This document shows, piece by piece, positions 1-64,000 of a DNA stretch of 64,000 nt. The notes under the pieces are model-generated. The model was not told the DNA's origin and did not search any database. It worked only from the letters and a program-made list of their open reading frames with translations. Location: NCBI RefSeq assembly GCF_014856545.2, contig NZ_CP109811.1, positions 1,668,001-1,732,000 on the forward strand, read 5' to 3'. Origin of the DNA: Mesobacillus jeotgali. Lineage in GTDB: Bacteria > Bacillota > Bacilli > Bacillales > Cytobacillaceae. The translations under genes and the position numbers were made by a program. Each line of letters begins with the position of its first letter. The stretch's first letter is position 1.

Positions 1-111
1 CACCATCACTATGAGTTGATTGGCTGGTCAGAGTGGCGTGTCGTTGTCACATTCTGGACTGTCGGCCTGCTTTTCGCCATCCTAGGAATTTATATTGAGG
101 TGTGGATCTAA
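1..111 (+). CDS. mraY: Phospho-N-acetylmuramoyl-pentapeptide-transferase MraY, 3' end only
   Basis: The first 36 codons, open from the window edge to the TAA at 109-111, read as the C-terminus of MraY: a His-rich start (HHHYELIGW), then a hydrophobic last membrane segment (about residues 17-33) ending in a short IEVWI tail. MraY moves phospho-MurNAc-pentapeptide onto undecaprenyl phosphate to make lipid I in the membrane. The murD start follows the stop directly, the usual mraY-murD order of the dcw cluster. The identification rests on this tail and on context, as the catalytic part lies outside the window. Confidence 0.9.
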
Positions 112-1464
112 ATGAAAGATATCAAAACATATCAACATAAAAAAATACTTGTACTTGGCCTTGCCAAGAGTGGAGTCAGTGCAGCGGCTCTGCTACATAA
201 ATTAGGGGCTTTTGTTACGGTCAATGACAGCAAGCCTCTTGCTGAAAATCCAGAAGCGCAAGGGTTGCTTGAGCAGGGGATCAAGGTTGTTTGTGGAAGC
301 CACCCAATCGAATTGATGGACGAAGGTTTTGAACTGGTCGTCAAGAACCCGGGAATTCCATACTATAACCCTATGATTCAAAAAGCGGTTGAAAAGGAAA
401 TTCCGATTATCACTGAAGTTGAACTGGCATACCAGATTTCTGATGCACCACTGATTGGCATAACAGGCACGAACGGAAAGACGACGACTACCACGCTGAT
501 TTTCGAAATGCTTGAAGCAGGGGAGAAGCATCCATTGATTGCAGGGAATATCGGAACTGTGGCATCAGGTGTTGCCCAGGAAGCAACTTCTGAAAATACG
601 ATTGTTATTGAACTCTCTTCCTTTCAATTGATGGGGATCGACCAGTTTAAACCACGTATCGCAATCATTACAAATCTGTATGACGCACACCTGGATTATC
701 ACGGCACGAGGAAAGAATATATGGGAGCCAAAGCTCGGATTACCCAGAACCAGACTGAAGAAGACTTCCTCATTATCAATGCCGACCAGGAGGAATGCAT
801 GGAAATTGCCCGCAATTCAAAAGCGCAAATCGTACCTTTCTCAACAAGGAAGGTGCTTGAAAGCGGCGCTTATGTAAAGGATGGCTGGGTTTGCTTTAAT
901 GGGGAGCAAATTATTGAAACAAAGGATATCGTCCTGCCGGGCAAGCATAATCTGGAGAATATACTATCGGCCGTAGCGGCAACGCTGCTTTCAGGTGCAG
1001 ATAAAGAGGCAATCAGCAAGGTGCTTACTACCTTCGCAGGCGTACGTCACAGGCTTCAGTATGTGGCCACTATCGATGAACGTAAATTTTATAATGACTC
1101 AAAAGCTACCAATATTTTAGCAACTGAAAATGCCCTGGCGGCGTTCGAAGCCCCGATTGTCTTGCTGGCCGGCGGTCTTGACAGAGGCAATTCTTTTGAT
1201 GAGCTTGTTCCCTCACTGAAAAATGTAAGGACCCTGATCACCTTTGGAGAAACTGCTGAAAAAGTTGGACAGGCTGGACAGGATGCAGGAATAAAAACGA
1301 TTCTGCGGGCCGATAATGTGGAAAAGGCCGTTCCCGTGGCATTTGAACATTCAGAACCCGGTGATGTTATCCTGCTGTCTCCTGCTTGCGCAAGCTGGGA
1401 TCAGTACAAAACTTTTGAGGTCAGAGGAGACATGTTTATCGAGGCAGTGCATAAGCTTAAGTAA
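112..1464 (+). CDS. murD: UDP-N-acetylmuramoylalanine--D-glutamate ligase
   Basis: MurD adds D-glutamate to UDP-MurNAc-L-Ala in the cytoplasm using ATP. The 450-residue product matches the family's usual length (about 450). It shows a Rossmann-like N-terminal domain (VLGLAKSG near residue 15), the Mur-ligase ATP loop GTNGKTTTT near residue 123, the central-domain HLDYHG motif, and the C-terminal ligase domain with YNDSKATN and [10 protein letters not shown]. The ATG directly follows the mraY stop and is preceded by a GAGGTG ribosome site inside the mraY end, so the two are translationally coupled. No terminator separates it from spoVE. Confidence 0.97.
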
Positions 1465-1566
1465 GGGCTTGTCTTGGACAACATGACTCACCGATGCTTG
1501 GCCTCATTGCAGGCTGGATGGGAAGCGGCATATGAGCCCTAAATCATACAGCCGAGGTGTATTGCT

Positions 1567-2668
1567 TTGCCAACGAAAAAAAACGACTCCAGACATATTC
1601 CTGATGATTGTAACATTTACGCTTTTGGCAGTAGGTTTAATCATGGTTTACAGCGCAAGTGCTGTCTGGGCGGATTATAAGTTCAATGATTCCTTCTTCT
1701 TTGCAAAACGGCAGATGCTGTTTGCAGGTGTCGGGATCGTCGCGATGTTCTTTATCATGAATATTGACTACTGGACATGGAGGACATGGGCAAAGGTCAT
1801 TTTGATCATCTGTTTTGTCCTGCTGATCCTTGTGCTGATCCCTGGAATCGGCAATGTGCGGAATGGTTCCAGGAGCTGGATAGGAGTAGGAGCATTCTCA
1901 GTACAGCCCTCAGAGTTTATGAAAATTGCGATGATTGCCTTCCTCGCGAAGTTCCTGTCAGAGAACCAGAAGGCGATCACGTCATTCAAGCAGGGACTGT
2001 TTCCTTCATTAGGACTTGTATTTTTGGCATTTGGCCTAATTATGCTTCAGCCCGATCTAGGTACAGGAACTGTCATGGTTGGCACTTCTGTGGTTATCAT
2101 CTTTATTGCCGGAGCCAGGATAAGTCATTTTGTCGGTCTCGGACTGTTAGGGGTGGCAGGTTTTGTAGGACTGATCATTTCAGCTCCATACAGGATGAAA
2201 CGGATTACATCCTTCCTTGACCCATGGCAGGATCCACTCGGAAGCGGCTTCCAGATGATTCAATCGCTGTATGCGATCGGACCAGGTGGGCTGTTCGGTC
2301 TTGGTCTTGGGCAAAGCAGGCAAAAATTCTTTTACCTGCCTGAGCCGCAAACTGATTTTATTTTTGCGATTCTTGCAGAAGAGCTCGGGTTCATTGGCGG
2401 TTCACTGATTCTTCTATTATTCTCATTACTGCTTTGGAGAGGTATAAGAATTGCACTGGGAGCTCCCGATTTATTCGGAACTTTCCTGGCGACTGGGATC
2501 ATCGCGATGATTGCGATCCAGGTAATGATCAATATCGGTGTTGTAACCGGGCTAATGCCTGTTACCGGTATCACGCTCCCATTCCTGAGTTACGGTGGTT
2601 CATCCCTGACATTGATGCTGATGGCTGTAGGGGTACTGCTGAATATCAGTCGCCACTCGCGATATTAA
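1567..2668 (+). CDS. spoVE: SEDS-family stage V sporulation protein SpoVE (start region frameshifted)
   Basis: A polytopic SEDS-family glycosyltransferase (FtsW/RodA/SpoVE) with about ten membrane segments. Landmarks are MVYSASAVWADYKF, RSWIGVG, QPDLGTG, the PEPQTDFIFA loop and the C-terminal ITLPFLSYGGSS. Position between murD and murG plus the sequence fit SpoVE, needed for spore cortex peptidoglycan, better than vegetative FtsW. The continuous frame can start at ATG 1532 with a weak ribosome site. However GAGGTG at 1554-1559 sits 7 nt before TTG 1567, which would read MPTKK then enter the SpoVE frame if the A8 run at 1576-1583 were A7. That gives 366 residues, the length I recall for B. 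subtilis SpoVE. An inserted A is therefore likely. Confidence 0.9.
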
Positions 2669-2675
2669 ACTGTTA

Positions 2676-2714
2676 CAAAAACAAAAGACCCTGCATCAGG
2701 GTCTTTTGTTTTTG
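2676..2714 (+). terminator. Rho-independent terminator after spoVE
   Basis: The arm ACAAAAGACCCTG pairs with AGGGTCTTTTGT around the loop CATC, and a T tract follows. It sits 8 nt past the spoVE stop, so it separates the murD-spoVE unit from murG. Confidence 0.9.
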
Positions 2715-3174
2715 ATAATTTTTCCTCCTGTAAGTTATGATTTAAACAGGAGCCGGAAATTCGGACATGATCTGTGAATATGTTAGGAATATGGCTTTGT
2801 TCATGCTATATTACATTTAAATAACAATATCTTTAAAAACTGTCCTGAAGTTTAGAATATAGTAGAATAGGGTAAAACCGGGGAGTGCCTTTTTTAAAGG
2901 CTTCTTTTCACCGTCATAATTTACATCACTGAATCCGGAAAAAACTGGTGTGTAAATCCAAGCGTGATAGACGTGATTAAAAAAGGCTGTTTTCGCCATT
3001 GATTGTTGCTTTTCAGACGGGTGCTCGTCTTCGGGATAATTAAGTAATCGGGCTTACTTCAGAAGATTTATGAAAAAGCATTGAATTATATTCGAAAATC
3101 CCGGGTGTCATTTAAATATTTGTTGAGAGAGTAACAGGGTTTACGAAAGAGCCTTAAAAAAGAGATAAGTTGCT
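2715..3174. other. Gene-free spacer between spoVE and murG
   Basis: About 460 bases with no coding sequence I can support. The one 60-codon minus-strand frame (2817-2999) resembles no family, and I see no ribosome site I would trust for it. It must hold the murG promoter. AT-rich -10-like strings exist (for example around 2858-2867), but none pairs clearly with a -35, so no promoter is called. Confidence 0.5.
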
Positions 3175-3186
3175 GAGGTGTGGAAA

Positions 3187-4282
3187 ATGAAGATTGCAGT
3201 TAGCGGCGGCGGTACAGGAGGGCATATTTACCCTGCGCTCGCACTCATAAGGGAAATTCAAAAAAAGGATGAAAATGTTGAGTTTCTTTACATAGGGACA
3301 GAGAAAGGCCTTGAAAGCAAGCTTGTGCCCAGGGAAAACATCCCGTTCAAATCCATACATATCACAGGATTCAAACGAAAAATTTCATTCGAAAACGTAA
3401 AGACGGTCCTGCGGTTTCTAAAAGGAGTTCGGGACAGTAAAAAAATGCTCAAGGAATTCAAACCAGATGTTGTCATTGGTACAGGCGGCTATGTTTGCGG
3501 GCCGGTGGTCTATGCTGCTGCGAAAATGGGCATACCTACAATTGTCCATGAACAAAATAGCGTTCCAGGTTTGACGAATAAATTCCTGAGCCGTTATGTT
3601 GATAAAATCGCCATTTGCTTCGAGGAAGCAAGAGAGTTCTTCCCTGAGCAAAAGGTTGTGCTGACTGGTAACCCTAGGGCGTCCGAGGTGTTGGGGCAGG
3701 ATGGAATCAAAGGCAGGTTATCTGCCGGCCTGAAGCTTAAAATCCCAACTGTTCTCATATTTGGCGGTAGCAGGGGTGCAAGGCCCATTAATGAGGCAGT
3801 CGTAAAAAGTCTGACCGAATTAAGCGGCAAACCGTATCAGGTTTTATATGTAACGGGTGATGTGCATTTTGAAGATGTCCGGAAAGAAGTTGAGCTTGTT
3901 GGAAATCCGGAAAATGTCATTATCAAACCATTCATACACAATATGCCAGAGGTGTTATCCGGGGTAGATTTAACAGTAGCAAGGGCAGGGGCGACTACGC
4001 TGGCTGAGCTCACTTCACTGGGAATTCCCAGCATATTGATTCCAAGCCCATATGTAACCGACAATCATCAAGAAAAAAAACGCCCGGGCATTAAGTGAAA
4101 ATGGTGCAGCCAAATTGCTGCTTGAAAAAGACCTCACAGGTCCCAAACTGGTTGAAAGCATTGACCATATTCTGGGCCGTGAAGAGAAGCTGGCAGAAAT
4201 GAAGAAGGCCGCGAAAAAACTAGGCATCCCTGACGCTGCCCAGAGACTGTACCGTCTCATGGAGGAATTGGCGGAAAAGTAG
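3187..4282 (+). CDS. murG: UDP-GlcNAc:lipid I N-acetylglucosaminyltransferase MurG (frameshifted)
   Basis: MurG makes lipid II from lipid I at the inner face of the membrane. It has the GT28 N-terminal [12 protein letters not shown] loop, the HEQNSVPG motif, a C-terminal domain starting [14 protein letters not shown], and the donor-site stretch RAGATTLAE. The intact frame stops at 4098, just after an A8 run at 4073-4080. Dropping one A gives HQEKNARAL and continues to the TAG at 4280-4282, for 364 residues against about 363 in B. subtilis. ATG 3187 is the start, since GAGGTG at 3175-3180 is spaced 6 nt. MurG is essential, so a real break here would be lethal. A consensus error is the likely cause. 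Confidence 0.93.
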
Positions 4283-4341
4283 CCTATAGGCATGCAGCTG
4301 CATAAACTGTTCAAAAGCTGTATCGTGAAAGGAAGGGTATT

Positions 4342-5250
4342 ATGAAGGATCTAGCTAGCAAACTTAGAGATTTGAGCATCGGTTCTATAAAAGAGAATGA
4401 ACCGCTCGCAAACCACACATCGATGAAAATAGGCGGACCTGCTGACATACTTATTGAACCTTCATCAATAGAAAATCTAAGAAAAGCGGTTGAAGTCATT
4501 AAGAATTCTGGTGTTAAATGGACCGTAATCGGCAGAGGATCGAATCTCCTCGTTTCAGATAAAGGAATTGAAGGTGCTGTTATCAAGCTGGGTTCCGGGC
4601 TTGATGATTTGGAGATTGATGGCACAAGAGTGACAGCTGGCGGAGGCCTTTCGCTGGTCAATTTTGCGATCACCATTAGTCGCAAAGGGCTCTCCGGACT
4701 GGAATTCGCAGGCGGCATTCCAGGGTCGATCGGCGGTGCGGTTTATATGAACGCCGGAGCACACGGATCGGATATCTCACAAATACTTGAGAAAGCATAT
4801 GTGCTTTTTGAAGATGGCTCTCTTGAATGGCTTACTAACAAAGAGATGAAATTCTCATATAGAACATCAGTCCTTCAGAAAGAAAGACCAGGGATTGTTG
4901 TAGGCGCCATTTTCCAACTTGAAGAAGGAAATAAGGATGAAATTGTCGCGGAGCTGCAAAAAAACAAGGATTATCGAAAAGAAACACAGCCATATAATTT
5001 TCCAAGCTGCGGCAGTGTCTTCCGGAATCCACTGCCAAATTATGCAGGAAATTTAATCGAAAAATCAGGCTTAAAAGGCCATCAAATTGGCGGAGCGCAA
5101 ATTTCCGAACTGCATGCGAATTTCATTGTAAACAAAGGAAATGCCAAGGCTGAGGATGTTCTCGGTCTAATCCAGCATGTAAAGGACACTGTCCTCGATT
5201 TACATGGTGTGAAAATGGAGACAGAGGTAGAAATTATCGGCCGGAAATAG
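4342..5250 (+). CDS. murB: UDP-N-acetylenolpyruvoylglucosamine reductase
   Basis: MurB reduces UDP-GlcNAc-enolpyruvate to UDP-MurNAc using NADPH and FAD. The 302 residues match the type II MurB common in Bacillus. Visible are the N-terminal [13 protein letters not shown], the FAD-binding [35 protein letters not shown] and SCGSVFRNP, which carries the catalytic serine. The start is ATG 4342 behind AAAGGAAGGG. It lies 59 bases after the true end of murG and a hairpin follows it, so murG-murB is probably one unit. Confidence 0.97.
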
Positions 5251-5321
5251 CAGGAAAGAGGTTCAGGCTGTCAATTTCTGTGATATAATAATTCATTAGA
5301 TTAGGATGCTTACCTGATAGA

Positions 5322-5360
5322 AACGGCATGGCCAAATTTTCATGCCGTTGGTTCTTCTTT
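5322..5360 (+). terminator. Probable terminator after murB
   Basis: The arms AACGGCATG and CATGCCGTT enclose an 11-nt loop, followed by a T-rich run (TTCTTCTTTTCTTG). It lies about 70 bases past murB and before divIB. Confidence 0.65.
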
Positions 5361-5512
5361 TCTTGTTGTGCTGCTTTACATAGCTTAATTAATTTGAATT
5401 TATAGGGCAGCTCCTGATCAAAAATTATTATAACGATGGCTATAACCTGCATGAGCAAGTAAAAAGGAGTTTTCTTCAGAGAATGGGTTCAGCCGATAAA
5501 GAGGGGATTGAA

Positions 5513-6304
5513 ATGGACAAGAGGAAAATCGTCTCGATTGAAGACCGGATTCCAAAGTTAAAACATCAAAGGCGCAAGAAAGCCAATCGCAGGCTTATCA
5601 TGCTGCTGGCTATGTTTTTTATATTAATAGCCGGTGTTATCTATTTTCAATCACCGCTTAGCAAGGTGAAGGATATTACTGTTTCAGGAAATGACTCCTA
5701 TTCTTATGAACATATCGTTGAAAAAAGCGGAATCTCCTTCGACACAAATGTGTGGAAAATCAGCAAGGGTGAAATTGAAGGGAAACTGGAAAAAATCCAG
5801 GAAATCAAGCAAGCTTCTGTGAACATAAAGCTTCCAAATACAGTCGACATCGTGCTTGAAGAATATAGCAGGCTAGCCTATATTTCAAAGGGAAAGAATT
5901 TTTATCCGGTCCTTGAGAATGGGAATATCCTTGGTGAAAAACAGATGGATGAAATCCCTGTCAATGCGCCCATTTTAATTGGATTTAAGGAAGGAAAAGT
6001 CCTGGATGAAATGATTGCTGCATTGGAGGAACTTCCAGAAGTGGTGATGAATTCAATTTCTGAAATCCACTCACAGCCAATTAAAACGGACCGATATCTC
6101 ATCAAGCTGTATATGAATGACGGATATGAGGTGAATGCTTCTCTCAGGACTTTTTCTGATAAAATGGCACATTACCCATCAATCGTCAGCCAGCTTGACC
6201 CTTCTAAGAAGGGTGTGATCGACCTTGAGGTTGGATCCTATTTTAAAGCATATGAAGCAGAGGAAGCTGAGGAAGTTGAAATTGAAAAAGAAAGTGAACA
6301 GTAA
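5513..6304 (+). CDS. divIB: Cell division protein DivIB (FtsQ)
   Basis: A bitopic division protein of the DivIB/FtsQ/FtsL/DivIC subcomplex. It has a basic cytoplasmic tail (MDKRKIVSIEDRIPKL), one membrane segment around residues 26-47, then an extracellular POTRA domain starting SPLSKVKDITVSGN, a beta domain, and an acidic Glu-rich tail. ATG 5513 is chosen because GAGGGG at 5501-5506 is 6 nt upstream. The in-frame ATG at 5483 has its nearest purine-rich site 14 nt away. The product is 263 residues, the usual size for Bacillus. It overlaps the start of the next gene. Confidence 0.93.
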   Translation: MDKRKIVSIEDRIPKLKHQRRKKANRRLIMLLAMFFILIAGVIYFQSPLSKVKDITVSGNDSYSYEHIVEKSGISFDTNVWKISKGEIEGKLEKIQEIKQASVNIKLPNTVDIVLEEYSRLAYISKGKNFYPVLENGNILGEKQMDEIPVNAPILIGFKEGKVLDEMIAALEELPEVVMNSISEIHSQPIKTDRYLIKLYMNDGYEVNASLRTFSDKMAHYPSIVSQLDPSKKGVIDLEVGSYFKAYEAEEAEEVEIEKESEQ

Positions 6305-6986
6305 TCGTGTAATTCTTTCAATCGTTTTCCTGGTCCTGGGCTTCATGGTCGCTTTTTCATTCCGTGTCACACAGGACGAGGGAGAAAAAGGCCAGGGCCT
6401 CACGGACAGACAGTGGGAGAAGCACTTAAGTTTGAGGAATGATTTAATAGAGCAGGAAGAAAAAAACCGAGAGCTCCAGAAAGAGTTGAATGCCAAGCAG
6501 GAAAAGGTGAGGGAAATAGAAGCCAGTCTTTCCAAAGAGGCTCAAGTTTTCTTTAACATGGCTGAGGACGCTGAAAAATACCGTATGTATCTTGGAAAGG
6601 TGAAGGTTAGCGGAAAAGGTGTAAAAGTAACACTGGCTGATGGAGAGTATGACCCTGATGAGAAAAATATCAATAATTATCTTGTGCATGAACATCATGT
6701 ATTCAAGGTGATCAATGAACTGTACATCTCAGGTGCAGCAGCTATTGCTGTGAATGGTCAGAGGATCTCACACAATTCCTATATATTGTGTACAGGCCCT
6801 GTTATTACTGTTGATGGCTACCAGCATCCTGCCCCATTTGAAATCACTGCGATTGGCGACCCCGATGTTCTTTCCTCCGCTCTTAATATTACCGGTGGGG
6901 TAAAAGATCAGCTTGTGAATGACCAGATCGTGTTTTCCTTAGAAGAAAAGGAAAACATTCATATCGATCCAATTTTGGGCAAATGA
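6282..6986 (+). CDS. ylxW: DUF881 (UPF0749) family protein, YlxW-like
   Basis: It has a short basic N-terminus, one membrane segment (NRVILSIVFLVLGFMVAFSF), a coiled coil (roughly residues 35-80), then the DUF881 domain with KVSGKGVKVTLADG and AIAVNGQRIS. The function is unknown. In Bacillus it sits between divIB and sbp, so a role near division is inferred from context only. The frame is open from 6225, but that part is inside divIB. TTG 6282, 9 nt after GAGG at 6269-6272, is the best start, with GTG 6294 as an alternative. A second DUF881 gene follows, probably a tandem duplicate. Confidence 0.82.
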   Translation: MKKKVNSNRVILSIVFLVLGFMVAFSFRVTQDEGEKGQGLTDRQWEKHLSLRNDLIEQEEKNRELQKELNAKQEKVREIEASLSKEAQVFFNMAEDAEKYRMYLGKVKVSGKGVKVTLADGEYDPDEKNINNYLVHEHHVFKVINELYISGAAAIAVNGQRISHNSYILCTGPVITVDGYQHPAPFEITAIGDPDVLSSALNITGGVKDQLVNDQIVFSLEEKENIHIDPILGK

Positions 6987-7016
6987 TTATCATCAGTTAT
7001 TAACTTCCCAATTAGG

Positions 7017-7049
7017 AAAGCCATAAATATTTAGGCAGGCTTTTTATTA
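7017..7049 (+). terminator. Weak hairpin with T tract between the two DUF881 genes
   Basis: AAAGCC pairs with GGCTTT across a 15-nt loop and is followed by TTATTAT. The stem is only 6 bp, so it may attenuate rather than stop transcription. Confidence 0.4.
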
Positions 7050-7090
7050 TGGATTAGACCATGTAAAGAAAAGGCTTTATAGAAAGCAAG

Positions 7091-7834
7091 GTGAAAGTAT
7101 TGGGCGGACCAAAGAATCTTAGCTTCAGCGTTATAGCTGCTATCATTGGATTAATGGTCGCCATTCAGTTTCAAACCGTGAAGGAACCGGAAGTCAGGGA
7201 TACACGTGACACTTGGCAGCTTCGGGAAGATTTAATGAAGGAGAAGGAATTACAGTCCAAGCTGCTTCTCGAAATCAGGTCAAATGAAGAGAAAATTGCT
7301 AAGTATGAAACTGAGAGGCAGCAAAGCAAGGAAGAAGTGCTTCGGGAAACACTCTCTGAATTAAAGGAAGAGGCAGGATTGACAAAGGTCACCGGACCTG
7401 GCATCACGCTTTCGATAGAACCTGCTTTCAGCCTAATAGTCGAAGGTGGCAATCCACCTTCAGTTTCTCCGGATATGCTCAAAAGGCTGTTGAATGAATT
7501 GAACTTATATGGCGCAAAGCATGTCTCCGTAGATGGTGAAAGAGTAATTAATACAACGGTCATCCGGGATATAAACAGGGTGACAAAAATCAATGGCCAT
7601 TCCTTGAATCGTTTTCCAATAGAAGTTAAAGTGATCACGGAAAATGGTGACGCAGCCGAAAAGCTATACAATCGTATGAAGGTTTCCACGGTTGCCGAGG
7701 ACTTCTTCATTGACAATTTGGAAGTCAAGGTAAACAGGCCTGTTGGCGATCTGGTTGTACCTGCCTATCAGGACACAATCAGGATCAGATACATGGAGTC
7801 TGCTAAAACAGAAAAAGAGGGAGGCAACGGGTAA
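7091..7834 (+). CDS. ylxX: DUF881 (UPF0749) family protein, YlxX-like
   Basis: This is a paralogue of the preceding gene. It has an N-terminal membrane segment (LSFSVIAAIIGLMVAIQF), a charged coiled coil (residues about 40-95), then the DUF881 core with GPGITLSIEP, LNLYGAKHVSVDGERV and INRVTKINGHSLN. It has 247 residues from GTG 7091. TTG 7100 is also possible, because AAGGTG at 7089-7094 would then serve as its ribosome site. The stop overlaps the sbp start by one base (TAATG), so the two genes are coupled. The molecular role is not known. Confidence 0.82.
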   Translation: MKVLGGPKNLSFSVIAAIIGLMVAIQFQTVKEPEVRDTRDTWQLREDLMKEKELQSKLLLEIRSNEEKIAKYETERQQSKEEVLRETLSELKEEAGLTKVTGPGITLSIEPAFSLIVEGGNPPSVSPDMLKRLLNELNLYGAKHVSVDGERVINTTVIRDINRVTKINGHSLNRFPIEVKVITENGDAAEKLYNRMKVSTVAEDFFIDNLEVKVNRPVGDLVVPAYQDTIRIRYMESAKTEKEGGNG

Positions 7835-8184
7835 TGTGGCTTCCAATCATGGGATTGGTCATTGGTGTCATTATTGGGCTATTGACCGATATCCGAATTC
7901 CGGAAGAGTATTCTAATTATTTATCAATCGCAATCCTTGCTGCCCTCGATACTTTGTTTGGCGGGATTCGCGCCCAGCTGCAAAATATTTATGATGAAAA
8001 AGTTTTCGTATCAGGTTTCTTTTTTAATATAGTATTAGCAGCAAGTTTAGCTTTTCTAGGTGTCCATCTTGGTGTAGACTTGTATTTAGCAGCAGTTTTT
8101 GCCTTTGGGGTAAGGCTGTTCCAGAATATAGCCGTCATCAGGAGAATAATATTGACGAAATGGTCAACGACAAGTGAAAAGTAG
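7834..8184 (+). CDS. sbp: Small basic membrane protein Sbp (DUF1290)
   Basis: The 116-residue hydrophobic protein has three or four membrane segments and the family's conserved stretches: EYSNYLSIAILAALDTLFGG, VSGFFFNIVLA, LGVHLGVDLY and FGVRLFQNIAVIRR. It is found next to ftsA in many Firmicutes and its biochemical role is not established. The start is ATG 7834, overlapping the ylxX stop, behind GAGGGAGG. Confidence 0.93.
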   Translation: MWLPIMGLVIGVIIGLLTDIRIPEEYSNYLSIAILAALDTLFGGIRAQLQNIYDEKVFVSGFFFNIVLAASLAFLGVHLGVDLYLAAVFAFGVRLFQNIAVIRRIILTKWSTTSEK

Positions 8185-8321
8185 AAAAAAAAATGATATT
8201 TTAAAAGGGAAATATTTAATTGTGACGAATAAAGTAATGTAATTAAAAAATGAAACGCAATTAGATAGTGGTTCGAAATTGTTGTTCTAACACTAGGAAT
8301 TGATGAAGGAGGTGCCACAGA

Positions 8322-9605
8322 ATGAACAGCAATGATATATACGTCAGTCTTGACATCGGTACATCCAGTGTGAAGGTAATCATTGGAGAAATGGTCAATG
8401 ACACATTAAATATAATTGGTGTTGGCAATGTTAAGTCCGAAGGGTTAAGGAAGGGCTCCATTGTTGATATAGATGAAACCGTTCATTCTATTAAAAGGGC
8501 AGTCGAACAAGCTGAAAGAATGATAGGTTTAAAGATTAACCAGGTGATTGTTGGTGTCACCGGCAATCATGTTTCCCTGTTGCCATGCCATGGCGTGGTT
8601 GCAGTTTCCAGCGACAATCGCGAGATCACGAACGAGGACGTAGCGAGAGTCATTGATGCTGCACAGGTGGTATCGATTCCTCCAGAGCGAGAGATAATAG
8701 ACGTTATTCCTAAGCAATTTATCGTGGACGGTCTTGATGAGATCAATGATCCAAGAGGCATGATCGGTGTAAGGCTTGAAATGGAAGGAACGATCATTAC
8801 TGGATCAAAGACTATCTTACATAATACTCTTCGTTGTGTTGAGCGGGCTGGACTTGAAATCGTGGATATTGGCCTGCAGCCGCTTGCTGCTGGGGCATTC
8901 GCGCTTTCAAAAGATGAAAAGAATATGGGTGTCGCAATGATTGATATCGGCGGCGGTTCATCCACGGTCGCTGTTTTTGAAAACGGGCACCTAAGAGGTA
9001 CATCAGTCATCCCGGTTGGAGGAGACCATATCACTAAAGACCTATCAATCGGTTTGCGTACTACAACTGAAGAAGCGGATAAATTAAAATTGAAGCATGG
9101 ACATGCCTTTTATGACCATGCATCGGAAGAGGAAGTATTCGAGGTTTCAATTATCGGCAGCGACCAGCAGCAGCAGTTCAACCAGCTGGAAGTGGCAGAT
9201 ATCATCGAGGCCAGAATGGAAGAGATTTTCTCCCTTGTCCAGGATGAATTGAAACACATGAACATAAGGGACCTGCCAGGCGGATTTGTCCTGACAGGTG
9301 GAACAGCCAATATGCAGGGTGTTCTGGAGCTTGCCCAGGATATTTTCCATAGCAGGGTAAGAATTGCCATTCCGGATTATATTGGTGTAAGGGAACCTCA
9401 GTACACCACAGCAGTCGGCTTAATCCAATTTGCATATAAAAATGCAAAATTAAAAGGAAAGAAAATGGAAGCAGCTTTTAGTGAAATGGAACCAAAAGAA
9501 AAGAGAGTTCAAAAACAGCCGCATCCAAAATCGAAGCCTGAGAAACAGCCTGAAGAAAAAGTCACCTCAAGAATGAAGAAATTTCTTGGCTACTTTTTTG
9601 AATAA
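8322..9605 (+). CDS. ftsA: Cell division protein FtsA
   Basis: This actin-like ATPase tethers FtsZ to the membrane and recruits later division proteins. The 427 residues include the phosphate-1 motif SLDIGTSSVKVIIGE, a 1C domain, phosphate-2 IDIGGGSSTVAVF near residue 208, and the adenosine motif GGFVLTGGTANMQGV. A linker rich in Lys and Glu leads to a C-terminal amphipathic helix (MKKFLGYFF) that serves as the membrane anchor. A strong GAAGGAGGTG ribosome site precedes ATG 8322. ftsZ follows after 40 bases with no terminator, so the two are co-transcribed. Confidence 0.97.
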   Translation: MNSNDIYVSLDIGTSSVKVIIGEMVNDTLNIIGVGNVKSEGLRKGSIVDIDETVHSIKRAVEQAERMIGLKINQVIVGVTGNHVSLLPCHGVVAVSSDNREITNEDVARVIDAAQVVSIPPEREIIDVIPKQFIVDGLDEINDPRGMIGVRLEMEGTIITGSKTILHNTLRCVERAGLEIVDIGLQPLAAGAFALSKDEKNMGVAMIDIGGGSSTVAVFENGHLRGTSVIPVGGDHITKDLSIGLRTTTEEADKLKLKHGHAFYDHASEEEVFEVSIIGSDQQQQFNQLEVADIIEARMEEIFSLVQDELKHMNIRDLPGGFVLTGGTANMQGVLELAQDIFHSRVRIAIPDYIGVREPQYTTAVGLIQFAYKNAKLKGKKMEAAFSEMEPKEKRVQKQPHPKSKPEKQPEEKVTSRMKKFLGYFFE

Positions 9606-9645
9606 TCAGAGCTAACGGGAAATCGGCGAATTAGGAGGATTTGTC

Positions 9646-10788
9646 ATGTTGGAATTTGATACGAATTTAGATTCACTTGCTACTATAAAAGTTATCGGTG
9701 TTGGCGGCGGCGGAAATAATGCGGTTAACCGAATGATCGAACACGGTGTCCAAGGTGTGGAATTTATCGCGGTCAACACAGACGCACAAGCACTTAACCT
9801 TTCCAAAGCTGAAATCAGAATGCAAATCGGCGCAAAATTGACGCGCGGACTTGGTGCAGGAGCAAATCCAGAGGTAGGTAAAAAAGCTGCCGAGGAAAGC
9901 AAAGAACAAATTGAAGAAGTACTAAAGGGCGCAGACATGGTATTCGTCACAGCTGGTATGGGCGGAGGCACTGGAACTGGTGCAGCGCCAGTAATCGCAC
10001 AGATCGCTAAAGATCTTGGTGCGTTAACAGTGGGTGTTGTTACACGTCCGTTTACATTTGAAGGACGCAAGCGTGCTGGGCAGGCTGGCGGCGGAATCTC
10101 TTCTATGAAGGAAGCAGTAGATACACTGATCGTCATCCCTAACGACCGTTTGCTTGAGATTGTTGACAAGAGCACTCCGATGCTTGAAGCATTCCGTGAA
10201 GCGGATAATGTTCTGCGCCAGGGTGTCCAGGGTATTTCTGACCTAATTGCTACACCTGGTTTGATCAATCTTGACTTCGCTGACGTAAAAACGATCATGT
10301 CCAATAAAGGTTCAGCCTTGATGGGCATTGGGGTAGCATCAGGTGAAAACCGTGCTACCGAAGCAGCCAAAAAAGCTATTTCATCTCCATTGCTTGAAAC
10401 ATCACTTGATGGAGCTCAAGGTGTCCTGATGAATATCACTGGCGGCACGAATTTGAGCCTTTATGAAGTTCAGGAAGCTGCAGATATTGTTGCTTCTGCT
10501 TCAGATCAAGATGTAAACATGATCTTTGGTTCTGTTATCAATGAAAACTTAAAAGATGAAATTATTGTTACGGTGATTGCAACAGGCTTCAATGAGGAAG
10601 TCGTCCAACCAAAGCCGACAAGACCAGGTTTTGGCGGACAGCAAAAGCCAGGTATGGGAGCGATCAAGCGCGAACAGCCGAAACGTGAAGAAATCCAGCA
10701 GGAAGCACCAAGAAGCAACCAGTCGCCACAGGGTGAGGATGCCCTTGATATCCCAACATTCCTGCGCAACCGCAACAGAAGACGCTAA
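9646..10788 (+). CDS. ftsZ: Cell division protein FtsZ
   Basis: The tubulin-like GTPase that forms the Z ring. It shows the nucleotide-binding [13 protein letters not shown] near residue 20, the tubulin signature [13 protein letters not shown] near residue 104, and the catalytic T7 loop [11 protein letters not shown] near residue 205. A variable Gln/Pro-rich linker then leads to the conserved C-terminal peptide [13 protein letters not shown], which binds FtsA, SepF and ZapA-type partners. SepF is encoded 5 kb downstream. At 380 residues it has normal length. ATG 9646 is preceded by TTAGGAGGA. Confidence 0.98.
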
Positions 10789-10799
10789 TATTACTGCAG

Positions 10800-10831
10800 A
10801 AGGACATAGCCGAAACGGCTATGTCCTTTTT
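10800..10831 (+). terminator. Rho-independent terminator after ftsZ
   Basis: An 11-bp perfect stem, AGGACATAGCC with GGCTATGTCCT around a short loop, is followed by five Ts. It closes the ftsA-ftsZ unit. Confidence 0.93.
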
Positions 10832-11266
10832 AATGTTCCAAAACACCTGTCACACAAATTTCTTTAGGCAGTCCTAAAAAAATAGTGGTTTCCTATTAAA
10901 TCAAAGATTCTTTTTACACTCGTAAATAATAATCTGAAAATTGACAAAATCCGAAGGTAAAAGTGAAAATCTCTGTTGTTTTGTTGCCAGAATATGACAC
11001 ACTTCATAGGTCATTGACGATATACTTTTCCGTAACGGAATGATAGAGCAAAAGCAAACCGTTTAAAAAGTGCTTGCCATGTGGCTGCTTACATTGCCCG
11101 ACGCCAACTTGGTACAACAAAAATTTAATAGGGTTAGCCAGATTGAAAAAAACTTGTGTATGTTATCAAGTAGATGCTGGATTCTGGCTCTGCACATAAG
11201 GGCAAAAAAGGCGCTTGAGGATTTTGTACCTGTAAAGCGTATAGAGTTTATACACTTGGATTAGTG
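10832..11266. other. Gene-free spacer between ftsZ and spoIIGA
   Basis: About 435 bases without a supported gene, followed by a palindromic repeat. B. subtilis carries bpr (bacillopeptidase F) here; no trace of it is seen. The spoIIGA promoter must lie in or beyond this stretch. TTGACA-like strings occur near 10941 and 11015, but I cannot match a -10 and Spo0A boxes with confidence. A 64-codon frame at 11070-11264 is judged spurious. Confidence 0.45.
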
Positions 11267-11386
11267 TCTAGCTCCAGCGCCTAGCCCCTCGAGACGTTTC
11301 GGTCCGCCCAATGAAGTCAAAGAACGACTTCACTGGTCGGCCCTCCAACGCTTGTCGGGGCTGACCAAGGCGCTTGCGCTTTTCTT
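11267..11386 (+). repeat. Interspersed imperfect palindrome, family A, copy 1
   Basis: The element begins TCTAGCTCCAGCGCCTAGCC and ends GGCGCTTGCGCTTTTCTT. Its outer arms AGCGCCT and AGCCCC pair with GGGGCT and AGGCGCT, and a central GAAGTC-AAAGAAC-GACTTC hairpin is flanked by imperfect pairing. Nearly the same sequence recurs at 37041-37157 and in pieces at 38905-38976, all in the same orientation. It lies 13 bases before spoIIGA. Confidence 0.85.
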
Positions 11387-11399
11387 AGGGGGATGAGAG

Positions 11400-12338
11400 G
11401 TGAAGGTATATCTGGATGTCATCTGGGCTCTGAATCTATTATTTGATACATTCCTTCTTTACCTGACTGCGATCATCCTGAAAAGACAGGTTAAGCTTTG
11501 GAGATTAGGTTTGGGAGGGGCCATTGGTTCATTGCTCATTATATTAGCAATTACTCCTTTTCATGCTGCAGCGGGGCACCCAGCAGGGAAATTGTTTTTT
11601 TCGATCATGATGGTCCTGGCAGCCTTTGGATATAAAAGATTCCGTTTTTTCATAAAGGCGCTCATGACTTTTTATGTAACGACCTTTCTGCTAGGGGGCA
11701 CCTTGACAGGAGTACATTACTTTATCCAATTTGATATGAACCTGGCATCGAGTGTTGCTATGAATCATATTAAGGGATTTGGTGATCCAATCAGCTGGCT
11801 GTTTGTATTGCTCGGGTTTCCGCTTGCCTGGCATTTTTCGAGGCGGAATATTGAACAATTTGAAATGACCAAGATTCAGTATGATTCACTCGCAGAAGTT
11901 GACGTGAAGTTCATGGACTTGGATTTCAGCGTAAAAGGACTGATCGACAGCGGCAACCAGCTATATGACCCTATTTCTAAAATGCCAGTCATGATTTTAT
12001 CCATTGCAAATTGTTTGGATCGTATGCCAAGTGAACTCAAAAGGATTGCGGATGATCCTGATTGTGTTTTGTCAGGGGATGGGAATTTTTCTGCTCAGTT
12101 AGAAAATCGAATGAGAATCATTCCATGCAAGGTGGTCGGACAAGAGCATCAGTTAATTATTGCTTTTCATCCTGAAAGTATTAAGATCACCACAAACGAA
12201 GGTACTTATATTGCTGAAAAGGGTTTAATATCTTTTACTGCACAAGAATTATCGGCAGATGGCAGTTTCCAATGCATTATCCACCCTAAAATGCTGGCAG
12301 GAATGTCAAAGTCAGAGCGGGCGGAGAAGGTAAGTTAA
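11400..12338 (+). CDS. spoIIGA: Sporulation sigma-E processing protease SpoIIGA
   Basis: This membrane-embedded aspartic protease cleaves pro-sigma-E in the mother cell after a signal from SpoIIR in the forespore. The N-terminal half (to about residue 155) has five hydrophobic segments starting [18 protein letters not shown]. The cytoplasmic half carries the protease motif [12 protein letters not shown], whose Asp is catalytic. The 312 residues agree with the family (about 309). The GTG start at 11400 follows AGGGGGATGAGAG. Its substrate gene sigE lies 44 bases downstream, the conserved spoIIG operon arrangement. Confidence 0.95.
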
Positions 12339-12382
12339 TATTACTATACTCAGAAATACATAATTTAGAAGGAGGACAATCA

Positions 12383-13101
12383 ATGAAAAATTTGCGGCTT
12401 CGGTTATCCTATTACTGGTATAAATTATTAATTAAACTAGGCTTGAAAACAGATGAAATATATTATATCGGCGGTAGCGAAGCGTTGCCACCTCCTTTAA
12501 CGAAAGAAGAGGAAGAAGTGCTGTTGCATAAACTGCCAAAAGGGGATAAAGCAGCGCGGTCGATCCTGATTGAAAGGAATTTGAGACTCGTTGTTTACAT
12601 CGCACGTAAATTCGAAAACACAGGCATCAATATAGAAGACTTAATCAGTATTGGAACAATCGGTTTAATTAAAGCGGTCAATACCTTTAACCCAGAGAAA
12701 AAGATCAAGCTGGCGACCTATGCATCGAGATGTATTGAAAATGAAATCCTCATGTATCTGCGCAGGAATAATAAACTTCGGTCAGAAGTTTCCTTTGATG
12801 AGCCGCTGAATATTGATTGGGATGGAAATGAACTTCTGCTGTCTGATGTTCTTGGTACAGATGATGATATTATCACTAAAGATCTCGAATCCAATGTTGA
12901 TAAAAAATTGCTGGTTAAAGCGCTGCAGCAGCTTTCTGACCGTGAAAAGCAAATCATGGAATTGCGTTTCGGACTTGGGAGCGGTGAGGAGAAGACCCAA
13001 AAGGATGTCGCGGATATGCTGGGAATTTCACAGTCCTACATTTCACGTCTTGAAAAAAGAATCATAAACGTTTGCGTAAAGAATTCAATAAAATGGTATA
13101 G
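12383..13101 (+). CDS. sigE: RNA polymerase sigma-E precursor (3' end frameshifted)
   Basis: The mother-cell sigma factor for early sporulation. It has an N-terminal pro-sequence of about 27 residues ([16 protein letters not shown]) that SpoIIGA removes. Region 2 includes [22 protein letters not shown], and region 4 ends [14 protein letters not shown]. The open frame runs to 13204 with an unrelated tail. Restoring one A at 13066-13068 (ATAAACG to ATAAAACG) gives [13 protein letters not shown] and a TAG at 13099-13101. That makes 239 residues, exactly the length I recall for B. subtilis SigE. The start is ATG 12383 behind AGAAGGAGG. The indel is most likely a consensus error. Confidence 0.94.
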
Positions 13102-13205
13102 CAGAAAAATTTTCGCCAAAATATTTTTAACGTTGATAATCGTGATAAAACAACGGTTTACTGGACAATTCTTCCTGAAACCAGTCCAGGCTTCAGGTAA
13201 ATAGT

Positions 13206-13234
13206 GCATATTTTTCCTTCTTGCGGAGATACTG
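13206..13234 (+). promoter_or_regulatory. Candidate sigma-F/sigma-G type promoter of sigG
   Basis: GCATA at 13206-13210 fits the forespore -35 consensus (GYATA/GYWTA). GGAGATACTG at 13225-13234 fits the sigma-F -10 pattern GGnnAnAnTR, with a 14-nt spacer. It lies about 36 bases before the sigG start, where a sigma-F promoter is expected from B. subtilis. The match is by eye. Confidence 0.62.
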
Positions 13235-13269
13235 ATTTTTGACAGCAGCTCCTGTGAGGAGGGAAAAGA

Positions 13270-14049
13270 TTGACACGAAACAAAGTTGAAATTTGCGGTG
13301 TTGATACATCAAAGCTTCCCGTTCTAAAAAACGAGGAAATGAGAAAACTTTTCAGAGAAATGCAAAGCGGTGACATCACAGCAAGAGAGAAACTTGTGAA
13401 TGGGAACCTGAGGCTTGTTTTGAGTGTGATCCAGCGTTTTAACAACCGGGGCGAGTTTGTTGATGACCTGTTTCAGGTCGGATGTATAGGCCTTATGAAG
13501 TCCATTGATAATTTTGATCTCGGACAGAATGTTAAGTTTTCGACCTATGCTGTCCCTATGATCATCGGCGAAATCAGAAGGTATTTAAGAGATAATAATC
13601 CAATTAGAGTCTCCCGGTCATTAAGGGATATAGCCTATAAGGCCCTGCAAGTACGAGAAAAGCTGATGAGCGAAGCATCCAGGGAACCGACTGCAGAGGA
13701 AATTGCCAAGGTGCTTGAAGTGCCGCATGAAGAGATTGTATTCGCCCTTGATGCCATCCAGGATCCAGTCTCCTTGTTTGAACCAATCTATAATGATGGC
13801 GGAGATCCAATTTATGTAATGGACCAGCTAAGTGATGAACGGAACAAGGATACGAACTGGATAGAGGAAATTGCCTTGAAAGAAGGCATGAGGCGGTTGA
13901 ACGAAAGGGAAAAACTAATTTTAAGGAAGAGATTCTTCCAGGGTAAGACACAAATGGAGGTAGCCGATGAAATCGGCATCTCACAAGCCCAGGTATCCCG
14001 CCTTGAGAAAGCAGCCATTAAACAAATGAATAAAAATATACAAAGCTAA
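13270..14049 (+). CDS. sigG: Forespore RNA polymerase sigma-G factor
   Basis: Sigma-G directs late forespore transcription. The 259-residue protein has the N-terminal NKVEICGVDTSKLPVL stretch typical of SigG, where anti-sigma factors bind. Region 2 carries RFNNRGEFVDDLFQVGCIGLMKSIDNFD, region 3 contains EPTAEEIAKVL, and the region 4 helix-turn-helix is GISQAQVSRLEKA. The start is TTG 13270 behind TGAGGAGGG; no in-frame ATG fits. It follows sigE by about 170 bases with its own forespore-type promoter, and can also be reached by read-through from spoIIGA-sigE. Confidence 0.96.
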   Translation: MTRNKVEICGVDTSKLPVLKNEEMRKLFREMQSGDITAREKLVNGNLRLVLSVIQRFNNRGEFVDDLFQVGCIGLMKSIDNFDLGQNVKFSTYAVPMIIGEIRRYLRDNNPIRVSRSLRDIAYKALQVREKLMSEASREPTAEEIAKVLEVPHEEIVFALDAIQDPVSLFEPIYNDGGDPIYVMDQLSDERNKDTNWIEEIALKEGMRRLNEREKLILRKRFFQGKTQMEVADEIGISQAQVSRLEKAAIKQMNKNIQS

Positions 14050-14076
14050 GCTGCCTTTTGGGCAGCTTTTTCATTT
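14048..14076 (+). terminator. Rho-independent terminator after sigG
   Basis: AAGCTGCC pairs with GGCAGCTT around a short TTTT-G loop and is followed by a T tract. It overlaps the end of sigG. Confidence 0.88.
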
Positions 14077-14219
14077 GCATTAGGTATAAGGCTCTAATAA
14101 AAGAATGATAGGACATCCGATATAATCTGTAATGACTGAACTAATTCATACATCTGTATTACCTTCATATAATTTAAAAAGGGCTGACAAACGCCAAAGT
14201 GAAATCCGGAGGGATCTGT

Positions 14220-14492
14220 ATGGTTAAGGTGACAGAATTTCAAGTTAAGGATGTCGTGAATGTTTCGGATGGCAAAAGGCTTGGTAATATAGAGGACTTT
14301 GAAATCAATTTAAATACCGGTAAAATTGAAGCGGTTGTTATAGGGAGTTCCGGAAAAGTGCTTGGATTCTTCGGAAAGGAAGAAGAAGTTGTGATTCCCT
14401 GGAGAAATATCCTGAAAATAGGTGAGGATGTCATTTTAGTCCGGTATAAAGACAGCGGTGAATACCTGCAGCAAAATGACAGTGATGAGTAA
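14220..14492 (+). CDS. ylmC: PRC-barrel domain protein YlmC/YmxH family
   Basis: A 90-residue single PRC-barrel protein. It opens with VKVTEFQVKDVVNVSDGKRLGN and contains GKVLGFFGKEEEVVIPWRNI and IGEDVILVRY. In Bacillus the family is tied to sporulation and the ylm division cluster, but the molecular role is not established. ATG 14220 is used because GGAGGG lies 5-10 nt upstream; the frame itself stays open to GTG 14199, which would place the ribosome site inside the gene. sigG lies upstream behind a terminator, ylmD downstream. Confidence 0.88.
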   Translation: MVKVTEFQVKDVVNVSDGKRLGNIEDFEINLNTGKIEAVVIGSSGKVLGFFGKEEEVVIPWRNILKIGEDVILVRYKDSGEYLQQNDSDE

Positions 14493-14560
14493 GGTCGTAA
14501 TACTGTTGTATTGCGGCTTGTATGTGATAAACTAGACAAAAACGTGTGAGGTATTAGACA

Positions 14561-15391
14561 ATGGAGCCATTCATCTTAAAAAGTGAGGAATATTTTGTCG
14601 TAAAAGAGTGGATGGAACGTTATCCAGGACTTGAAGCGGGGTTCACGACAAAGAATGGCGGTGTGAGCAAGCAGGATGCTTTTACAGGTCTGAATTTCGG
14701 TTTTCATGTTGGAGACGAGCAGAATGCGGTTTGCGAAAATCGTCTCCTGGTGGCCGATAAGATCTCATTTCCTCTTTCCAGCTGGGTCGGTGCGGAACAA
14801 ACGCATGATATCCAGATTGCAAGGGTCGGACAATCGGATCAAGGAAGAGGCTCTGCAACTTATGATTCTTCTTTTTCAGGGACGGATGGCTTCATGACTG
14901 ATGAGAAGGGAGTCCTTCTTACACTTTGTTTTGCAGACTGTGTACCGCTTTATTTTATAGAACCAGAGACAAGGTTGATCGGAGTCGCTCACGCTGGGTG
15001 GAAAGGAACTGTTCATGGCATTGCAGCTGAAATGATCAGCAAATTTCAGCAAAATGGCGCAAAAACGGAAAAAATTTCTGCTATTATTGGCCCATCAATA
15101 TGCAAAAAATGTTATATTGTTGATGAGAGAGTCGTCAATTTAGTGAAAAATATACTAGATGGTGTCGATATATTACCATATAATCAAGTTAGTGAAGGCC
15201 AATATTCTCTCGATTTAAAGGAAGTGAACCGTCAGATACTGTTAAAAGCAGGCATGGAAGACGGGAATATACAGGTTACCGATTATTGCACAAGCTGCCA
15301 CAGTGAGCATTTTTATTCGCATAGACGGGATAACGGGAATGCTGGGCGAATGATGGCTTATATAGGCTGGAAGGAGGATAGCCATCCATAA
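14561..15391 (+). CDS. ylmD: Polyphenol oxidase / purine nucleoside phosphorylase-like protein YlmD (YfiH family)
   Basis: This is a multicopper-polyphenol-oxidase (laccase) domain protein of the YfiH/LACC1 family; several members have purine nucleoside phosphorylase or adenosine deaminase activity. The 276 residues include the metal-binding HDIQIA, ADCVPLYF, VAHAGWKGTVHGIA, IGPSICKKCYIV and the closing CTSCHSEHFYSHRRDNGNAGRM. The start is ATG 14561 with GAGG upstream. Its stop overlaps the ylmE start by one base. The cellular role in the ylm operon is not clear. Confidence 0.92.
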   Translation: MEPFILKSEEYFVVKEWMERYPGLEAGFTTKNGGVSKQDAFTGLNFGFHVGDEQNAVCENRLLVADKISFPLSSWVGAEQTHDIQIARVGQSDQGRGSATYDSSFSGTDGFMTDEKGVLLTLCFADCVPLYFIEPETRLIGVAHAGWKGTVHGIAAEMISKFQQNGAKTEKISAIIGPSICKKCYIVDERVVNLVKNILDGVDILPYNQVSEGQYSLDLKEVNRQILLKAGMEDGNIQVTDYCTSCHSEHFYSHRRDNGNAGRMMAYIGWKEDSHP

Positions 15392-16077
15392 TGAATGTCA
15401 GAGAAAATCTGGAGGTTATCCAGAGTCAAATAGCAGATGCCTGTAAAAAAGCCGGGCGCAATCCAGAAGAGGTCAAGATTATTGCAGTTACTAAGTATGT
15501 TTCACCAGAACGTGCCAAGGAGGCAATTAATGCAGGTGTCACCCATCTTGGCGAGAACCGGGATGAAGGACTGCTTCATAAAATTCGCCACTTAGAGGAC
15601 AAGCCTGTATGGCATTTTATCGGGACACTGCAAACGAGAAAAGTGAAAAACATAATTGAACATGTTACATATATTCATTCATTGGACAGGCTTTCGCTTG
15701 CGAAGGAAATCAACAAGCGGTCAGATTCAAAAGTGAGTTGCCTGATTCAGGTCAACGCATCCGGTGAAGAGAGCAAGCATGGGTTGAGGCCGGATGAAGT
15801 AATTGGTTTTGTACAAGACCTGAAGCAGTTTAATAATATTCAGATCAGCGGATTGATGACGATGGCTCCCTTCACTGAAGACCAGCAAGTGATCAGGGAT
15901 TGCTTCAGGACACTGAAGAGTCTCCAGGCTGAATTACAGTCGCTTCAACTGGAAAATGCACCATGTGATGAATTGTCAATGGGAATGTCAAATGATTTTC
16001 AAATAGCTGTTGAAGAAGGATCCACAATGGTGCGCATTGGCACTGCATTGGTAGGGAACGAATCGGAGGTGCAATAA
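15391..16077 (+). CDS. ylmE: PLP-homeostasis protein YlmE (YggS/PROSC family)
   Basis: A pyridoxal phosphate-binding TIM-barrel protein without known catalysis, of the YggS/PLPBP family that keeps PLP and amino acid pools balanced. Visible are the PLP lysine motif AVTKYVSPE near residue 32, [31 protein letters not shown] and the C-terminal [28 protein letters not shown]. It has 228 residues, the usual size. It is coupled to ylmD by a one-base overlap and is followed at once by sepF. Confidence 0.94.
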
Positions 16078-16078
16078 T

Positions 16079-16519
16079 ATGAGCTTAAAATCAAAAATTA
16101 AGACATTTTTTTTCCTGGAAGATGAATATGACTATAATGATGAGGAAATGCTCGAGGAAGAAGCAGAGCCTTTTAAGCCCAATAAACAGCCTGTCCAGCA
16201 AAAGCAGAATGTGGTAAGCCTGCAAAGCGTGCAAAAATCTTCAAAGGTTATCCTCATGGAGCCGAGGATGTACGCTGAAGCCCAGGAGATCGCTGATCAC
16301 TTAAAAAATCGCAGGGCAGTCGTTGTGAACTTGCAGCGTATCGAACAGGATCAGGCAAGGCGCATTGTCGATTTCCTTAGCGGAACAGTTTATGCAATCA
16401 GCGGTGATATTCAGCGGATTGGCATGAATATATTCTTATGTACCCCGGATAATGTGGAAGTCACAGGAAATATTTCTGAGCTGATGCAGGAGCGGGATTA
16501 CCAAGAGTCGAGGTGGTAG
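16079..16519 (+). CDS. sepF: Cell division protein SepF
   Basis: SepF is a membrane-binding ring-former that tethers FtsZ and shapes the septum. The 146 residues begin with a short amphipathic helix ([16 protein letters not shown]) and an acidic, Gln-rich linker to about residue 50. The DUF552 core follows with [27 protein letters not shown] and [22 protein letters not shown]. The start is ATG 16079 with GGAGGTG inside the ylmE end. Its partner FtsZ is encoded about 5 kb upstream. Confidence 0.96.
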
Positions 16520-16524
16520 ATTAA

Positions 16525-16785
16525 ATGGATATAGTAATAGGTATTATAGCTCAGTTAGTTAGTCTTTATCAGTGGGCCCTGATTATTTATATTTTCATGT
16601 CATGGTTCCCTAACGCGAGAGAAACGGCAATCGGACAATTTTTGGCGCGTATTTGCGAACCATTCCTGGAGCCTTTCCGCCGGATTGTTCCTTCAATTGG
16701 CATGATTGATATTTCGCCAATCGTCGCTTTCCTTGTATTGCGTTTTGCTGTCAGCGGCTTGTATCAGCTGGCTGCTTGGTTTTAA
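16525..16785 (+). CDS. ylmG: YggT-family membrane protein YlmG
   Basis: An 86-residue protein with two hydrophobic segments (residues about 5-25 and 62-84) and the YggT motifs [23 protein letters not shown] and [16 protein letters not shown]. The role is not settled; plant and cyanobacterial relatives affect organelle or nucleoid distribution, and the Bacillus gene always sits with division genes. ATG 16525 follows GAGGTGG at the sepF end. Confidence 0.92.
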
Positions 16786-16802
16786 TAAGGAAATTCTTTC
16801 TT

Positions 16803-16832
16803 GCAGGGTCTGAATCAGGCCCTGCTTATTTT
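16803..16832 (+). terminator. Probable terminator between ylmG and ylmH
   Basis: GCAGGG pairs with CCCTGC and an inner CTG-CAG pairing extends the stem, followed by TTATTTT. It is weaker than the others, so some read-through into ylmH is likely. Confidence 0.6.
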
Positions 16833-16860
16833 CTATCAAGGTAATAAAAGGAGTACATAA

Positions 16861-17634
16861 ATGTCTATTTACCAGCATTTTCGTCCTGAGGAAAGGGAAT
16901 TTATCGATCAGGTCATTAACTGGAAAGAATATGTTGAGCAAAATTATGCTCCGAAATTAACTGATTTTTTGGATCCCAGAGAGCAGCAGATCCTTTCAAC
17001 GGTCATAGGCAAGCATCCTGATGTAAAATGGGAGCTTTTTGGCGGAGCTTCAGGTACAGAAAGGAAAAGGGCATTCCTATTTCCCGAGTATTTGGAAGCT
17101 AAAAAAGAAGATTTCCAGGTGAAGCTTTTCCGAATTGATTATGCAAAAAAGTTTGTGAATATCGAACACCGGCAAGTTTTGGGCAGCCTGATGTCCCTTG
17201 GCTTGAAGCGAGGGAAATTTGGAGATATCCTGATTGATGGAGATGACGTGCAGTTTTTTGCAGCTGAGGAAATCGCTGATTACATCCGGCTGCAATTAGA
17301 ATCGATTGGCAGGGCATCGATTGGCTTATCAGAACTTCCGCTTGAAAAGGCTGCAGCTATTGCTGAGGAATGGAATGAAATGAACACTACCGTTTCATCC
17401 TTACGCCTGGATACCGTCATGTCGGCTCTATTCAATCTCTCAAGGCAGAAATCCCAGCTGCTTATCCAGCATGGCCATGTAAAGGTTAATTGGACAGGCA
17501 TTGAAAATACAGCCTTTGAGTGCGGTGAAGGGGATGTCATATCCGCACGAGGATATGGGCGTGCGAAAATCATCACAATTGAAGGTAAAACAAAAAAAGA
17601 TAAATATCGAGTTATTGCCGGAAGAAAAAAATAA
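16861..17634 (+). CDS. ylmH: S4-domain RNA-binding protein YlmH (RqcP2-type)
   Basis: The 257-residue protein has an N-terminal RRM-like part (about 1-175) and a C-terminal S4 domain (about 181-240) starting RLDTVMSALFNLSRQKSQLLIQHGHVKVNW. B. subtilis YlmH binds stalled 50S subunits and acts in ribosome-associated quality control, a link of interest because rqcH is also in this window. The start is ATG 16861 behind AAAAGGAG. It lies just upstream of divIVA, the conserved order. Confidence 0.93.
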   Translation: MSIYQHFRPEEREFIDQVINWKEYVEQNYAPKLTDFLDPREQQILSTVIGKHPDVKWELFGGASGTERKRAFLFPEYLEAKKEDFQVKLFRIDYAKKFVNIEHRQVLGSLMSLGLKRGKFGDILIDGDDVQFFAAEEIADYIRLQLESIGRASIGLSELPLEKAAAIAEEWNEMNTTVSSLRLDTVMSALFNLSRQKSQLLIQHGHVKVNWTGIENTAFECGEGDVISARGYGRAKIITIEGKTKKDKYRVIAGRKK

Positions 17635-17724
17635 TTATATAGTTATAGAAGAAGGATTTTTAGTGTTTTTGTCGAATCATTGCTTTAAGTACATAAAGGA
17701 TTATAACTTATGGGAGGTGGCGTA

Positions 17725-18246
17725 ATGCCTTTAACGCCGTTAGATATACACAACAAAGAATTCAATAAGGGATTTCGCGGGTATGATGAAGATGAAGTGA
17801 ATGAGTTCCTTGATCAAGTTATCAAGGACTACGAACTAATAATCCGAGAGAAAAAAGAGATGGAAGAAAAACTGAATGAAATGAATTCAAGGCTTGGACA
17901 CTTTACCAACATCGAAGAAACATTGAATAAATCAATCGTGATCGCCCAGGAAGCGGGAGAAGAAGTTCGCCGCAATGCACAAAAAGAAGCAAAGCTGATC
18001 ATTAAGGAAGCGGAAAAGAACGCTGACAGAATCATCAATGAATCCTTATCAAAGGCACGTAAAATTGCTTTGGAAATCGAAGAGTTAAAAAAGCAGTCTA
18101 AAGTGTTCAGGACAAGATTTAAAATGCTGATCGAAGCGCAGCTTGATATGCTGAACACAGATGACTGGGATCACCTGCTCGAGTATGAACTGGATTCAAC
18201 AGAATTAAAGTCGACTGCGCGAGAAGAAGAAGATTCACTAGCTTGA
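17725..18246 (+). CDS. divIVA: Cell division / polarity protein DivIVA
   Basis: This coiled-coil protein senses negative membrane curvature at poles and septa and recruits MinJ or sporulation partners. The 173 residues start MPLTPLDIHNKEFNKGFRGYDEDEVNEFL, the membrane-binding crossed-loop domain with its exposed Phe. Long coiled coils (about 30-60 and 70-150) with many Lys/Glu heptads follow. ATG 17725 is set by GGGAGGTGG just upstream; an in-frame ATG at 17710 lies before the ribosome site and is rejected. The T-box leader of ileS follows. Confidence 0.96.
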   Translation: MPLTPLDIHNKEFNKGFRGYDEDEVNEFLDQVIKDYELIIREKKEMEEKLNEMNSRLGHFTNIEETLNKSIVIAQEAGEEVRRNAQKEAKLIIKEAEKNADRIINESLSKARKIALEIEELKKQSKVFRTRFKMLIEAQLDMLNTDDWDHLLEYELDSTELKSTAREEEDSLA

Positions 18247-18283
18247 CGCGGGGGCGTTAAATCGCATATAATTTCATAACAAA

Positions 18284-18558
18284 GTGCAATACATGACAGA
18301 AACGATGACAGGGACAGTATGGCGTTCCAGTTGCTTGCATTTCAGCGAAATGGGGAAGGTGGAAGCCCATTGCAAGCGGATAGCCAGAACATCACCCGAT
18401 AGTTCCGAGCTGAACATCCTTTTTAGGACCAGTAAGCACAGGCGTGACATTCGCGTTAAGAATGCTAAGAGGACAGTATGAGGAATACTTGTCTATTTAG
18501 GGTGGTACCGCGGGAAATAAACCTTCTCGTCCCTTTTCAGGGATGAGGAGGTTTTTTT
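18284..18558 (+). promoter_or_regulatory. T-box leader of ileS (tRNA-Ile sensing)
   Basis: The leader has the T-box sequence AGGGTGGTACCGCGG at 18499-18513. Just after it comes a terminator whose arms pair AACCTTCTCGTCCC with GGGATGAGGAGGTT, ending in a T7 run (18519-18557). Upstream is a stem I region with AGCGA...GGGAAGGTGGAAGCCC, the usual distal-loop pattern. The codon ATC at 18391-18393, followed by ACCC, is the best candidate specifier and fits isoleucine; a second ATC after GAAC at 18415-18417 is less well placed. Uncharged tRNA-Ile should favour the antiterminator and switch ileS on. Confidence 0.93.
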
Positions 18559-18616
18559 ATTTTTCAAAGGTCGTTTTCTTTCATGATTGCAACGGTAAAA
18601 ATAGGAGGATCAATTA

Positions 18617-21376
18617 ATGGAGTACAAAGATACTTTACTCATGCCGAAGACCGAGTTTCCAATGCGCGGAAACCTTCCGAACAGGGAACCAGAAATTCAG
18701 GCAAAATGGGAAGAAATGAATATCTATGAAAAGGTTCAAAAACACACCGAAGGGCGTCCGCATTTTATCCTGCATGATGGACCTCCATATGCCAATGGAG
18801 ATATCCATATGGGGCACGCACTAAATAAGATCCTTAAGGATTTTATCGTCCGCTATAAATCAATGAGCGGTTTCTGCTCGCCTTATGTACCAGGCTGGGA
18901 TACTCATGGCTTGCCAATCGAGCAGGCACTGACGAACAAGGGCGTAAAACGCAAGGAAATGACGGTTGCCGAGTTCAGGAAGCTGTGTGAAGAGTATGCT
19001 TACCAGCAAATCGACAATCAGCGTGAACAGTTCAAGCGTCTGGGAGTGAGAGGCGACTGGGAAAACCCTTATATCACTTTGAAGCCAGAATATGAAGCAC
19101 AGCAAATTAAAGTATTCGGCGAAATGGCCAAAAAAGGTTACATCTACAAAGGCAAAAAGCCTGTCTACTGGTCACCGTCAAGTGAATCTGCACTTGCGGA
19201 AGCCGAGATTGAATACCAGGATAAGCGTTCTGCATCCATCTATGTTGGCTTCCCTGTAAAAGACGGAAAAGGCGTACTGGACCAGGGTGTCGAAATCATC
19301 ATCTGGACAACAACTCCATGGACGATCCCTGCTAACCTTGGAATTTCCGTACATCCTGATTTGACATATGTTGTGGTTGAAGCTGACGGCAGGAAATTCC
19401 TTGTAGCTGAAGATCTTCTTGAAGCAGTAACAAATGAAATTGGTTGGGAAAATGCTTCAACAGTTAAGAAAGTTGCTGGAAAAGAGCTTGAAGGCGTTCT
19501 GGCAAAGCATCCATTATACGGCCGGGATTCACTTGTCATGCTAGGCGAGCACGTTACAACCGATGCTGGTACTGGATGTGTCCACACTGCGCCTGGACAC
19601 GGGGAGGATGACTTCCATGTTGGCCAGAAGTACGGTCTTGAAGTATTATGCCCTGTAGATGATAAAGGTGTTATGACAGCTGAAGCAGAAGGCTTTGAAG
19701 GTCTATTTTATGATCAGGCAAACAAGCCAATCACAGAAAAACTTGAAGAAGCTGGTGCTTTGTTGAAGCTAAGCTTTATCACCCACTCATACCCGCATGA
19801 CTGGAGAACGAAAAAACCTGTTATCTTCCGTGCTACAGCACAGTGGTTTGCGTCAATCAAGGACTTCCGCGGTGAATTGCTAAAAGCTGTTGAGGAAACA
19901 AAATGGGTTCCGGCATGGGGCGAAACAAGATTATTCAATATGGTCCGTGACCGCGGTGACTGGTGTATTTCGCGTCAGCGTGCATGGGGCGTGCCAATTC
20001 CTGTATTCTATGCAGAAAACGGCCAGGAAATCATCACGGATGAAACGATCGAACACGTTTCAAACCTGTTCCGTGAGCATGGTTCTAATATCTGGTTTGA
20101 AAAAGAAGCGAAGGAATTGCTCCCAGAGGGCTTCAGCCATCCTGGCAGCCCTAATGGCCAATTTACAAAAGAAACAGACATCATGGATGTTTGGTTCGAT
20201 TCAGGTTCATCCCATCAGGCAGTGCTTGTAGAGCGTGATGATCTCCAGCGCCCGGCGGATCTTTATCTGGAAGGATCTGACCAATACCGCGGCTGGTTCA
20301 ACTCATCATTATCAACAGCAGTTGCCGTAACAGGCAAAGCTCCTTACAAAGGAGTCCTGAGCCACGGTTTCGCACTTGATGGCGAAGGCCGCAAGATGAG
20401 TAAATCCATTGGTAACGTAGTCGTGCCTGCAAAGGTCATGAACCAGCTGGGTGCTGATATCCTCCGTCTCTGGGTTGCATCCGTCGATTATCAATCCGAC
20501 GTCCGTGTTTCTGACGCCATCCTGAAGCAGGTGGCTGAAGTGTATCGTAAGATTCGTAATACATTCAGATTCTTACTGGGCAACCTTTCAGATTTCAACC
20601 CAGAAACAGATGCTGTACCATACGAACAGCTGCGCGAGGTTGACCAGTTCATGCTTGTGAAGTTGAACAAATTGATCAAGTATGTGCGCAATGCATATGA
20701 CAATTATGAATTTGCAGGCGTCTACCATGCGGTCAACAACTTCTGTACGCTTGATTTGAGTGCATTCTACCTTGATTTTGCAAAGGATGTTCTTTACATT
20801 GAAGCTTCAGGCAACGCTGAGCGCCGCGCAATCCAGACAGTATTGCACGAGAGTCTGCTTGCGTTGGTTAAACTGACTGCACCGATCCTTTCTCACACAG
20901 CGGATGAGGTTTGGGCTTTCATTCCTTCAGCGAAGGAAGACAGCGTCCAGCTGACAGATATGCCTGAAGCGAAGGAAATCGCAAATGCAGAAGCACTTGA
21001 AAACAAGTGGAATGCATTCATGAAGCTTCGTGACGATGTCCTGAAGGCACTTGAAGAAGCAAGGAACTCAAAAGTGATCGGCAAATCGCTGACAGCAAAA
21101 GTTTCTCTATATGTTAATGACAGCACAAAAGAGCTTCTGGATTCAATCTCTGAAAACTTAAGCCAGCTGTTCATTGTTTCAGGCTTCGAGGTCGCTGGAA
21201 GCTACGATCAGGCGCCTGACAATGCGATCAAGCTTGATAATGCAGCGATTGTGGTTACAAAGGCTGAAGGTGAAACTTGCGAAAGATGCTGGGTTGTCAC
21301 ACCAGATGTCGGCAAGGTCGAAGAGCATCCAACACTATGTGAACGATGTGCAACGGTTGTAAAAGAAAATTACTAA
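18617..21376 (+). CDS. ileS: Isoleucyl-tRNA synthetase
   Basis: A class I synthetase that charges tRNA-Ile and edits misactivated valine. The 919 residues show the HIGH-type motif [14 protein letters not shown] near residue 58, an editing (CP1) domain with [12 protein letters not shown] and [16 protein letters not shown], the KMSKS loop [10 protein letters not shown] near residue 595, and a C-terminal zinc site CERCW...CERC. The start is ATG 18617 behind ATAGGAGGA. It is controlled by the T-box leader upstream and closed by the terminator at 21387. Length is normal for Bacillus (about 921). Confidence 0.98.
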
Positions 21377-21386
21377 TTTGATTTTT

Positions 21387-21419
21387 GGACTCCGGGATTT
21401 TATCCGGAGTTCTTTTTTT
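21387..21419 (+). terminator. Rho-independent terminator after ileS
   Basis: GGACTCCGG pairs with CCGGAGTTC around GATTTTAT and is followed by seven Ts. Confidence 0.9.
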
Positions 21420-21528
21420 GCCAATTATCATCCTGCTTGGGAAATCCTGCAGTACATGTAAAAACTTTAACTGAGTCAGCAAATTGTTACGGGAAATAAT
21501 AGCTTTAAACAGGAACGGGGGCAGATAT

Positions 21529-21816
21529 ATGGATAGTAATCTCGATTACATTTACAAAGAGCTCCGCGAAACGAGAACAGAATTGTTAGCGTACCTGAAT
21601 GACGGCCAGAAAGACGAAAGGATTTTGCATTATATAAATGATGAGCTCCACGATATCGAAGCAGCGCTGGAAAAAATGGAAAATGGCGAGTATGGAAAAT
21701 GTGAAGTATCTGGAGAATACCTGCCATATGAAGTTTTGCAGACCATCCCCACAGCTAAATCAGCTGTGGAGTTAGACCAGATTGAACAATACTACCGTAA
21801 GCCAATTTATTCGTAA
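21529..21816 (+). CDS. ylyA: TraR/DksA-family protein YlyA
   Basis: The 95-residue protein has an N-terminal helical hairpin (about 1-60, DSNLDYIYKELRETRTELL) and a short globular end, KMENGEYGKCEVSGEYLPYEVL. It resembles DksA/TraR proteins but keeps only one Cys of the usual four-Cys zinc finger. B. subtilis YlyA acts with sigma-G RNA polymerase during sporulation. ATG 21529 lies behind a GGGGGC purine run; the frame is open further back to 21484 without a better site. It lies between ileS and lspA as in B. subtilis. Confidence 0.85.
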   Translation: MDSNLDYIYKELRETRTELLAYLNDGQKDERILHYINDELHDIEAALEKMENGEYGKCEVSGEYLPYEVLQTIPTAKSAVELDQIEQYYRKPIYS

Positions 21817-21902
21817 AAAAAGATCGGCATGGTTGCGATGCTTAGGATTGGATGATCCACTCAATGTTAACTTACTGGAAAAAATCATCGAAAATTTCCA
21901 AG

Positions 21903-21994
21903 TCGCCAATAAAAGTGAATTTTCGCCAATAAAATCAAATTATCGCCAATAAAAAATGAAAATCGCCAATATAAATATTTTTTCGCCAATAAAC
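21903..21994 (+). repeat. Five TCGCCAAT cores at an exact 20-bp period
   Basis: The 8-bp core TCGCCAAT starts at 21903, 21923, 21943, 21963 and 21983. Each is followed by A-rich sequence (usually AAAA) and separated by 12 bp that contain almost no G or C. The fixed phase, about two helical turns, contrasts with divergent spacers. It lies between ylyA and lspA, about 190 bp before the lspA start. The function is unknown. Confidence 0.9.
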
Positions 21995-22186
21995 ATTTTT
22001 GACCAAACATTTTCTGTTAAAATTATGCCCTACTGCTCATTCTTAAGGGTAATTTCTTTGTTAGTAGCCGTTTTGCTACTTTTAAAGGACAGGAAAATTA
22101 CAAAATCTTATAATATCTGTCGTTTTAATCTTTTATGTGCTAAAATTCAAAAGGTAATAAATGTTGTGGATGTGGAGGTTACCTTT
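21995..22186 (+). other. Upstream region of lspA
   Basis: There is no gene here. It contains a 6-bp hairpin AGTAGC-CGTTTT-GCTACT with three Ts (about 22062-22082), a possible weak terminator. A TATAAT at 22109-22114 is preceded 17 bp upstream by AGGACA, a poor -35. Together they could be the end of the ylyA transcript and the lspA promoter; both are by-eye calls. Confidence 0.35.
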
Positions 22187-22678
22187 GTGTTTTATTACAT
22201 AATTGCACTGTTTGTTATTTTGCTTGACCAGGTTACTAAATGGTTTATTGTCAAAAACATGGAGCTTGGGGAGAGCATAAAGGTCATAGAGAATTTCTTG
22301 TACATCACTTCACACCGAAACCGTGGTGCTGCATGGGGAATCCTGCAGGGGCAAATGTGGTTTTTTTATGTCATTACCATCATTGTGGTGATTGGCCTTG
22401 TCGTCTATATTCAAAAAGCAGCTAAAGGCAAACTTCTGCTGGGTGTTTCGCTTGGTTTTATGCTGGGCGGGGCGATTGGGAACTTTATCGACAGGGTATA
22501 CCGAAAGGAAGTTGTTGATTTCATCAACACCTATATTTTTGGATACGATTTCCCTATTTTCAATATCGCGGATTCTGCGCTGGTAATCGGTGTAGGATTG
22601 TTGATGATTGACATGATCAGGGAAGAGAGAGAGGCGAAAAGAAAAGCTTATGGAGAAAATGGAACACATCATCAGTGA
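22187..22678 (+). CDS. lspA: Lipoprotein signal peptidase (SPase II)
   Basis: LspA is a membrane aspartyl protease that cleaves prolipoprotein signal peptides ahead of the lipidated Cys. It has four membrane segments and the family motifs [26 protein letters not shown] and VVDFI...FNIADSA, with catalytic Asp in GNFIDR and FNIADS. Although the frame is open back to 21956, GTG 22187 is the start because GGAGG at 22174-22178 is 8 nt upstream and the family begins with [14 protein letters not shown]. It has 163 residues. The end overlaps the next gene by 29 bases. Confidence 0.95.
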
Positions 22679-23561
22679 GGAACAGGCTGGTGACAGAATA
22701 GATAAAGTGGTATCTACACTTGACCCAGAATGGTCTAGGAGCCAGGTGCAGCTATGGATTAAGGACGGGAACGTTCTCGTCAATGGAGCTAAAATCAAAA
22801 CAAATTATAAATGCAGCTTGAATGATCAGCTTGAAATCATCATTCCGGAGCCAGAAGCGTTGGATGTTATCGCAGAGGAAATGGACCTTGAGATTTATTA
22901 TGAGGATGCAGATGTCCTTGTTGTGAACAAGCCCAAAGGAATGGTCGTCCATCCAGCACCTGGACATATGACTGGAACACTTGTAAACGGGCTCATGGCG
23001 CACTGCAAGGATTTATCTGGTATCAATGGCGTGCTCCGCCCGGGAATCGTCCACCGGATTGATAAGGATACCTCCGGACTTTTAATGGTGGCCAAAAATG
23101 ATATGGCACACGAAAGCCTGGTGAACCAGCTGGTGGCCAAATCTGTTACTCGAAAATACAAGGCGCTCGTACATGGAAATATCCAGCATGATCATGGAAC
23201 AATTGACGCTCCGCTTGGTCGCGACCAAAGGGACCGCCAGAGCATGACAGTAGTCGATAATGGCAAAAATGCGGTCACACATTTCAATGTTCTCGAACGC
23301 TTCCAGGACTTTACTTTTGTTGAATGCCAGCTTGAAACAGGCAGGACGCACCAAATCCGTGTGCATATGAAATACATCGGTTATCCGTTGGCCGGAGACC
23401 CTAAATACGGACCGAAAAAGACACTTGATCTTGGAGGACAGGCATTGCATGCTGGCCTGCTTGGATTTGATCACCCAAGGACAGGTGAGTATCTGGAGTT
23501 TGAAGCTCCGCTGCCTGAGTATTTCGTAAAGCTCTTAAATGATTTAAGAGAAAATCGTTGA
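22650..23561 (+). CDS. rluD: RluD-type pseudouridine synthase YlyB
   Basis: It converts uridines in large-subunit rRNA to pseudouridine. The 303 residues have an N-terminal S4 domain (about 15-75, with [22 protein letters not shown]) and the RluA/RluD catalytic domain with [19 protein letters not shown], whose Asp is catalytic, and the closing [15 protein letters not shown]. The exact target site is inferred from the family. Start is ATG 22650 or ATG 22659, both inside the lspA end, so the genes are coupled. The stop TGA lies inside the -35 of the pyr promoter. Confidence 0.93.
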
Positions 23562-23586
23562 CAAAGTTCAACATCTATTTTAAGAT
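23558..23586 (+). promoter_or_regulatory. Candidate promoter of the pyr operon
   Basis: TTGACA at 23558-23563 and TAAGAT at 23581-23586 are 17 bp apart, a good sigma-A match. It lies about 25 bases before the PyrR-binding leader. The -35 overlaps the stop codon of the pseudouridine synthase gene. Confidence 0.65.
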
Positions 23587-23605
23587 GACTATAGTTTAAT
23601 AAGTC

Positions 23606-24309
<704 letters not shown>

Positions 24310-24317
24310 ATAATGCC

Positions 24318-24429
24318 CTTTTAAATGCAGTCCAGAGAGGCTGAAAAGGGGGAACGCATGGCTGATGGCTTTGTGCGGGTTTTTTTACCCATACCCTCTT
24401 TGTATCTACTGGCAAAGAGGGTTTTTTTA
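24318..24429 (+). promoter_or_regulatory. PyrR attenuator 2 (pyrR-pyrP)
   Basis: The binding loop CAGTCCAGAGAGGCTG lies at 24328-24343. The terminator pairs ACCCTCTTTG with CAAAGAGGGT and ends in seven Ts (24392-24429). It sits directly before pyrP. Confidence 0.93.
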
Positions 24430-24452
24430 TACAAAGAGAGAGGGGAATAAAT

Positions 24453-25772
24453 ATGAACAAACCAATCCTAGACATTAAAGATGTACCATCACCATTCCAA
24501 TGGTTCACACTTAGCCTTCAGCACTTATTCGCCATGTTTGGCGCGACAATCCTTGTACCTTACCTGGTCGGCTTAAGCCCGGCCATCGCCTTGATTTCAA
24601 GCGGCCTTGGAACGATCGCTTTCCTGATTATCACTAAATTCCAGGTTCCGGCTTACCTAGGGTCATCCTTCGCTTTCATCGCTCCTGTCATCGCAGCCAA
24701 AGCAGGTGGAGGACCTGGTGCCGCAATGATTGGTACCTTCCTTGCCGGACTCGTTTATGGAGTTGTAGCTCTGATCATCAAGAAGGCAGGTTACCGCTGG
24801 ATCATGCGCCTGCTGCCGCCAGTTGTAGTCGGCCCTGTCATCATTGTCATTGGGCTCTCACTGGCAGGAACAGCGGTCAGCATGGCAATGAATGTCCCTG
24901 GCACTACTGAGTACAGCTTGATTCACTTCTCTGCGGCTTTAGTAACGCTTGCAGCGACAATCGTCTTCTCGATTTACGGAAAGGGAATGTTCAGCATGAT
25001 CCCTATCCTTGCTGGTATCATTGTCGGTTATCTTTACTCAATGGCAATAGGCATCGTAGACTTCACAGGAATCAGAAAAGCGGATATTTTTGAAATGCCA
25101 GATTTCATCTTCCCGTTTGTCCATTACGATGTGAGCATCAGCTGGAAGCTGGTCATGCTGATGGTTCCAGTCGCAATCGTCACATTGTCAGAACATATCG
25201 GACACCAGCTCGTACTGAGCAAGGTTGTCGGCAGGGATTATATCAAAGAACCGGGTCTTCACCGCTCCATCATGGGTGATGGTATGGCGACAATGATTTC
25301 CGGTTTGATCGGCGGGCCGCCAAAGACGACTTACGGCGAAAACATCGGTGTCCTTGCGATTACGAGAGTGTACAGCGTGTATGTCCTGCTTGGCGCAGCC
25401 ATCATCGCGACAGTATTCGGATTCATCGGTAAAATTACGGCATTGATCAGCTCAATCCCAACACCGGTTATGGGCGGCGTCTCAATCCTGCTGTTCGGAA
25501 TCATCGCTTCATCAGGTTTGAGAATGCTTGTCGACAGCAAAATCGACTTTGGCAACACAAGAAACCTTGTCGTCTCATCGGTTATCCTGGTGATCGGGAT
25601 TGGCGGAGCATTCATTAAGCTGAATGAAAACTTCGAAATACATGGCATGGCTTTAGCGGCCTTGATTGGTGTCATCCTTAACCTGGTCCTGCCTGGACGC
25701 CCGGAAATTGAAGAAGATATGTTTGAAATGGAAACTGAAAAAAAAACTGAGAAAAAGAACGATGTAGCATAG
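24453..25772 (+). CDS. pyrP: Uracil permease
   Basis: A nucleobase-cation symporter-2 family membrane protein that imports uracil. The 439 residues form about 14 membrane segments. Family marks are QHLFAMFGATILVPYL near residue 25, the substrate-site ALVTLAATIVF region, the TLSEHIGHQ motif with its conserved Glu, GGPPKTTYGENIG, and the C-terminal GVSILLFGIIASSGLR. The tail is charged (EEDMFEMETEKKTEKKN). The start is ATG 24453 behind GAGAGAGGGG. It is flanked by attenuators, so expression follows pyrimidine need. Confidence 0.96.
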   Translation: MNKPILDIKDVPSPFQWFTLSLQHLFAMFGATILVPYLVGLSPAIALISSGLGTIAFLIITKFQVPAYLGSSFAFIAPVIAAKAGGGPGAAMIGTFLAGLVYGVVALIIKKAGYRWIMRLLPPVVVGPVIIVIGLSLAGTAVSMAMNVPGTTEYSLIHFSAALVTLAATIVFSIYGKGMFSMIPILAGIIVGYLYSMAIGIVDFTGIRKADIFEMPDFIFPFVHYDVSISWKLVMLMVPVAIVTLSEHIGHQLVLSKVVGRDYIKEPGLHRSIMGDGMATMISGLIGGPPKTTYGENIGVLAITRVYSVYVLLGAAIIATVFGFIGKITALISSIPTPVMGGVSILLFGIIASSGLRMLVDSKIDFGNTRNLVVSSVILVIGIGGAFIKLNENFEIHGMALAALIGVILNLVLPGRPEIEEDMFEMETEKKTEKKNDVA

Positions 25773-25779
25773 TACCACC

Positions 25780-25924
25780 TTTTAAAGAAGTCCAGAGAGG
25801 CTTATAAGGGTGATATGAGCGAACCGGCTTATTCATGATGCACGCAAACCCGAAAATTCGGGGTTTATGCCGGCAAGCTCATAGTCAAGCACCCTGTTGA
25901 ACAGAAAACAGGGTGCTTTTTTTT
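25780..25924 (+). promoter_or_regulatory. PyrR attenuator 3 (pyrP-pyrB)
   Basis: The binding loop AAGTCCAGAGAGGCTT lies at 25788-25803. The terminator at 25889-25924 pairs GCACCCTGTT with AACAGGGTGC and ends in eight Ts. It controls the biosynthetic genes from pyrB on. Confidence 0.93.
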
Positions 25925-25951
25925 CTTGCAAAATAGAAGGGGGGATCAGCC

Positions 25952-26896
25952 GTGAAATGGGATTTACTGACAACATCACAGCTTAGTGAACAAGAAATAC
26001 AGGAAATTATTCTGTGTGCGGGTGAATTTGCCAGCGGGAAGACATGGCAGCCAAAAGAAAAACTGTTCATCAGCAATTTATTCTACGAGCCAAGCACAAG
26101 GACAAAGTCCAGCTTTGAAATGGCTGAACGCAAGCTTGGGCTCGAAGTGATTCCGTTTGAGGTCCAGACATCCAGTGTACTGAAAGGCGAAACTTTGTAT
26201 GACACCGTTAAAACACTTGAAGCAATTGGCACCGACGCACTCGTAATCAGGCATAATGCAGATAATTATTTTTCAGAACTTGAAAAAGGCATTAGGATTC
26301 CGATCATCAATGCCGGCGATGGAAAAGGGCACCACCCAACACAATCATTGCTTGACCTGATGACCATCCAGCAAGAGTTCGGCAGTTTTACAGGGCTTGC
26401 AGTTACCATCATCGGTGATATCCTCCATAGCCGTGTAGCGAGGTCGAATGCGGACGCACTGGTCAGACTTGGAGCTAAAGTGATTTTTTCGGGTCCTGAA
26501 GACTGGGTGGATCAAAACAACCTTCCTGAAGGCTGCTGCTATATGCCAGTAGACGAGGCCGTTAAGTCGGCAGATGTGGTGATGCTCCTGCGTGTCCAGC
26601 ATGAACGGCATGATGGCAAACTTCTATTTGATAAGATTGAGTACCACCGACACTATGGTTTAACGATGGAAAGAGAAAGGCTTATGAAAAAAGGGAGCAT
26701 CATCCTCCATCCTGCACCAGTCAATCGCGGCGTCGAAATCGCAGATGAATTGGTTGAAAGTCCAAAGTCACGGATATTTAAGCAAATGGAAAATGGTGTG
26801 TACATCAGAATGGCAGTGTTAAAGAGAGCACTTGAAAATAGGAATGGGGGAATGAAAAATGACCATGTTAATCAAAAATGGCAGATTGCTTACTGA
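25952..26896 (+). CDS. pyrB: Aspartate carbamoyltransferase catalytic chain
   Basis: PyrB joins carbamoyl phosphate and aspartate. The carbamoyl-phosphate loop [16 protein letters not shown] near residue 48 keeps the catalytic Arg of [39 protein letters not shown] and [11 protein letters not shown] are all present. The GTG start at 25952 follows AAGGGGGG. The frame runs 38 bases into pyrC with a tail unlike the family. If the G5 run at 26846-26850 were G4, the gene would end with TGA 26853-26855, 3 bases before pyrC. No regulatory chain gene is present, as in other Bacilli. Confidence 0.94.
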
Positions 26897-28142
26897 AACA
26901 GGATTTGAAGAAACAGATATTTTGATAGAGGACGGAAAAATCGCTGCAATCGGATCCGGGTTAACAGCTGAAGCAGAACAAATTATTGACGCTAAAGGAA
27001 AGCTGGTTGCGCCAGGATTTGTAGACCTGCATGTGCATCTTCGCGAACCGGGAGGCGAGAAAAAAGAAACGATTGCTACCGGAACACTGGCTGCTGCAAA
27101 AGGTGGTTTTACCACTGTTGCTGCAATGCCGAACACCAGGCCGGTGCCTGATTCAAAAGAGCAGATGGAGTGGCTTCAGAAGAGAATCCAGGAAACAGCT
27201 TCCGTAAGAGTCTTGCCATATGCGTCAATCACTGTGCGCGAGCTTGGCCAGGAACTGACAGATTTTGAAGGTTTAAAAGAAGCAGGTGCATTCGCACTAA
27301 CGGATGATGGCGTTGGTGTCCAGTCAGCAGGAATGATGCTTGAAGCAATGAAAAGAGCTGCAAAGCTTGATATGGCAATAGTCGCACATTGCGAAGACAA
27401 TACTTTGATCAATAAAGGCTCTCTACATGAGGGCAGGAAAGCCGCTGAACTGGGAATCAACGGAATCCCGTCAGTATGTGAATCTGTACATATAGCAAGA
27501 GACATTCTGCTTGCGGAAGAGGCAGGATGCCATTACCATGTTTGCCACATCAGCACGAAAGAATCAGTCAGAGCAGTCCGGGACGCGAAGCGATATGGCA
27601 TAAAGGTCACAGCAGAGGTAACGCCGCACCATTTGCTTTTGAATGAAGAGGATATAAGCGGAAATGATGCCAACTATAAAATGAATCCACCGCTAAGAAG
27701 CAAGGCAGACCACGAGGCATTGATCGCAGGACTGCTGGACGGGACGATCGATTTTATCGCCACTGACCATGCACCGCATACAAGTGAGGAAAAAGCAGAG
27801 GGAATCCAGCTGGCGCCATTTGGGATTGTCGGCCTGGAGACAGCTTTCCCGCTTCTGTACACACACCTTGTTAAAAAAGAAATTATTACCTTAAAGCAGC
27901 TGGTGGACTTTTTAACAGTCAAACCTGCAAAAACATTTGGATTGTCTTATGGAGAACTAAAAGCTGCTACACCAGCTGACATCGTATTAATAGATCTGGA
28001 CCTGGAAAAAGAGATCAATCCAGAAGAATTTTTATCAAAAGGCAAGAATACACCATTCGCAGGCTGGAAGTGCAAAGGATGGCCGGTACTGACGATTGCT
28101 GAAGGAAAAATAGTCTGGGAAAAGGGAGTTGTGACCGCATGA
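26859..28142 (+). CDS. pyrC: Dihydroorotase
   Basis: This zinc amidohydrolase closes carbamoyl-aspartate to dihydroorotate. The 427 residues have the metal motif [17 protein letters not shown] near residue 57, a later His in [18 protein letters not shown], the catalytic ATDHAPH near residue 303, and [20 protein letters not shown] 26859 is inside the nominal pyrB end. The next ATG, at 26865, is also in frame ([16 protein letters not shown]) and possible. The stop overlaps the pyrAA start as ATGA. Confidence 0.97.
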
Positions 28143-29236
28143 AAAAGCAGCTGATTTTAGAGGATGGAACCATTTTTGTGGGGGATGGATTTGGAAGTGA
28201 AGCGGCTACTACAGGTGAGGTTGTTTTCAATACAGGTATGACCGGCTATCAGGAAATCCTGTCAGATCCTTCATACTGCGGCCAGATTGTGACACTGACT
28301 TATCCGCTGATTGGCAACTACGGCATCAACAGGGATGATTTCGAATCTATCAGTCCTGCAGTCCATGGGCTAGTGGTGAAAGAAAATGCTGAATTTCCTT
28401 CCAACTGGCGTTCTGAATTATCTTTGGATGCATACTTGAAAATGAAAAATATTCCGGGCATTGCTGGAATCGATACCAGAAAGCTGACAAAAATCATTCG
28501 GCAGCATGGAACATTAAAGGGATCCATCTGCGGGATGGAAGAAAATCCGGATGAAGTTATTGCAGCATTAAAAGGCAGAAGCCTGCCGAATGACCAGGTA
28601 AAGCAAGTTTCAACGAAAACACCTTATCCAAGCCCAGGCCGTGGCCATAGGGTCGTGCTTGTTGACTTCGGATTGAAGCACGGTATCCTGCGGGAACTGA
28701 ATGACCGGAACTGTGATGTGATAGTAGTTCCTTACAATACAACTGCCGAAGAAATTCTCAGCTTGAGTCCGGATGGCATCATGCTTTCAAATGGACCTGG
28801 GGACCCAAAGGATGTTCCTGAGGCGATTGAAATGATTAAAGGTCTGTTAGGCAAGGTACCGCTGTTCGGGATTTGTCTTGGCCACCAGTTGTTCGCGCTT
28901 GCCTGTGGGGCAAATACGGAAAAAATGAAATTCGGTCACCGCGGCTCCAATCATCCTGTGAAGGATTTAAGGACGGGGAAAGTAGCGCTGACCTCACAAA
29001 ACCATGGATATACAGTTACTGAAGAATCTGTCACAGGGACAGAGCTAGAGGTTACACATATAGCATTAAATGATGGAACAGTTGAGGGTCTTGCCCATAA
29101 AAATGCCGCAGCTTTCACTGTGCAATATCACCCGGAAGCATCACCAGGACCTGAGGATGCGAACGAATTATTCAACCAATTCATCGAGCTAGTAGAAGCA
29201 GAAAAAAAGGAGGCTGTCACAAATGCCAAAGCGTAA
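28139..29236 (+). CDS. pyrAA: Carbamoyl-phosphate synthase, pyrimidine-specific, small (glutaminase) chain
   Basis: The small chain hydrolyses glutamine and passes ammonia to the large chain. The 365 residues comprise an N-terminal domain with [25 protein letters not shown] and a class I glutamine amidotransferase domain. The latter has the nucleophile in [13 protein letters not shown] (Cys near residue 244) and His/Glu in [10 protein letters not shown]. It begins at ATG 28139 overlapping the pyrC stop and ends overlapping pyrAB by 14 bases, so all three are coupled. Confidence 0.97.
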
Positions 29237-32200
29237 AGATGTTAACAGTATATTAGTCATAGGATCAGGACCGATCATCATCGGCCAGGCAGCAGAATTC
29301 GATTATGCAGGCACACAGGCATGCATCGCACTGCGTGAAGAAGGCTATAAGGTCATCCTCGTCAATTCGAACCCTGCAACCATCATGACTGACACGGAAA
29401 TTGCAGATGTGGTATACATAGAGCCGCTTACTCTTGAGTTTGTGGCAAGGATCATCCGCAAAGAGCGTCCGGATGCCATCCTGCCGACTCTTGGCGGACA
29501 GACAGGACTTAACCTTGCAGTCGAACTGGCTAAATCAGGTGTTTTGGATGAATGTGGCGTGAAGATTCTCGGAACAAAGCTAGAAGCGATCAACCAGGCG
29601 GAGGACAGAGAGTTATTCAGGGACTTGATGAACGAGCTCGGACAGCCGGTCCCAGACAGCGACATCATTCACAATCTAGAAGAGGCTTATACTTTTGTGG
29701 AGAGAGTCGGATATCCAGTGATTGTCCGCCCTGCTTTTACAATGGGAGGCACTGGTGGAGGCATCTGCAGCAACGAAAAAGAATTGATTGAGATCGTAAC
29801 GAGCGGCATAAAAAACAGTCCTGTAGGACAATGTTTGCTTGAAAAGAGCATTGCCGGGTTCAAGGAAATTGAATATGAAGTAATGCGTGACAGCAATGAT
29901 AACGCCATCGTCGTCTGCAATATGGAAAACTTCGATCCGGTAGGTGTCCATACAGGGGATTCCATCGTCGTGGCGCCAAGCCAGACTCTGAGTGACCGTG
30001 AATACCAGCTGCTTAGGAATGCCAGCCTGAAAATCATCAGGGCCCTGAAGATCGAAGGCGGCTGCAATGTTCAGCTTGCACTTGACCCTGACAGCTTTAA
30101 CTACTATGTAATCGAAGTGAATCCGCGGGTAAGCCGATCCTCTGCCCTGGCATCAAAAGCTACGGGCTATCCAATTGCCAAGCTGGCAGCTAAAATCGCT
30201 GTTGGTTTGACACTCGATGAAATGCTGAATCCGGTTACGGGGAAGACATATGCCTGCTTTGAACCTGCACTGGATTATGTTGTAACAAAAATTCCACGTT
30301 GGCCATTCGATAAATTTGAATCAGCGAACCGGACACTTGGAACGCAAATGAAAGCAACTGGCGAAGTTATGGCAATCGGCCGGACTTTCGAAGAGTCGCT
30401 GCTTAAAGCGATTCGTTCGCTTGAAGCTGATGTGATCCACCTTTCTTTGAATAATCAAAGTGAAATTAACGATGAATTGCTTGAGAAGAGAATTCGCAAG
30501 GCCGGTGACGAGAGGTTATTTTACCTTGCAGAGGCGATCAGAAGAGGGATTTCAATCGAAACTCTTCACAGCTGGAGCAAGATCGATTTATTCTTCCTTC
30601 ATAAATTAGAGAGATTAATAGCTTTTGAGCAGGAGCTTTCTGAAAAGAAGTTTGACCTGGAAACAGCAAAGTCAGCAAAGCGCAAAGGCTTTTCAGATAA
30701 GGTAATTGCTGAACTGTGGAACGTGGAAGAACAGGAAGTATATCAGTGGCGGATTGAGAACAGCCTGACCCCTGTATTTAAAATGGTCGATACTTGTGCC
30801 GCTGAGTTCGAATCAGAGACTCCATATTTCTATAGCACATATGAGGAAGAAAATGAATCAGTTGTGACAGGAAGGGAAAGCGTCATTGTACTGGGGTCCG
30901 GGCCGATCAGGATTGGTCAGGGAATCGAATTTGATTACGCTACCGTCCATTCCGTGAAAGCCATCAAAGAAGCGGGCTACGAGGCCATTATCGTCAATAA
31001 CAATCCTGAAACGGTCTCTACTGATTTTAGCATCTCTGATAAATTGTACTTTGAACCTTTGACGATTGAGGATGTCATGAACATTATCAATCTCGAAAAA
31101 CCAATTGGAGCAGTGGTCCAATTTGGCGGGCAAACTGCGATCAACCTGGCATCGAAGCTTGTCGACAGGGGAGTGAAGATTCTCGGAACAAGCCTGGAAG
31201 ATCTGGATCGGGCTGAGGACCGTGACAAGTTTGAACAGGCACTATCCGGCCTGCAAATCCCGCTTCCAAAAGGCAGTACAGCAAAATCAGTAAAAGAAGC
31301 AGCGTTGATTGCATCAGAAATCGGCTACCCAGTTCTTGTGCGTCCATCCTATGTACTCGGCGGCAGGGCAATGGAGATAGTCTATAAGGAAGAAGAACTT
31401 CTGCATTATATGAAAAACGCGGTAAAGATCAACCCTGAATATCCTGTGCTGATCGACCGTTATCTGACTGGGAAAGAAGTAGAGGTCGATGCGATATCCG
31501 ATGGGGAAAACGTATTGATACCGGGCATTATGGAACATATTGAAAGAGCGGGTGTCCATTCGGGGGATTCGATCGGTGTCTATCCGCCTCAAAGCCTCAG
31601 TGAGGAAGTAAAACAAAAGCTAGTAAACTATACGATTGATCTTGCTAAAGGGCTGAATATTGTCGGTCTGCTGAATATTCAATATGTCATTGCTGATGAA
31701 GAAGTCTATGTGCTCGAAGTGAACCCTCGCTCCAGCCGTACAGTACCATTTCTGAGCAAAATCACGAACGTGCCAATGGCGAGAATCGCAACTAAGGTCA
31801 TCCTTGGCCAGAGCCTGCAAGCTCAAGGATACGAAACCGGTCTTGTACCTGAACAAGATGGAGTTTTTGTGAAAGTACCGGTGTTCTCGTTTGAAAAATT
31901 GCGTCGGGTTGACATCACACTCGGACCGGAAATGAAGTCTACCGGCGAAGTCATGGGTAAGGATACAACGCTCGAAAAAGCTCTGTATAAAGGCATGATT
32001 GCTGCCGGCATGAAAATCAAGGAGTTTGGTACAGTCCTTCTTACAGTTGCTGATAAGGATAAAGAAGAAACATTGGCATTGGCAAAGAGATTCTCGAACA
32101 TTGGCTATCAATTGATGGCGACAGAAGGAACAGCCAAATACCTGGAGGCTGCCGGCATTAAGGTGAAGACTGTCGGAAAAATCGGTGCTGAAGGACCGAA

Positions 32201-32431
32201 TCTGATCGATGTGATCCGTAAGGGAGAAGCACAGATGGTCATCAACACGCTGACAAAAGGCAAGCAGCCAGAACGTGATGGATTCAGGATCCGCCGAGAA
32301 TCTGTAGAGAATGGTGTGCCATGCCTGACTTCCCTTGATACAGCAAAAGCGATCTTACGAGTCATTGAATCTATGACATTTTCAGCAGATGCACTAAAGC
32401 CGATGGAGCAAGCCAAAGAAGGTGTTTTTTC

Positions 32432-32435
<4 letters not shown>
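29223..32435 (+). CDS. pyrAB: Carbamoyl-phosphate synthase, pyrimidine-specific, large chain
   Basis: The 1070-residue chain makes carbamoyl phosphate from bicarbonate, ammonia and two ATP. It has two homologous halves, each with an ATP-grasp domain: the first begins [28 protein letters not shown] sequence near residue 8, the second [24 protein letters not shown] near residue 555. Each half repeats an [40 protein letters not shown] motif. An oligomerisation region lies between them, and an MGS-like allosteric domain closes the chain (about 930-1060). It is of typical length (about 1071). ATG 29223 follows AAAAAGGAGG. Confidence 0.98.
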
Positions 32436-34821
<2,386 letters not shown>

Positions 34822-34825
<4 letters not shown>

Positions 34826-35457
34826 AAAGAGAAATAGCAGAAGCATTGCTTGAAATCGAAGCTGTCAGCTTACAGCCTGAAAATCCATTTACATGGTCTT
34901 CCGGACTGAAGTCGCCGATTTACTGTGATAACCGACTCACTCTGTCTTTTCCTCCCATCCGCAGAAGAGTGGCTGAAGGGCTGAAGAGCTTGATTGTTGA
35001 ACACTTTCCAGAAGCTGAGATGATCGCGGGAACGGCTACTGCTGGGATACCTCATGCCGCCTGGGTCAGCGAACTGCTTGATTTACCTATGACTTATGTA
35101 CGCTCGAAAGCAAAGGGACACGGAAAAGGGAATCAAATCGAAGGAAAGGTGACTCAAGGCCAAAAGGTCGTTGTTGTCGAAGATTTAATCTCAACTGGAG
35201 GCAGCGTCATTGAGGCGGTCGAGGCATTGCGAGAAGCAGGCTGCGTAGTACTTGGAGTTGTTTCGATTTTTACATATGAACTAGAAAAAGGCAAGCAGCA
35301 GCTGGATTCTGCAAATATCTCAGCACACTCACTGACTGACTTCACAACTCTTGCTAACCTGGCAGAGGAAAAAGGACTTATCACTAAAGAAAGTCTTGAT
35401 AGCCTTGCAGAATGGCGCAAAAATCCATCAGAATGGGGAACCGCCAAAAATATTTGA
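34822..35457 (+). CDS. pyrE: Orotate phosphoribosyltransferase
   Basis: PyrE joins orotate and PRPP to give OMP. It is a 211-residue type I PRTase with [16 protein letters not shown] near the start, the hood-loop Lys/Arg in [16 protein letters not shown], and the PRPP motif [20 protein letters not shown] near residue 119. ATG 34822 overlaps the pyrF stop as ATGA and has AAAGGTG upstream. The frame from 34804 is inside pyrF and is not used. It is the last gene of the operon. Confidence 0.97.
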
Positions 35458-35462
35458 CTGAG

Positions 35463-35486
35463 AGCAGCCTATTGGCTGCTTTTTCT
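35463..35486 (+). terminator. Rho-independent terminator of the pyr operon
   Basis: AGCAGCC pairs with GGCTGCT around TATT and is followed by TTTTCT, directly after the pyrE stop. Confidence 0.88.
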
Positions 35487-35567
35487 ACTTTAGTAAAATA
35501 TGGTTAAATTTATAGATAGGATGTGATAAAATTAAAAAGTGGAATTTTCTGATAACGAGGTGCTAAT

Positions 35568-36068
35568 GTGAAGAAAATAATCGGAATTATAGCAATCATG
35601 GCTGGTTTTAGTCTTTTAAGTGCATTTGTGGTTCCGGGTTTAGCAGATAAGCTTCAATCCAAAAAGGCTGCAAAACATGTTTTAGAAAATTTGGTAGAAC
35701 AAAATTACGAAGCAGCGTTTGATGGGATTCATTTTTATGATGTTGCATCTGATTTATCTCCAACCATCCCCTATGGAGAGGCAAAAAAAGTTTGGAGTAA
35801 ACGGGTTCAGTCTTTAAAAAAGAACGGCACTTATCTAGTTGACTATAAAAATCTTTATGTGGAGCTGGATGATACATACCCGACTGGAAAAGTGGATTTG
35901 GTTATGATGATCAATGGTAAGGAAAAGTATCTTGAAGATGTATCACTGTGGTTTGGGTTTCAGGACAGAAAATGGGGGCTTGGGAATTTACACGACTTCA
36001 TAAATACAGATCAAGAGGAAGATTGGGAAAAAGCCCTAAGCGGAAATGTTGCCGCCCCTAAAGAATAG
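35568..36068 (+). CDS. Small membrane-anchored or secreted protein of unknown function
   Basis: I do not recognise a family. The 166 residues begin with a positively charged, hydrophobic signal or anchor (KKIIGIIAIMAGFSLLSAFVVPGL, about residues 2-25) and no lipobox Cys. A mixed soluble domain follows, starting AAKHVLENLVEQNYEAAFDGI, which resembles the opening of DUF4878/NTF2-like stress lipoproteins only loosely. It contains no Cys. The GTG start at 35568 follows ACGAGGTG. The gene has its own terminator. B. subtilis has cysH-type genes in this place, so it belongs to a variable locus. Confidence 0.75.
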   Translation: MKKIIGIIAIMAGFSLLSAFVVPGLADKLQSKKAAKHVLENLVEQNYEAAFDGIHFYDVASDLSPTIPYGEAKKVWSKRVQSLKKNGTYLVDYKNLYVELDDTYPTGKVDLVMMINGKEKYLEDVSLWFGFQDRKWGLGNLHDFINTDQEEDWEKALSGNVAAPKE

Positions 36069-36080
36069 TTATGAACGGAA

Positions 36081-36109
36081 GTGTATCCTGGAGCAGGGTG
36101 CACTTTTTC
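36081..36109 (+). terminator. Terminator after the 35.6-kb hypothetical gene
   Basis: GTGTATCCT pairs with AGGGTGCAC (two G-T pairs) around GGAGC, followed by TTTTTCT, 12 bases past the stop. Confidence 0.75.
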
Positions 36110-36257
36110 TATCGGGGTAAAAAAAGAATTAAAGTTTAACAACTTTTAAGGGTTAACCTGTTGGCATGCAACTTAATAAGTGTGTTTCAATATAATTATA
36201 AGCCTTACTGCAATAATGCCAGGTATATAAATTTTATATAGTAGGAGGAAAAGACTC

Positions 36258-36905
36258 ATGGAACAGGTCATACAGTTGCTGAAAAATATTGATAGCAGTC
36301 TCCACTACTATATTGATGAATATGGGGCAGCCATTTATATTATGTTGTTTTTGATTGTCTACTTTAAAACGGCTTTTGTAATCCTGACATTTTTGCCAGG
36401 CGATTCAATGGTCTTCGCGAGCGGTACTCTGGCGGCTGCCGGAGATTTAGATTTTAAAATCTTGTTTATGCTTTTTGCTGCTGCAACTATTTTGGGTGAC
36501 AGCCAGAATTTCTTCATCGGGAAACAGCTCGGGAAGTTAAACTCCGAAAACCGTTTTCTATACCGTTTAACATCAGATAAATCGATTGGCAAGGCGAAGG
36601 TTTTTTTGTCTGACTATGGAAGGGTAGCCATTACCTCTTCACGGTTTGTCCCGCTCATGAGAACCTCTGTACCATTTGTTTCAGGATACACAGGATATGA
36701 GTTTAAATCATTCTTAAGCTACAACCTTATTGGTGGATTGATGTGGACAGCCTTCTGGCTGACAGCAGGATTTCTACTCGGTAATATTGCCTGGGTAGAG
36801 AATAACTTATTCCTCACATTGTTGATGGTTTCTTCTACTGCTTTTATTCCTGCAATTATTGGTTTTGTAAAACAATATAAAAAAAGGAAAGAGGCAGTAG
36901 CCTGA
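36258..36905 (+). CDS. DedA-family (VTT domain) membrane protein
   Basis: The 215-residue protein has about five hydrophobic stretches. Marks of the DedA/VTT superfamily are the LPGDSMVFASGTLAA motif near residue 48, GDSQNFFIGKQLG, and RFVPLMRTSVPFVSGYTGYEF near residue 134 with its conserved Arg. Members act as flippases or transporters for undecaprenyl phosphate or phospholipids; which substrate applies here cannot be told. The start is ATG 36258 behind TAGGAGGAA. It stands alone between two terminators. Bacilli carry several paralogues, so no gene symbol is given. Confidence 0.9.
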   Translation: MEQVIQLLKNIDSSLHYYIDEYGAAIYIMLFLIVYFKTAFVILTFLPGDSMVFASGTLAAAGDLDFKILFMLFAAATILGDSQNFFIGKQLGKLNSENRFLYRLTSDKSIGKAKVFLSDYGRVAITSSRFVPLMRTSVPFVSGYTGYEFKSFLSYNLIGGLMWTAFWLTAGFLLGNIAWVENNLFLTLLMVSSTAFIPAIIGFVKQYKKRKEAVA

Positions 36906-36942
36906 TAGGCTGATGGAAATTTGTGAGAGGAACAGCTAAAGT

Positions 36943-36984
36943 AAAACCCGCCGGTAGAACTGAATACCAGGCGGGTTTCTTGTT
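36943..36984 (+). terminator. Terminator after the DedA gene
   Basis: AAACCCGCC pairs with GGCGGGTTT, extended inside by GGTA/TACC, and followed by CTTGTTT. Confidence 0.8.
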
Positions 36985-37040
36985 TCGTAGGAAATTATAA
37001 AATTATTTAGTTGTGGATAACTACATGTAATTTTTTTAAT

Positions 37041-37157
37041 CCAGCTCCAGCGCCTAGCCCCTCGAGTCGCTTCGGTCCGCCCAATGAAGTCAAAGAACGA
37101 CTTCACCGGTCGGCCCTCCAGCGCTTGTCGGGGCTGAACGAGGTGCTTGCGCTTTTT
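37041..37157 (+). repeat. Interspersed imperfect palindrome, family A, copy 2
   Basis: Nearly identical to 11267-11386 apart from scattered substitutions, and in the same orientation. It has AGCGCCTAGCCCC near the start, the GAAGTC...GACTTC central hairpin, then GGGGCT and a degenerate closing arm GAGGTGCTTGCGC. It ends 8 bases from the stop of rqcH, which is on the other strand. Confidence 0.87.
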
Positions 37158-37164
37158 GTTCAGT

Positions 37165-38873
37165 TTACTGTTTCAATTTCAGAATCATATCTTCATCCGG
37201 TGTCACGTATACGGTCTGTTGCTGTTCGTAAATGACAAACCCTGGCTTTGCGCCGGCTGGCTTCTTCACATGTCGCACCTTTGTGAAGTCGACAGGGACG
37301 GAACTTGAATTACGTGCTTTGCTGAAGTAAGCCGCAATCTTTGCTGCCTCGATAATGGTTTCTTCTGCTGGCTCTTTGCTGCGGATGACCACGTGGGATC
37401 CGGGGATATCTTTTGTGTGAAGCCATATTTCATCCCGGGCTGCCACCTTATTTGTTAAGTAATCATTTTGCTTATTATTTTTTCCGACGAGTATTTCTGT
37501 TTCATTGGTAGATCGGTATTTTTCAAGCTGCGGCTTCAGGTTTTGTTTATTTTTATTACCTTTTTTCTGCCGGGCCCGAATATATCCACCCTCAATCAAT
37601 TCTTCCCTGATTTCTTCGATATCTTTTGGCGATGCAGCCTCTACCTGTTGCAGGAGAGCATCGAAATAAGAAACCTCGGCTTTTGCTATTTCAATTTGTT
37701 CTTTGACAATATTCACAGAGTTCTTTGCCTTTTGATATTTGGTGAAGTATCTCTGGGCGTTTTCCGAAGGTGTTTTCCGCGGCTCCAGCGGAATTGTGAT
37801 GGTAGCTCCGTCTTCATCATAATAATTAACAACGGTAATTTCCTTCATGCCTTTTTCGGCCATAAAAATGTTAGCGGTCAGCAGCTCTCCGAATAATTGA
37901 TACTGCTCAGCTTTTTTTGCATCTTCAAGAGTCGTTTCCAGCTTTTTGATTTTCTTCTCATTTTTCTCTTTTTCATTTGCAATCAGTCTTTCGAGATCAT
38001 TGCCCTGCTGCTTGACCCGGTCACGTTCTGCTTTGCCAAAATAATAACGATCGAGCAGGCTGCTCAGGGACTCAAAGGACTTTGCTTCTCCCTTCAGGTG
38101 CTCAAGCGGAATCAGGTAAAAGGCTTCTTTATTGCTTCCATTTGTGATCGAAGGTTTATACCGATGTTGCCTGAGCTCATCCATCACTGATAAAAAGGCC
38201 TTTGGAATAGTTGTGCGGTTTGCAAGTCCAGCTTTAAAGACTATTTCCCTCGCCAGTACCGGTGACACACCGGCAAAACTTGAAACTAGCTGCTTATCAA
38301 TTTTTCCAGCGTTAAAATCAATAAATCTCAAGACATCTTCTTCCTGTGCCTCGAATGGATTCATTTTTTCCTGCTGCGGAGGCATTACGTACTCTTGCCC
38401 GGCATGATGGCCCTGTGTGTATTCACGGCAAATGAAACATGCTTGATGCTATCGAGAATCATGTTTCTTTGTTTATCGACGATGATTATATTGCTGTGGC
38501 GTCCCATGATTTCGACGATCAATTGTTTGTAGGAGATATCGCCGATTTCATTTCTGCCTTTTATTTCAAAAATAATCATCCGGTCAAGGCCGGCCTGTTG
38601 GATGTCTTCTATGATCGACCCTTCAAGGTGCTTGCGCAGCAGCATACAGAACATTGGCGGCTCATTGGGGTTATCATATTGCTCATTTGTGATCTGGACT
38701 CTGGCGTAGCTCGGGTGAGCAGACAAAAGGAGCTTATGGTTAACTCCGTTTGCCCTCACAGCCAGAATTATTTCATTTTTATAAGGCTGGTGGATTTTAT
38801 TGATTCGTCCCCCTTTAAGAAGGGTGGAAAATTCGTTTGTGATGGCTCTTGTAAACAATCCGTCAAATGACAT
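37165..38873 (-). CDS. rqcH: Ribosome quality control factor RqcH (NFACT family; frameshifted)
   Basis: RqcH binds stalled 50S subunits carrying peptidyl-tRNA and adds C-terminal alanine tails. The N-terminal part (from ATG at 38873, [13 protein letters not shown]) has the NFACT-N motifs [21 protein letters not shown] with the conserved Asp-Arg, and MGRHSNIII. The C-terminal part has the coiled coils and the NFACT-R domain with [14 protein letters not shown]. The gene is read as two frames (38873-38385 and 38385-37165). Adding one base at the lone G at 38397 (minus strand GGC to GGCC) joins them as [10 protein letters not shown], giving 569 residues against about 572 in B. subtilis YloA. It is divergent from the Ca2+ ATPase gene. 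Confidence 0.93.
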
Positions 38874-38904
38874 GTAAAATACATCCTTTTCTATTTATCT
38901 GAAG

Positions 38905-39092
38905 CCTTGTCGAGGCTGATCAAGGCGCTTCCACTTTTCTTTATCTAGCTCCAGCGCCTAGCCCCTCGAGTCGCTTGTCTAGTGTCGCCTCCTAGAAACT
39001 CCGAAACTTCAACTTCGCCGTCAGAAGCAAAAAGCGCTTCTTTGTCGGAGTCTCCAGTTTCTGCGTTTCTGGACAGTCGCCTTCGCTTTTCT
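38905..39092 (+). repeat. Mosaic palindromic repeat: family A halves plus a family B hairpin
   Basis: 38905-38942 is a degenerate 3' half of family A (CTTGTCGAGGCTGATCAAGG). 38944-38976 is a 5' half of family A (TCTAGCTCCAGCGCCTAGCC onward to TCGAGTCGCTT). It runs straight into a different palindrome, 38977-39092. That one has arms TAGAAAC/GTTTCTG and CTCCGA/TCGGAG and a central GAAGC-AAAAA-GCGCTTC loop. It fills most of the 307-base rqcH-ATPase spacer. Confidence 0.8.
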
Positions 39093-39180
39093 ATTCTATA
39101 AACATCTTATCATTTTTTTGGACAGGGCTGAATAAGCTTTCTTTAGAGTAGGACAAACAAGGAGGAAGTGTGATGGCCCC

Positions 39181-41870
39181 ATGAAGTTCCATGAGATGAA
39201 TGAAAATGAAATAGCTAGTGCCTTAAGAACAGATTTTACAGAAGGATTGGAAGAAAAGGAAGTAAAACGCAGACGTGATCAGCATGGATATAACGCATTG
39301 GCCGAGGGGGAGAAACAATCGGCCCTGTTATTATTCTTCAGCCAGTTTAAGGATTTCATGGTATTGGTGCTCCTTGCAGCTACGTTGATATCAGGACTCC
39401 TCGGAGAAATGGTCGATGCGATTGCCATCATAGCCATTGTTCTTGTAAATGGTATTTTAGGGTTTTTCCAGGAAAGAAAGGCGGAAAAATCACTTGATGC
39501 CCTGAAAGAACTTTCCGCTCCGCAAGTCCATGCTTTGCGTGATGGCGAGTGGACAAAGATTCCGTCAAAGGAAGTTGTCCCTGGTGACATTCTTAAATTT
39601 ACAAGCGGGGACAGGATTGGCGCAGATATCCGCTTGATTGAATCCAGGAGCCTGGAAATTGAAGAATCAGCATTGACGGGAGAGTCTGTTCCTGTACAAA
39701 AAAACACAAGTCCGCTGAGGATTCCTAACCCGGGACTGGGTGATATGGAAAATATGGCGTTCATGGGCACGATGGTCACAAGGGGAACTGGAACTGGTGT
39801 TGTCGTTGCTACAGGCATGAAAACTGCGATGGGCCAGATTGCTGACTTGCTGCAGACGGCTGAAGCACAGGAAACCCCACTTCAGCGCAGGCTTGAACAA
39901 TTAGGGAAAATCCTGATAACGGCCGCTCTTTTCCTAACCTTATTGGTAGTAGGAATTGGCGTACTCCAGGGGCATGACCTGTATACAATGTTCCTTGCAG
40001 GGGTCAGTTTGGCAGTTGCCGCCATCCCTGAAGGTCTGCCGGCAATTGTTACTGTTGCGCTGTCACTGGGTGTCCAGAGAATGATCAGAAAGAATGCGAT
40101 CGTCAGAAAGCTTCCTGCGGTGGAGACGCTTGGCTGCGCATCTGTCATTTGTTCTGACAAAACGGGAACGATGACTCAGAACAAAATGACCGTTACCCAT
40201 TTGTGGAGCGGCAATAAAACCTGGACTGTGGATGGTGTGGGATACTCACCAACAGGATTATTCTTTTATAAAGACAAAAGCGTGGATCCTCATAGTGAAA
40301 AGTCATTGCAGCAGCTGCTGACATTTGGGATGCTTGCAATCACGCTGAAATGATTGATAAAGATGGCGAGTACACAATTGATGGTGACCCTACTGAAGGA
40401 GCTCTGCTGGTAGCCGCAATGAAAGCGGGTTACAGGAGAGAAAGCCTGCTGGACCAGTTTGAAATTGTTAACGAGTTCCCTTTCGATTCCAAGCGAAAAA
40501 TGATGAGTATGATCGTGAAGGACAAAACTGGACGGAAATTTGCTGTTGTAAAAGGTGCACCGGATGTCCTGATTGGATTAAGTGATTCAATTCTCTGGGA
40601 TGAAAGGCAGCAGCGCCTGACAAAAGACTTGACTGCTAAAGTCCAGGGGGCGATTGACGAGCTGGCTGGCAACGCATTAAGAACAATTGCCATAGCCTTC
40701 AAACCGATTCCGCAAAACACTGTCGTCCTTCATGAAAATGAAGCCGAAAAAGACCTGGTTTTCATCGGATTGCAGGGTATGATCGACCCGCCGCGACCTG
40801 AGGTGAAAACAGCTGTAAAAGAATGCCGCGACGCAGGTATTAAAACTGTGATGATTACTGGTGACCATGTTATCACTGCGAAGGCGATTGCTAGTCAGTT
40901 AGGGATATTAACCAAAGGCAGCAAAGTCTTAGATGGCAAGGCATTATCCGAGTTGTCTGTTTCAGAGCTAGAGGATGTAGTCGACGATGTTTCGGTTTTT
41001 GCGAGAGTTTCGCCTGAACATAAGCTTAAAATTGTAAAAGCTTTGCAAAATAGAGGGCATATCGTTGCGATGACTGGTGACGGCGTAAATGATGCGCCAG
41101 CCATTAAAGCTGCAGATATAGGAGTGGCTATGGGGATAACAGGTACAGATGTAGCAAAAGAAGCATCTTCCCTCGTACTCCTCGATGATAACTTCGCCAC
41201 AATAAAAGCAGCCATTAAGGAAGGCCGAAACATCTATGAAAATATCAGAAAGTTCATCAGGTACCTCCTGGCTTCCAATGTTGGGGAGATTTTGGTCATG
41301 CTGTTCGCAATGATCCTTGGCTTGCCTCTCCCGCTCGTGCCGATCCAGATCCTCTGGGTGAATCTGGTGACAGATGGCCTCCCTGCGATGGCATTAGGGC
41401 TTGACCAGCCTGAGGATGATGTAATGAAAAGGGATCCGCGCCATCCTAAGGAAGGGGTATTTGCCCGGGGGTTAGGCTGGAAAGTCGTGTCAAGAGGTTT
41501 CCTGATTGGATTGATGACTCTGATTGCATTCATGATAGTCTATAATAGAAATCCGGACGACTTGGTATATGCACAGACCATTGCGTTTACAACACTCGTG
41601 ATGGCACAGTTAATTCACGTATTCGACTGCAGGAGCGAAAAATCAATCTTCGCCCGCAACCCTTTTGAGAACAAATATTTAGTTTGGGCCGTAATTTCTT
41701 CGTTGGCCATGGTCCTTGTTGTGATCTATTCGCCAGTACTGCAGCCAATATTCCACACTGTTCCAATAATGGCGATGGATTGGTTATTGATCCTTGGCTT
41801 ATCGGCAATTCCGACATTTTTGCTTGCGGGAACATTTTTTGCAAGAAAAACAAAGAGAAATATGATATAA
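39181..41870 (+). CDS. yloB: P-type calcium-transporting ATPase YloB (frameshifted)
   Basis: A P2A-type Ca2+ pump of about 896 residues. Features are the actuator TGES loop (ALTGESVPV), membrane motif VAAIPEGLPAIVTVALSLG, phosphorylation site CSDKTGTMTQNK, KGAPDVL, and the hinge MTGDGVNDAPA, with ten membrane segments. The frame breaks at 40353. Adding one T to TT at 40334-40335 gives FGMLCNHAEMIDKDGEY and joins the second frame (to 41870). ATG 39181 is 15 nt from GGAGG, which is too far. ATG 39173 is ideally spaced but out of frame by one base in CCCC (39177-39180), hinting at a second lost base. B. subtilis YloB is expressed in sporulation. Confidence 0.93.
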
Positions 41871-41876
41871 TCCGTT

Positions 41877-41912
41877 AGGTAATAGAGAAGGCTCTATTGC
41901 CTTTCTTTTTTT
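41877..41912 (+). terminator. Rho-independent terminator after the Ca2+ ATPase
   Basis: GGTAATAGAG pairs with CTCTATTGCC around AAGG and is followed by TTTC and a T8 run. Confidence 0.9.
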
Positions 41913-42104
41913 TACTAATGCTCTTTCGTAATCTTTCCTGCATCTACAGCTGAAAAGTTTTATGAAATCCTAAGCTTGGAAGTTCCTTTCGAGGGAAGGA
42001 GCGGAGTTGAAAAAAACATAAATTTAGACATTACATAAATGAATAAGCCTGTTCCACGGGTCTACAGGAAACTCGACTTTTTAGAAAGAATGGATGTGTC
42101 TGAA

Positions 42105-42979
42105 ATGGTCGTCAGTATGACTGGGTTTGGAAGGAGCAGGACTGAATCTGACAGGTTCAGTGTCACAGTCGAGGTCAAAACGGTCAATCACCGTTTTTGT
42201 GAATTCCATATTCGCATGCCCCGGCAGCTCCTGAAAACGGAAGAAAAAATAAAAAAGAAACTCGGCGAACATATAAAAAGAGGGAGAGTCGAAGTATTTG
42301 TAACTTTGGAGGGCCAAGGCATAGTTAGCCGAAGTGTACATATTGACTGGGCAGCCCTGGACGAATTAGTCCATCACATAACTGAAATCAAGAACAGGTA
42401 CAGCATTACGGGGGATATTGAGCTCCGTGACATTGTCAGCAGGCAAGAAATCATCCATATTGAAGAAATAGAAGCTGAAAATGAAGAGCTTGAACTTCTT
42501 GTCCTTTCAGCCGTTGAGGATGCCGGGAGCCAATTGGTCCAAATGCGTATGCTGGAAGGATCAGCACTTGAAAAGGATGTATTGCAGCATATCCAGCAGT
42601 TAAAAGAAAACATCACGAGCGTGAAGAAGCTGGCGCCGAGTGTTGTAGAGCAGTACCGTGAGAGGCTTCAAAAGAAAATGGCTGAATTGACGGATAGCCA
42701 GGCAGATGATGACAGAATCCTTACCGAGGTTGCCTTCTTTGCAGATAAAGCTGATATTAGTGAAGAGATTGCCAGGCTTGAAAGCCATGTAAGTCAATTC
42801 AAAGAAATTTTGAAGGCGAATGAGCTCTTGGCAGGAAATTGGATTTTCTGCTTCAGGAAATGAATCGCGAGGTCAACACAATCGGTTCCAAGGCGAATGA
42901 TTCAAGAATTGCCAGGGAAGTAGTCGAGATGAAAAGCCTCCTGGAAAAGGTTAAGGAGCAAGTGCAAAATATAGAGTAG
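42105..42979 (+). CDS. yloC: YicC-like endoribonuclease family protein YloC (frameshifted)
   Basis: A YicC/YloC family protein; members are endoribonucleases that affect RNA turnover and stress survival. It begins [20 protein letters not shown], keeps [20 protein letters not shown], and has the C-terminal DUF1732 region with [16 protein letters not shown]. The open frame ends at 42863. Adding one C at 42825 (GAGCTC to GAGCCTC) gives [19 protein letters not shown] and a TAG at 42977-42979. From ATG 42105 that makes 291 residues, the length I recall for B. subtilis YloC. ATG 42090 is a possible earlier start; the frame open to 42039 has no better site. Confidence 0.9.
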
Positions 42980-43035
42980 CGTTTAGAAAAGGCTTTAGAA
43001 GGCCAAAATAAATAACTGATGATTGGGGGACCATC

Positions 43036-43299
43036 ATGGCAATCAAGCTTATAAATATAGGCTTCGGCAACATTGTTTCAGCTAACAGGATCATCTCGAT
43101 CGTAAGTCCTGAATCAGCTCCAATAAAACGGATCATCCAGGACGCACGCGACCGTGGATCATTAATAGATGCAACATACGGAAGAAGGACGAGGGCTGTC
43201 ATTGTAATGGACAGCGACCATGTCATTCTCTCTGCGGTACAGCCGGAAACAGTAGCTCACCGCCTGAATGACCGTGATGATATTATTGATGAAGGGTAG
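43036..43299 (+). CDS. remA: Extracellular matrix regulator RemA
   Basis: RemA is an 87-residue DNA-binding protein that activates biofilm matrix and osmoprotection genes in Bacillus. The whole sequence is highly conserved: [29 protein letters not shown] and [23 protein letters not shown]. The start is ATG 43036 behind TTGGGGGA. It lies 9 bases before gmk, the usual yloC-remA-gmk-rpoZ order. Confidence 0.96.
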
Positions 43300-43923
<624 letters not shown>

Positions 43924-44148
43924 ATGCTTAATCCTTCTATTGACTCTTTAATGACAAAAATTGATTCAAAATACTCATTAGTATCGGTTGCAGCTAAACG
44001 CGCACGCAGCATGCAGGTCCATATGGATGCTAAGCTAGATAAGTATGTTTCCCACAAATTCGTTGGCAAGGCACTCGAAGAAATCAACGCAGAAAAGCTT
44101 CATTTCAAGACAGCAGGAAGCCATGAAGAGCTAAATATCAACGAATAA
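43924..44148 (+). CDS. rpoZ: RNA polymerase omega subunit
   Basis: A 74-residue omega subunit that helps assemble beta' into RNA polymerase. It has the [20 protein letters not shown] opening and [12 protein letters not shown], the conserved contact helix. The start is ATG 43924, right after the gmk stop, behind GGAGGTTG in the gmk end. A strong terminator follows. Confidence 0.95.
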
Positions 44149-44157
44149 CACCACGAT

Positions 44158-44188
44158 AACAACCTATTTATTGGGTTGTTATTTTTTT
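44158..44188 (+). terminator. Rho-independent terminator after rpoZ
   Basis: AACAACC pairs with GGGTTGTT around TATTTATT and is followed by ATTTTTTT. The 250 bases from here to coaBC hold no gene I can support. Confidence 0.85.
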
Positions 44189-44439
44189 GTTTAGGCCTTA
44201 CTGGCAAATAGGGAGATTCTATAAGCCCAAAAAGAGATTTTTACTTTAAAAAGGTCACATAGAAAAAAGTCTATAAATAAATAAAAAGGGACATAGTCCA
44301 GGTAGCTCATAATGTAAGGCACTACATACCACAGCTACTATATTACAGTAATGACCTTGCCTATTTCATGCTTAATCTGTGAAAAAATGTTATAGTTCAA
44401 TCATAATGATAGTTTGTTGTAAAATGGGGGTTCTCTGAC

Positions 44440-45651
44440 ATGCTGAACGGTAAAAAAATTCTATTGTGTGTGACCGGTGGGATCGCTGTGTATAAGGGTG
44501 CTGCGCTGACGAGCAAGTTGACCCAGGCGGGTGCTGAAGTGAAGGTTATCCTTAGTGATTCTGCAGCTAAATTTGTTACTCCGCTCACTTTTCAGGCATT
44601 GTCTAGAAGTGAAGTTTATACAGATACATTCGATGAGAAAAATCCGGAAAATATCGCCCATATCCATTTAGCAGATTGGGCTGATTTGATTATAATTGCC
44701 CCAGCGACTGCCAATATTATCGGCAAGCTTGCAAATGGGATTGCTGACAATATGATTTCTACGACACTTCTTGCCGCGACTGCACCAGTATGGGTTGCTC
44801 CAGCAATGAATGTACATATGTACCAGCACCCCGCTGTTAAGAAAAACATGGAGACATTAAGAAACTTTGGATATGAATTTATTGAACCCGGAGAAGGGTA
44901 CTTGGCATGTGGATACACAGGCAAGGGCCGTCTTGAGGAGCCTGAGACAATCGTCGAGCTTGCTGGCCAGTTTTTCTCTGATAAGGGCGGGGACCTTTCA
45001 GGACAAACTGTCTTGATTACTGCGGGCCCTACAAGGGAAAAAATCGATCCTGTCCGCTTTCTTACCAACCATTCAACTGGCAAGATGGGGTTCGCAATCG
45101 CAAGGGAAGCTGTGAAAATGGGGGCAAGGGTAATCCTTGTTTCGGGGCCGGTCAACTTGGATCCTCCAGGGGGAGCCGAATTAATTAAAGTGGAAAGTGC
45201 AGAGGAAATGTACCATGCTGCCCTGGCACATTTTGATAAGGCGGATGTCATGATTAGTACCGCGGCCGTAGCGGATTACCGTCCGAAATATACCTATGAA
45301 GAGAAAATGAAGAAAAAAGAAGGCGACCAGGCTCTTGAGCTTGAAAGGACGAAGGATATACTGTTTGAGCTCGGACAAAGGAAAACCGGCCAGGTGATCG
45401 TTGGGTTCGCAGCAGAAACAAATGATGTCGAAATCCATGCTAAGGGCAAGCTTGACAGAAAAAATGCAGACATGATTGTGGCGAATAACGTCAAACAGCA
45501 AGGCGCAGGCTTTGGTGCTGACACAAATATTGTCACCATTTACAAAAAGGATGGTACGTCCGTCGAGCTGCCTTTGATGTCTAAATCAGATGTAGCCCGA
45601 AAGATTCTTGCCGAAGTCGTTCACTGTTTTAAAAAGGATGAAAGCTTATGA
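44440..45651 (+). CDS. coaBC: Bifunctional phosphopantothenoylcysteine decarboxylase / phosphopantothenate--cysteine ligase
   Basis: This enzyme performs two steps of coenzyme A synthesis. The N-terminal FMN flavoprotein domain (CoaC, about 1-180) has VTGGIAVYKGAAL, the His motif HIHLADWADL, the APAMNVHMY signature, and the flap Cys in LACGYTGKGRL. The C-terminal CoaB domain (about 185-400) has ITAGPTREKIDPVRFLTNHSTGKMG and the KKK Lys-rich CTP site near residue 289. It has 403 residues. Start is ATG 44440 behind AAAATGGGGG. The stop overlaps priA by four bases. Confidence 0.97.
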   Translation: MLNGKKILLCVTGGIAVYKGAALTSKLTQAGAEVKVILSDSAAKFVTPLTFQALSRSEVYTDTFDEKNPENIAHIHLADWADLIIIAPATANIIGKLANGIADNMISTTLLAATAPVWVAPAMNVHMYQHPAVKKNMETLRNFGYEFIEPGEGYLACGYTGKGRLEEPETIVELAGQFFSDKGGDLSGQTVLITAGPTREKIDPVRFLTNHSTGKMGFAIAREAVKMGARVILVSGPVNLDPPGGAELIKVESAEEMYHAALAHFDKADVMISTAAVADYRPKYTYEEKMKKKEGDQALELERTKDILFELGQRKTGQVIVGFAAETNDVEIHAKGKLDRKNADMIVANNVKQQGAGFGADTNIVTIYKKDGTSVELPLMSKSDVARKILAEVVHCFKKDESL

Positions 45652-48062
45652 ATATAGCAAGCGTTATTGTCGATGTGCCTGCAAAGCAAACTGACAAAAC
45701 CTTTGACTATAAAATACCTGAAAAATTCAAAGATGTGATCAAGCCTGGGACAAGGGTCATCGTACCGTTTGGTCCGAGAAAAATCCAGGGATTTGTCAGG
45801 GACCTTAAGAAAGAGTCCAGCTTCTCTAAGCTGCGCTCAATCATCGAACCACTTGATTTGACACCCGTACTGAATGAGGAACTTCTCGACCTCGGTGACT
45901 GGCTGACTGAACATACTCTAAGCTATAAAATCTCCTCCTATCAGGCAATGCTTCCAGCAGCGTTGAAGGCTAAATATGAAAAGAAAATTGTGCTTGCAAA
46001 AGGGACAGATATAACGGATCTGCCTGGAAATTTACTAGAGTTGTTCAAGGAAAATAGTGAAATCAACTGGGAGGATGCCGTTACTAAGGGTCTTGTACAG
46101 CAACTGCAAAAAGAGGCGTCGTCTGGCAGAGTAGAGGTAGTTTACCAGGTGAAGGACAGAGTGCGCAAAAAGCTGCTCAAGCATGTTTCACCAGCCGTTG
46201 AGCCTGTTCAGCTCAGGGAGGTAAGGGACAAACTATCATCACAGGCGTCAGGGCAGAAATCCGTGTTAGATTTCTTTCTGGAAAATCCAGAACCTGTGGA
46301 ACAGAGGCTGATACTCTCCACTCTTGGAATCTCCCAGGCATCAATACAGTCACTGGTAAAGAAAGGTATGCTGAAAGTAGAAGAGCTGGAGGTTTACAGG
46401 GACCCATATTCAGAACGGGAATTTGAACGTAAAATGGCCCTCGAACTGACAGTTGAACAAGAAAAAGCGATTAGCCCCATCCTTTCTGCAATTGAAAAGG
46501 ACTTGCATGAAGTCTTTCTATTATATGGTGTGACAGGCAGCGGCAAGACTGAAATTTATTTGCAGTCCATTCAGGAGGTATTGATTAAAGGCAAGGAAGC
46601 GATTGTGCTTGTGCCGGAAATTTCATTGACGCCGCAAATGGTCACGCGCTTCAAGGAGCGGTTTGGTGATTTGGTGGCTGTCATGCATAGCGGTCTATCT
46701 GCGGGTGAGAAGTATGATGAATGGCGGAAAATCCAGCGCAAGGAAGTAAAAGTGGTGGTAGGAGCGAGATCGGCGATTTTTGCTCCATTCGAGAACATCG
46801 GTATCATTATCATCGATGAAGAGCATGAAACGAGCTATAAGCAAGAAGAGAATCCAAGGTACCATGCAAGGGACGTGGCGATCCAGAGGGCTAAGACAAA
46901 TGCTTGTCCAGTTGTCCTCGGCAGCGCGACTCCCTCACTTGAATCATTTGCCCGTGCGCAAAAAGGAAGGTATACTTTGCTCTCTCTCCCCAAGCGGATG
47001 AATAATCAGGCGCTGCCAACCGTTGAGATCGTCGATATGCGAGAGGAATTGCGAACAGGAAACCGCTCGATGTTTTCGGTAAAGCTTTTTGAAAAGATAA
47101 AAGACAGGCTTGAGAAAAAAGAGCAGACCGTCCTGTTTTTAAATAAACGCGGTCATTCGTCGTTTGTGATGTGCCGTGATTGCGGTTATGTCATGAACTG
47201 TCCGCATTGCGATATCACGCTGACATACCACCGATATAATGAGCAGATGAAATGCCATTATTGCGGTTACGAAGACAGGGTGCCGACCATTTGCCCTGAA
47301 TGCAATAGTGAGCATATCCGCTATTTCGGCACCGGAACACAAAAGGTTGAGGAAGAGCTGTTAAAATTGATTCCTGAGGCAAGGATCATCAGGATGGATG
47401 TGGATACAACTGGCAGGAAAGGCTCACATGAAAAGCTGCTCACGGCATTTCAAGAGGGCCAGGCGGATATTTTACTCGGAACCCAAATGATTGCGAAAGG
47501 GCTGGATTTTCCAAACATTACATTAGTAGGTGTCCTTTCAGCAGACACCATGCTGAACCTGCCCGATTTCCGGTCTTCTGAAAAGACCTTCCAGCTTTTG
47601 ACGCAAGTAAGCGGGAGGGCTGGAAGGCACAAGCTTCCCGGAGAGGTAGTAATCCAGACTTATACACCCGAGCATTACAGTGTTGAGCTTGCCGGGACGC
47701 AGGACTATGACAGGTTTTACCAGCAAGAGATGCTGATGCGGAAGGTTCACCAGTACCCGCCGTTTTACTATCTTTCCCTTGTAACTGTCAGCCATCAAGA
47801 ATTGATGAAAGTAGTGTCAGTTACGGAAAAAGTTGCGAAATTCATCTCTTCGAGGCTGTCGAATGAAGCCGTTGTACTGGGTCCTGTAGCATCACCAATA
47901 CCGCGGATCAACGATAGATATCGCTATCAATGTCTGATAAAATACAAAAAGGAACCAGAATTGAAGAATGCCCTAAAAACAATACTTGATCATTATCAGC
48001 AGGAAACAGGGACAGGGGGTTTGCAGATTTCTGTCGACTTAAACCCCTATATTTTGATGTAA
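45648..48062 (+). CDS. priA: Primosomal replication restart helicase PriA
   Basis: A 3'-5' DEXH helicase that reloads the replisome at stalled forks. The 804 residues have an N-terminal 3'BD and winged helix, the Walker A YGVTGSGKTEIY near residue 294, DEEH box IIIDEEHETSYKQ, a zinc region with CRDCGYVMNCPHC and CHYCGYEDRVPTICPEC, and helicase motifs GTGTQKVEEEL and QVSGRAGRHKLPG. ATG 45648 overlaps the coaBC stop. It ends 190 bases before def, a gap that holds no gene. Confidence 0.97.
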   Translation: MNIASVIVDVPAKQTDKTFDYKIPEKFKDVIKPGTRVIVPFGPRKIQGFVRDLKKESSFSKLRSIIEPLDLTPVLNEELLDLGDWLTEHTLSYKISSYQAMLPAALKAKYEKKIVLAKGTDITDLPGNLLELFKENSEINWEDAVTKGLVQQLQKEASSGRVEVVYQVKDRVRKKLLKHVSPAVEPVQLREVRDKLSSQASGQKSVLDFFLENPEPVEQRLILSTLGISQASIQSLVKKGMLKVEELEVYRDPYSEREFERKMALELTVEQEKAISPILSAIEKDLHEVFLLYGVTGSGKTEIYLQSIQEVLIKGKEAIVLVPEISLTPQMVTRFKERFGDLVAVMHSGLSAGEKYDEWRKIQRKEVKVVVGARSAIFAPFENIGIIIIDEEHETSYKQEENPRYHARDVAIQRAKTNACPVVLGSATPSLESFARAQKGRYTLLSLPKRMNNQALPTVEIVDMREELRTGNRSMFSVKLFEKIKDRLEKKEQTVLFLNKRGHSSFVMCRDCGYVMNCPHCDITLTYHRYNEQMKCHYCGYEDRVPTICPECNSEHIRYFGTGTQKVEEELLKLIPEARIIRMDVDTTGRKGSHEKLLTAFQEGQADILLGTQMIAKGLDFPNITLVGVLSADTMLNLPDFRSSEKTFQLLTQVSGRAGRHKLPGEVVIQTYTPEHYSVELAGTQDYDRFYQQEMLMRKVHQYPPFYYLSLVTVSHQELMKVVSVTEKVAKFISSRLSNEAVVLGPVASPIPRINDRYRYQCLIKYKKEPELKNALKTILDHYQQETGTGGLQISVDLNPYILM

Positions 48063-48254
48063 TGATTCCTTTTAAACAGGTTTTTTTCGAATGAAGTATA
48101 CAAAGCAGGCCCGTATCCAGTTGTCGGAGAAACTACGCAATGTGAGGCTTTAAAGCAACAACGTTTACGAAACCTGTTTTCAGGAAAGTTTATGAAAAAA
48201 GATGATTGAACAAGCTAATACTACTATTTAAATGGATTTATTGGAGGATTTATT

Positions 48255-48740
48255 TTGGCAGTAAGAAAAATAGTAAATTATCCAGCGGAGATTTTGGAGC
48301 AGGAATGCGAAAAGGTCACAGTTTTCGACAAAAAACTGGCAAAGCTGCTGGATGACATGTATGATACAATGATTGAATTTGATGGCGTCGGCCTGGCCGC
48401 TCCTCAAATAGATATAAAGAAACAAATTGCGATTGTCGATATCGATGATGAGCACGGTACGATTGAATTGATCAATCCTGTTATCCTGGAAACCAGCGGT
48501 GAGCAAACAGGACCTGAAGGGTGCTTGAGTTTCCCGGGATTATATGGTGAGGTCACACGCCCGAATTATGTAAAGGTTAAGGCCCAGAACCGCAAAGGGA
48601 AAAGCTATGAACTAGAAGCAGAGGAGTTTTTAGCGAGAGCAATCCTCCATGAGATTGACCATTTACACGGAGTGCTATTCACCACCAAGGTGTCAAGATA
48701 TATCGAAGAAGCTGAGTTAGAGGAGTTGAACCTGGAATGA
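48255..48740 (+). CDS. def: Peptide deformylase
   Basis: Def removes the N-formyl group from new proteins, with Fe2+ or Zn2+. The 161 residues carry all three metal motifs: GVGLAAPQI near residue 43, EGCLSFPG near residue 90, and HEIDHLHG near residue 131. The start is TTG 48255, placed 8 nt after TTGGAGG. It overlaps fmt by four bases. Deformylase next to the formyltransferase is the common arrangement. Confidence 0.96.
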
Positions 48741-49690
48741 CAAGAATCGTATTTATGGGGACTCCGGATTTTTCTGTCCCGGTTTTGAGAAGATTGGTCG
48801 ATGAAGGCTATGATGTAGTAGGAGTGGTTACCCAGCCTGACCGCCCAGTTGGAAGAAAACGGGTCATGACTCCGCCTCCTGTAAAAGCAGAAGCGCTGAA
48901 ACATGGCATTACGGTTTATCAGCCGGAGAAAATCCGCCAGCAGGATGAACTCGATAAAATTTTGGCCCTTGAACCAGAATTAATTGTCACAGCTGCGTTT
49001 GGACAGATCTTGCCAAACAAACTCCTTGAGGCACCAAAGTTTGGCTGCATAAATGTTCATGCATCCCTTTTGCCAGAGCTGCGCGGTGGAGCGCCAATTC
49101 ACTACGCCATCATCCGCGGCAAAGAAAAAACAGGTATAACGATTATGTATATGGTTGAAAAATTGGACGCTGGTGATATCCTGACACAAGTGGAAGTCCC
49201 GATTACCGAAACAGATACTGTTGGAACACTGCATGATAAAATGAGCTCAGCTGGTGCTGAACTTTTATCAGAAACGATTCCCAAGCTGTTAAAAGGGGAG
49301 ATTACTCCTGTTCCGCAAAACGATGAAGATGCCACATTCGCGTGGAATATCAAGCGCGAACAGGAAAAGATCGATTGGAACAGAGATGGCGCAGAGATAT
49401 ATAACCATATCCGCGGCATGAATCCCTGGCCCGTTGCCTATACGACTATGGATGGATCGGTCATGAAGGTATGGAGCGCCGAAAAGGCAACTTATACAGG
49501 AAACGACCAGCCCGGTATGATTGTAAAAGTTGAAGAGGATGGTTTTGTTGTTGCCACTGGTGATGAAACCGCAATAAAAATCACAGAGCTTCAGCCAGCA
49601 GGCAAGAAAAAAATGGATGCCAAGCAGTTCTTGCTGGGGGCAGGATCCAACTTACAGCCAGGCGTTAAGTTAGGAGACAACAATGAGTAA
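48737..49690 (+). CDS. fmt: Methionyl-tRNA formyltransferase
   Basis: Fmt formylates Met-tRNAi using 10-formyl-THF. The 317 residues have the Rossmann start [17 protein letters not shown], the catalytic [20 protein letters not shown] with its Asn-His pair near residue 108, and the loop [13 protein letters not shown]-terminal OB-like domain (about 205-315) starts with [17 protein letters not shown] 48737 overlaps the def stop. The end overlaps rsmB by 8 bases. Confidence 0.97.
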
Positions 49691-51032
49691 AAAGAAAAAT
49701 GTCAGGGATACAGCATTGCAGCTCCTTGAAACTATAGAAAAGAACCAAGCCTACAGCAATCTGCTCTTGAACAGTGCGATTGATAAAAATGAAATCAACC
49801 CGATTGACGTAGGCTTGCTGACAGAATTGGTATATGGCACGCTTCAGCGAAAAATGACTCTCGACTTTTACCTTAAGCCATTTATCGAGAAGAATAAAAA
49901 GCTTCAAAGCTGGGTCATCAATCTGCTGCGTATGACACTCTACCAGATGGTCTACTTGGATAAAATCCCGGAAAGAGCGGCTATATTTGAAGCAGTGGAA
50001 ATTGCAAAACGCAGGGGACATAAAGGGATTGCCAGTCTAGTAAATGGTGTGTTGAGGAGCATTCAGAGAAATGGATTGCCTTCACTTGATACCATCACAG
50101 ATCCTGCTGAAAGAATTTCGATCGAGACCAGCCATCCATTGTGGCTCGTAAAAAGGTGGGTCAACCAATTCGGTGTCGAAAAGACACAGGAAATGTGTGA
50201 AGTAAATTTAACTGCTCCGCTCCAGACAGGCAGGGTCAACTTGACGAGAATCTCCCGGGATGAGTGCCTTGACCTGCTTGAGGAAGAAGGATTTGAAGTA
50301 GAACCGAGTCCCATTCTGCCAGAAGCAGTAAAGTGTCTCAGGGGCAATCTTGCTTCATCCAAAGCTTTCAAATATGGTTTATTAACCATCCAGGATGAAA
50401 GCTCCATGCTCGTTGCCCACGCACTGGGCATTAAAGAAGAAGAGGTTATTCTTGATGCATGTGCAGCTCCGGGAGGGAAAACTACTCATATCGCCGAAAA
50501 GCTCGGCAATAGCGGGAAAGTGATTTCCCTTGACCTACATGAACACAAGGTGAAGCTAATCTCCGAGAATGCAGAGCGCCTGGGCCTCGAAAATATTGAT
50601 GCCCAAAAAATGGATAGCCGCCAGGCTTCGGCTCAATTTGAAAAAGAATCAATTGATCGGGTATTACTGGATGCTCCCTGCTCCGGACTCGGAGTAATGA
50701 GACGAAAGCCGGATATGAAGTATACTAAGAAGGAACAGGATTTATCACAGTTGAAAACGATCCAATTGAGCCTGCTCGAATCAGTCGCCCCGCTTTTAAA
50801 AGCTGGAGGGACACTTGTATATAGTACATGCACGGTTGACCGTGAGGAAAACCAGGAAGTAATCGAAAAATTTTTACACGACCATCCCGAATTCGAAGGA
50901 GATCCCTCATTTGCAGAAAGAATGCCAGAGGCAATCAAACCATTGATTAATGGTTATGATGTGCAGATTCTTCCGCAGGATTTTGGCTCTGATGGGTTTT
51001 ATATTGCTTGTTTAAGAAAGAAGGTGGAATAA
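49683..51032 (+). CDS. rsmB: 16S rRNA (cytosine-967-C5)-methyltransferase RsmB
   Basis: The 449-residue protein has an N-terminal NusB-like RNA-binding domain (about 1-135, [15 protein letters not shown]) and a C-terminal SAM-dependent methyltransferase. The latter has [18 protein letters not shown] near residue 258, the conserved [15 protein letters not shown], and the catalytic-Cys motif [17 protein letters not shown] near residue 377. ATG 49683 lies inside fmt behind TTAGGAG. rlmN starts 2 bases after the stop. Confidence 0.96.
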
Positions 51033-51033
51033 C

Positions 51034-52125
51034 ATGGAACAAGAAAAAGCAACAAGGAATGCAGCAACAGAGGATACAGGAAAAAAGTCCATTTATTCAC
51101 TTCAGCTTGATGAACTGAAGGACTGGCTGAAGGAACAGGGAGAAAAACCTTTCCGGGCAGAGCAAGTATTTGACTGGCTTTACAAAAAAAGAGCAGTTTC
51201 TTTCGAGGATATGTCCAACCTCTCAAAAACTTTAAGGGACAAGCTAGAAGAGCATTTCGTATTGACAACACTCGATACAATTATTCAGCAGACATCATCA
51301 GATGGAACGATCAAGTTCTTATTCGAAATGCATGATGGCAAGTCCATTGAAACCGTACTTATGAGGCATGAGTATGGAAATTCTGTCTGTGTAACTACAC
51401 AGGTTGGCTGCAGGATCGGCTGTACTTTTTGCGCATCTACACTTGGCGGTTTAAAGAGGAACCTGGAAGCAGGAGAAATCGTTGCCCAGGTCGTAAAAGT
51501 ACAACAGGCACTTGATGAGACAGACGAGAGAGTAAGTTCAATCGTCATCATGGGAATCGGCGAACCGTTTGATAACTATGACAATATGCTCTCTTTCCTG
51601 AAGATCGTCAACCATGAAAAAGGCTTGAATATCGGCGCGCGTCATATTACGGTATCAACAAGCGGAATCATCCCGAAAATTTATCAGTTTGCTGATGAGA
51701 ATATGCAAATCAACTTTGCGATTTCGCTGCACGCTCCGAATAGCGAACTGCGCAGCAGGCTGATGCCGATCAACCGTGCATATAAGCTTCCTGACCTGAT
51801 GGATTCAGTCCGCTATTATGTGAACAAGACAGGACGGCGAATCAGCTTTGAGTATGGTCTTTTTGGCGGAGTGAATGACCAGGTTGAGCATGCGGAGGAA
51901 CTGGCACAACTGGTTAAGGGTATTAAGTGCCATATAAATCTTATTCCCGTCAACTATGTACCTGAGCGTGATTACGTAAGGACACCAAAGAGCCAGATCT
52001 TCAAGTTCGAACGGACACTTCGCGACCGCGGAGTGAATGTGACAATCAGAAGAGAACAAGGGCATGACATTGAAGCAGCTTGCGGACAACTTCGGGCGAA
52101 AGAAAGAAAAGAAGAGACGAGGTGA
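51034..52125 (+). CDS. rlmN: Dual-specificity 23S rRNA/tRNA adenine-C2 methyltransferase RlmN
   Basis: A radical SAM enzyme that methylates A2503 of 23S rRNA and A37 of some tRNAs. The 363 residues show [19 protein letters not shown], the CxxxCxxC cluster motif [16 protein letters not shown] near residue 127, [11 protein letters not shown], the [20 protein letters not shown] segment, and the catalytic C-terminal Cys in EAACGQL near residue 352. The start is ATG 51034 behind AAGGTGG. prpC follows after 4 bases. Confidence 0.96.
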
Positions 52126-52129
52126 CAAA

Positions 52130-52882
52130 ATGAAGGCTGTTTTCATGACAGACAGGGGAAAAGTCCGCCTGCATAATGAAGACAATGGCGGCATTTTTGT
52201 AAACTCTCACGGCCAGCGCCTTGCCATCGTAGCAGATGGCATGGGCGGCCACCGTGCGGGTGATGTTGCCAGTGAAATGACGATCAAGCATTTGAAGGAT
52301 CTATGGGATAGTTCAACAGAGATACATACAGCAGAAGAAGCAGAAAAATGGATGGAAGAAGCTGTCTTGCAAGTCAATAAAGATATATTCGAGCATTCCT
52401 TGAAAAACACAGAATGTGAAGGAATGGGAACAACCATCGTGGCGGCCATTTGTACGAACCTGTTCGCGACCATCGTTAATATAGGTGACAGCCGATGTTA
52501 CTTATTGAACGAGACGGGATTCAAACAATTGACGGAGGATCACTCTCTTGTTAACGAGCTGGTTCGATCTGGACAGATTTCAAGGGAAGATGCAGAGCAC
52601 CACCCGAGAAAAAATGTCCTTTTAAGAGCGCTCGGGACTGAAGAGTCGGTCGAGATGGATGTGAAAACAATCATCTTTGAAGAGGAAGATGCGCTTCTCC
52701 TTTGTTCCGATGGACTTTCCAATAAAGTAAGCCAGGAAGAAATGGAAAGCATCATTAGAAATAGCGGTATGTCCCTTGAAGATAAGGCGGCAGAATTTAT
52801 CAAAAGGGCAAACCAATACGGCGGCGAAGATAATATTACTCTTGCTATCGTCGAATACCAGGAATTCAACGAGGGCAGGTGA
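52130..52882 (+). CDS. prpC: PP2C-type protein phosphatase PrpC (Stp)
   Basis: PrpC removes phosphates placed by PrkC, which is encoded next. The 250 residues have the PP2C metal motifs: TDRGKVRLHNEDN near residue 7, VADGMGGHRAGDVAS near residue 36, GTTIVAA, NIGDSRCYL, LCSDGLSNKV, and EDNITLAIVEY at the end. ATG 52130 is set by GACGAGGTGA; the frame open from 52064 lies within rlmN. Confidence 0.96.
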   Translation: MKAVFMTDRGKVRLHNEDNGGIFVNSHGQRLAIVADGMGGHRAGDVASEMTIKHLKDLWDSSTEIHTAEEAEKWMEEAVLQVNKDIFEHSLKNTECEGMGTTIVAAICTNLFATIVNIGDSRCYLLNETGFKQLTEDHSLVNELVRSGQISREDAEHHPRKNVLLRALGTEESVEMDVKTIIFEEEDALLLCSDGLSNKVSQEEMESIIRNSGMSLEDKAAEFIKRANQYGGEDNITLAIVEYQEFNEGR

Positions 52883-52887
52883 AGAAT

Positions 52888-54846
52888 ATGATTATCGGAA
52901 AAAGAATCAGCGGACGCTATAAAATCAAGGACATGATCGGCGGCGGAGGCATGGCGAATGTCTACCTTGCCCATGATATGATCCTCGATAGGGATGTAGC
53001 GGTCAAAATGCTTCGTCTTGATTTTGCCAACGATGATGAATTTATACGCAGATTCCATCGAGAAGCGCAATCCGCAACCAGCCTTGCTCATCCAAACATC
53101 GTCAGCATTTATGATGTCGGTGAAGAGGACGGGCTATACTATATTGTGATGGAATATGTCGATGGCCAGACATTGAAGCAGTACATACAGCAGCACGCGC
53201 CTGTTCCGGTTGAAGAAGCCCTTGATATAATGCAGCAGCTTACTTCCGCGATTTCACATGCCCATCATAATCATATTGTCCACCGGGATATCAAGCCGCA
53301 TAATATCCTGATCGACAGCAGCGGTACAGTAAAAATTACCGATTTCGGAATAGCAATGGCTTTAAGCGCAACCAGTATCACTCAAACGAATTCAGTGCTG
53401 GGATCTGTTCATTATCTTTCTCCTGAACAAGCTAGAGGGGGCATGGCAAACAAGAAGTCGGATATTTATTCGATTGGGATTGTCATGTTTGAATTGCTCA
53501 CAGGGAGACTTCCCTTTTCAGGTGAATCTGCTGTTTCCATTGCCCTGAAACATTTACAGTCGGAGACTCCTTCCTTAAAAAGATGGAATCCGCAAATCCC
53601 TCAAAGTGTAGAGAATGTTGTTCTCAAGGCGACTGCGAAGGATCCTTTCCATCGATATGATACTGTCGATGAAATGGAAGAGGATCTGCGTACAGCACTT
53701 GATGCAAATCGTTTGAATGAAGGAAAGTTTGCCATACCAGAAGATGATGAAGCGACAAAAGCAATCCCGATTATAACGAATGACCGGCCTTATCATAATC
53801 TTGATGAAACAATCGTACGAAAAGACGATGCTGGTTCACAGGAACAAACACCAAAAGCTAAGCCAGAGAAAAAGAAGAAAAAGAAATGGCCAATCATACT
53901 GACAGTTTTGTTTTTATTGATCTTAACAGCGGGAATAGTAATGGTGACAATGGGCCCCGACTTATTCGGTCCGAAGGAAAAGGAAGTGCCTGATGTAAGC
54001 GGCATGGAAGTAGAAGATGCAGTCGCAAAACTCATGTCAGCTGGCTTTGTTACCGGAGATATAAATGAAATCAGTGATGAGGAAGTCGAAGAAGGAAATG
54101 TCATCCGCACTAATCCGAAAGCTGGTAAGATGATTAAAGAAGGAAATGAAATCGACTTGTATATCAGTACAGGGAAAGAAACAGTGGAATTGTCGGATTA
54201 TAGAGACAGGAATTACGACGATGTCTACAGCCTGCTGGAAGGGAAAGGTTTCAAGGATATCGTAAAAAACGAAGAGCATGACGATAGTGAAGCAGGTACC
54301 ATCCTTGAGCAAAATCCACCGGGTGGTGAATCCGTCATTCCTGAGGAGACAACTTTGGAATTTAAAGTCAGCAAGGGGCCAGAATTGGTCACATTGCGAG
54401 ATTTGAAAGGATACAACCAAGACAACCTCGATGTATATGAAGAAACCACTGGCCTGGTCATTGAGAGAACTGAAGAGGCGTATCATGATACAATACAAGC
54501 CGGATCGGTAATTTCTCAAAAAACTGAACCAGGTACTGACTTGCCACCAGGCAGTAAGGTGAGTGTGGTCATTTCAAAAGGACCTGAGCCAGCACCTCCT
54601 AAAGAAAAAACTATTGAAATTACAATACCATTTCAGCCGAAAGAAGAAGGAGTACCTCAAGAAGTAAAGATTTATATTAGTGACATGAATCGCGATGATT
54701 CAGTTCCTGCAGAGACCTTTAAAATCACTGAGGATACAACCCGTAAACTCACTTTTATGATCGCACCAGGCCAAGAGGCTTATTATAGAGTGACAGTGGA
54801 CGATGTACATTATACAGAGGAACGTATTCCGTATCCAGAAGACTAA
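52888..54846 (+). CDS. prkC: PASTA-domain Ser/Thr protein kinase PrkC
   Basis: PrkC senses muropeptides, acts in germination, and phosphorylates division and translation factors. The 652 residues have a Hanks kinase (about 8-270) with GGGGMANVYLAHD, the Lys in AVKML, HRDIKPHNIL, DFGIAMALS and the activation loop through GSVHYLSPEQARGG. A membrane segment follows a Lys-rich stretch at about 332-356. Three PASTA repeats come next, then a C-terminal domain of about 80 residues. ATG 52888 follows CAGGTGAAG. GTG 52879, which overlaps the prpC stop, is a less likely start. Confidence 0.96.
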   Translation: MIIGKRISGRYKIKDMIGGGGMANVYLAHDMILDRDVAVKMLRLDFANDDEFIRRFHREAQSATSLAHPNIVSIYDVGEEDGLYYIVMEYVDGQTLKQYIQQHAPVPVEEALDIMQQLTSAISHAHHNHIVHRDIKPHNILIDSSGTVKITDFGIAMALSATSITQTNSVLGSVHYLSPEQARGGMANKKSDIYSIGIVMFELLTGRLPFSGESAVSIALKHLQSETPSLKRWNPQIPQSVENVVLKATAKDPFHRYDTVDEMEEDLRTALDANRLNEGKFAIPEDDEATKAIPIITNDRPYHNLDETIVRKDDAGSQEQTPKAKPEKKKKKKWPIILTVLFLLILTAGIVMVTMGPDLFGPKEKEVPDVSGMEVEDAVAKLMSAGFVTGDINEISDEEVEEGNVIRTNPKAGKMIKEGNEIDLYISTGKETVELSDYRDRNYDDVYSLLEGKGFKDIVKNEEHDDSEAGTILEQNPPGGESVIPEETTLEFKVSKGPELVTLRDLKGYNQDNLDVYEETTGLVIERTEEAYHDTIQAGSVISQKTEPGTDLPPGSKVSVVISKGPEPAPPKEKTIEITIPFQPKEEGVPQEVKIYISDMNRDDSVPAETFKITEDTTRKLTFMIAPGQEAYYRVTVDDVHYTEERIPYPED

Positions 54847-54864
54847 CAGACAGGGAGTGTTGCT

Positions 54865-55746
54865 ATGCCTGAGGGCAAAATTATTAAGGCGCTGAGCGGT
54901 TTTTATTATGTTGCCAATGAAGATGGGGTTGTCCAGTGCCGAGGCCGTGGTGTTTTCCGTAAAAACAAGGTTACACCGCTCGTAGGTGACGAGGTCGTTT
55001 TCCAGGCTGAGAATGATACGGAAGGCTATATCCTGGAAGTCAAAAACCGGAAGAATGAGCTGGTACGCCCGCCAATCGCGAATGTAGACCAGGCCATCCT
55101 CGTTTTTTCAGCTGTGGAACCTGATTTCAGTACAGCTTTGCTAGACAGGTTTTTGGTGCTTGTTGAATACAACCAAATCGAGCCACTCATCTGCATTACG
55201 AAAATGGATCTAACCAATGAAGAACAAAAGTCCCGGCTCGAAGAATATGCAGAGGACTATCGTAAGGCAGGCTATGAGGTGATTTTAACATCCTCTGAAA
55301 CTTCAGAAGGGCTGGAAAAATTGAAACCTCATATTGAGGGCAAGATATCTGTTTTTGCCGGTCAATCCGGAGTGGGAAAATCTTCTCTGCTTAACGCAAT
55401 CCGACCAGACCTGGAGTTGAAAACTGACGATATATCTTCCCATTTGGGCAGGGGCAAGCATACAACAAGGCATGTTGAACTGATTACCATCAATAATGGG
55501 CTTGTTGCTGACACACCTGGTTTTAGTTCGCTGGAATTCACAGATATTGAAGCAGAGGAGCTTAATTCATGCTTTCCGGACATAGCGGAGATCAGTGAGG
55601 ATTGTAAATTCCGCGGCTGCCTTCATATGGCTGAGCCCAAGTGTGCCGTCAAAGCAGCAGTCGAGTCAGAAGCATTGCCTGAATACAGGTATTCGCATTA
55701 TAAGGACTTTTTGTTAGAAATCAAAGATAGAAAGCCGAGGTACTGA
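54865..55746 (+). CDS. rsgA: Ribosome small-subunit-dependent GTPase RsgA (CpgA, YloQ)
   Basis: A circularly permuted GTPase that helps mature the 30S subunit; in B. subtilis it is a PrkC substrate. The 293 residues have an OB domain (about 1-65), then G4 (ICITKMDL), G1 (GQSGVGKSSLLNAI near residue 169), G3 (DTPGF), and a C-terminal zinc knuckle CKFRGCLHMAEPKC. The start is ATG 54865 behind CAGGGAGTG. It follows prkC by 18 bases, the usual operon. Confidence 0.97.
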   Translation: MPEGKIIKALSGFYYVANEDGVVQCRGRGVFRKNKVTPLVGDEVVFQAENDTEGYILEVKNRKNELVRPPIANVDQAILVFSAVEPDFSTALLDRFLVLVEYNQIEPLICITKMDLTNEEQKSRLEEYAEDYRKAGYEVILTSSETSEGLEKLKPHIEGKISVFAGQSGVGKSSLLNAIRPDLELKTDDISSHLGRGKHTTRHVELITINNGLVADTPGFSSLEFTDIEAEELNSCFPDIAEISEDCKFRGCLHMAEPKCAVKAAVESEALPEYRYSHYKDFLLEIKDRKPRY

Positions 55747-55749
55747 AAT

Positions 55750-56394
55750 ATGGTGAAAATTGCACCTTCCATTTTATCAGCCGACTTTGCCCGCCTGGGG
55801 GAAGAAATCAAGGATGTCGAGCGAGGTGGAGCTGATTATATTCATGTGGATGTAATGGATGGACATTTTGTCCCTAATATTACGATTGGTCCATTGATTG
55901 TCGAAGCAATCAGACCAGTAACGAAGCTTCCGCTTGATGTCCACCTGATGATCGAAAATCCTGACCAATATATTGAAGCGTTCGCAAAGGCCGGAGCGGA
56001 TTATATTACGGTCCATGTGGAAGCGAGCAGGCATCTGCACAGGACGATTCAGCTAATTAAATCTACCGGTGTAAAAGCGGGGGTTGTCTTGAACCCGGCA
56101 ACTCCTGTGGACAGTCTGAAGCATATAATTGAGGATGTCGACTTGGTGCTTCTTATGTCCGTCAATCCGGGTTTCGGCGGCCAAAAATTCATCTCTTCAG
56201 TACTTCCTAAAATCAGGCAGGTAAAAGAACTTGCAGAAACATTGAATCTTGAACTTGAAATCGAAGTCGATGGCGGAGTGAACGAAGAGACAGCCAGACT
56301 TTGTATTGAAGCTGGAGCGAACGTGCTTGTAGCCGGTTCAGCAGTCTTTAATAAGGAAGACAGAGGAGCTGCTATCGCTAGCCTAAGACCATAA
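55750..56394 (+). CDS. rpe: Ribulose-phosphate 3-epimerase
   Basis: Rpe interconverts ribulose-5-phosphate and xylulose-5-phosphate in the pentose phosphate path. The 214-residue TIM barrel has [60 protein letters not shown] and [10 protein letters not shown], covering all metal and phosphate sites. Start is ATG 55750, 3 bases after rsgA. A strong terminator follows. Confidence 0.97.
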
Positions 56395-56431
56395 ATAAAG
56401 CCAGCCGTCACATGCGGCTGGCTTTATTTAG
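56393..56431 (+). terminator. Rho-independent terminator after rpe
   Basis: A 15-bp stem, AAATAAAGCCAGCCG with CGGCTGGCTTTATTT, encloses TCACATG. It overlaps the rpe stop, and A- and T-rich ends could make it work in both directions. Confidence 0.92.
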
Positions 56432-56484
56432 CTTATAGTTTTTCAGTATATACTATTCTTTGAATGGAAAAGGAGTTTGCTTTT

Positions 56485-57132
56485 ATGATAATAAACTTAG
56501 TAGCAGGAGGACCGGCAAACCTGATACCAGATTTCCATTTATATGACGAAAGCAATGTCATCTGGGTTGGGATCGATAGAGGTGTATTTTTTTTACTTGG
56601 GGCAGGAATCAAGCCATCAACAGCATTCGGGGATTTTGACTCCGTTTCAGAAGCAGAGTTGGCAGAGATTGAGGAAGCTGTTTCAGACCTTAATAAATTT
56701 AAACCTGAAAAAGATGAGACAGATATGGAGCTGGCTTTAAACTGGGCACTTGAGCAGGAACCGGAATCCATAAAAGTATTTGGCGCCACTGGAGGAAGGC
56801 TGGACCATCTAATGGCAAATATCCAAATGCTGGTCAAGCCCCTTCAGGACGGATCTTCCATCCATATCGAAATAATTGATAAAAATAATATCTTATATAT
56901 CAAAGGCCCAGGCACCTACACTGTCAGCGAGCTCGATGAATTTAAGTATGTTTCCTTTCTGCCTGTAACACCGGCAGTCTCCGGCATGACGCTAGAAAAT
57001 TTTAGATACCCATTAAAAGACTGTCATATTCCTATGGGGTCGACACTATGTATTAGTAATGAACTTATTAGAGGTCATGGTACTTTTTCATTTTCTGAAG
57101 GCATATTATTAGTTGTAAGAAGCAAGGATTGA
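56485..57132 (+). CDS. thiN: Thiamine pyrophosphokinase
   Basis: ThiN makes thiamine diphosphate from thiamine and ATP. The 215 residues have an N-terminal Rossmann-like catalytic domain with INLVAGGPANLI, WVGIDRGVFFLL, FGDFDSVSEAEL and KDETDMELALNWAL, then a thiamine-binding beta domain (about 135-215). GATGGRLDHLMANI is the family's signature. ATG 56485 is set by AAGGAG at 56470-56475; the frame from 56464 precedes that site. No TPP riboswitch is seen upstream. Confidence 0.94.
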   Translation: MIINLVAGGPANLIPDFHLYDESNVIWVGIDRGVFFLLGAGIKPSTAFGDFDSVSEAELAEIEEAVSDLNKFKPEKDETDMELALNWALEQEPESIKVFGATGGRLDHLMANIQMLVKPLQDGSSIHIEIIDKNNILYIKGPGTYTVSELDEFKYVSFLPVTPAVSGMTLENFRYPLKDCHIPMGSTLCISNELIRGHGTFSFSEGILLVVRSKD

Positions 57133-57269
57133 AAAGTCTTCTCTGGAGCTCTATTCATGAAATTGAATTCAAGGATTCACATGAAAGGAGCAATTTTTGC
57201 ATACCAGCGAATATACTGTACGGATGCAGAAAGAAGACTGGTTTTCGAGAGATGGTGAGGAGGGACGGT

Positions 57270-57350
57270 ATGAGATTCTATACAATCAAACTGCCTAAAT
57301 TTTTAGGGGGCCTCGTACGGGCGATGTTAGGTGCATTTAAAAAGGAATAG
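57270..57350 (+). CDS. spoVM: Stage V sporulation protein SpoVM (26 residues)
   Basis: SpoVM is a tiny amphipathic helix that recognises the curved forespore membrane and anchors the SpoIVA coat base. The 26 codons from ATG 57270 to TAG 57350 read MRFYTIKLPKFLGGLVRAML then GAFKKE. This differs from the B. subtilis protein, as I recall it, at a few conservative positions and has the same length. The critical Pro (residue 9) is present. The ribosome site GAGGAGGG lies just upstream. It sits between thiN and rpmB, the expected place. Confidence 0.96.
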   Translation: MRFYTIKLPKFLGGLVRAMLGAFKKE

Positions 57351-57393
57351 AACCGATAAAAAGTGAAGTGAAGAGAGAATATGAAAGCTCTAT

Positions 57394-57424
57394 TGGCACC
57401 CTGGAAACGGGGTGCTTTTATTTT
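57394..57424 (+). terminator. Rho-independent terminator after spoVM
   Basis: GGCACCC pairs with GGGTGC around TGGAAACG and is followed by TTTTATTTT. Confidence 0.85.
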
Positions 57425-57472
57425 GCTGTCAATTGGGAAGAATGAGAATGAGGATGTTTTGTAAGTCACAGA

Positions 57473-57501
57473 AAAATAAAAAAGGCACCCTCTAGGATGC
57501 C
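57473..57501 (-). terminator. Rho-independent terminator after rpmB (minus strand)
   Basis: Read on the minus strand, GGCATCC pairs with GGGTGCC (one G-T pair) around TAGA and is followed by a T-rich run. It ends the rpmB transcript, which converges on spoVM. Confidence 0.82.
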
Positions 57502-57554
57502 GTGCAGTTTCCTGCCGGCTGCTGGAGCCAGGCAGAAGATCTGCGACTTTTTAA

Positions 57555-57743
57555 TTATACGCGTTCAACTTTACCTGATCTTAGAGCTCTTGCAGATACC
57601 CAAACACGCTTAGGCTTGCCGTCTACAAGAATACGTACTTTTTGAAGGTTAGCACCCCATGTACGCTTGTTAGCGTTCATTGCGTGAGAGCGTGCGTTCC
57701 CAGAACGAGTTGATTTACCAGTTACTACACATTTACGTGGCAT
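57555..57743 (-). CDS. rpmB: 50S ribosomal protein L28
   Basis: A 62-residue L28 that opens [20 protein letters not shown] and keeps [17 protein letters not shown] and [17 protein letters not shown]. It is the version with a single Cys, not the four-Cys zinc form. The start is at 57743 on the minus strand, preceded there by a strong GGAGGGA ribosome site. The gene is convergent with spoVM and divergent from yloU, as in B. subtilis. The 294 bases up to yloU hold both promoters but nothing else I can name. Confidence 0.96.
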
Positions 57744-58037
57744 ATGATTTCCCTCCTAACTGACAAAAGCTGTTACTATTTTTTGCTGCAATTATTTGCA
57801 TATCGTCAGAACTGCGAATTAAACAGGATAACCTCTTCTCTGACATACTTTAATAATTTATCATAGAAATTTCGCATTTGCAATACTTCTGATGAAAGCT
57901 ATAAAGAAAAAAACCTTGACATATAGTTGAGATTCTTGCTGAATAATAAAGGGAAGGGCAGAATAACTTTAAAAATTGCTTGGCTTATAGTAAAATAACT
58001 GTAGCATAATGCTATTTTTCCAAAGGGGGAACGAATC

Positions 58038-58400
58038 ATGTCCATCGAGCTAAAAACGAAGTACGGACAAATTGATATATCAAATGACGTCATTGCAACG
58101 ATTGCGGGCGGCGCAGCGGTTGATTGTTATGGTATTGTCGGGATGGCTTCAAAGAACCAGATCAAGGACGGATTGACAGATATTTTGCGCAGGGAGAATT
58201 TCACTCGCGGAGTAATCGTTCGCCAGGAAAACGAGGAAGTACATATTGATATGTATATTATTGTGAGCTATGGGACGAAAATTTCCGAGGTTGCCCACAA
58301 TGTCCAGTCAAAGGTAAAATACACTCTTGATAAAACTGTAGGGCTGGCAGTTGACTCGGTGAATATTTACGTTCAAGGAGTTCGTGTAACGAACCCGTAA
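58038..58400 (+). CDS. yloU: Asp23/Gls24 envelope-stress family protein YloU
   Basis: A 120-residue Asp23 (alkaline shock) family protein with the family core ISNDVIATIAGGAAVDCYGIVGMASK and HIDMYIIVSYGTKISEVAHNVQSKVKY. The role is unknown. It is nearly always upstream of fakA, as here (15 bases), which suggests a link to fatty acid kinase. ATG 58038 follows CAAAGGGGGA. Confidence 0.94.
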   Translation: MSIELKTKYGQIDISNDVIATIAGGAAVDCYGIVGMASKNQIKDGLTDILRRENFTRGVIVRQENEEVHIDMYIIVSYGTKISEVAHNVQSKVKYTLDKTVGLAVDSVNIYVQGVRVTNP

Positions 58401-58415
58401 GAGGAGGAAAGATTT

Positions 58416-60086
58416 GTGTCTATTAATGTTCTAGACGGAAAGCGTTTTGCGGAGATGGTGATTCAGGGTGCCAACCATTTGGCGGCGAATGCCAAGTATG
58501 TCGATGCACTGAACGTCTTCCCTGTTCCTGATGGTGATACGGGAACGAATATGAATTTATCGATGACTTCCGGTGCCAAGGAAGTAAAGAACAATGTACA
58601 GGAACATATCGGGAAGGTTGGTTCTGCACTTGCCAAGGGCTTGCTTATGGGAGCGAGAGGCAACTCTGGGGTTATCCTGTCCCAATTATTCCGCGGTTTT
58701 GCAAAAGCAATCGAAAATAAGCCAACTGTGAACTCTGTAGAGTTTGCCGCTGCGTTGAATGCAGGTGTTGAAACAGCTTATAAAGCTGTCATGAAACCTG
58801 TGGAAGGCACAATTTTAACAGTAGCAAAGGATGCTGCAAGGCATGCTGTAGCTATTGCCAAGAATCATGAAAGCCTTATTGGCTTAATGGAAGAAGTGCT
58901 GAAAGAAGCGAAGGCATCATTAAACCGCACACCTGATTTGCTTCCCGTTCTAAAGGAAGTAGGAGTAGTAGATAGTGGCGGACAGGGTCTTGTGTTCGTT
59001 TATGAAGGCTTCCTTGCAGAATTGAAGGGTGAAAAGCTTCCTGATTCCCCATCTGCGATGCCGAATATGAATGAGCTTGTCAGCGCTGAGCATCATAAGA
59101 GCGTCCAGAGCCACATGAACACTGAAGATATTGAATTCGGCTATTGTACTGAATTCATGGTTAGGCTTGAAGGAAAAGAAGCATTTTCTGAGGAAAACTT
59201 CCGCCAGGACTTGAGTCATTATGGAGATTCACTTCTGGTAATTTCCGATGACGAAGTAGTAAAGGTACATATCCACTCAGAACAGCCCGGCGAGGTTTTG
59301 ACGTATGGACAAAGATACGGAAACCTTATCAATATGAAGATTGAAAATATGCGCCAGCAGCACACGGATATTGTCGGCGAATCATCTACCCCACTTCGAA
59401 CTCAGGCTGCTGAGCCTAAGAAGGAAAAACGGGAGTACGGAATCGTCGCTGTCTCAATGGGTTCCGGAATCGCTGAGCTTTTCCGCAGCATTGGTGCCAA
59501 CGCGGTGATTGAAGGCGGCCAGACAATGAATCCAAGTACAGAGGATATCATTAAGGCGATTAAAGAAGTGAATGCGCGCAAGGTCATCATCCTGCCGAAC
59601 AATAAGAACATCATCATGGCCGCTGAGCAGGCTGCTGAGGTAGCCGAGGAAGAAGTGGTAGTCATTCCTTCGAAAACTGTTCCCCAGGGAATGACAGCAT
59701 TGCTATCATTTAACCCATCAGCTGAACCTGGTGACAACAAAGAAGCAATGACTGAGGCAATGCAGCATGTGAAAACGGGCCAGCTGACATATGCTGTCCG
59801 CGATACGAGTATAGACGGTCTTGAAATTTCAACAGGAGATTTCATGGGCATCGCCGATGGAAAAATCGTCCTGAAGGACCAGGACAAAGTCAAGGCAGCC
59901 AAGGACCTATTGGAACAGATGCTTGATGAAGACTCAGAAATCCTGACAATCTTAAAGGGTGAAGATGCTTCCGAGGAAGATGTCGATTCAATCGTCGAGT
60001 TTGTTGAAAGCAATTACGGCGATGTGGAAGTAGAAGTCCACAATGGTGAACAGCCATTATACGCCTTCATCTTCGCGATCGAATAA
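58416..60086 (+). CDS. fakA: Fatty acid kinase catalytic subunit FakA (YloV)
   Basis: FakA phosphorylates fatty acids held by a FakB protein, feeding PlsX/PlsY; plsX is 3 kb downstream. The 556 residues have an N-terminal DhaL-type ATP domain (about 8-200) with VFPVPDGDTGTNM near residue 36, GARGNSGVILSQL, and VDSGGQGLVF. A middle domain and a C-terminal DegV-like domain follow, with NNKNIIMAAEQAAE. GTG 58416 is preceded by AGAGGAGG. Between fakA and recG B. subtilis has sdaAB-sdaAA; they are absent here. Confidence 0.95.
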   Translation: MSINVLDGKRFAEMVIQGANHLAANAKYVDALNVFPVPDGDTGTNMNLSMTSGAKEVKNNVQEHIGKVGSALAKGLLMGARGNSGVILSQLFRGFAKAIENKPTVNSVEFAAALNAGVETAYKAVMKPVEGTILTVAKDAARHAVAIAKNHESLIGLMEEVLKEAKASLNRTPDLLPVLKEVGVVDSGGQGLVFVYEGFLAELKGEKLPDSPSAMPNMNELVSAEHHKSVQSHMNTEDIEFGYCTEFMVRLEGKEAFSEENFRQDLSHYGDSLLVISDDEVVKVHIHSEQPGEVLTYGQRYGNLINMKIENMRQQHTDIVGESSTPLRTQAAEPKKEKREYGIVAVSMGSGIAELFRSIGANAVIEGGQTMNPSTEDIIKAIKEVNARKVIILPNNKNIIMAAEQAAEVAEEEVVVIPSKTVPQGMTALLSFNPSAEPGDNKEAMTEAMQHVKTGQLTYAVRDTSIDGLEISTGDFMGIADGKIVLKDQDKVKAAKDLLEQMLDEDSEILTILKGEDASEEDVDSIVEFVESNYGDVEVEVHNGEQPLYAFIFAIE

Positions 60087-60144
60087 ATTCATCCAGAATT
60101 GGAGATTCTTCCGCTGGACAAATAAAATTGTAATATGGTACTAA

Positions 60145-60178
60145 GAAATAGAAGGGGACACCCTTCTATTTCGTTTTG
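60145..60178 (+). terminator. Rho-independent terminator after fakA
   Basis: GAAATAGAAGGG pairs with CCCTTCTATTTC around GACA and is followed by GTTTTG. The next 200 bases hold no gene, only a GC-rich hairpin-like string near 60250-60262 and an orphan strong ribosome site at about 60304-60315. Confidence 0.82.
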
Positions 60179-60377
60179 TATATAAAGAGTTTTTAATCGT
60201 TGATTGCACGATTTTATGTGAAAAGATAAACGTAACAGCTTCTGCTTTGCCCGAAAAAGGGCCGTGCAGTGAAGACGGTAAAAACAAAACTCCAGAAACA
60301 GCGTGAGGAGGGGGGAGCGGCAGCACCGATTGGCCGTAAGCTGGAGGCCAGAATTTTCGGTATACCGCTTGATAATC

Positions 60378-62426
60378 TTGAATGAACAATTAAAACAACC
60401 AGTAACAGCAGTTAAAGGGATCGGCAATGAAATGGCGGAGACTCTGGCAGATATGCAGATCAGGACTGTCGGTGACTTGCTTGAATACTTCCCGTACCGT
60501 TACGAGGATTATCGCCTGAAGGACCTGGCGGAAGTAAAGCATGACGAGAGAGTCACGGTGGAAGGGACGGTTCACAGTGAGCCTTCTGTTGTATATTATG
60601 GCCGTAAAAAGAACCGGCTGACAGTGAGGCTGCTTGTTGGCCGTTATTTAATCATCGCTACATTCTTTAATCAGCCATATCTAAAACAAAAAATAACTGT
60701 CGGGGAAACCATCTCTGTTACCGGGAAATGGGATCAGCACAGGCAGACGATCACCGCTACTCAAATGTCGTTGGGCGAGCATGGAAAGAGCCAGGATTTT
60801 GAACCTGTTTATGCTGTAAAAGGAAAAATGACCGTAAAAACAATCAGAAGGCTGATCAAGCAGGCATTTTCTCAGTTCGGACATGAAATCGGAGAAATTT
60901 TGCCAGCGGAACTTCTTCAGAAATACAAACTGCTTAATCGCAGGGATGCGCTGAGAATCATGCATCTCCCGTCAGATTCAGAGGAGATGAAGCAGGCGAG
61001 AAGGAGATTTGTATACGAGGAGTTTCTTTTATTCCAGCTTAAGATGCAGTCATTGAGAAAACTTGAACGGGAACAGAGTCCTGGAATTGCGATTTCATAT
61101 GAATTGGACAAGCTGAAAACTTTCATTTCGGGATTGCCTTTCCCGCTTACGGGAGCACAGAAACGAGTGGTAAATGAAATCCTTGGGGACATGAAGTCGC
61201 CTTACCGCATGAATCGTCTTCTTCAGGGGGATGTAGGATCGGGTAAAACAGTTGTTGCAGCGATCGCCCTCTATTCGGCAAAGACAGCCGGCTATCAAGG
61301 TGCATTAATGGTCCCTACGGAAATCCTGGCCGAACAGCACTCGCAATCATTGACACAGCTGCTCAAGCCATTCGGGATAACGGTGGCTCTCCTGACAAGC
61401 TCTGTCAAAGGGAAGCGCAGAAAAGAGATGCTTGAACAGCTGAAGCTTGGTGAAATTGACGTGCTGATTGGAACACATGCTTTGATCCAGGATGAAGTGG
61501 ATTTTCAAAACCTGGGACTTGTTATTACGGATGAACAGCACCGTTTTGGCGTGGAACAAAGACGGGTACTTAGGGAAAAAGGGGAAAATCCTGATGTACT
61601 GTTCATGACCGCGACTCCAATACCAAGAACTCTTGCCATTACCGTATTTGGTGAAATGGATGTCTCTGTTATTGATGAAATGCCAGCTGGACGTAAAACG
61701 ATCGAAACATATTGGGCCAAACATGAAATGCTTGAGCGAGTTCTTGCCTTTATGGAAAAAGAGCTTTCGAAAGGAAGACAGGCCTATGTGATTTGTCCTC
61801 TTATCGAGGAGTCGGATAAGCTGGACGTGCAGAACGCAATCGATGTGCACAGCACATTGAGCTTCTATTTTAAAGACCGTTACAAGGTCGGACTTATGCA
61901 TGGACGCCTCCATTCCGATGAGAAAGACCAGGTCATGAAAGCATTCAGTGATAACGAGGTGCAAGTTCTCGTTTCGACCACTGTGGTAGAGGTTGGAGTC
62001 AATGTCCCGAATGCGACGGTCATGCTGATTTATGACGCTGAGCGATTTGGATTGGCACAGCTTCACCAATTAAGAGGCAGGGTTGGCCGCGGAAGCGATC
62101 AATCGTACTGCATTTTGCTTGCCGACCCTAAAAGTGAAGTCGGCAAAGAGCGAATGAAAATAATGTCCGAAACGAATGATGGGTTTGTTCTCAGTGAAAA
62201 AGATTTAGAGCTGAGGGGCCCAGGTGACTTCTTTGGGAAAAAACAAAGCGGCCTGCCTGAATTCAAGGTAGCTGATATGGTCCATGATTACCGTGCGCTG
62301 GAAACCGCTAGGAATGATGCGGCGCTGCTAGTCCAATCAGAAGCTTTCTGGCAAAGCGGGAAATATAGATTATTACGAGAGTATCTAGAGGAAACAGGTG
62401 CTCTTGCCAATGAGAAACTGGATTGA
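60378..62426 (+). CDS. recG: ATP-dependent DNA helicase RecG
   Basis: RecG remodels stalled forks and Holliday junctions. It has an N-terminal wedge (OB) domain with LLEYFPYRYEDY and HDERVTVEG. The helicase core carries the Walker A QGDVGSGKTVVAAIAL near residue 281, the DEQH box ITDEQHRFGVEQR, MTATPIPRTLAITVFGEMD, and TTVVEVGVNVPNATVM, then QLRGRVGRG. TTG 60378 gives 682 residues, the B. subtilis length, but has no clear ribosome site. The frame stays open to GTG 60303, with TTG 60330 between, so an N-terminal extension of up to 25 residues is possible. Confidence 0.95.
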   Translation: MNEQLKQPVTAVKGIGNEMAETLADMQIRTVGDLLEYFPYRYEDYRLKDLAEVKHDERVTVEGTVHSEPSVVYYGRKKNRLTVRLLVGRYLIIATFFNQPYLKQKITVGETISVTGKWDQHRQTITATQMSLGEHGKSQDFEPVYAVKGKMTVKTIRRLIKQAFSQFGHEIGEILPAELLQKYKLLNRRDALRIMHLPSDSEEMKQARRRFVYEEFLLFQLKMQSLRKLEREQSPGIAISYELDKLKTFISGLPFPLTGAQKRVVNEILGDMKSPYRMNRLLQGDVGSGKTVVAAIALYSAKTAGYQGALMVPTEILAEQHSQSLTQLLKPFGITVALLTSSVKGKRRKEMLEQLKLGEIDVLIGTHALIQDEVDFQNLGLVITDEQHRFGVEQRRVLREKGENPDVLFMTATPIPRTLAITVFGEMDVSVIDEMPAGRKTIETYWAKHEMLERVLAFMEKELSKGRQAYVICPLIEESDKLDVQNAIDVHSTLSFYFKDRYKVGLMHGRLHSDEKDQVMKAFSDNEVQVLVSTTVVEVGVNVPNATVMLIYDAERFGLAQLHQLRGRVGRGSDQSYCILLADPKSEVGKERMKIMSETNDGFVLSEKDLELRGPGDFFGKKQSGLPEFKVADMVHDYRALETARNDAALLVQSEAFWQSGKYRLLREYLEETGALANEKLD

Positions 62427-62470
62427 CCTGATTGAATCTATTAACGATTAAAAGATTCATAGTATGGACG

Positions 62471-62504
62471 AAAGCAGATTCAGTTGTGAGTCTGCTTTTG
62501 TTAT
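62471..62504 (+). terminator. Rho-independent terminator after recG
   Basis: AAAGCAGATTCA pairs with TGAGTCTGCTTT (one G-T pair) around a short GTTG loop, followed by TGTT. Confidence 0.82.
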
Positions 62505-62600
62505 GCACCGGGGTAAAGCCATGCAAGTCACAAGATTTACCGATACTCTGACAACGATGATTGGTGCTGATCCAGTCCCCGGCGCATTTCATTTTTCTTC

Positions 62601-62651
62601 TTGCAATCTTTTTTTATTATATATATACTACTATTAGTACCTAGTCTTAAT
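62601..62651 (+). promoter_or_regulatory. fapR promoter with overlapping FapR operator
   Basis: TTGCAA (62601-62606) and TATACT (62624-62629) are spaced 17 bp. Directly downstream is ATTAGTACCTAGTCTTAAT (62633-62651), which matches the FapR box of Bacilli as I know it. FapR bound here would repress its own operon, and malonyl-CoA would relieve that. Confidence 0.9.
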
Positions 62652-62672
62652 AGCTCGGGCGGTGTTTAGTAA

Positions 62673-63242
62673 ATGAAACGCAACAAAAGAGAACGTCAGT
62701 CTATGTTGACTGAGACGATTAAAGAAAATCCCTTCATAACGGATGAGGAGCTGGCCGAAAAATTTTCCGTCAGCATCCAGACAATAAGACTGGACAGACT
62801 GGAATTATCAATTCCTGAACTAAGGGAAAGAATTAAGAACGTGGCCGAAAAACGATTCGAAGATGAAGTCCGTTCCTTGCCGCTGGAAGAAGTAATTGGT
62901 GAAATCATTGATATTGAACTTGACCATAGTGCAATATCAATTCTGGATATAAAGAGAGAACATGTATTTAAACGAAATAAAATCGCCAGGGGGCACCATT
63001 TGTTTGCCCAGGCTAACTCGCTGGCCGTTGCCGTTATAAATGATCAGCTTGCATTGACAGCTAAAGCTAATATCCAATTCACAAGATCGGTAAAAGAAGG
63101 TGAACGGGTAATCGCCAAAGCGAGAGTCAAAAAGATTGATAACGATCATGGCCGTACTCTTGTAGAAGTGATTAGTTTTGTGAACAGTGAAAGTGTTTTT
63201 AAAGGCGAGTTTGAAATGTACCGGTCAAAAAATGAAAAGTAA
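62673..63242 (+). CDS. fapR: Fatty acid and phospholipid biosynthesis repressor FapR
   Basis: FapR represses fatty acid and phospholipid genes and is released by malonyl-CoA. The 189 residues have an N-terminal DeoR-like helix-turn-helix (about 20-60, [24 protein letters not shown]). A linking helix leads to a hot-dog effector domain (about 75-185) with [26 protein letters not shown]. Start is ATG 62673. It is autoregulated through the operator upstream, and plsX follows after 13 bases. Confidence 0.97.
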
Positions 63243-63255
63243 GGGATGAAAAGCG

Positions 63256-64000
63256 ATGAGGCTAGCAGTAGATGCGATGGGCGGAGACAATGCACCAAGA
63301 GAAATCGTCCTCGGAGCAATGAAAGCAATTGAAAAATATAATGACATACATATAGTGTTAGTTGGCGACGAGAATAAGATCCGGGAGCACCTCACAAATG
63401 AAGAGAGAATCGAAATCCTTCATACAGAAGAAGTGATCCTTGGTACAGATGAACCTGTCAGGGCAGTGCGCCGCAAAAAAACTGCTTCAATGGTTCTTGC
63501 AGCCCAGCAAGTTGCTGATGGAAATGCAGATGCCTGTATTTCTGCCGGCAATACAGGAGCTTTGATGGCTGCTGGATTGTTTGTGGTAGGAAGAATAGAT
63601 GGTATTGAAAGACCGGCCCTGGCACCGACTCTTCCTACAATTGGAGGAGAAGGCTTCCTGCTTCTCGATGTCGGAGCCAATGCTGATGCAAAACCTGAAC
63701 ACCTTGTCCAATATGCGATAATGGGTTCGATTTACAGCGAGAAGGCAAGAGGAATCACAAATCCTCGTGTGGGCTTGTTGAATATTGGGACAGAGGAGAA
63801 GAAAGGCAACGAGCTCGTAAGAAACACATATGAATTATTGAAGGAAGCAGATATCAACTTCATTGGCAACGTTGAATCAAGGGACTTGCTTGAGGGAGCT
63901 GCGGATGTTGTAGTCGCAGATGGTTTTACCGGAAATATGGTTCTGAAAACCATTGAAGGTACAGCAATGTCGGTGTTTAAAATGCTAAAAACAGCTTTGA
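63256..64000 (+). CDS. plsX: Phosphate acyltransferase PlsX, 5' part
   Basis: PlsX makes acyl-phosphate from acyl-ACP for PlsY, the first step of phospholipid synthesis. The open frame from ATG 63256 to the window end (248 full codons of about 330) has [56 protein letters not shown] sequence, [19 protein letters not shown] and [30 protein letters not shown] stretch supplies the ribosome site. It is co-transcribed with fapR and under the same operator. Confidence 0.96.

Follow-up and report, generated by a model that had tools for sequence, protein, structure and literature searches.

Six conserved genes in a 64,000-nucleotide stretch of the Mesobacillus jeotgali chromosome (G000:C1:1668001-1732000, hereafter the window) each differ by a single base from their counterparts in related genomes, and, judging from sequence comparison, these differences are very probably indel errors in the assembly consensus, the genes of the organism itself being intact. 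All six differences are present in the record and, in alignments, in none of five relatives, whose orthologues are intact at every site, the combination of private break and intact orthologues that indel errors would produce. One base is gained in the spoVE-type gene and in murG, and one is lost in sigE, the rqcH-type gene, the P-type ATPase gene and the yicC-like gene, which confirms the two extra and four missing bases of the initial annotation.

Six single-base differences in the window

The chromosome of the record (G000) is a single contig of 4,835,561 bases. The comparison set comprised five of the 18 same-genus genomes listed, G018, G003, G006, G017 and G007 (94.9, 93.4, 87.6, 87.8 and 87.3% identity to the window, respectively), and gene order in all five is collinear with the window. 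G018 served as the reference for whole-gene alignments of window genes. Gene names rest on Pfam for all six and additionally on NCBIfam for murG, sigE and yicC. The affected genes are the following:

1532..2668, plus strand: spoVE-type gene (FtsW/RodA/SpoVE family), extra base in the A run at 1576-1583
3178..4282, plus strand: murG, extra base in the A run at 4073-4080; frame ends at 4098
12383..13204, plus strand: sigE, missing base at 13066, near the end
37165..38873, minus strand: rqcH-type gene (NFACT), missing base at about 38397-38402
39181..41870, plus strand: P-type cation ATPase gene, missing base at 40334
42039..42979, plus strand: yicC-like gene, missing base at 42825; frame ends at 42863

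The family frame is lost in four of these genes. MurG is truncated at 306 of 367 aa, within the C-terminal glycosyltransferase domain, the run being A8 in the record and A7 in all five relatives. The rqcH-type gene is split into frames of 162 and 406 aa that overlap by one base, and the ATPase gene into frames of 390 and 506 aa that overlap by four; the ATPase site reads TT in the record, TTT in G018, G003, G006 and G007, and CTCTG in G017. In the yicC-like gene, the C-terminal part is lost or changed, with C in the record and CC in the four relatives that could be placed. Short site alignments were unplaceable for G006 at rqcH and for G017 at yicC, and the whole-gene alignments show no break there. 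As a separate observation, G006 (contig C55) carries a 188-base insertion 47 bases into the yicC-like gene that aligns to window position 42039.

The initial annotation described all six genes as broken, each by an indel in a short homopolymer. The single-base indel holds at every site, but the spoVE and sigE frames remain open with an altered end. These two sites lie near gene ends, at base 9 of spoVE and 37 bases before the end of sigE, and apart from the indel the alignments there match the relatives almost exactly; the other four sites are interior. The spoVE frame runs for 378 aa from an upstream ATG and has a different N-terminus, against 366 aa in G018, and the extra base falls within a few codons of the start that G018 uses, a TTG behind GAGGTG. 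In sigE, the frame extends to 273 aa (239 in G018), retains sigma regions 2 and 4 and still scores above the NCBIfam SigE cut-off. The homopolymer context stands for the A8 runs of spoVE and murG and fails for sigE, where the missing base is a lone C beside AAA and belongs to no run. At rqcH, a homopolymer is uncertain given the mixture in the relatives, with GGG in G018 and G003 only, TGG in G017 and AGG in G007. The spoVE run is A6 or A7 in the relatives, except that G003 has A8 by substitution, with length unchanged. The two A8 runs at these sites are the only ones on the plus strand of the window, which also holds 22 A7, two A9 and four T8 runs.

As controls, 62 genes were defined in G018 that are conserved in at least three of the four other relatives, and 59 of them align to the window. 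A net frame change was found in 8 of these 59, the six genes above among them. The seventh is a 2-base difference 37 bases before a gene end, seen at the same place in G003 and close by in both G017 and G007; the eighth is a gene cut by the window end. Among the relatives, net frame changes occur in 3 (G003), 5 (G006), 4 (G017) and 5 (G007) of the 62 genes, all within the first 66 bases, within the last 40 bases or at the cut end.

Private indels were counted in the window only, an indel qualifying when at least four of the five other genomes gave the same difference; they number 12 in the record, 6 in G018, 4 in G003, 14 in G006, 9 in G017 and 14 in G007. All 12 in the record are one-base changes, and five lie inside genes by the margins of the script; one in-gene case, at 23765, is common to G018 and near a gene start, and rqcH escapes this test owing to its variable context. 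In-gene private indels of one base number 1 in G018, 1 in G003, 3 in G006, 2 in G017 and 1 in G007, and these lie close to starts or form a compensating pair. G006 and G007 each have one in-frame indel as well. The total of private indels is thus not raised in the record, which is set apart by its uncompensated breaks inside conserved genes.

A further one-base difference private to the record, at 25916, lies in a T8 run ending the third of three PyrR binding sites (23601-23731, 24313-24430 and 25774-25924), the only Rfam gathering-score matches in the window. It may be another consensus error or natural variation.

Breaks beyond the window

The comparison of the record with G017 covered a 200-kb stretch at the start of the contig, 664 kb surrounding the window and two 100-kb segments, at 2.9 and 4.0 Mb. 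Under a looser filter, which requires a single shift that is not compensated and is flanked on either side by conserved protein, 25 breaks were found in the record (808 genes) and 15 in G017 (815 genes), over 742 kb each. Under a strict filter (gene of at least 150 aa, break 90 bases clear of the start and 36 clear of the end, and 85% protein identity on both sides), whose cut-offs were set after inspection of the looser list, the record had 12 interior breaks and G017 had 1, each over roughly 742 kb of conserved coding sequence (two-sided binomial p = 0.0034). Both filters give the excess over a relative expected of indel errors, with uneven density. The strict filter retains four of the six window sites, spoVE and sigE being dropped. 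Some strict breaks may be real pseudogenes.

Eight strict breaks lie outside the window, two of them 2-base shifts. One-base shifts relative to G017 affect the NCBIfam-named genes proS, recA and mutS (G000:C1 at about 1800622, 1846648 and 1877493; loci L147, L224 and L226), proS lying in two frames that overlap by four bases. The piece at 1573119 gave no NCBIfam family match. With G003 genes as reference, 225 kb contained nine breaks in the record, none in G017 and one in G007; one of the nine, at 1614499, is probably before the true start. Other references gave 4 or 2 breaks in G003 and 3 in G007, and these G003 and G007 breaks fall within frames 102-160 aa long or lie 78 bases into a 670-aa frame.

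Earlier counts were set aside, being made up mainly, in all genomes, of misassigned starts, shadow frames and compensated indels. A raw tblastn count gave 4 and 12 in the record and 1 and 4 in G017; a second gave 12 in the record, 13 in G003, 9 in G017 and 4 in G007; a third, over 664 kb, gave 32 in the record and 17 in G017, before later filters reduced these to 25 and 15 and then to 12 and 1. Separately, a stretch of G017:C1 at about 1725436 matches two distant places in G000:C1, at about 1560485 and 1612185, which suggests a dispersed intergenic repeat.

Within the window, about 58 kb contain four strict breaks, and the 684 kb outside contain eight (p = 0.005 by Poisson and 0.011 by conditional binomial test), a contrast that is weak because the window was picked for having many breaks. 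A uniform error rate was considered, and the window is denser than it predicts, with that same reservation. On the consensus-error reading, the assembly would carry a low level of indel error elsewhere in the chromosome and a denser patch in the window, as a patch of low coverage would explain.

These findings amount to a data-quality warning, the six genes being otherwise ordinary. Contrary to the expectation that all six would be misread as pseudogenes, automated annotation would probably show murG, rqcH, the ATPase gene and yicC, together with proS, recA and mutS, as fragments, while spoVE and sigE need not be affected in this way and would probably appear as genes with odd ends. Conclusions on gene loss, on sporulation or on a mutator state could go astray if drawn from this record. 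Extrapolation from the 8 strict breaks per 684 kb outside the window, or from the 12 per 742 kb including it, predicts about 50 to 70 genes of this kind chromosome-wide, assuming about 4.2 Mb of coding sequence.

Consensus error against real mutation

The breaks fall regardless of function, as errors would, and include essential single-copy genes, murG in the window and proS outside it. Proline-tRNA ligase is essential. A whole-genome search of G000 found one copy of murG and, for proS, the gene itself plus one 20% match in another frame, and no second copy of either. Depletion of MurG in B. subtilis is lethal, with growth arrest followed by lysis in the experiments described in PMC3433793. 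That two single-copy essential genes are hit tips the balance towards error.

Constraint also continues beyond the breaks. Relative to G018, the ratio of non-synonymous to synonymous differences beyond the six breaks is 33:182, against 539:1728 for other window genes, the differences having accrued on both lineages. By gene, the counts are 1:31 for spoVE, 1:7 for murG, 22:96 for rqcH and 9:45 for the ATPase gene, and the 0:0 of sigE and 0:3 of yicC are almost uninformative. Since old decay would have raised the ratio, the 33:182 excludes old pseudogenes, though not very recent mutations.

It is unlikely but conceivable that the indels are real and very recent, in a mutator strain gathering frameshifts, for instance during laboratory passage without need of sporulation. 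Such a history would suit the splitting of mutS and recA in the record, the sporulation roles of sigE and spoVE and the two sites in long A runs. However, loss of mismatch repair favours long runs, and four of the six changes are losses at lone bases or in runs of two or three. A mutator should also have more private indels, in genes and outside them, and the 12 of the record in the window compare with 6, 4, 14, 9 and 14 in the relatives. The single-copy murG and proS, discussed above, are further points against it.

We give still less credence to real indels in genes whose proteins are produced all the same, either through transcriptional slippage on A runs or through coupled translation of the two halves. 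Slippage would draw on the two A8 runs, yet four sites have no long run, and the shifted frame occurs in none of the five relatives, so there is no conserved recoding. The short frame overlaps at rqcH, the ATPase gene and proS would suit coupled translation, but such overlaps often form of their own accord, since any TGA that follows an A, G or T has a start codon in the adjacent frame. A combination, in which a strain with real indels in murG, proS and other genes lived by slippage or coupled translation against a mutator background, is just as improbable. Least probable of all are old pseudogenes in a decaying genome, since, for all that the frames are interrupted as written, each gene shows one event and constraint beyond the break, murG is among the genes hit and the chromosome is of ordinary size and collinear with its relatives.

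Consensus error, as the initial annotation proposed, gains support from the related genomes, through the private breaks, their spread beyond the window, the single-copy murG and proS and the retained constraint. It is deduced rather than shown; reads would be expected to contradict the consensus, with sequencing or base calling as the presumed cause. Several observations count against it: the completeness rating of the assembly is 99.99%, the strict cut-offs are post hoc and the looser filter gives only 25 against 15, two strict shifts are of two bases, the density is uneven and the 12 private indels are fewer than the 14 each of G006 and G007. In addition, the false insertions described in PMC12007338 show no link to long runs, whereas both insertions here sit in A8 runs.

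Comparison with known frameshifts and sequencing errors

Frameshift pseudogenes of mutator or decaying lineages resemble the present case in their interrupted frames, and mutS is split in the record; they differ in that the genes affected here include essential single-copy ones, and sequence beyond the breaks is still under constraint. Programmed frameshifting and transcriptional slippage share with it the A8 runs of spoVE and murG. In such systems the shifted frame and its site would be conserved in relatives, whereas the shifted frame is absent from all five compared and four sites lie outside long runs.

The nearest likeness is to indel errors of long-read assemblies, as treated in the work on Kastor (PMC12007338) and Homopolish (PMC8011154). 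According to the account in PMC12007338, long-read indels that fragment genes are chiefly false deletions, located within or after runs of two to eight bases, with a few at lone bases, and false insertions follow A or T at any run length; PMC8011154 describes systematic Nanopore errors as mainly homopolymer indels that lead to frame shifts and an excess of pseudogenes. The present changes are rarer than in the unpolished examples given in these papers, and both insertions are in A7 runs. In common with the errors described there, they are single-base changes, deletions outnumbering insertions, that lie for the most part in short runs and in some cases at lone bases, and they split conserved genes in a way that relatives reveal. 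The four losses fit this known long-read pattern, and the two gains in A runs fit it less specifically.
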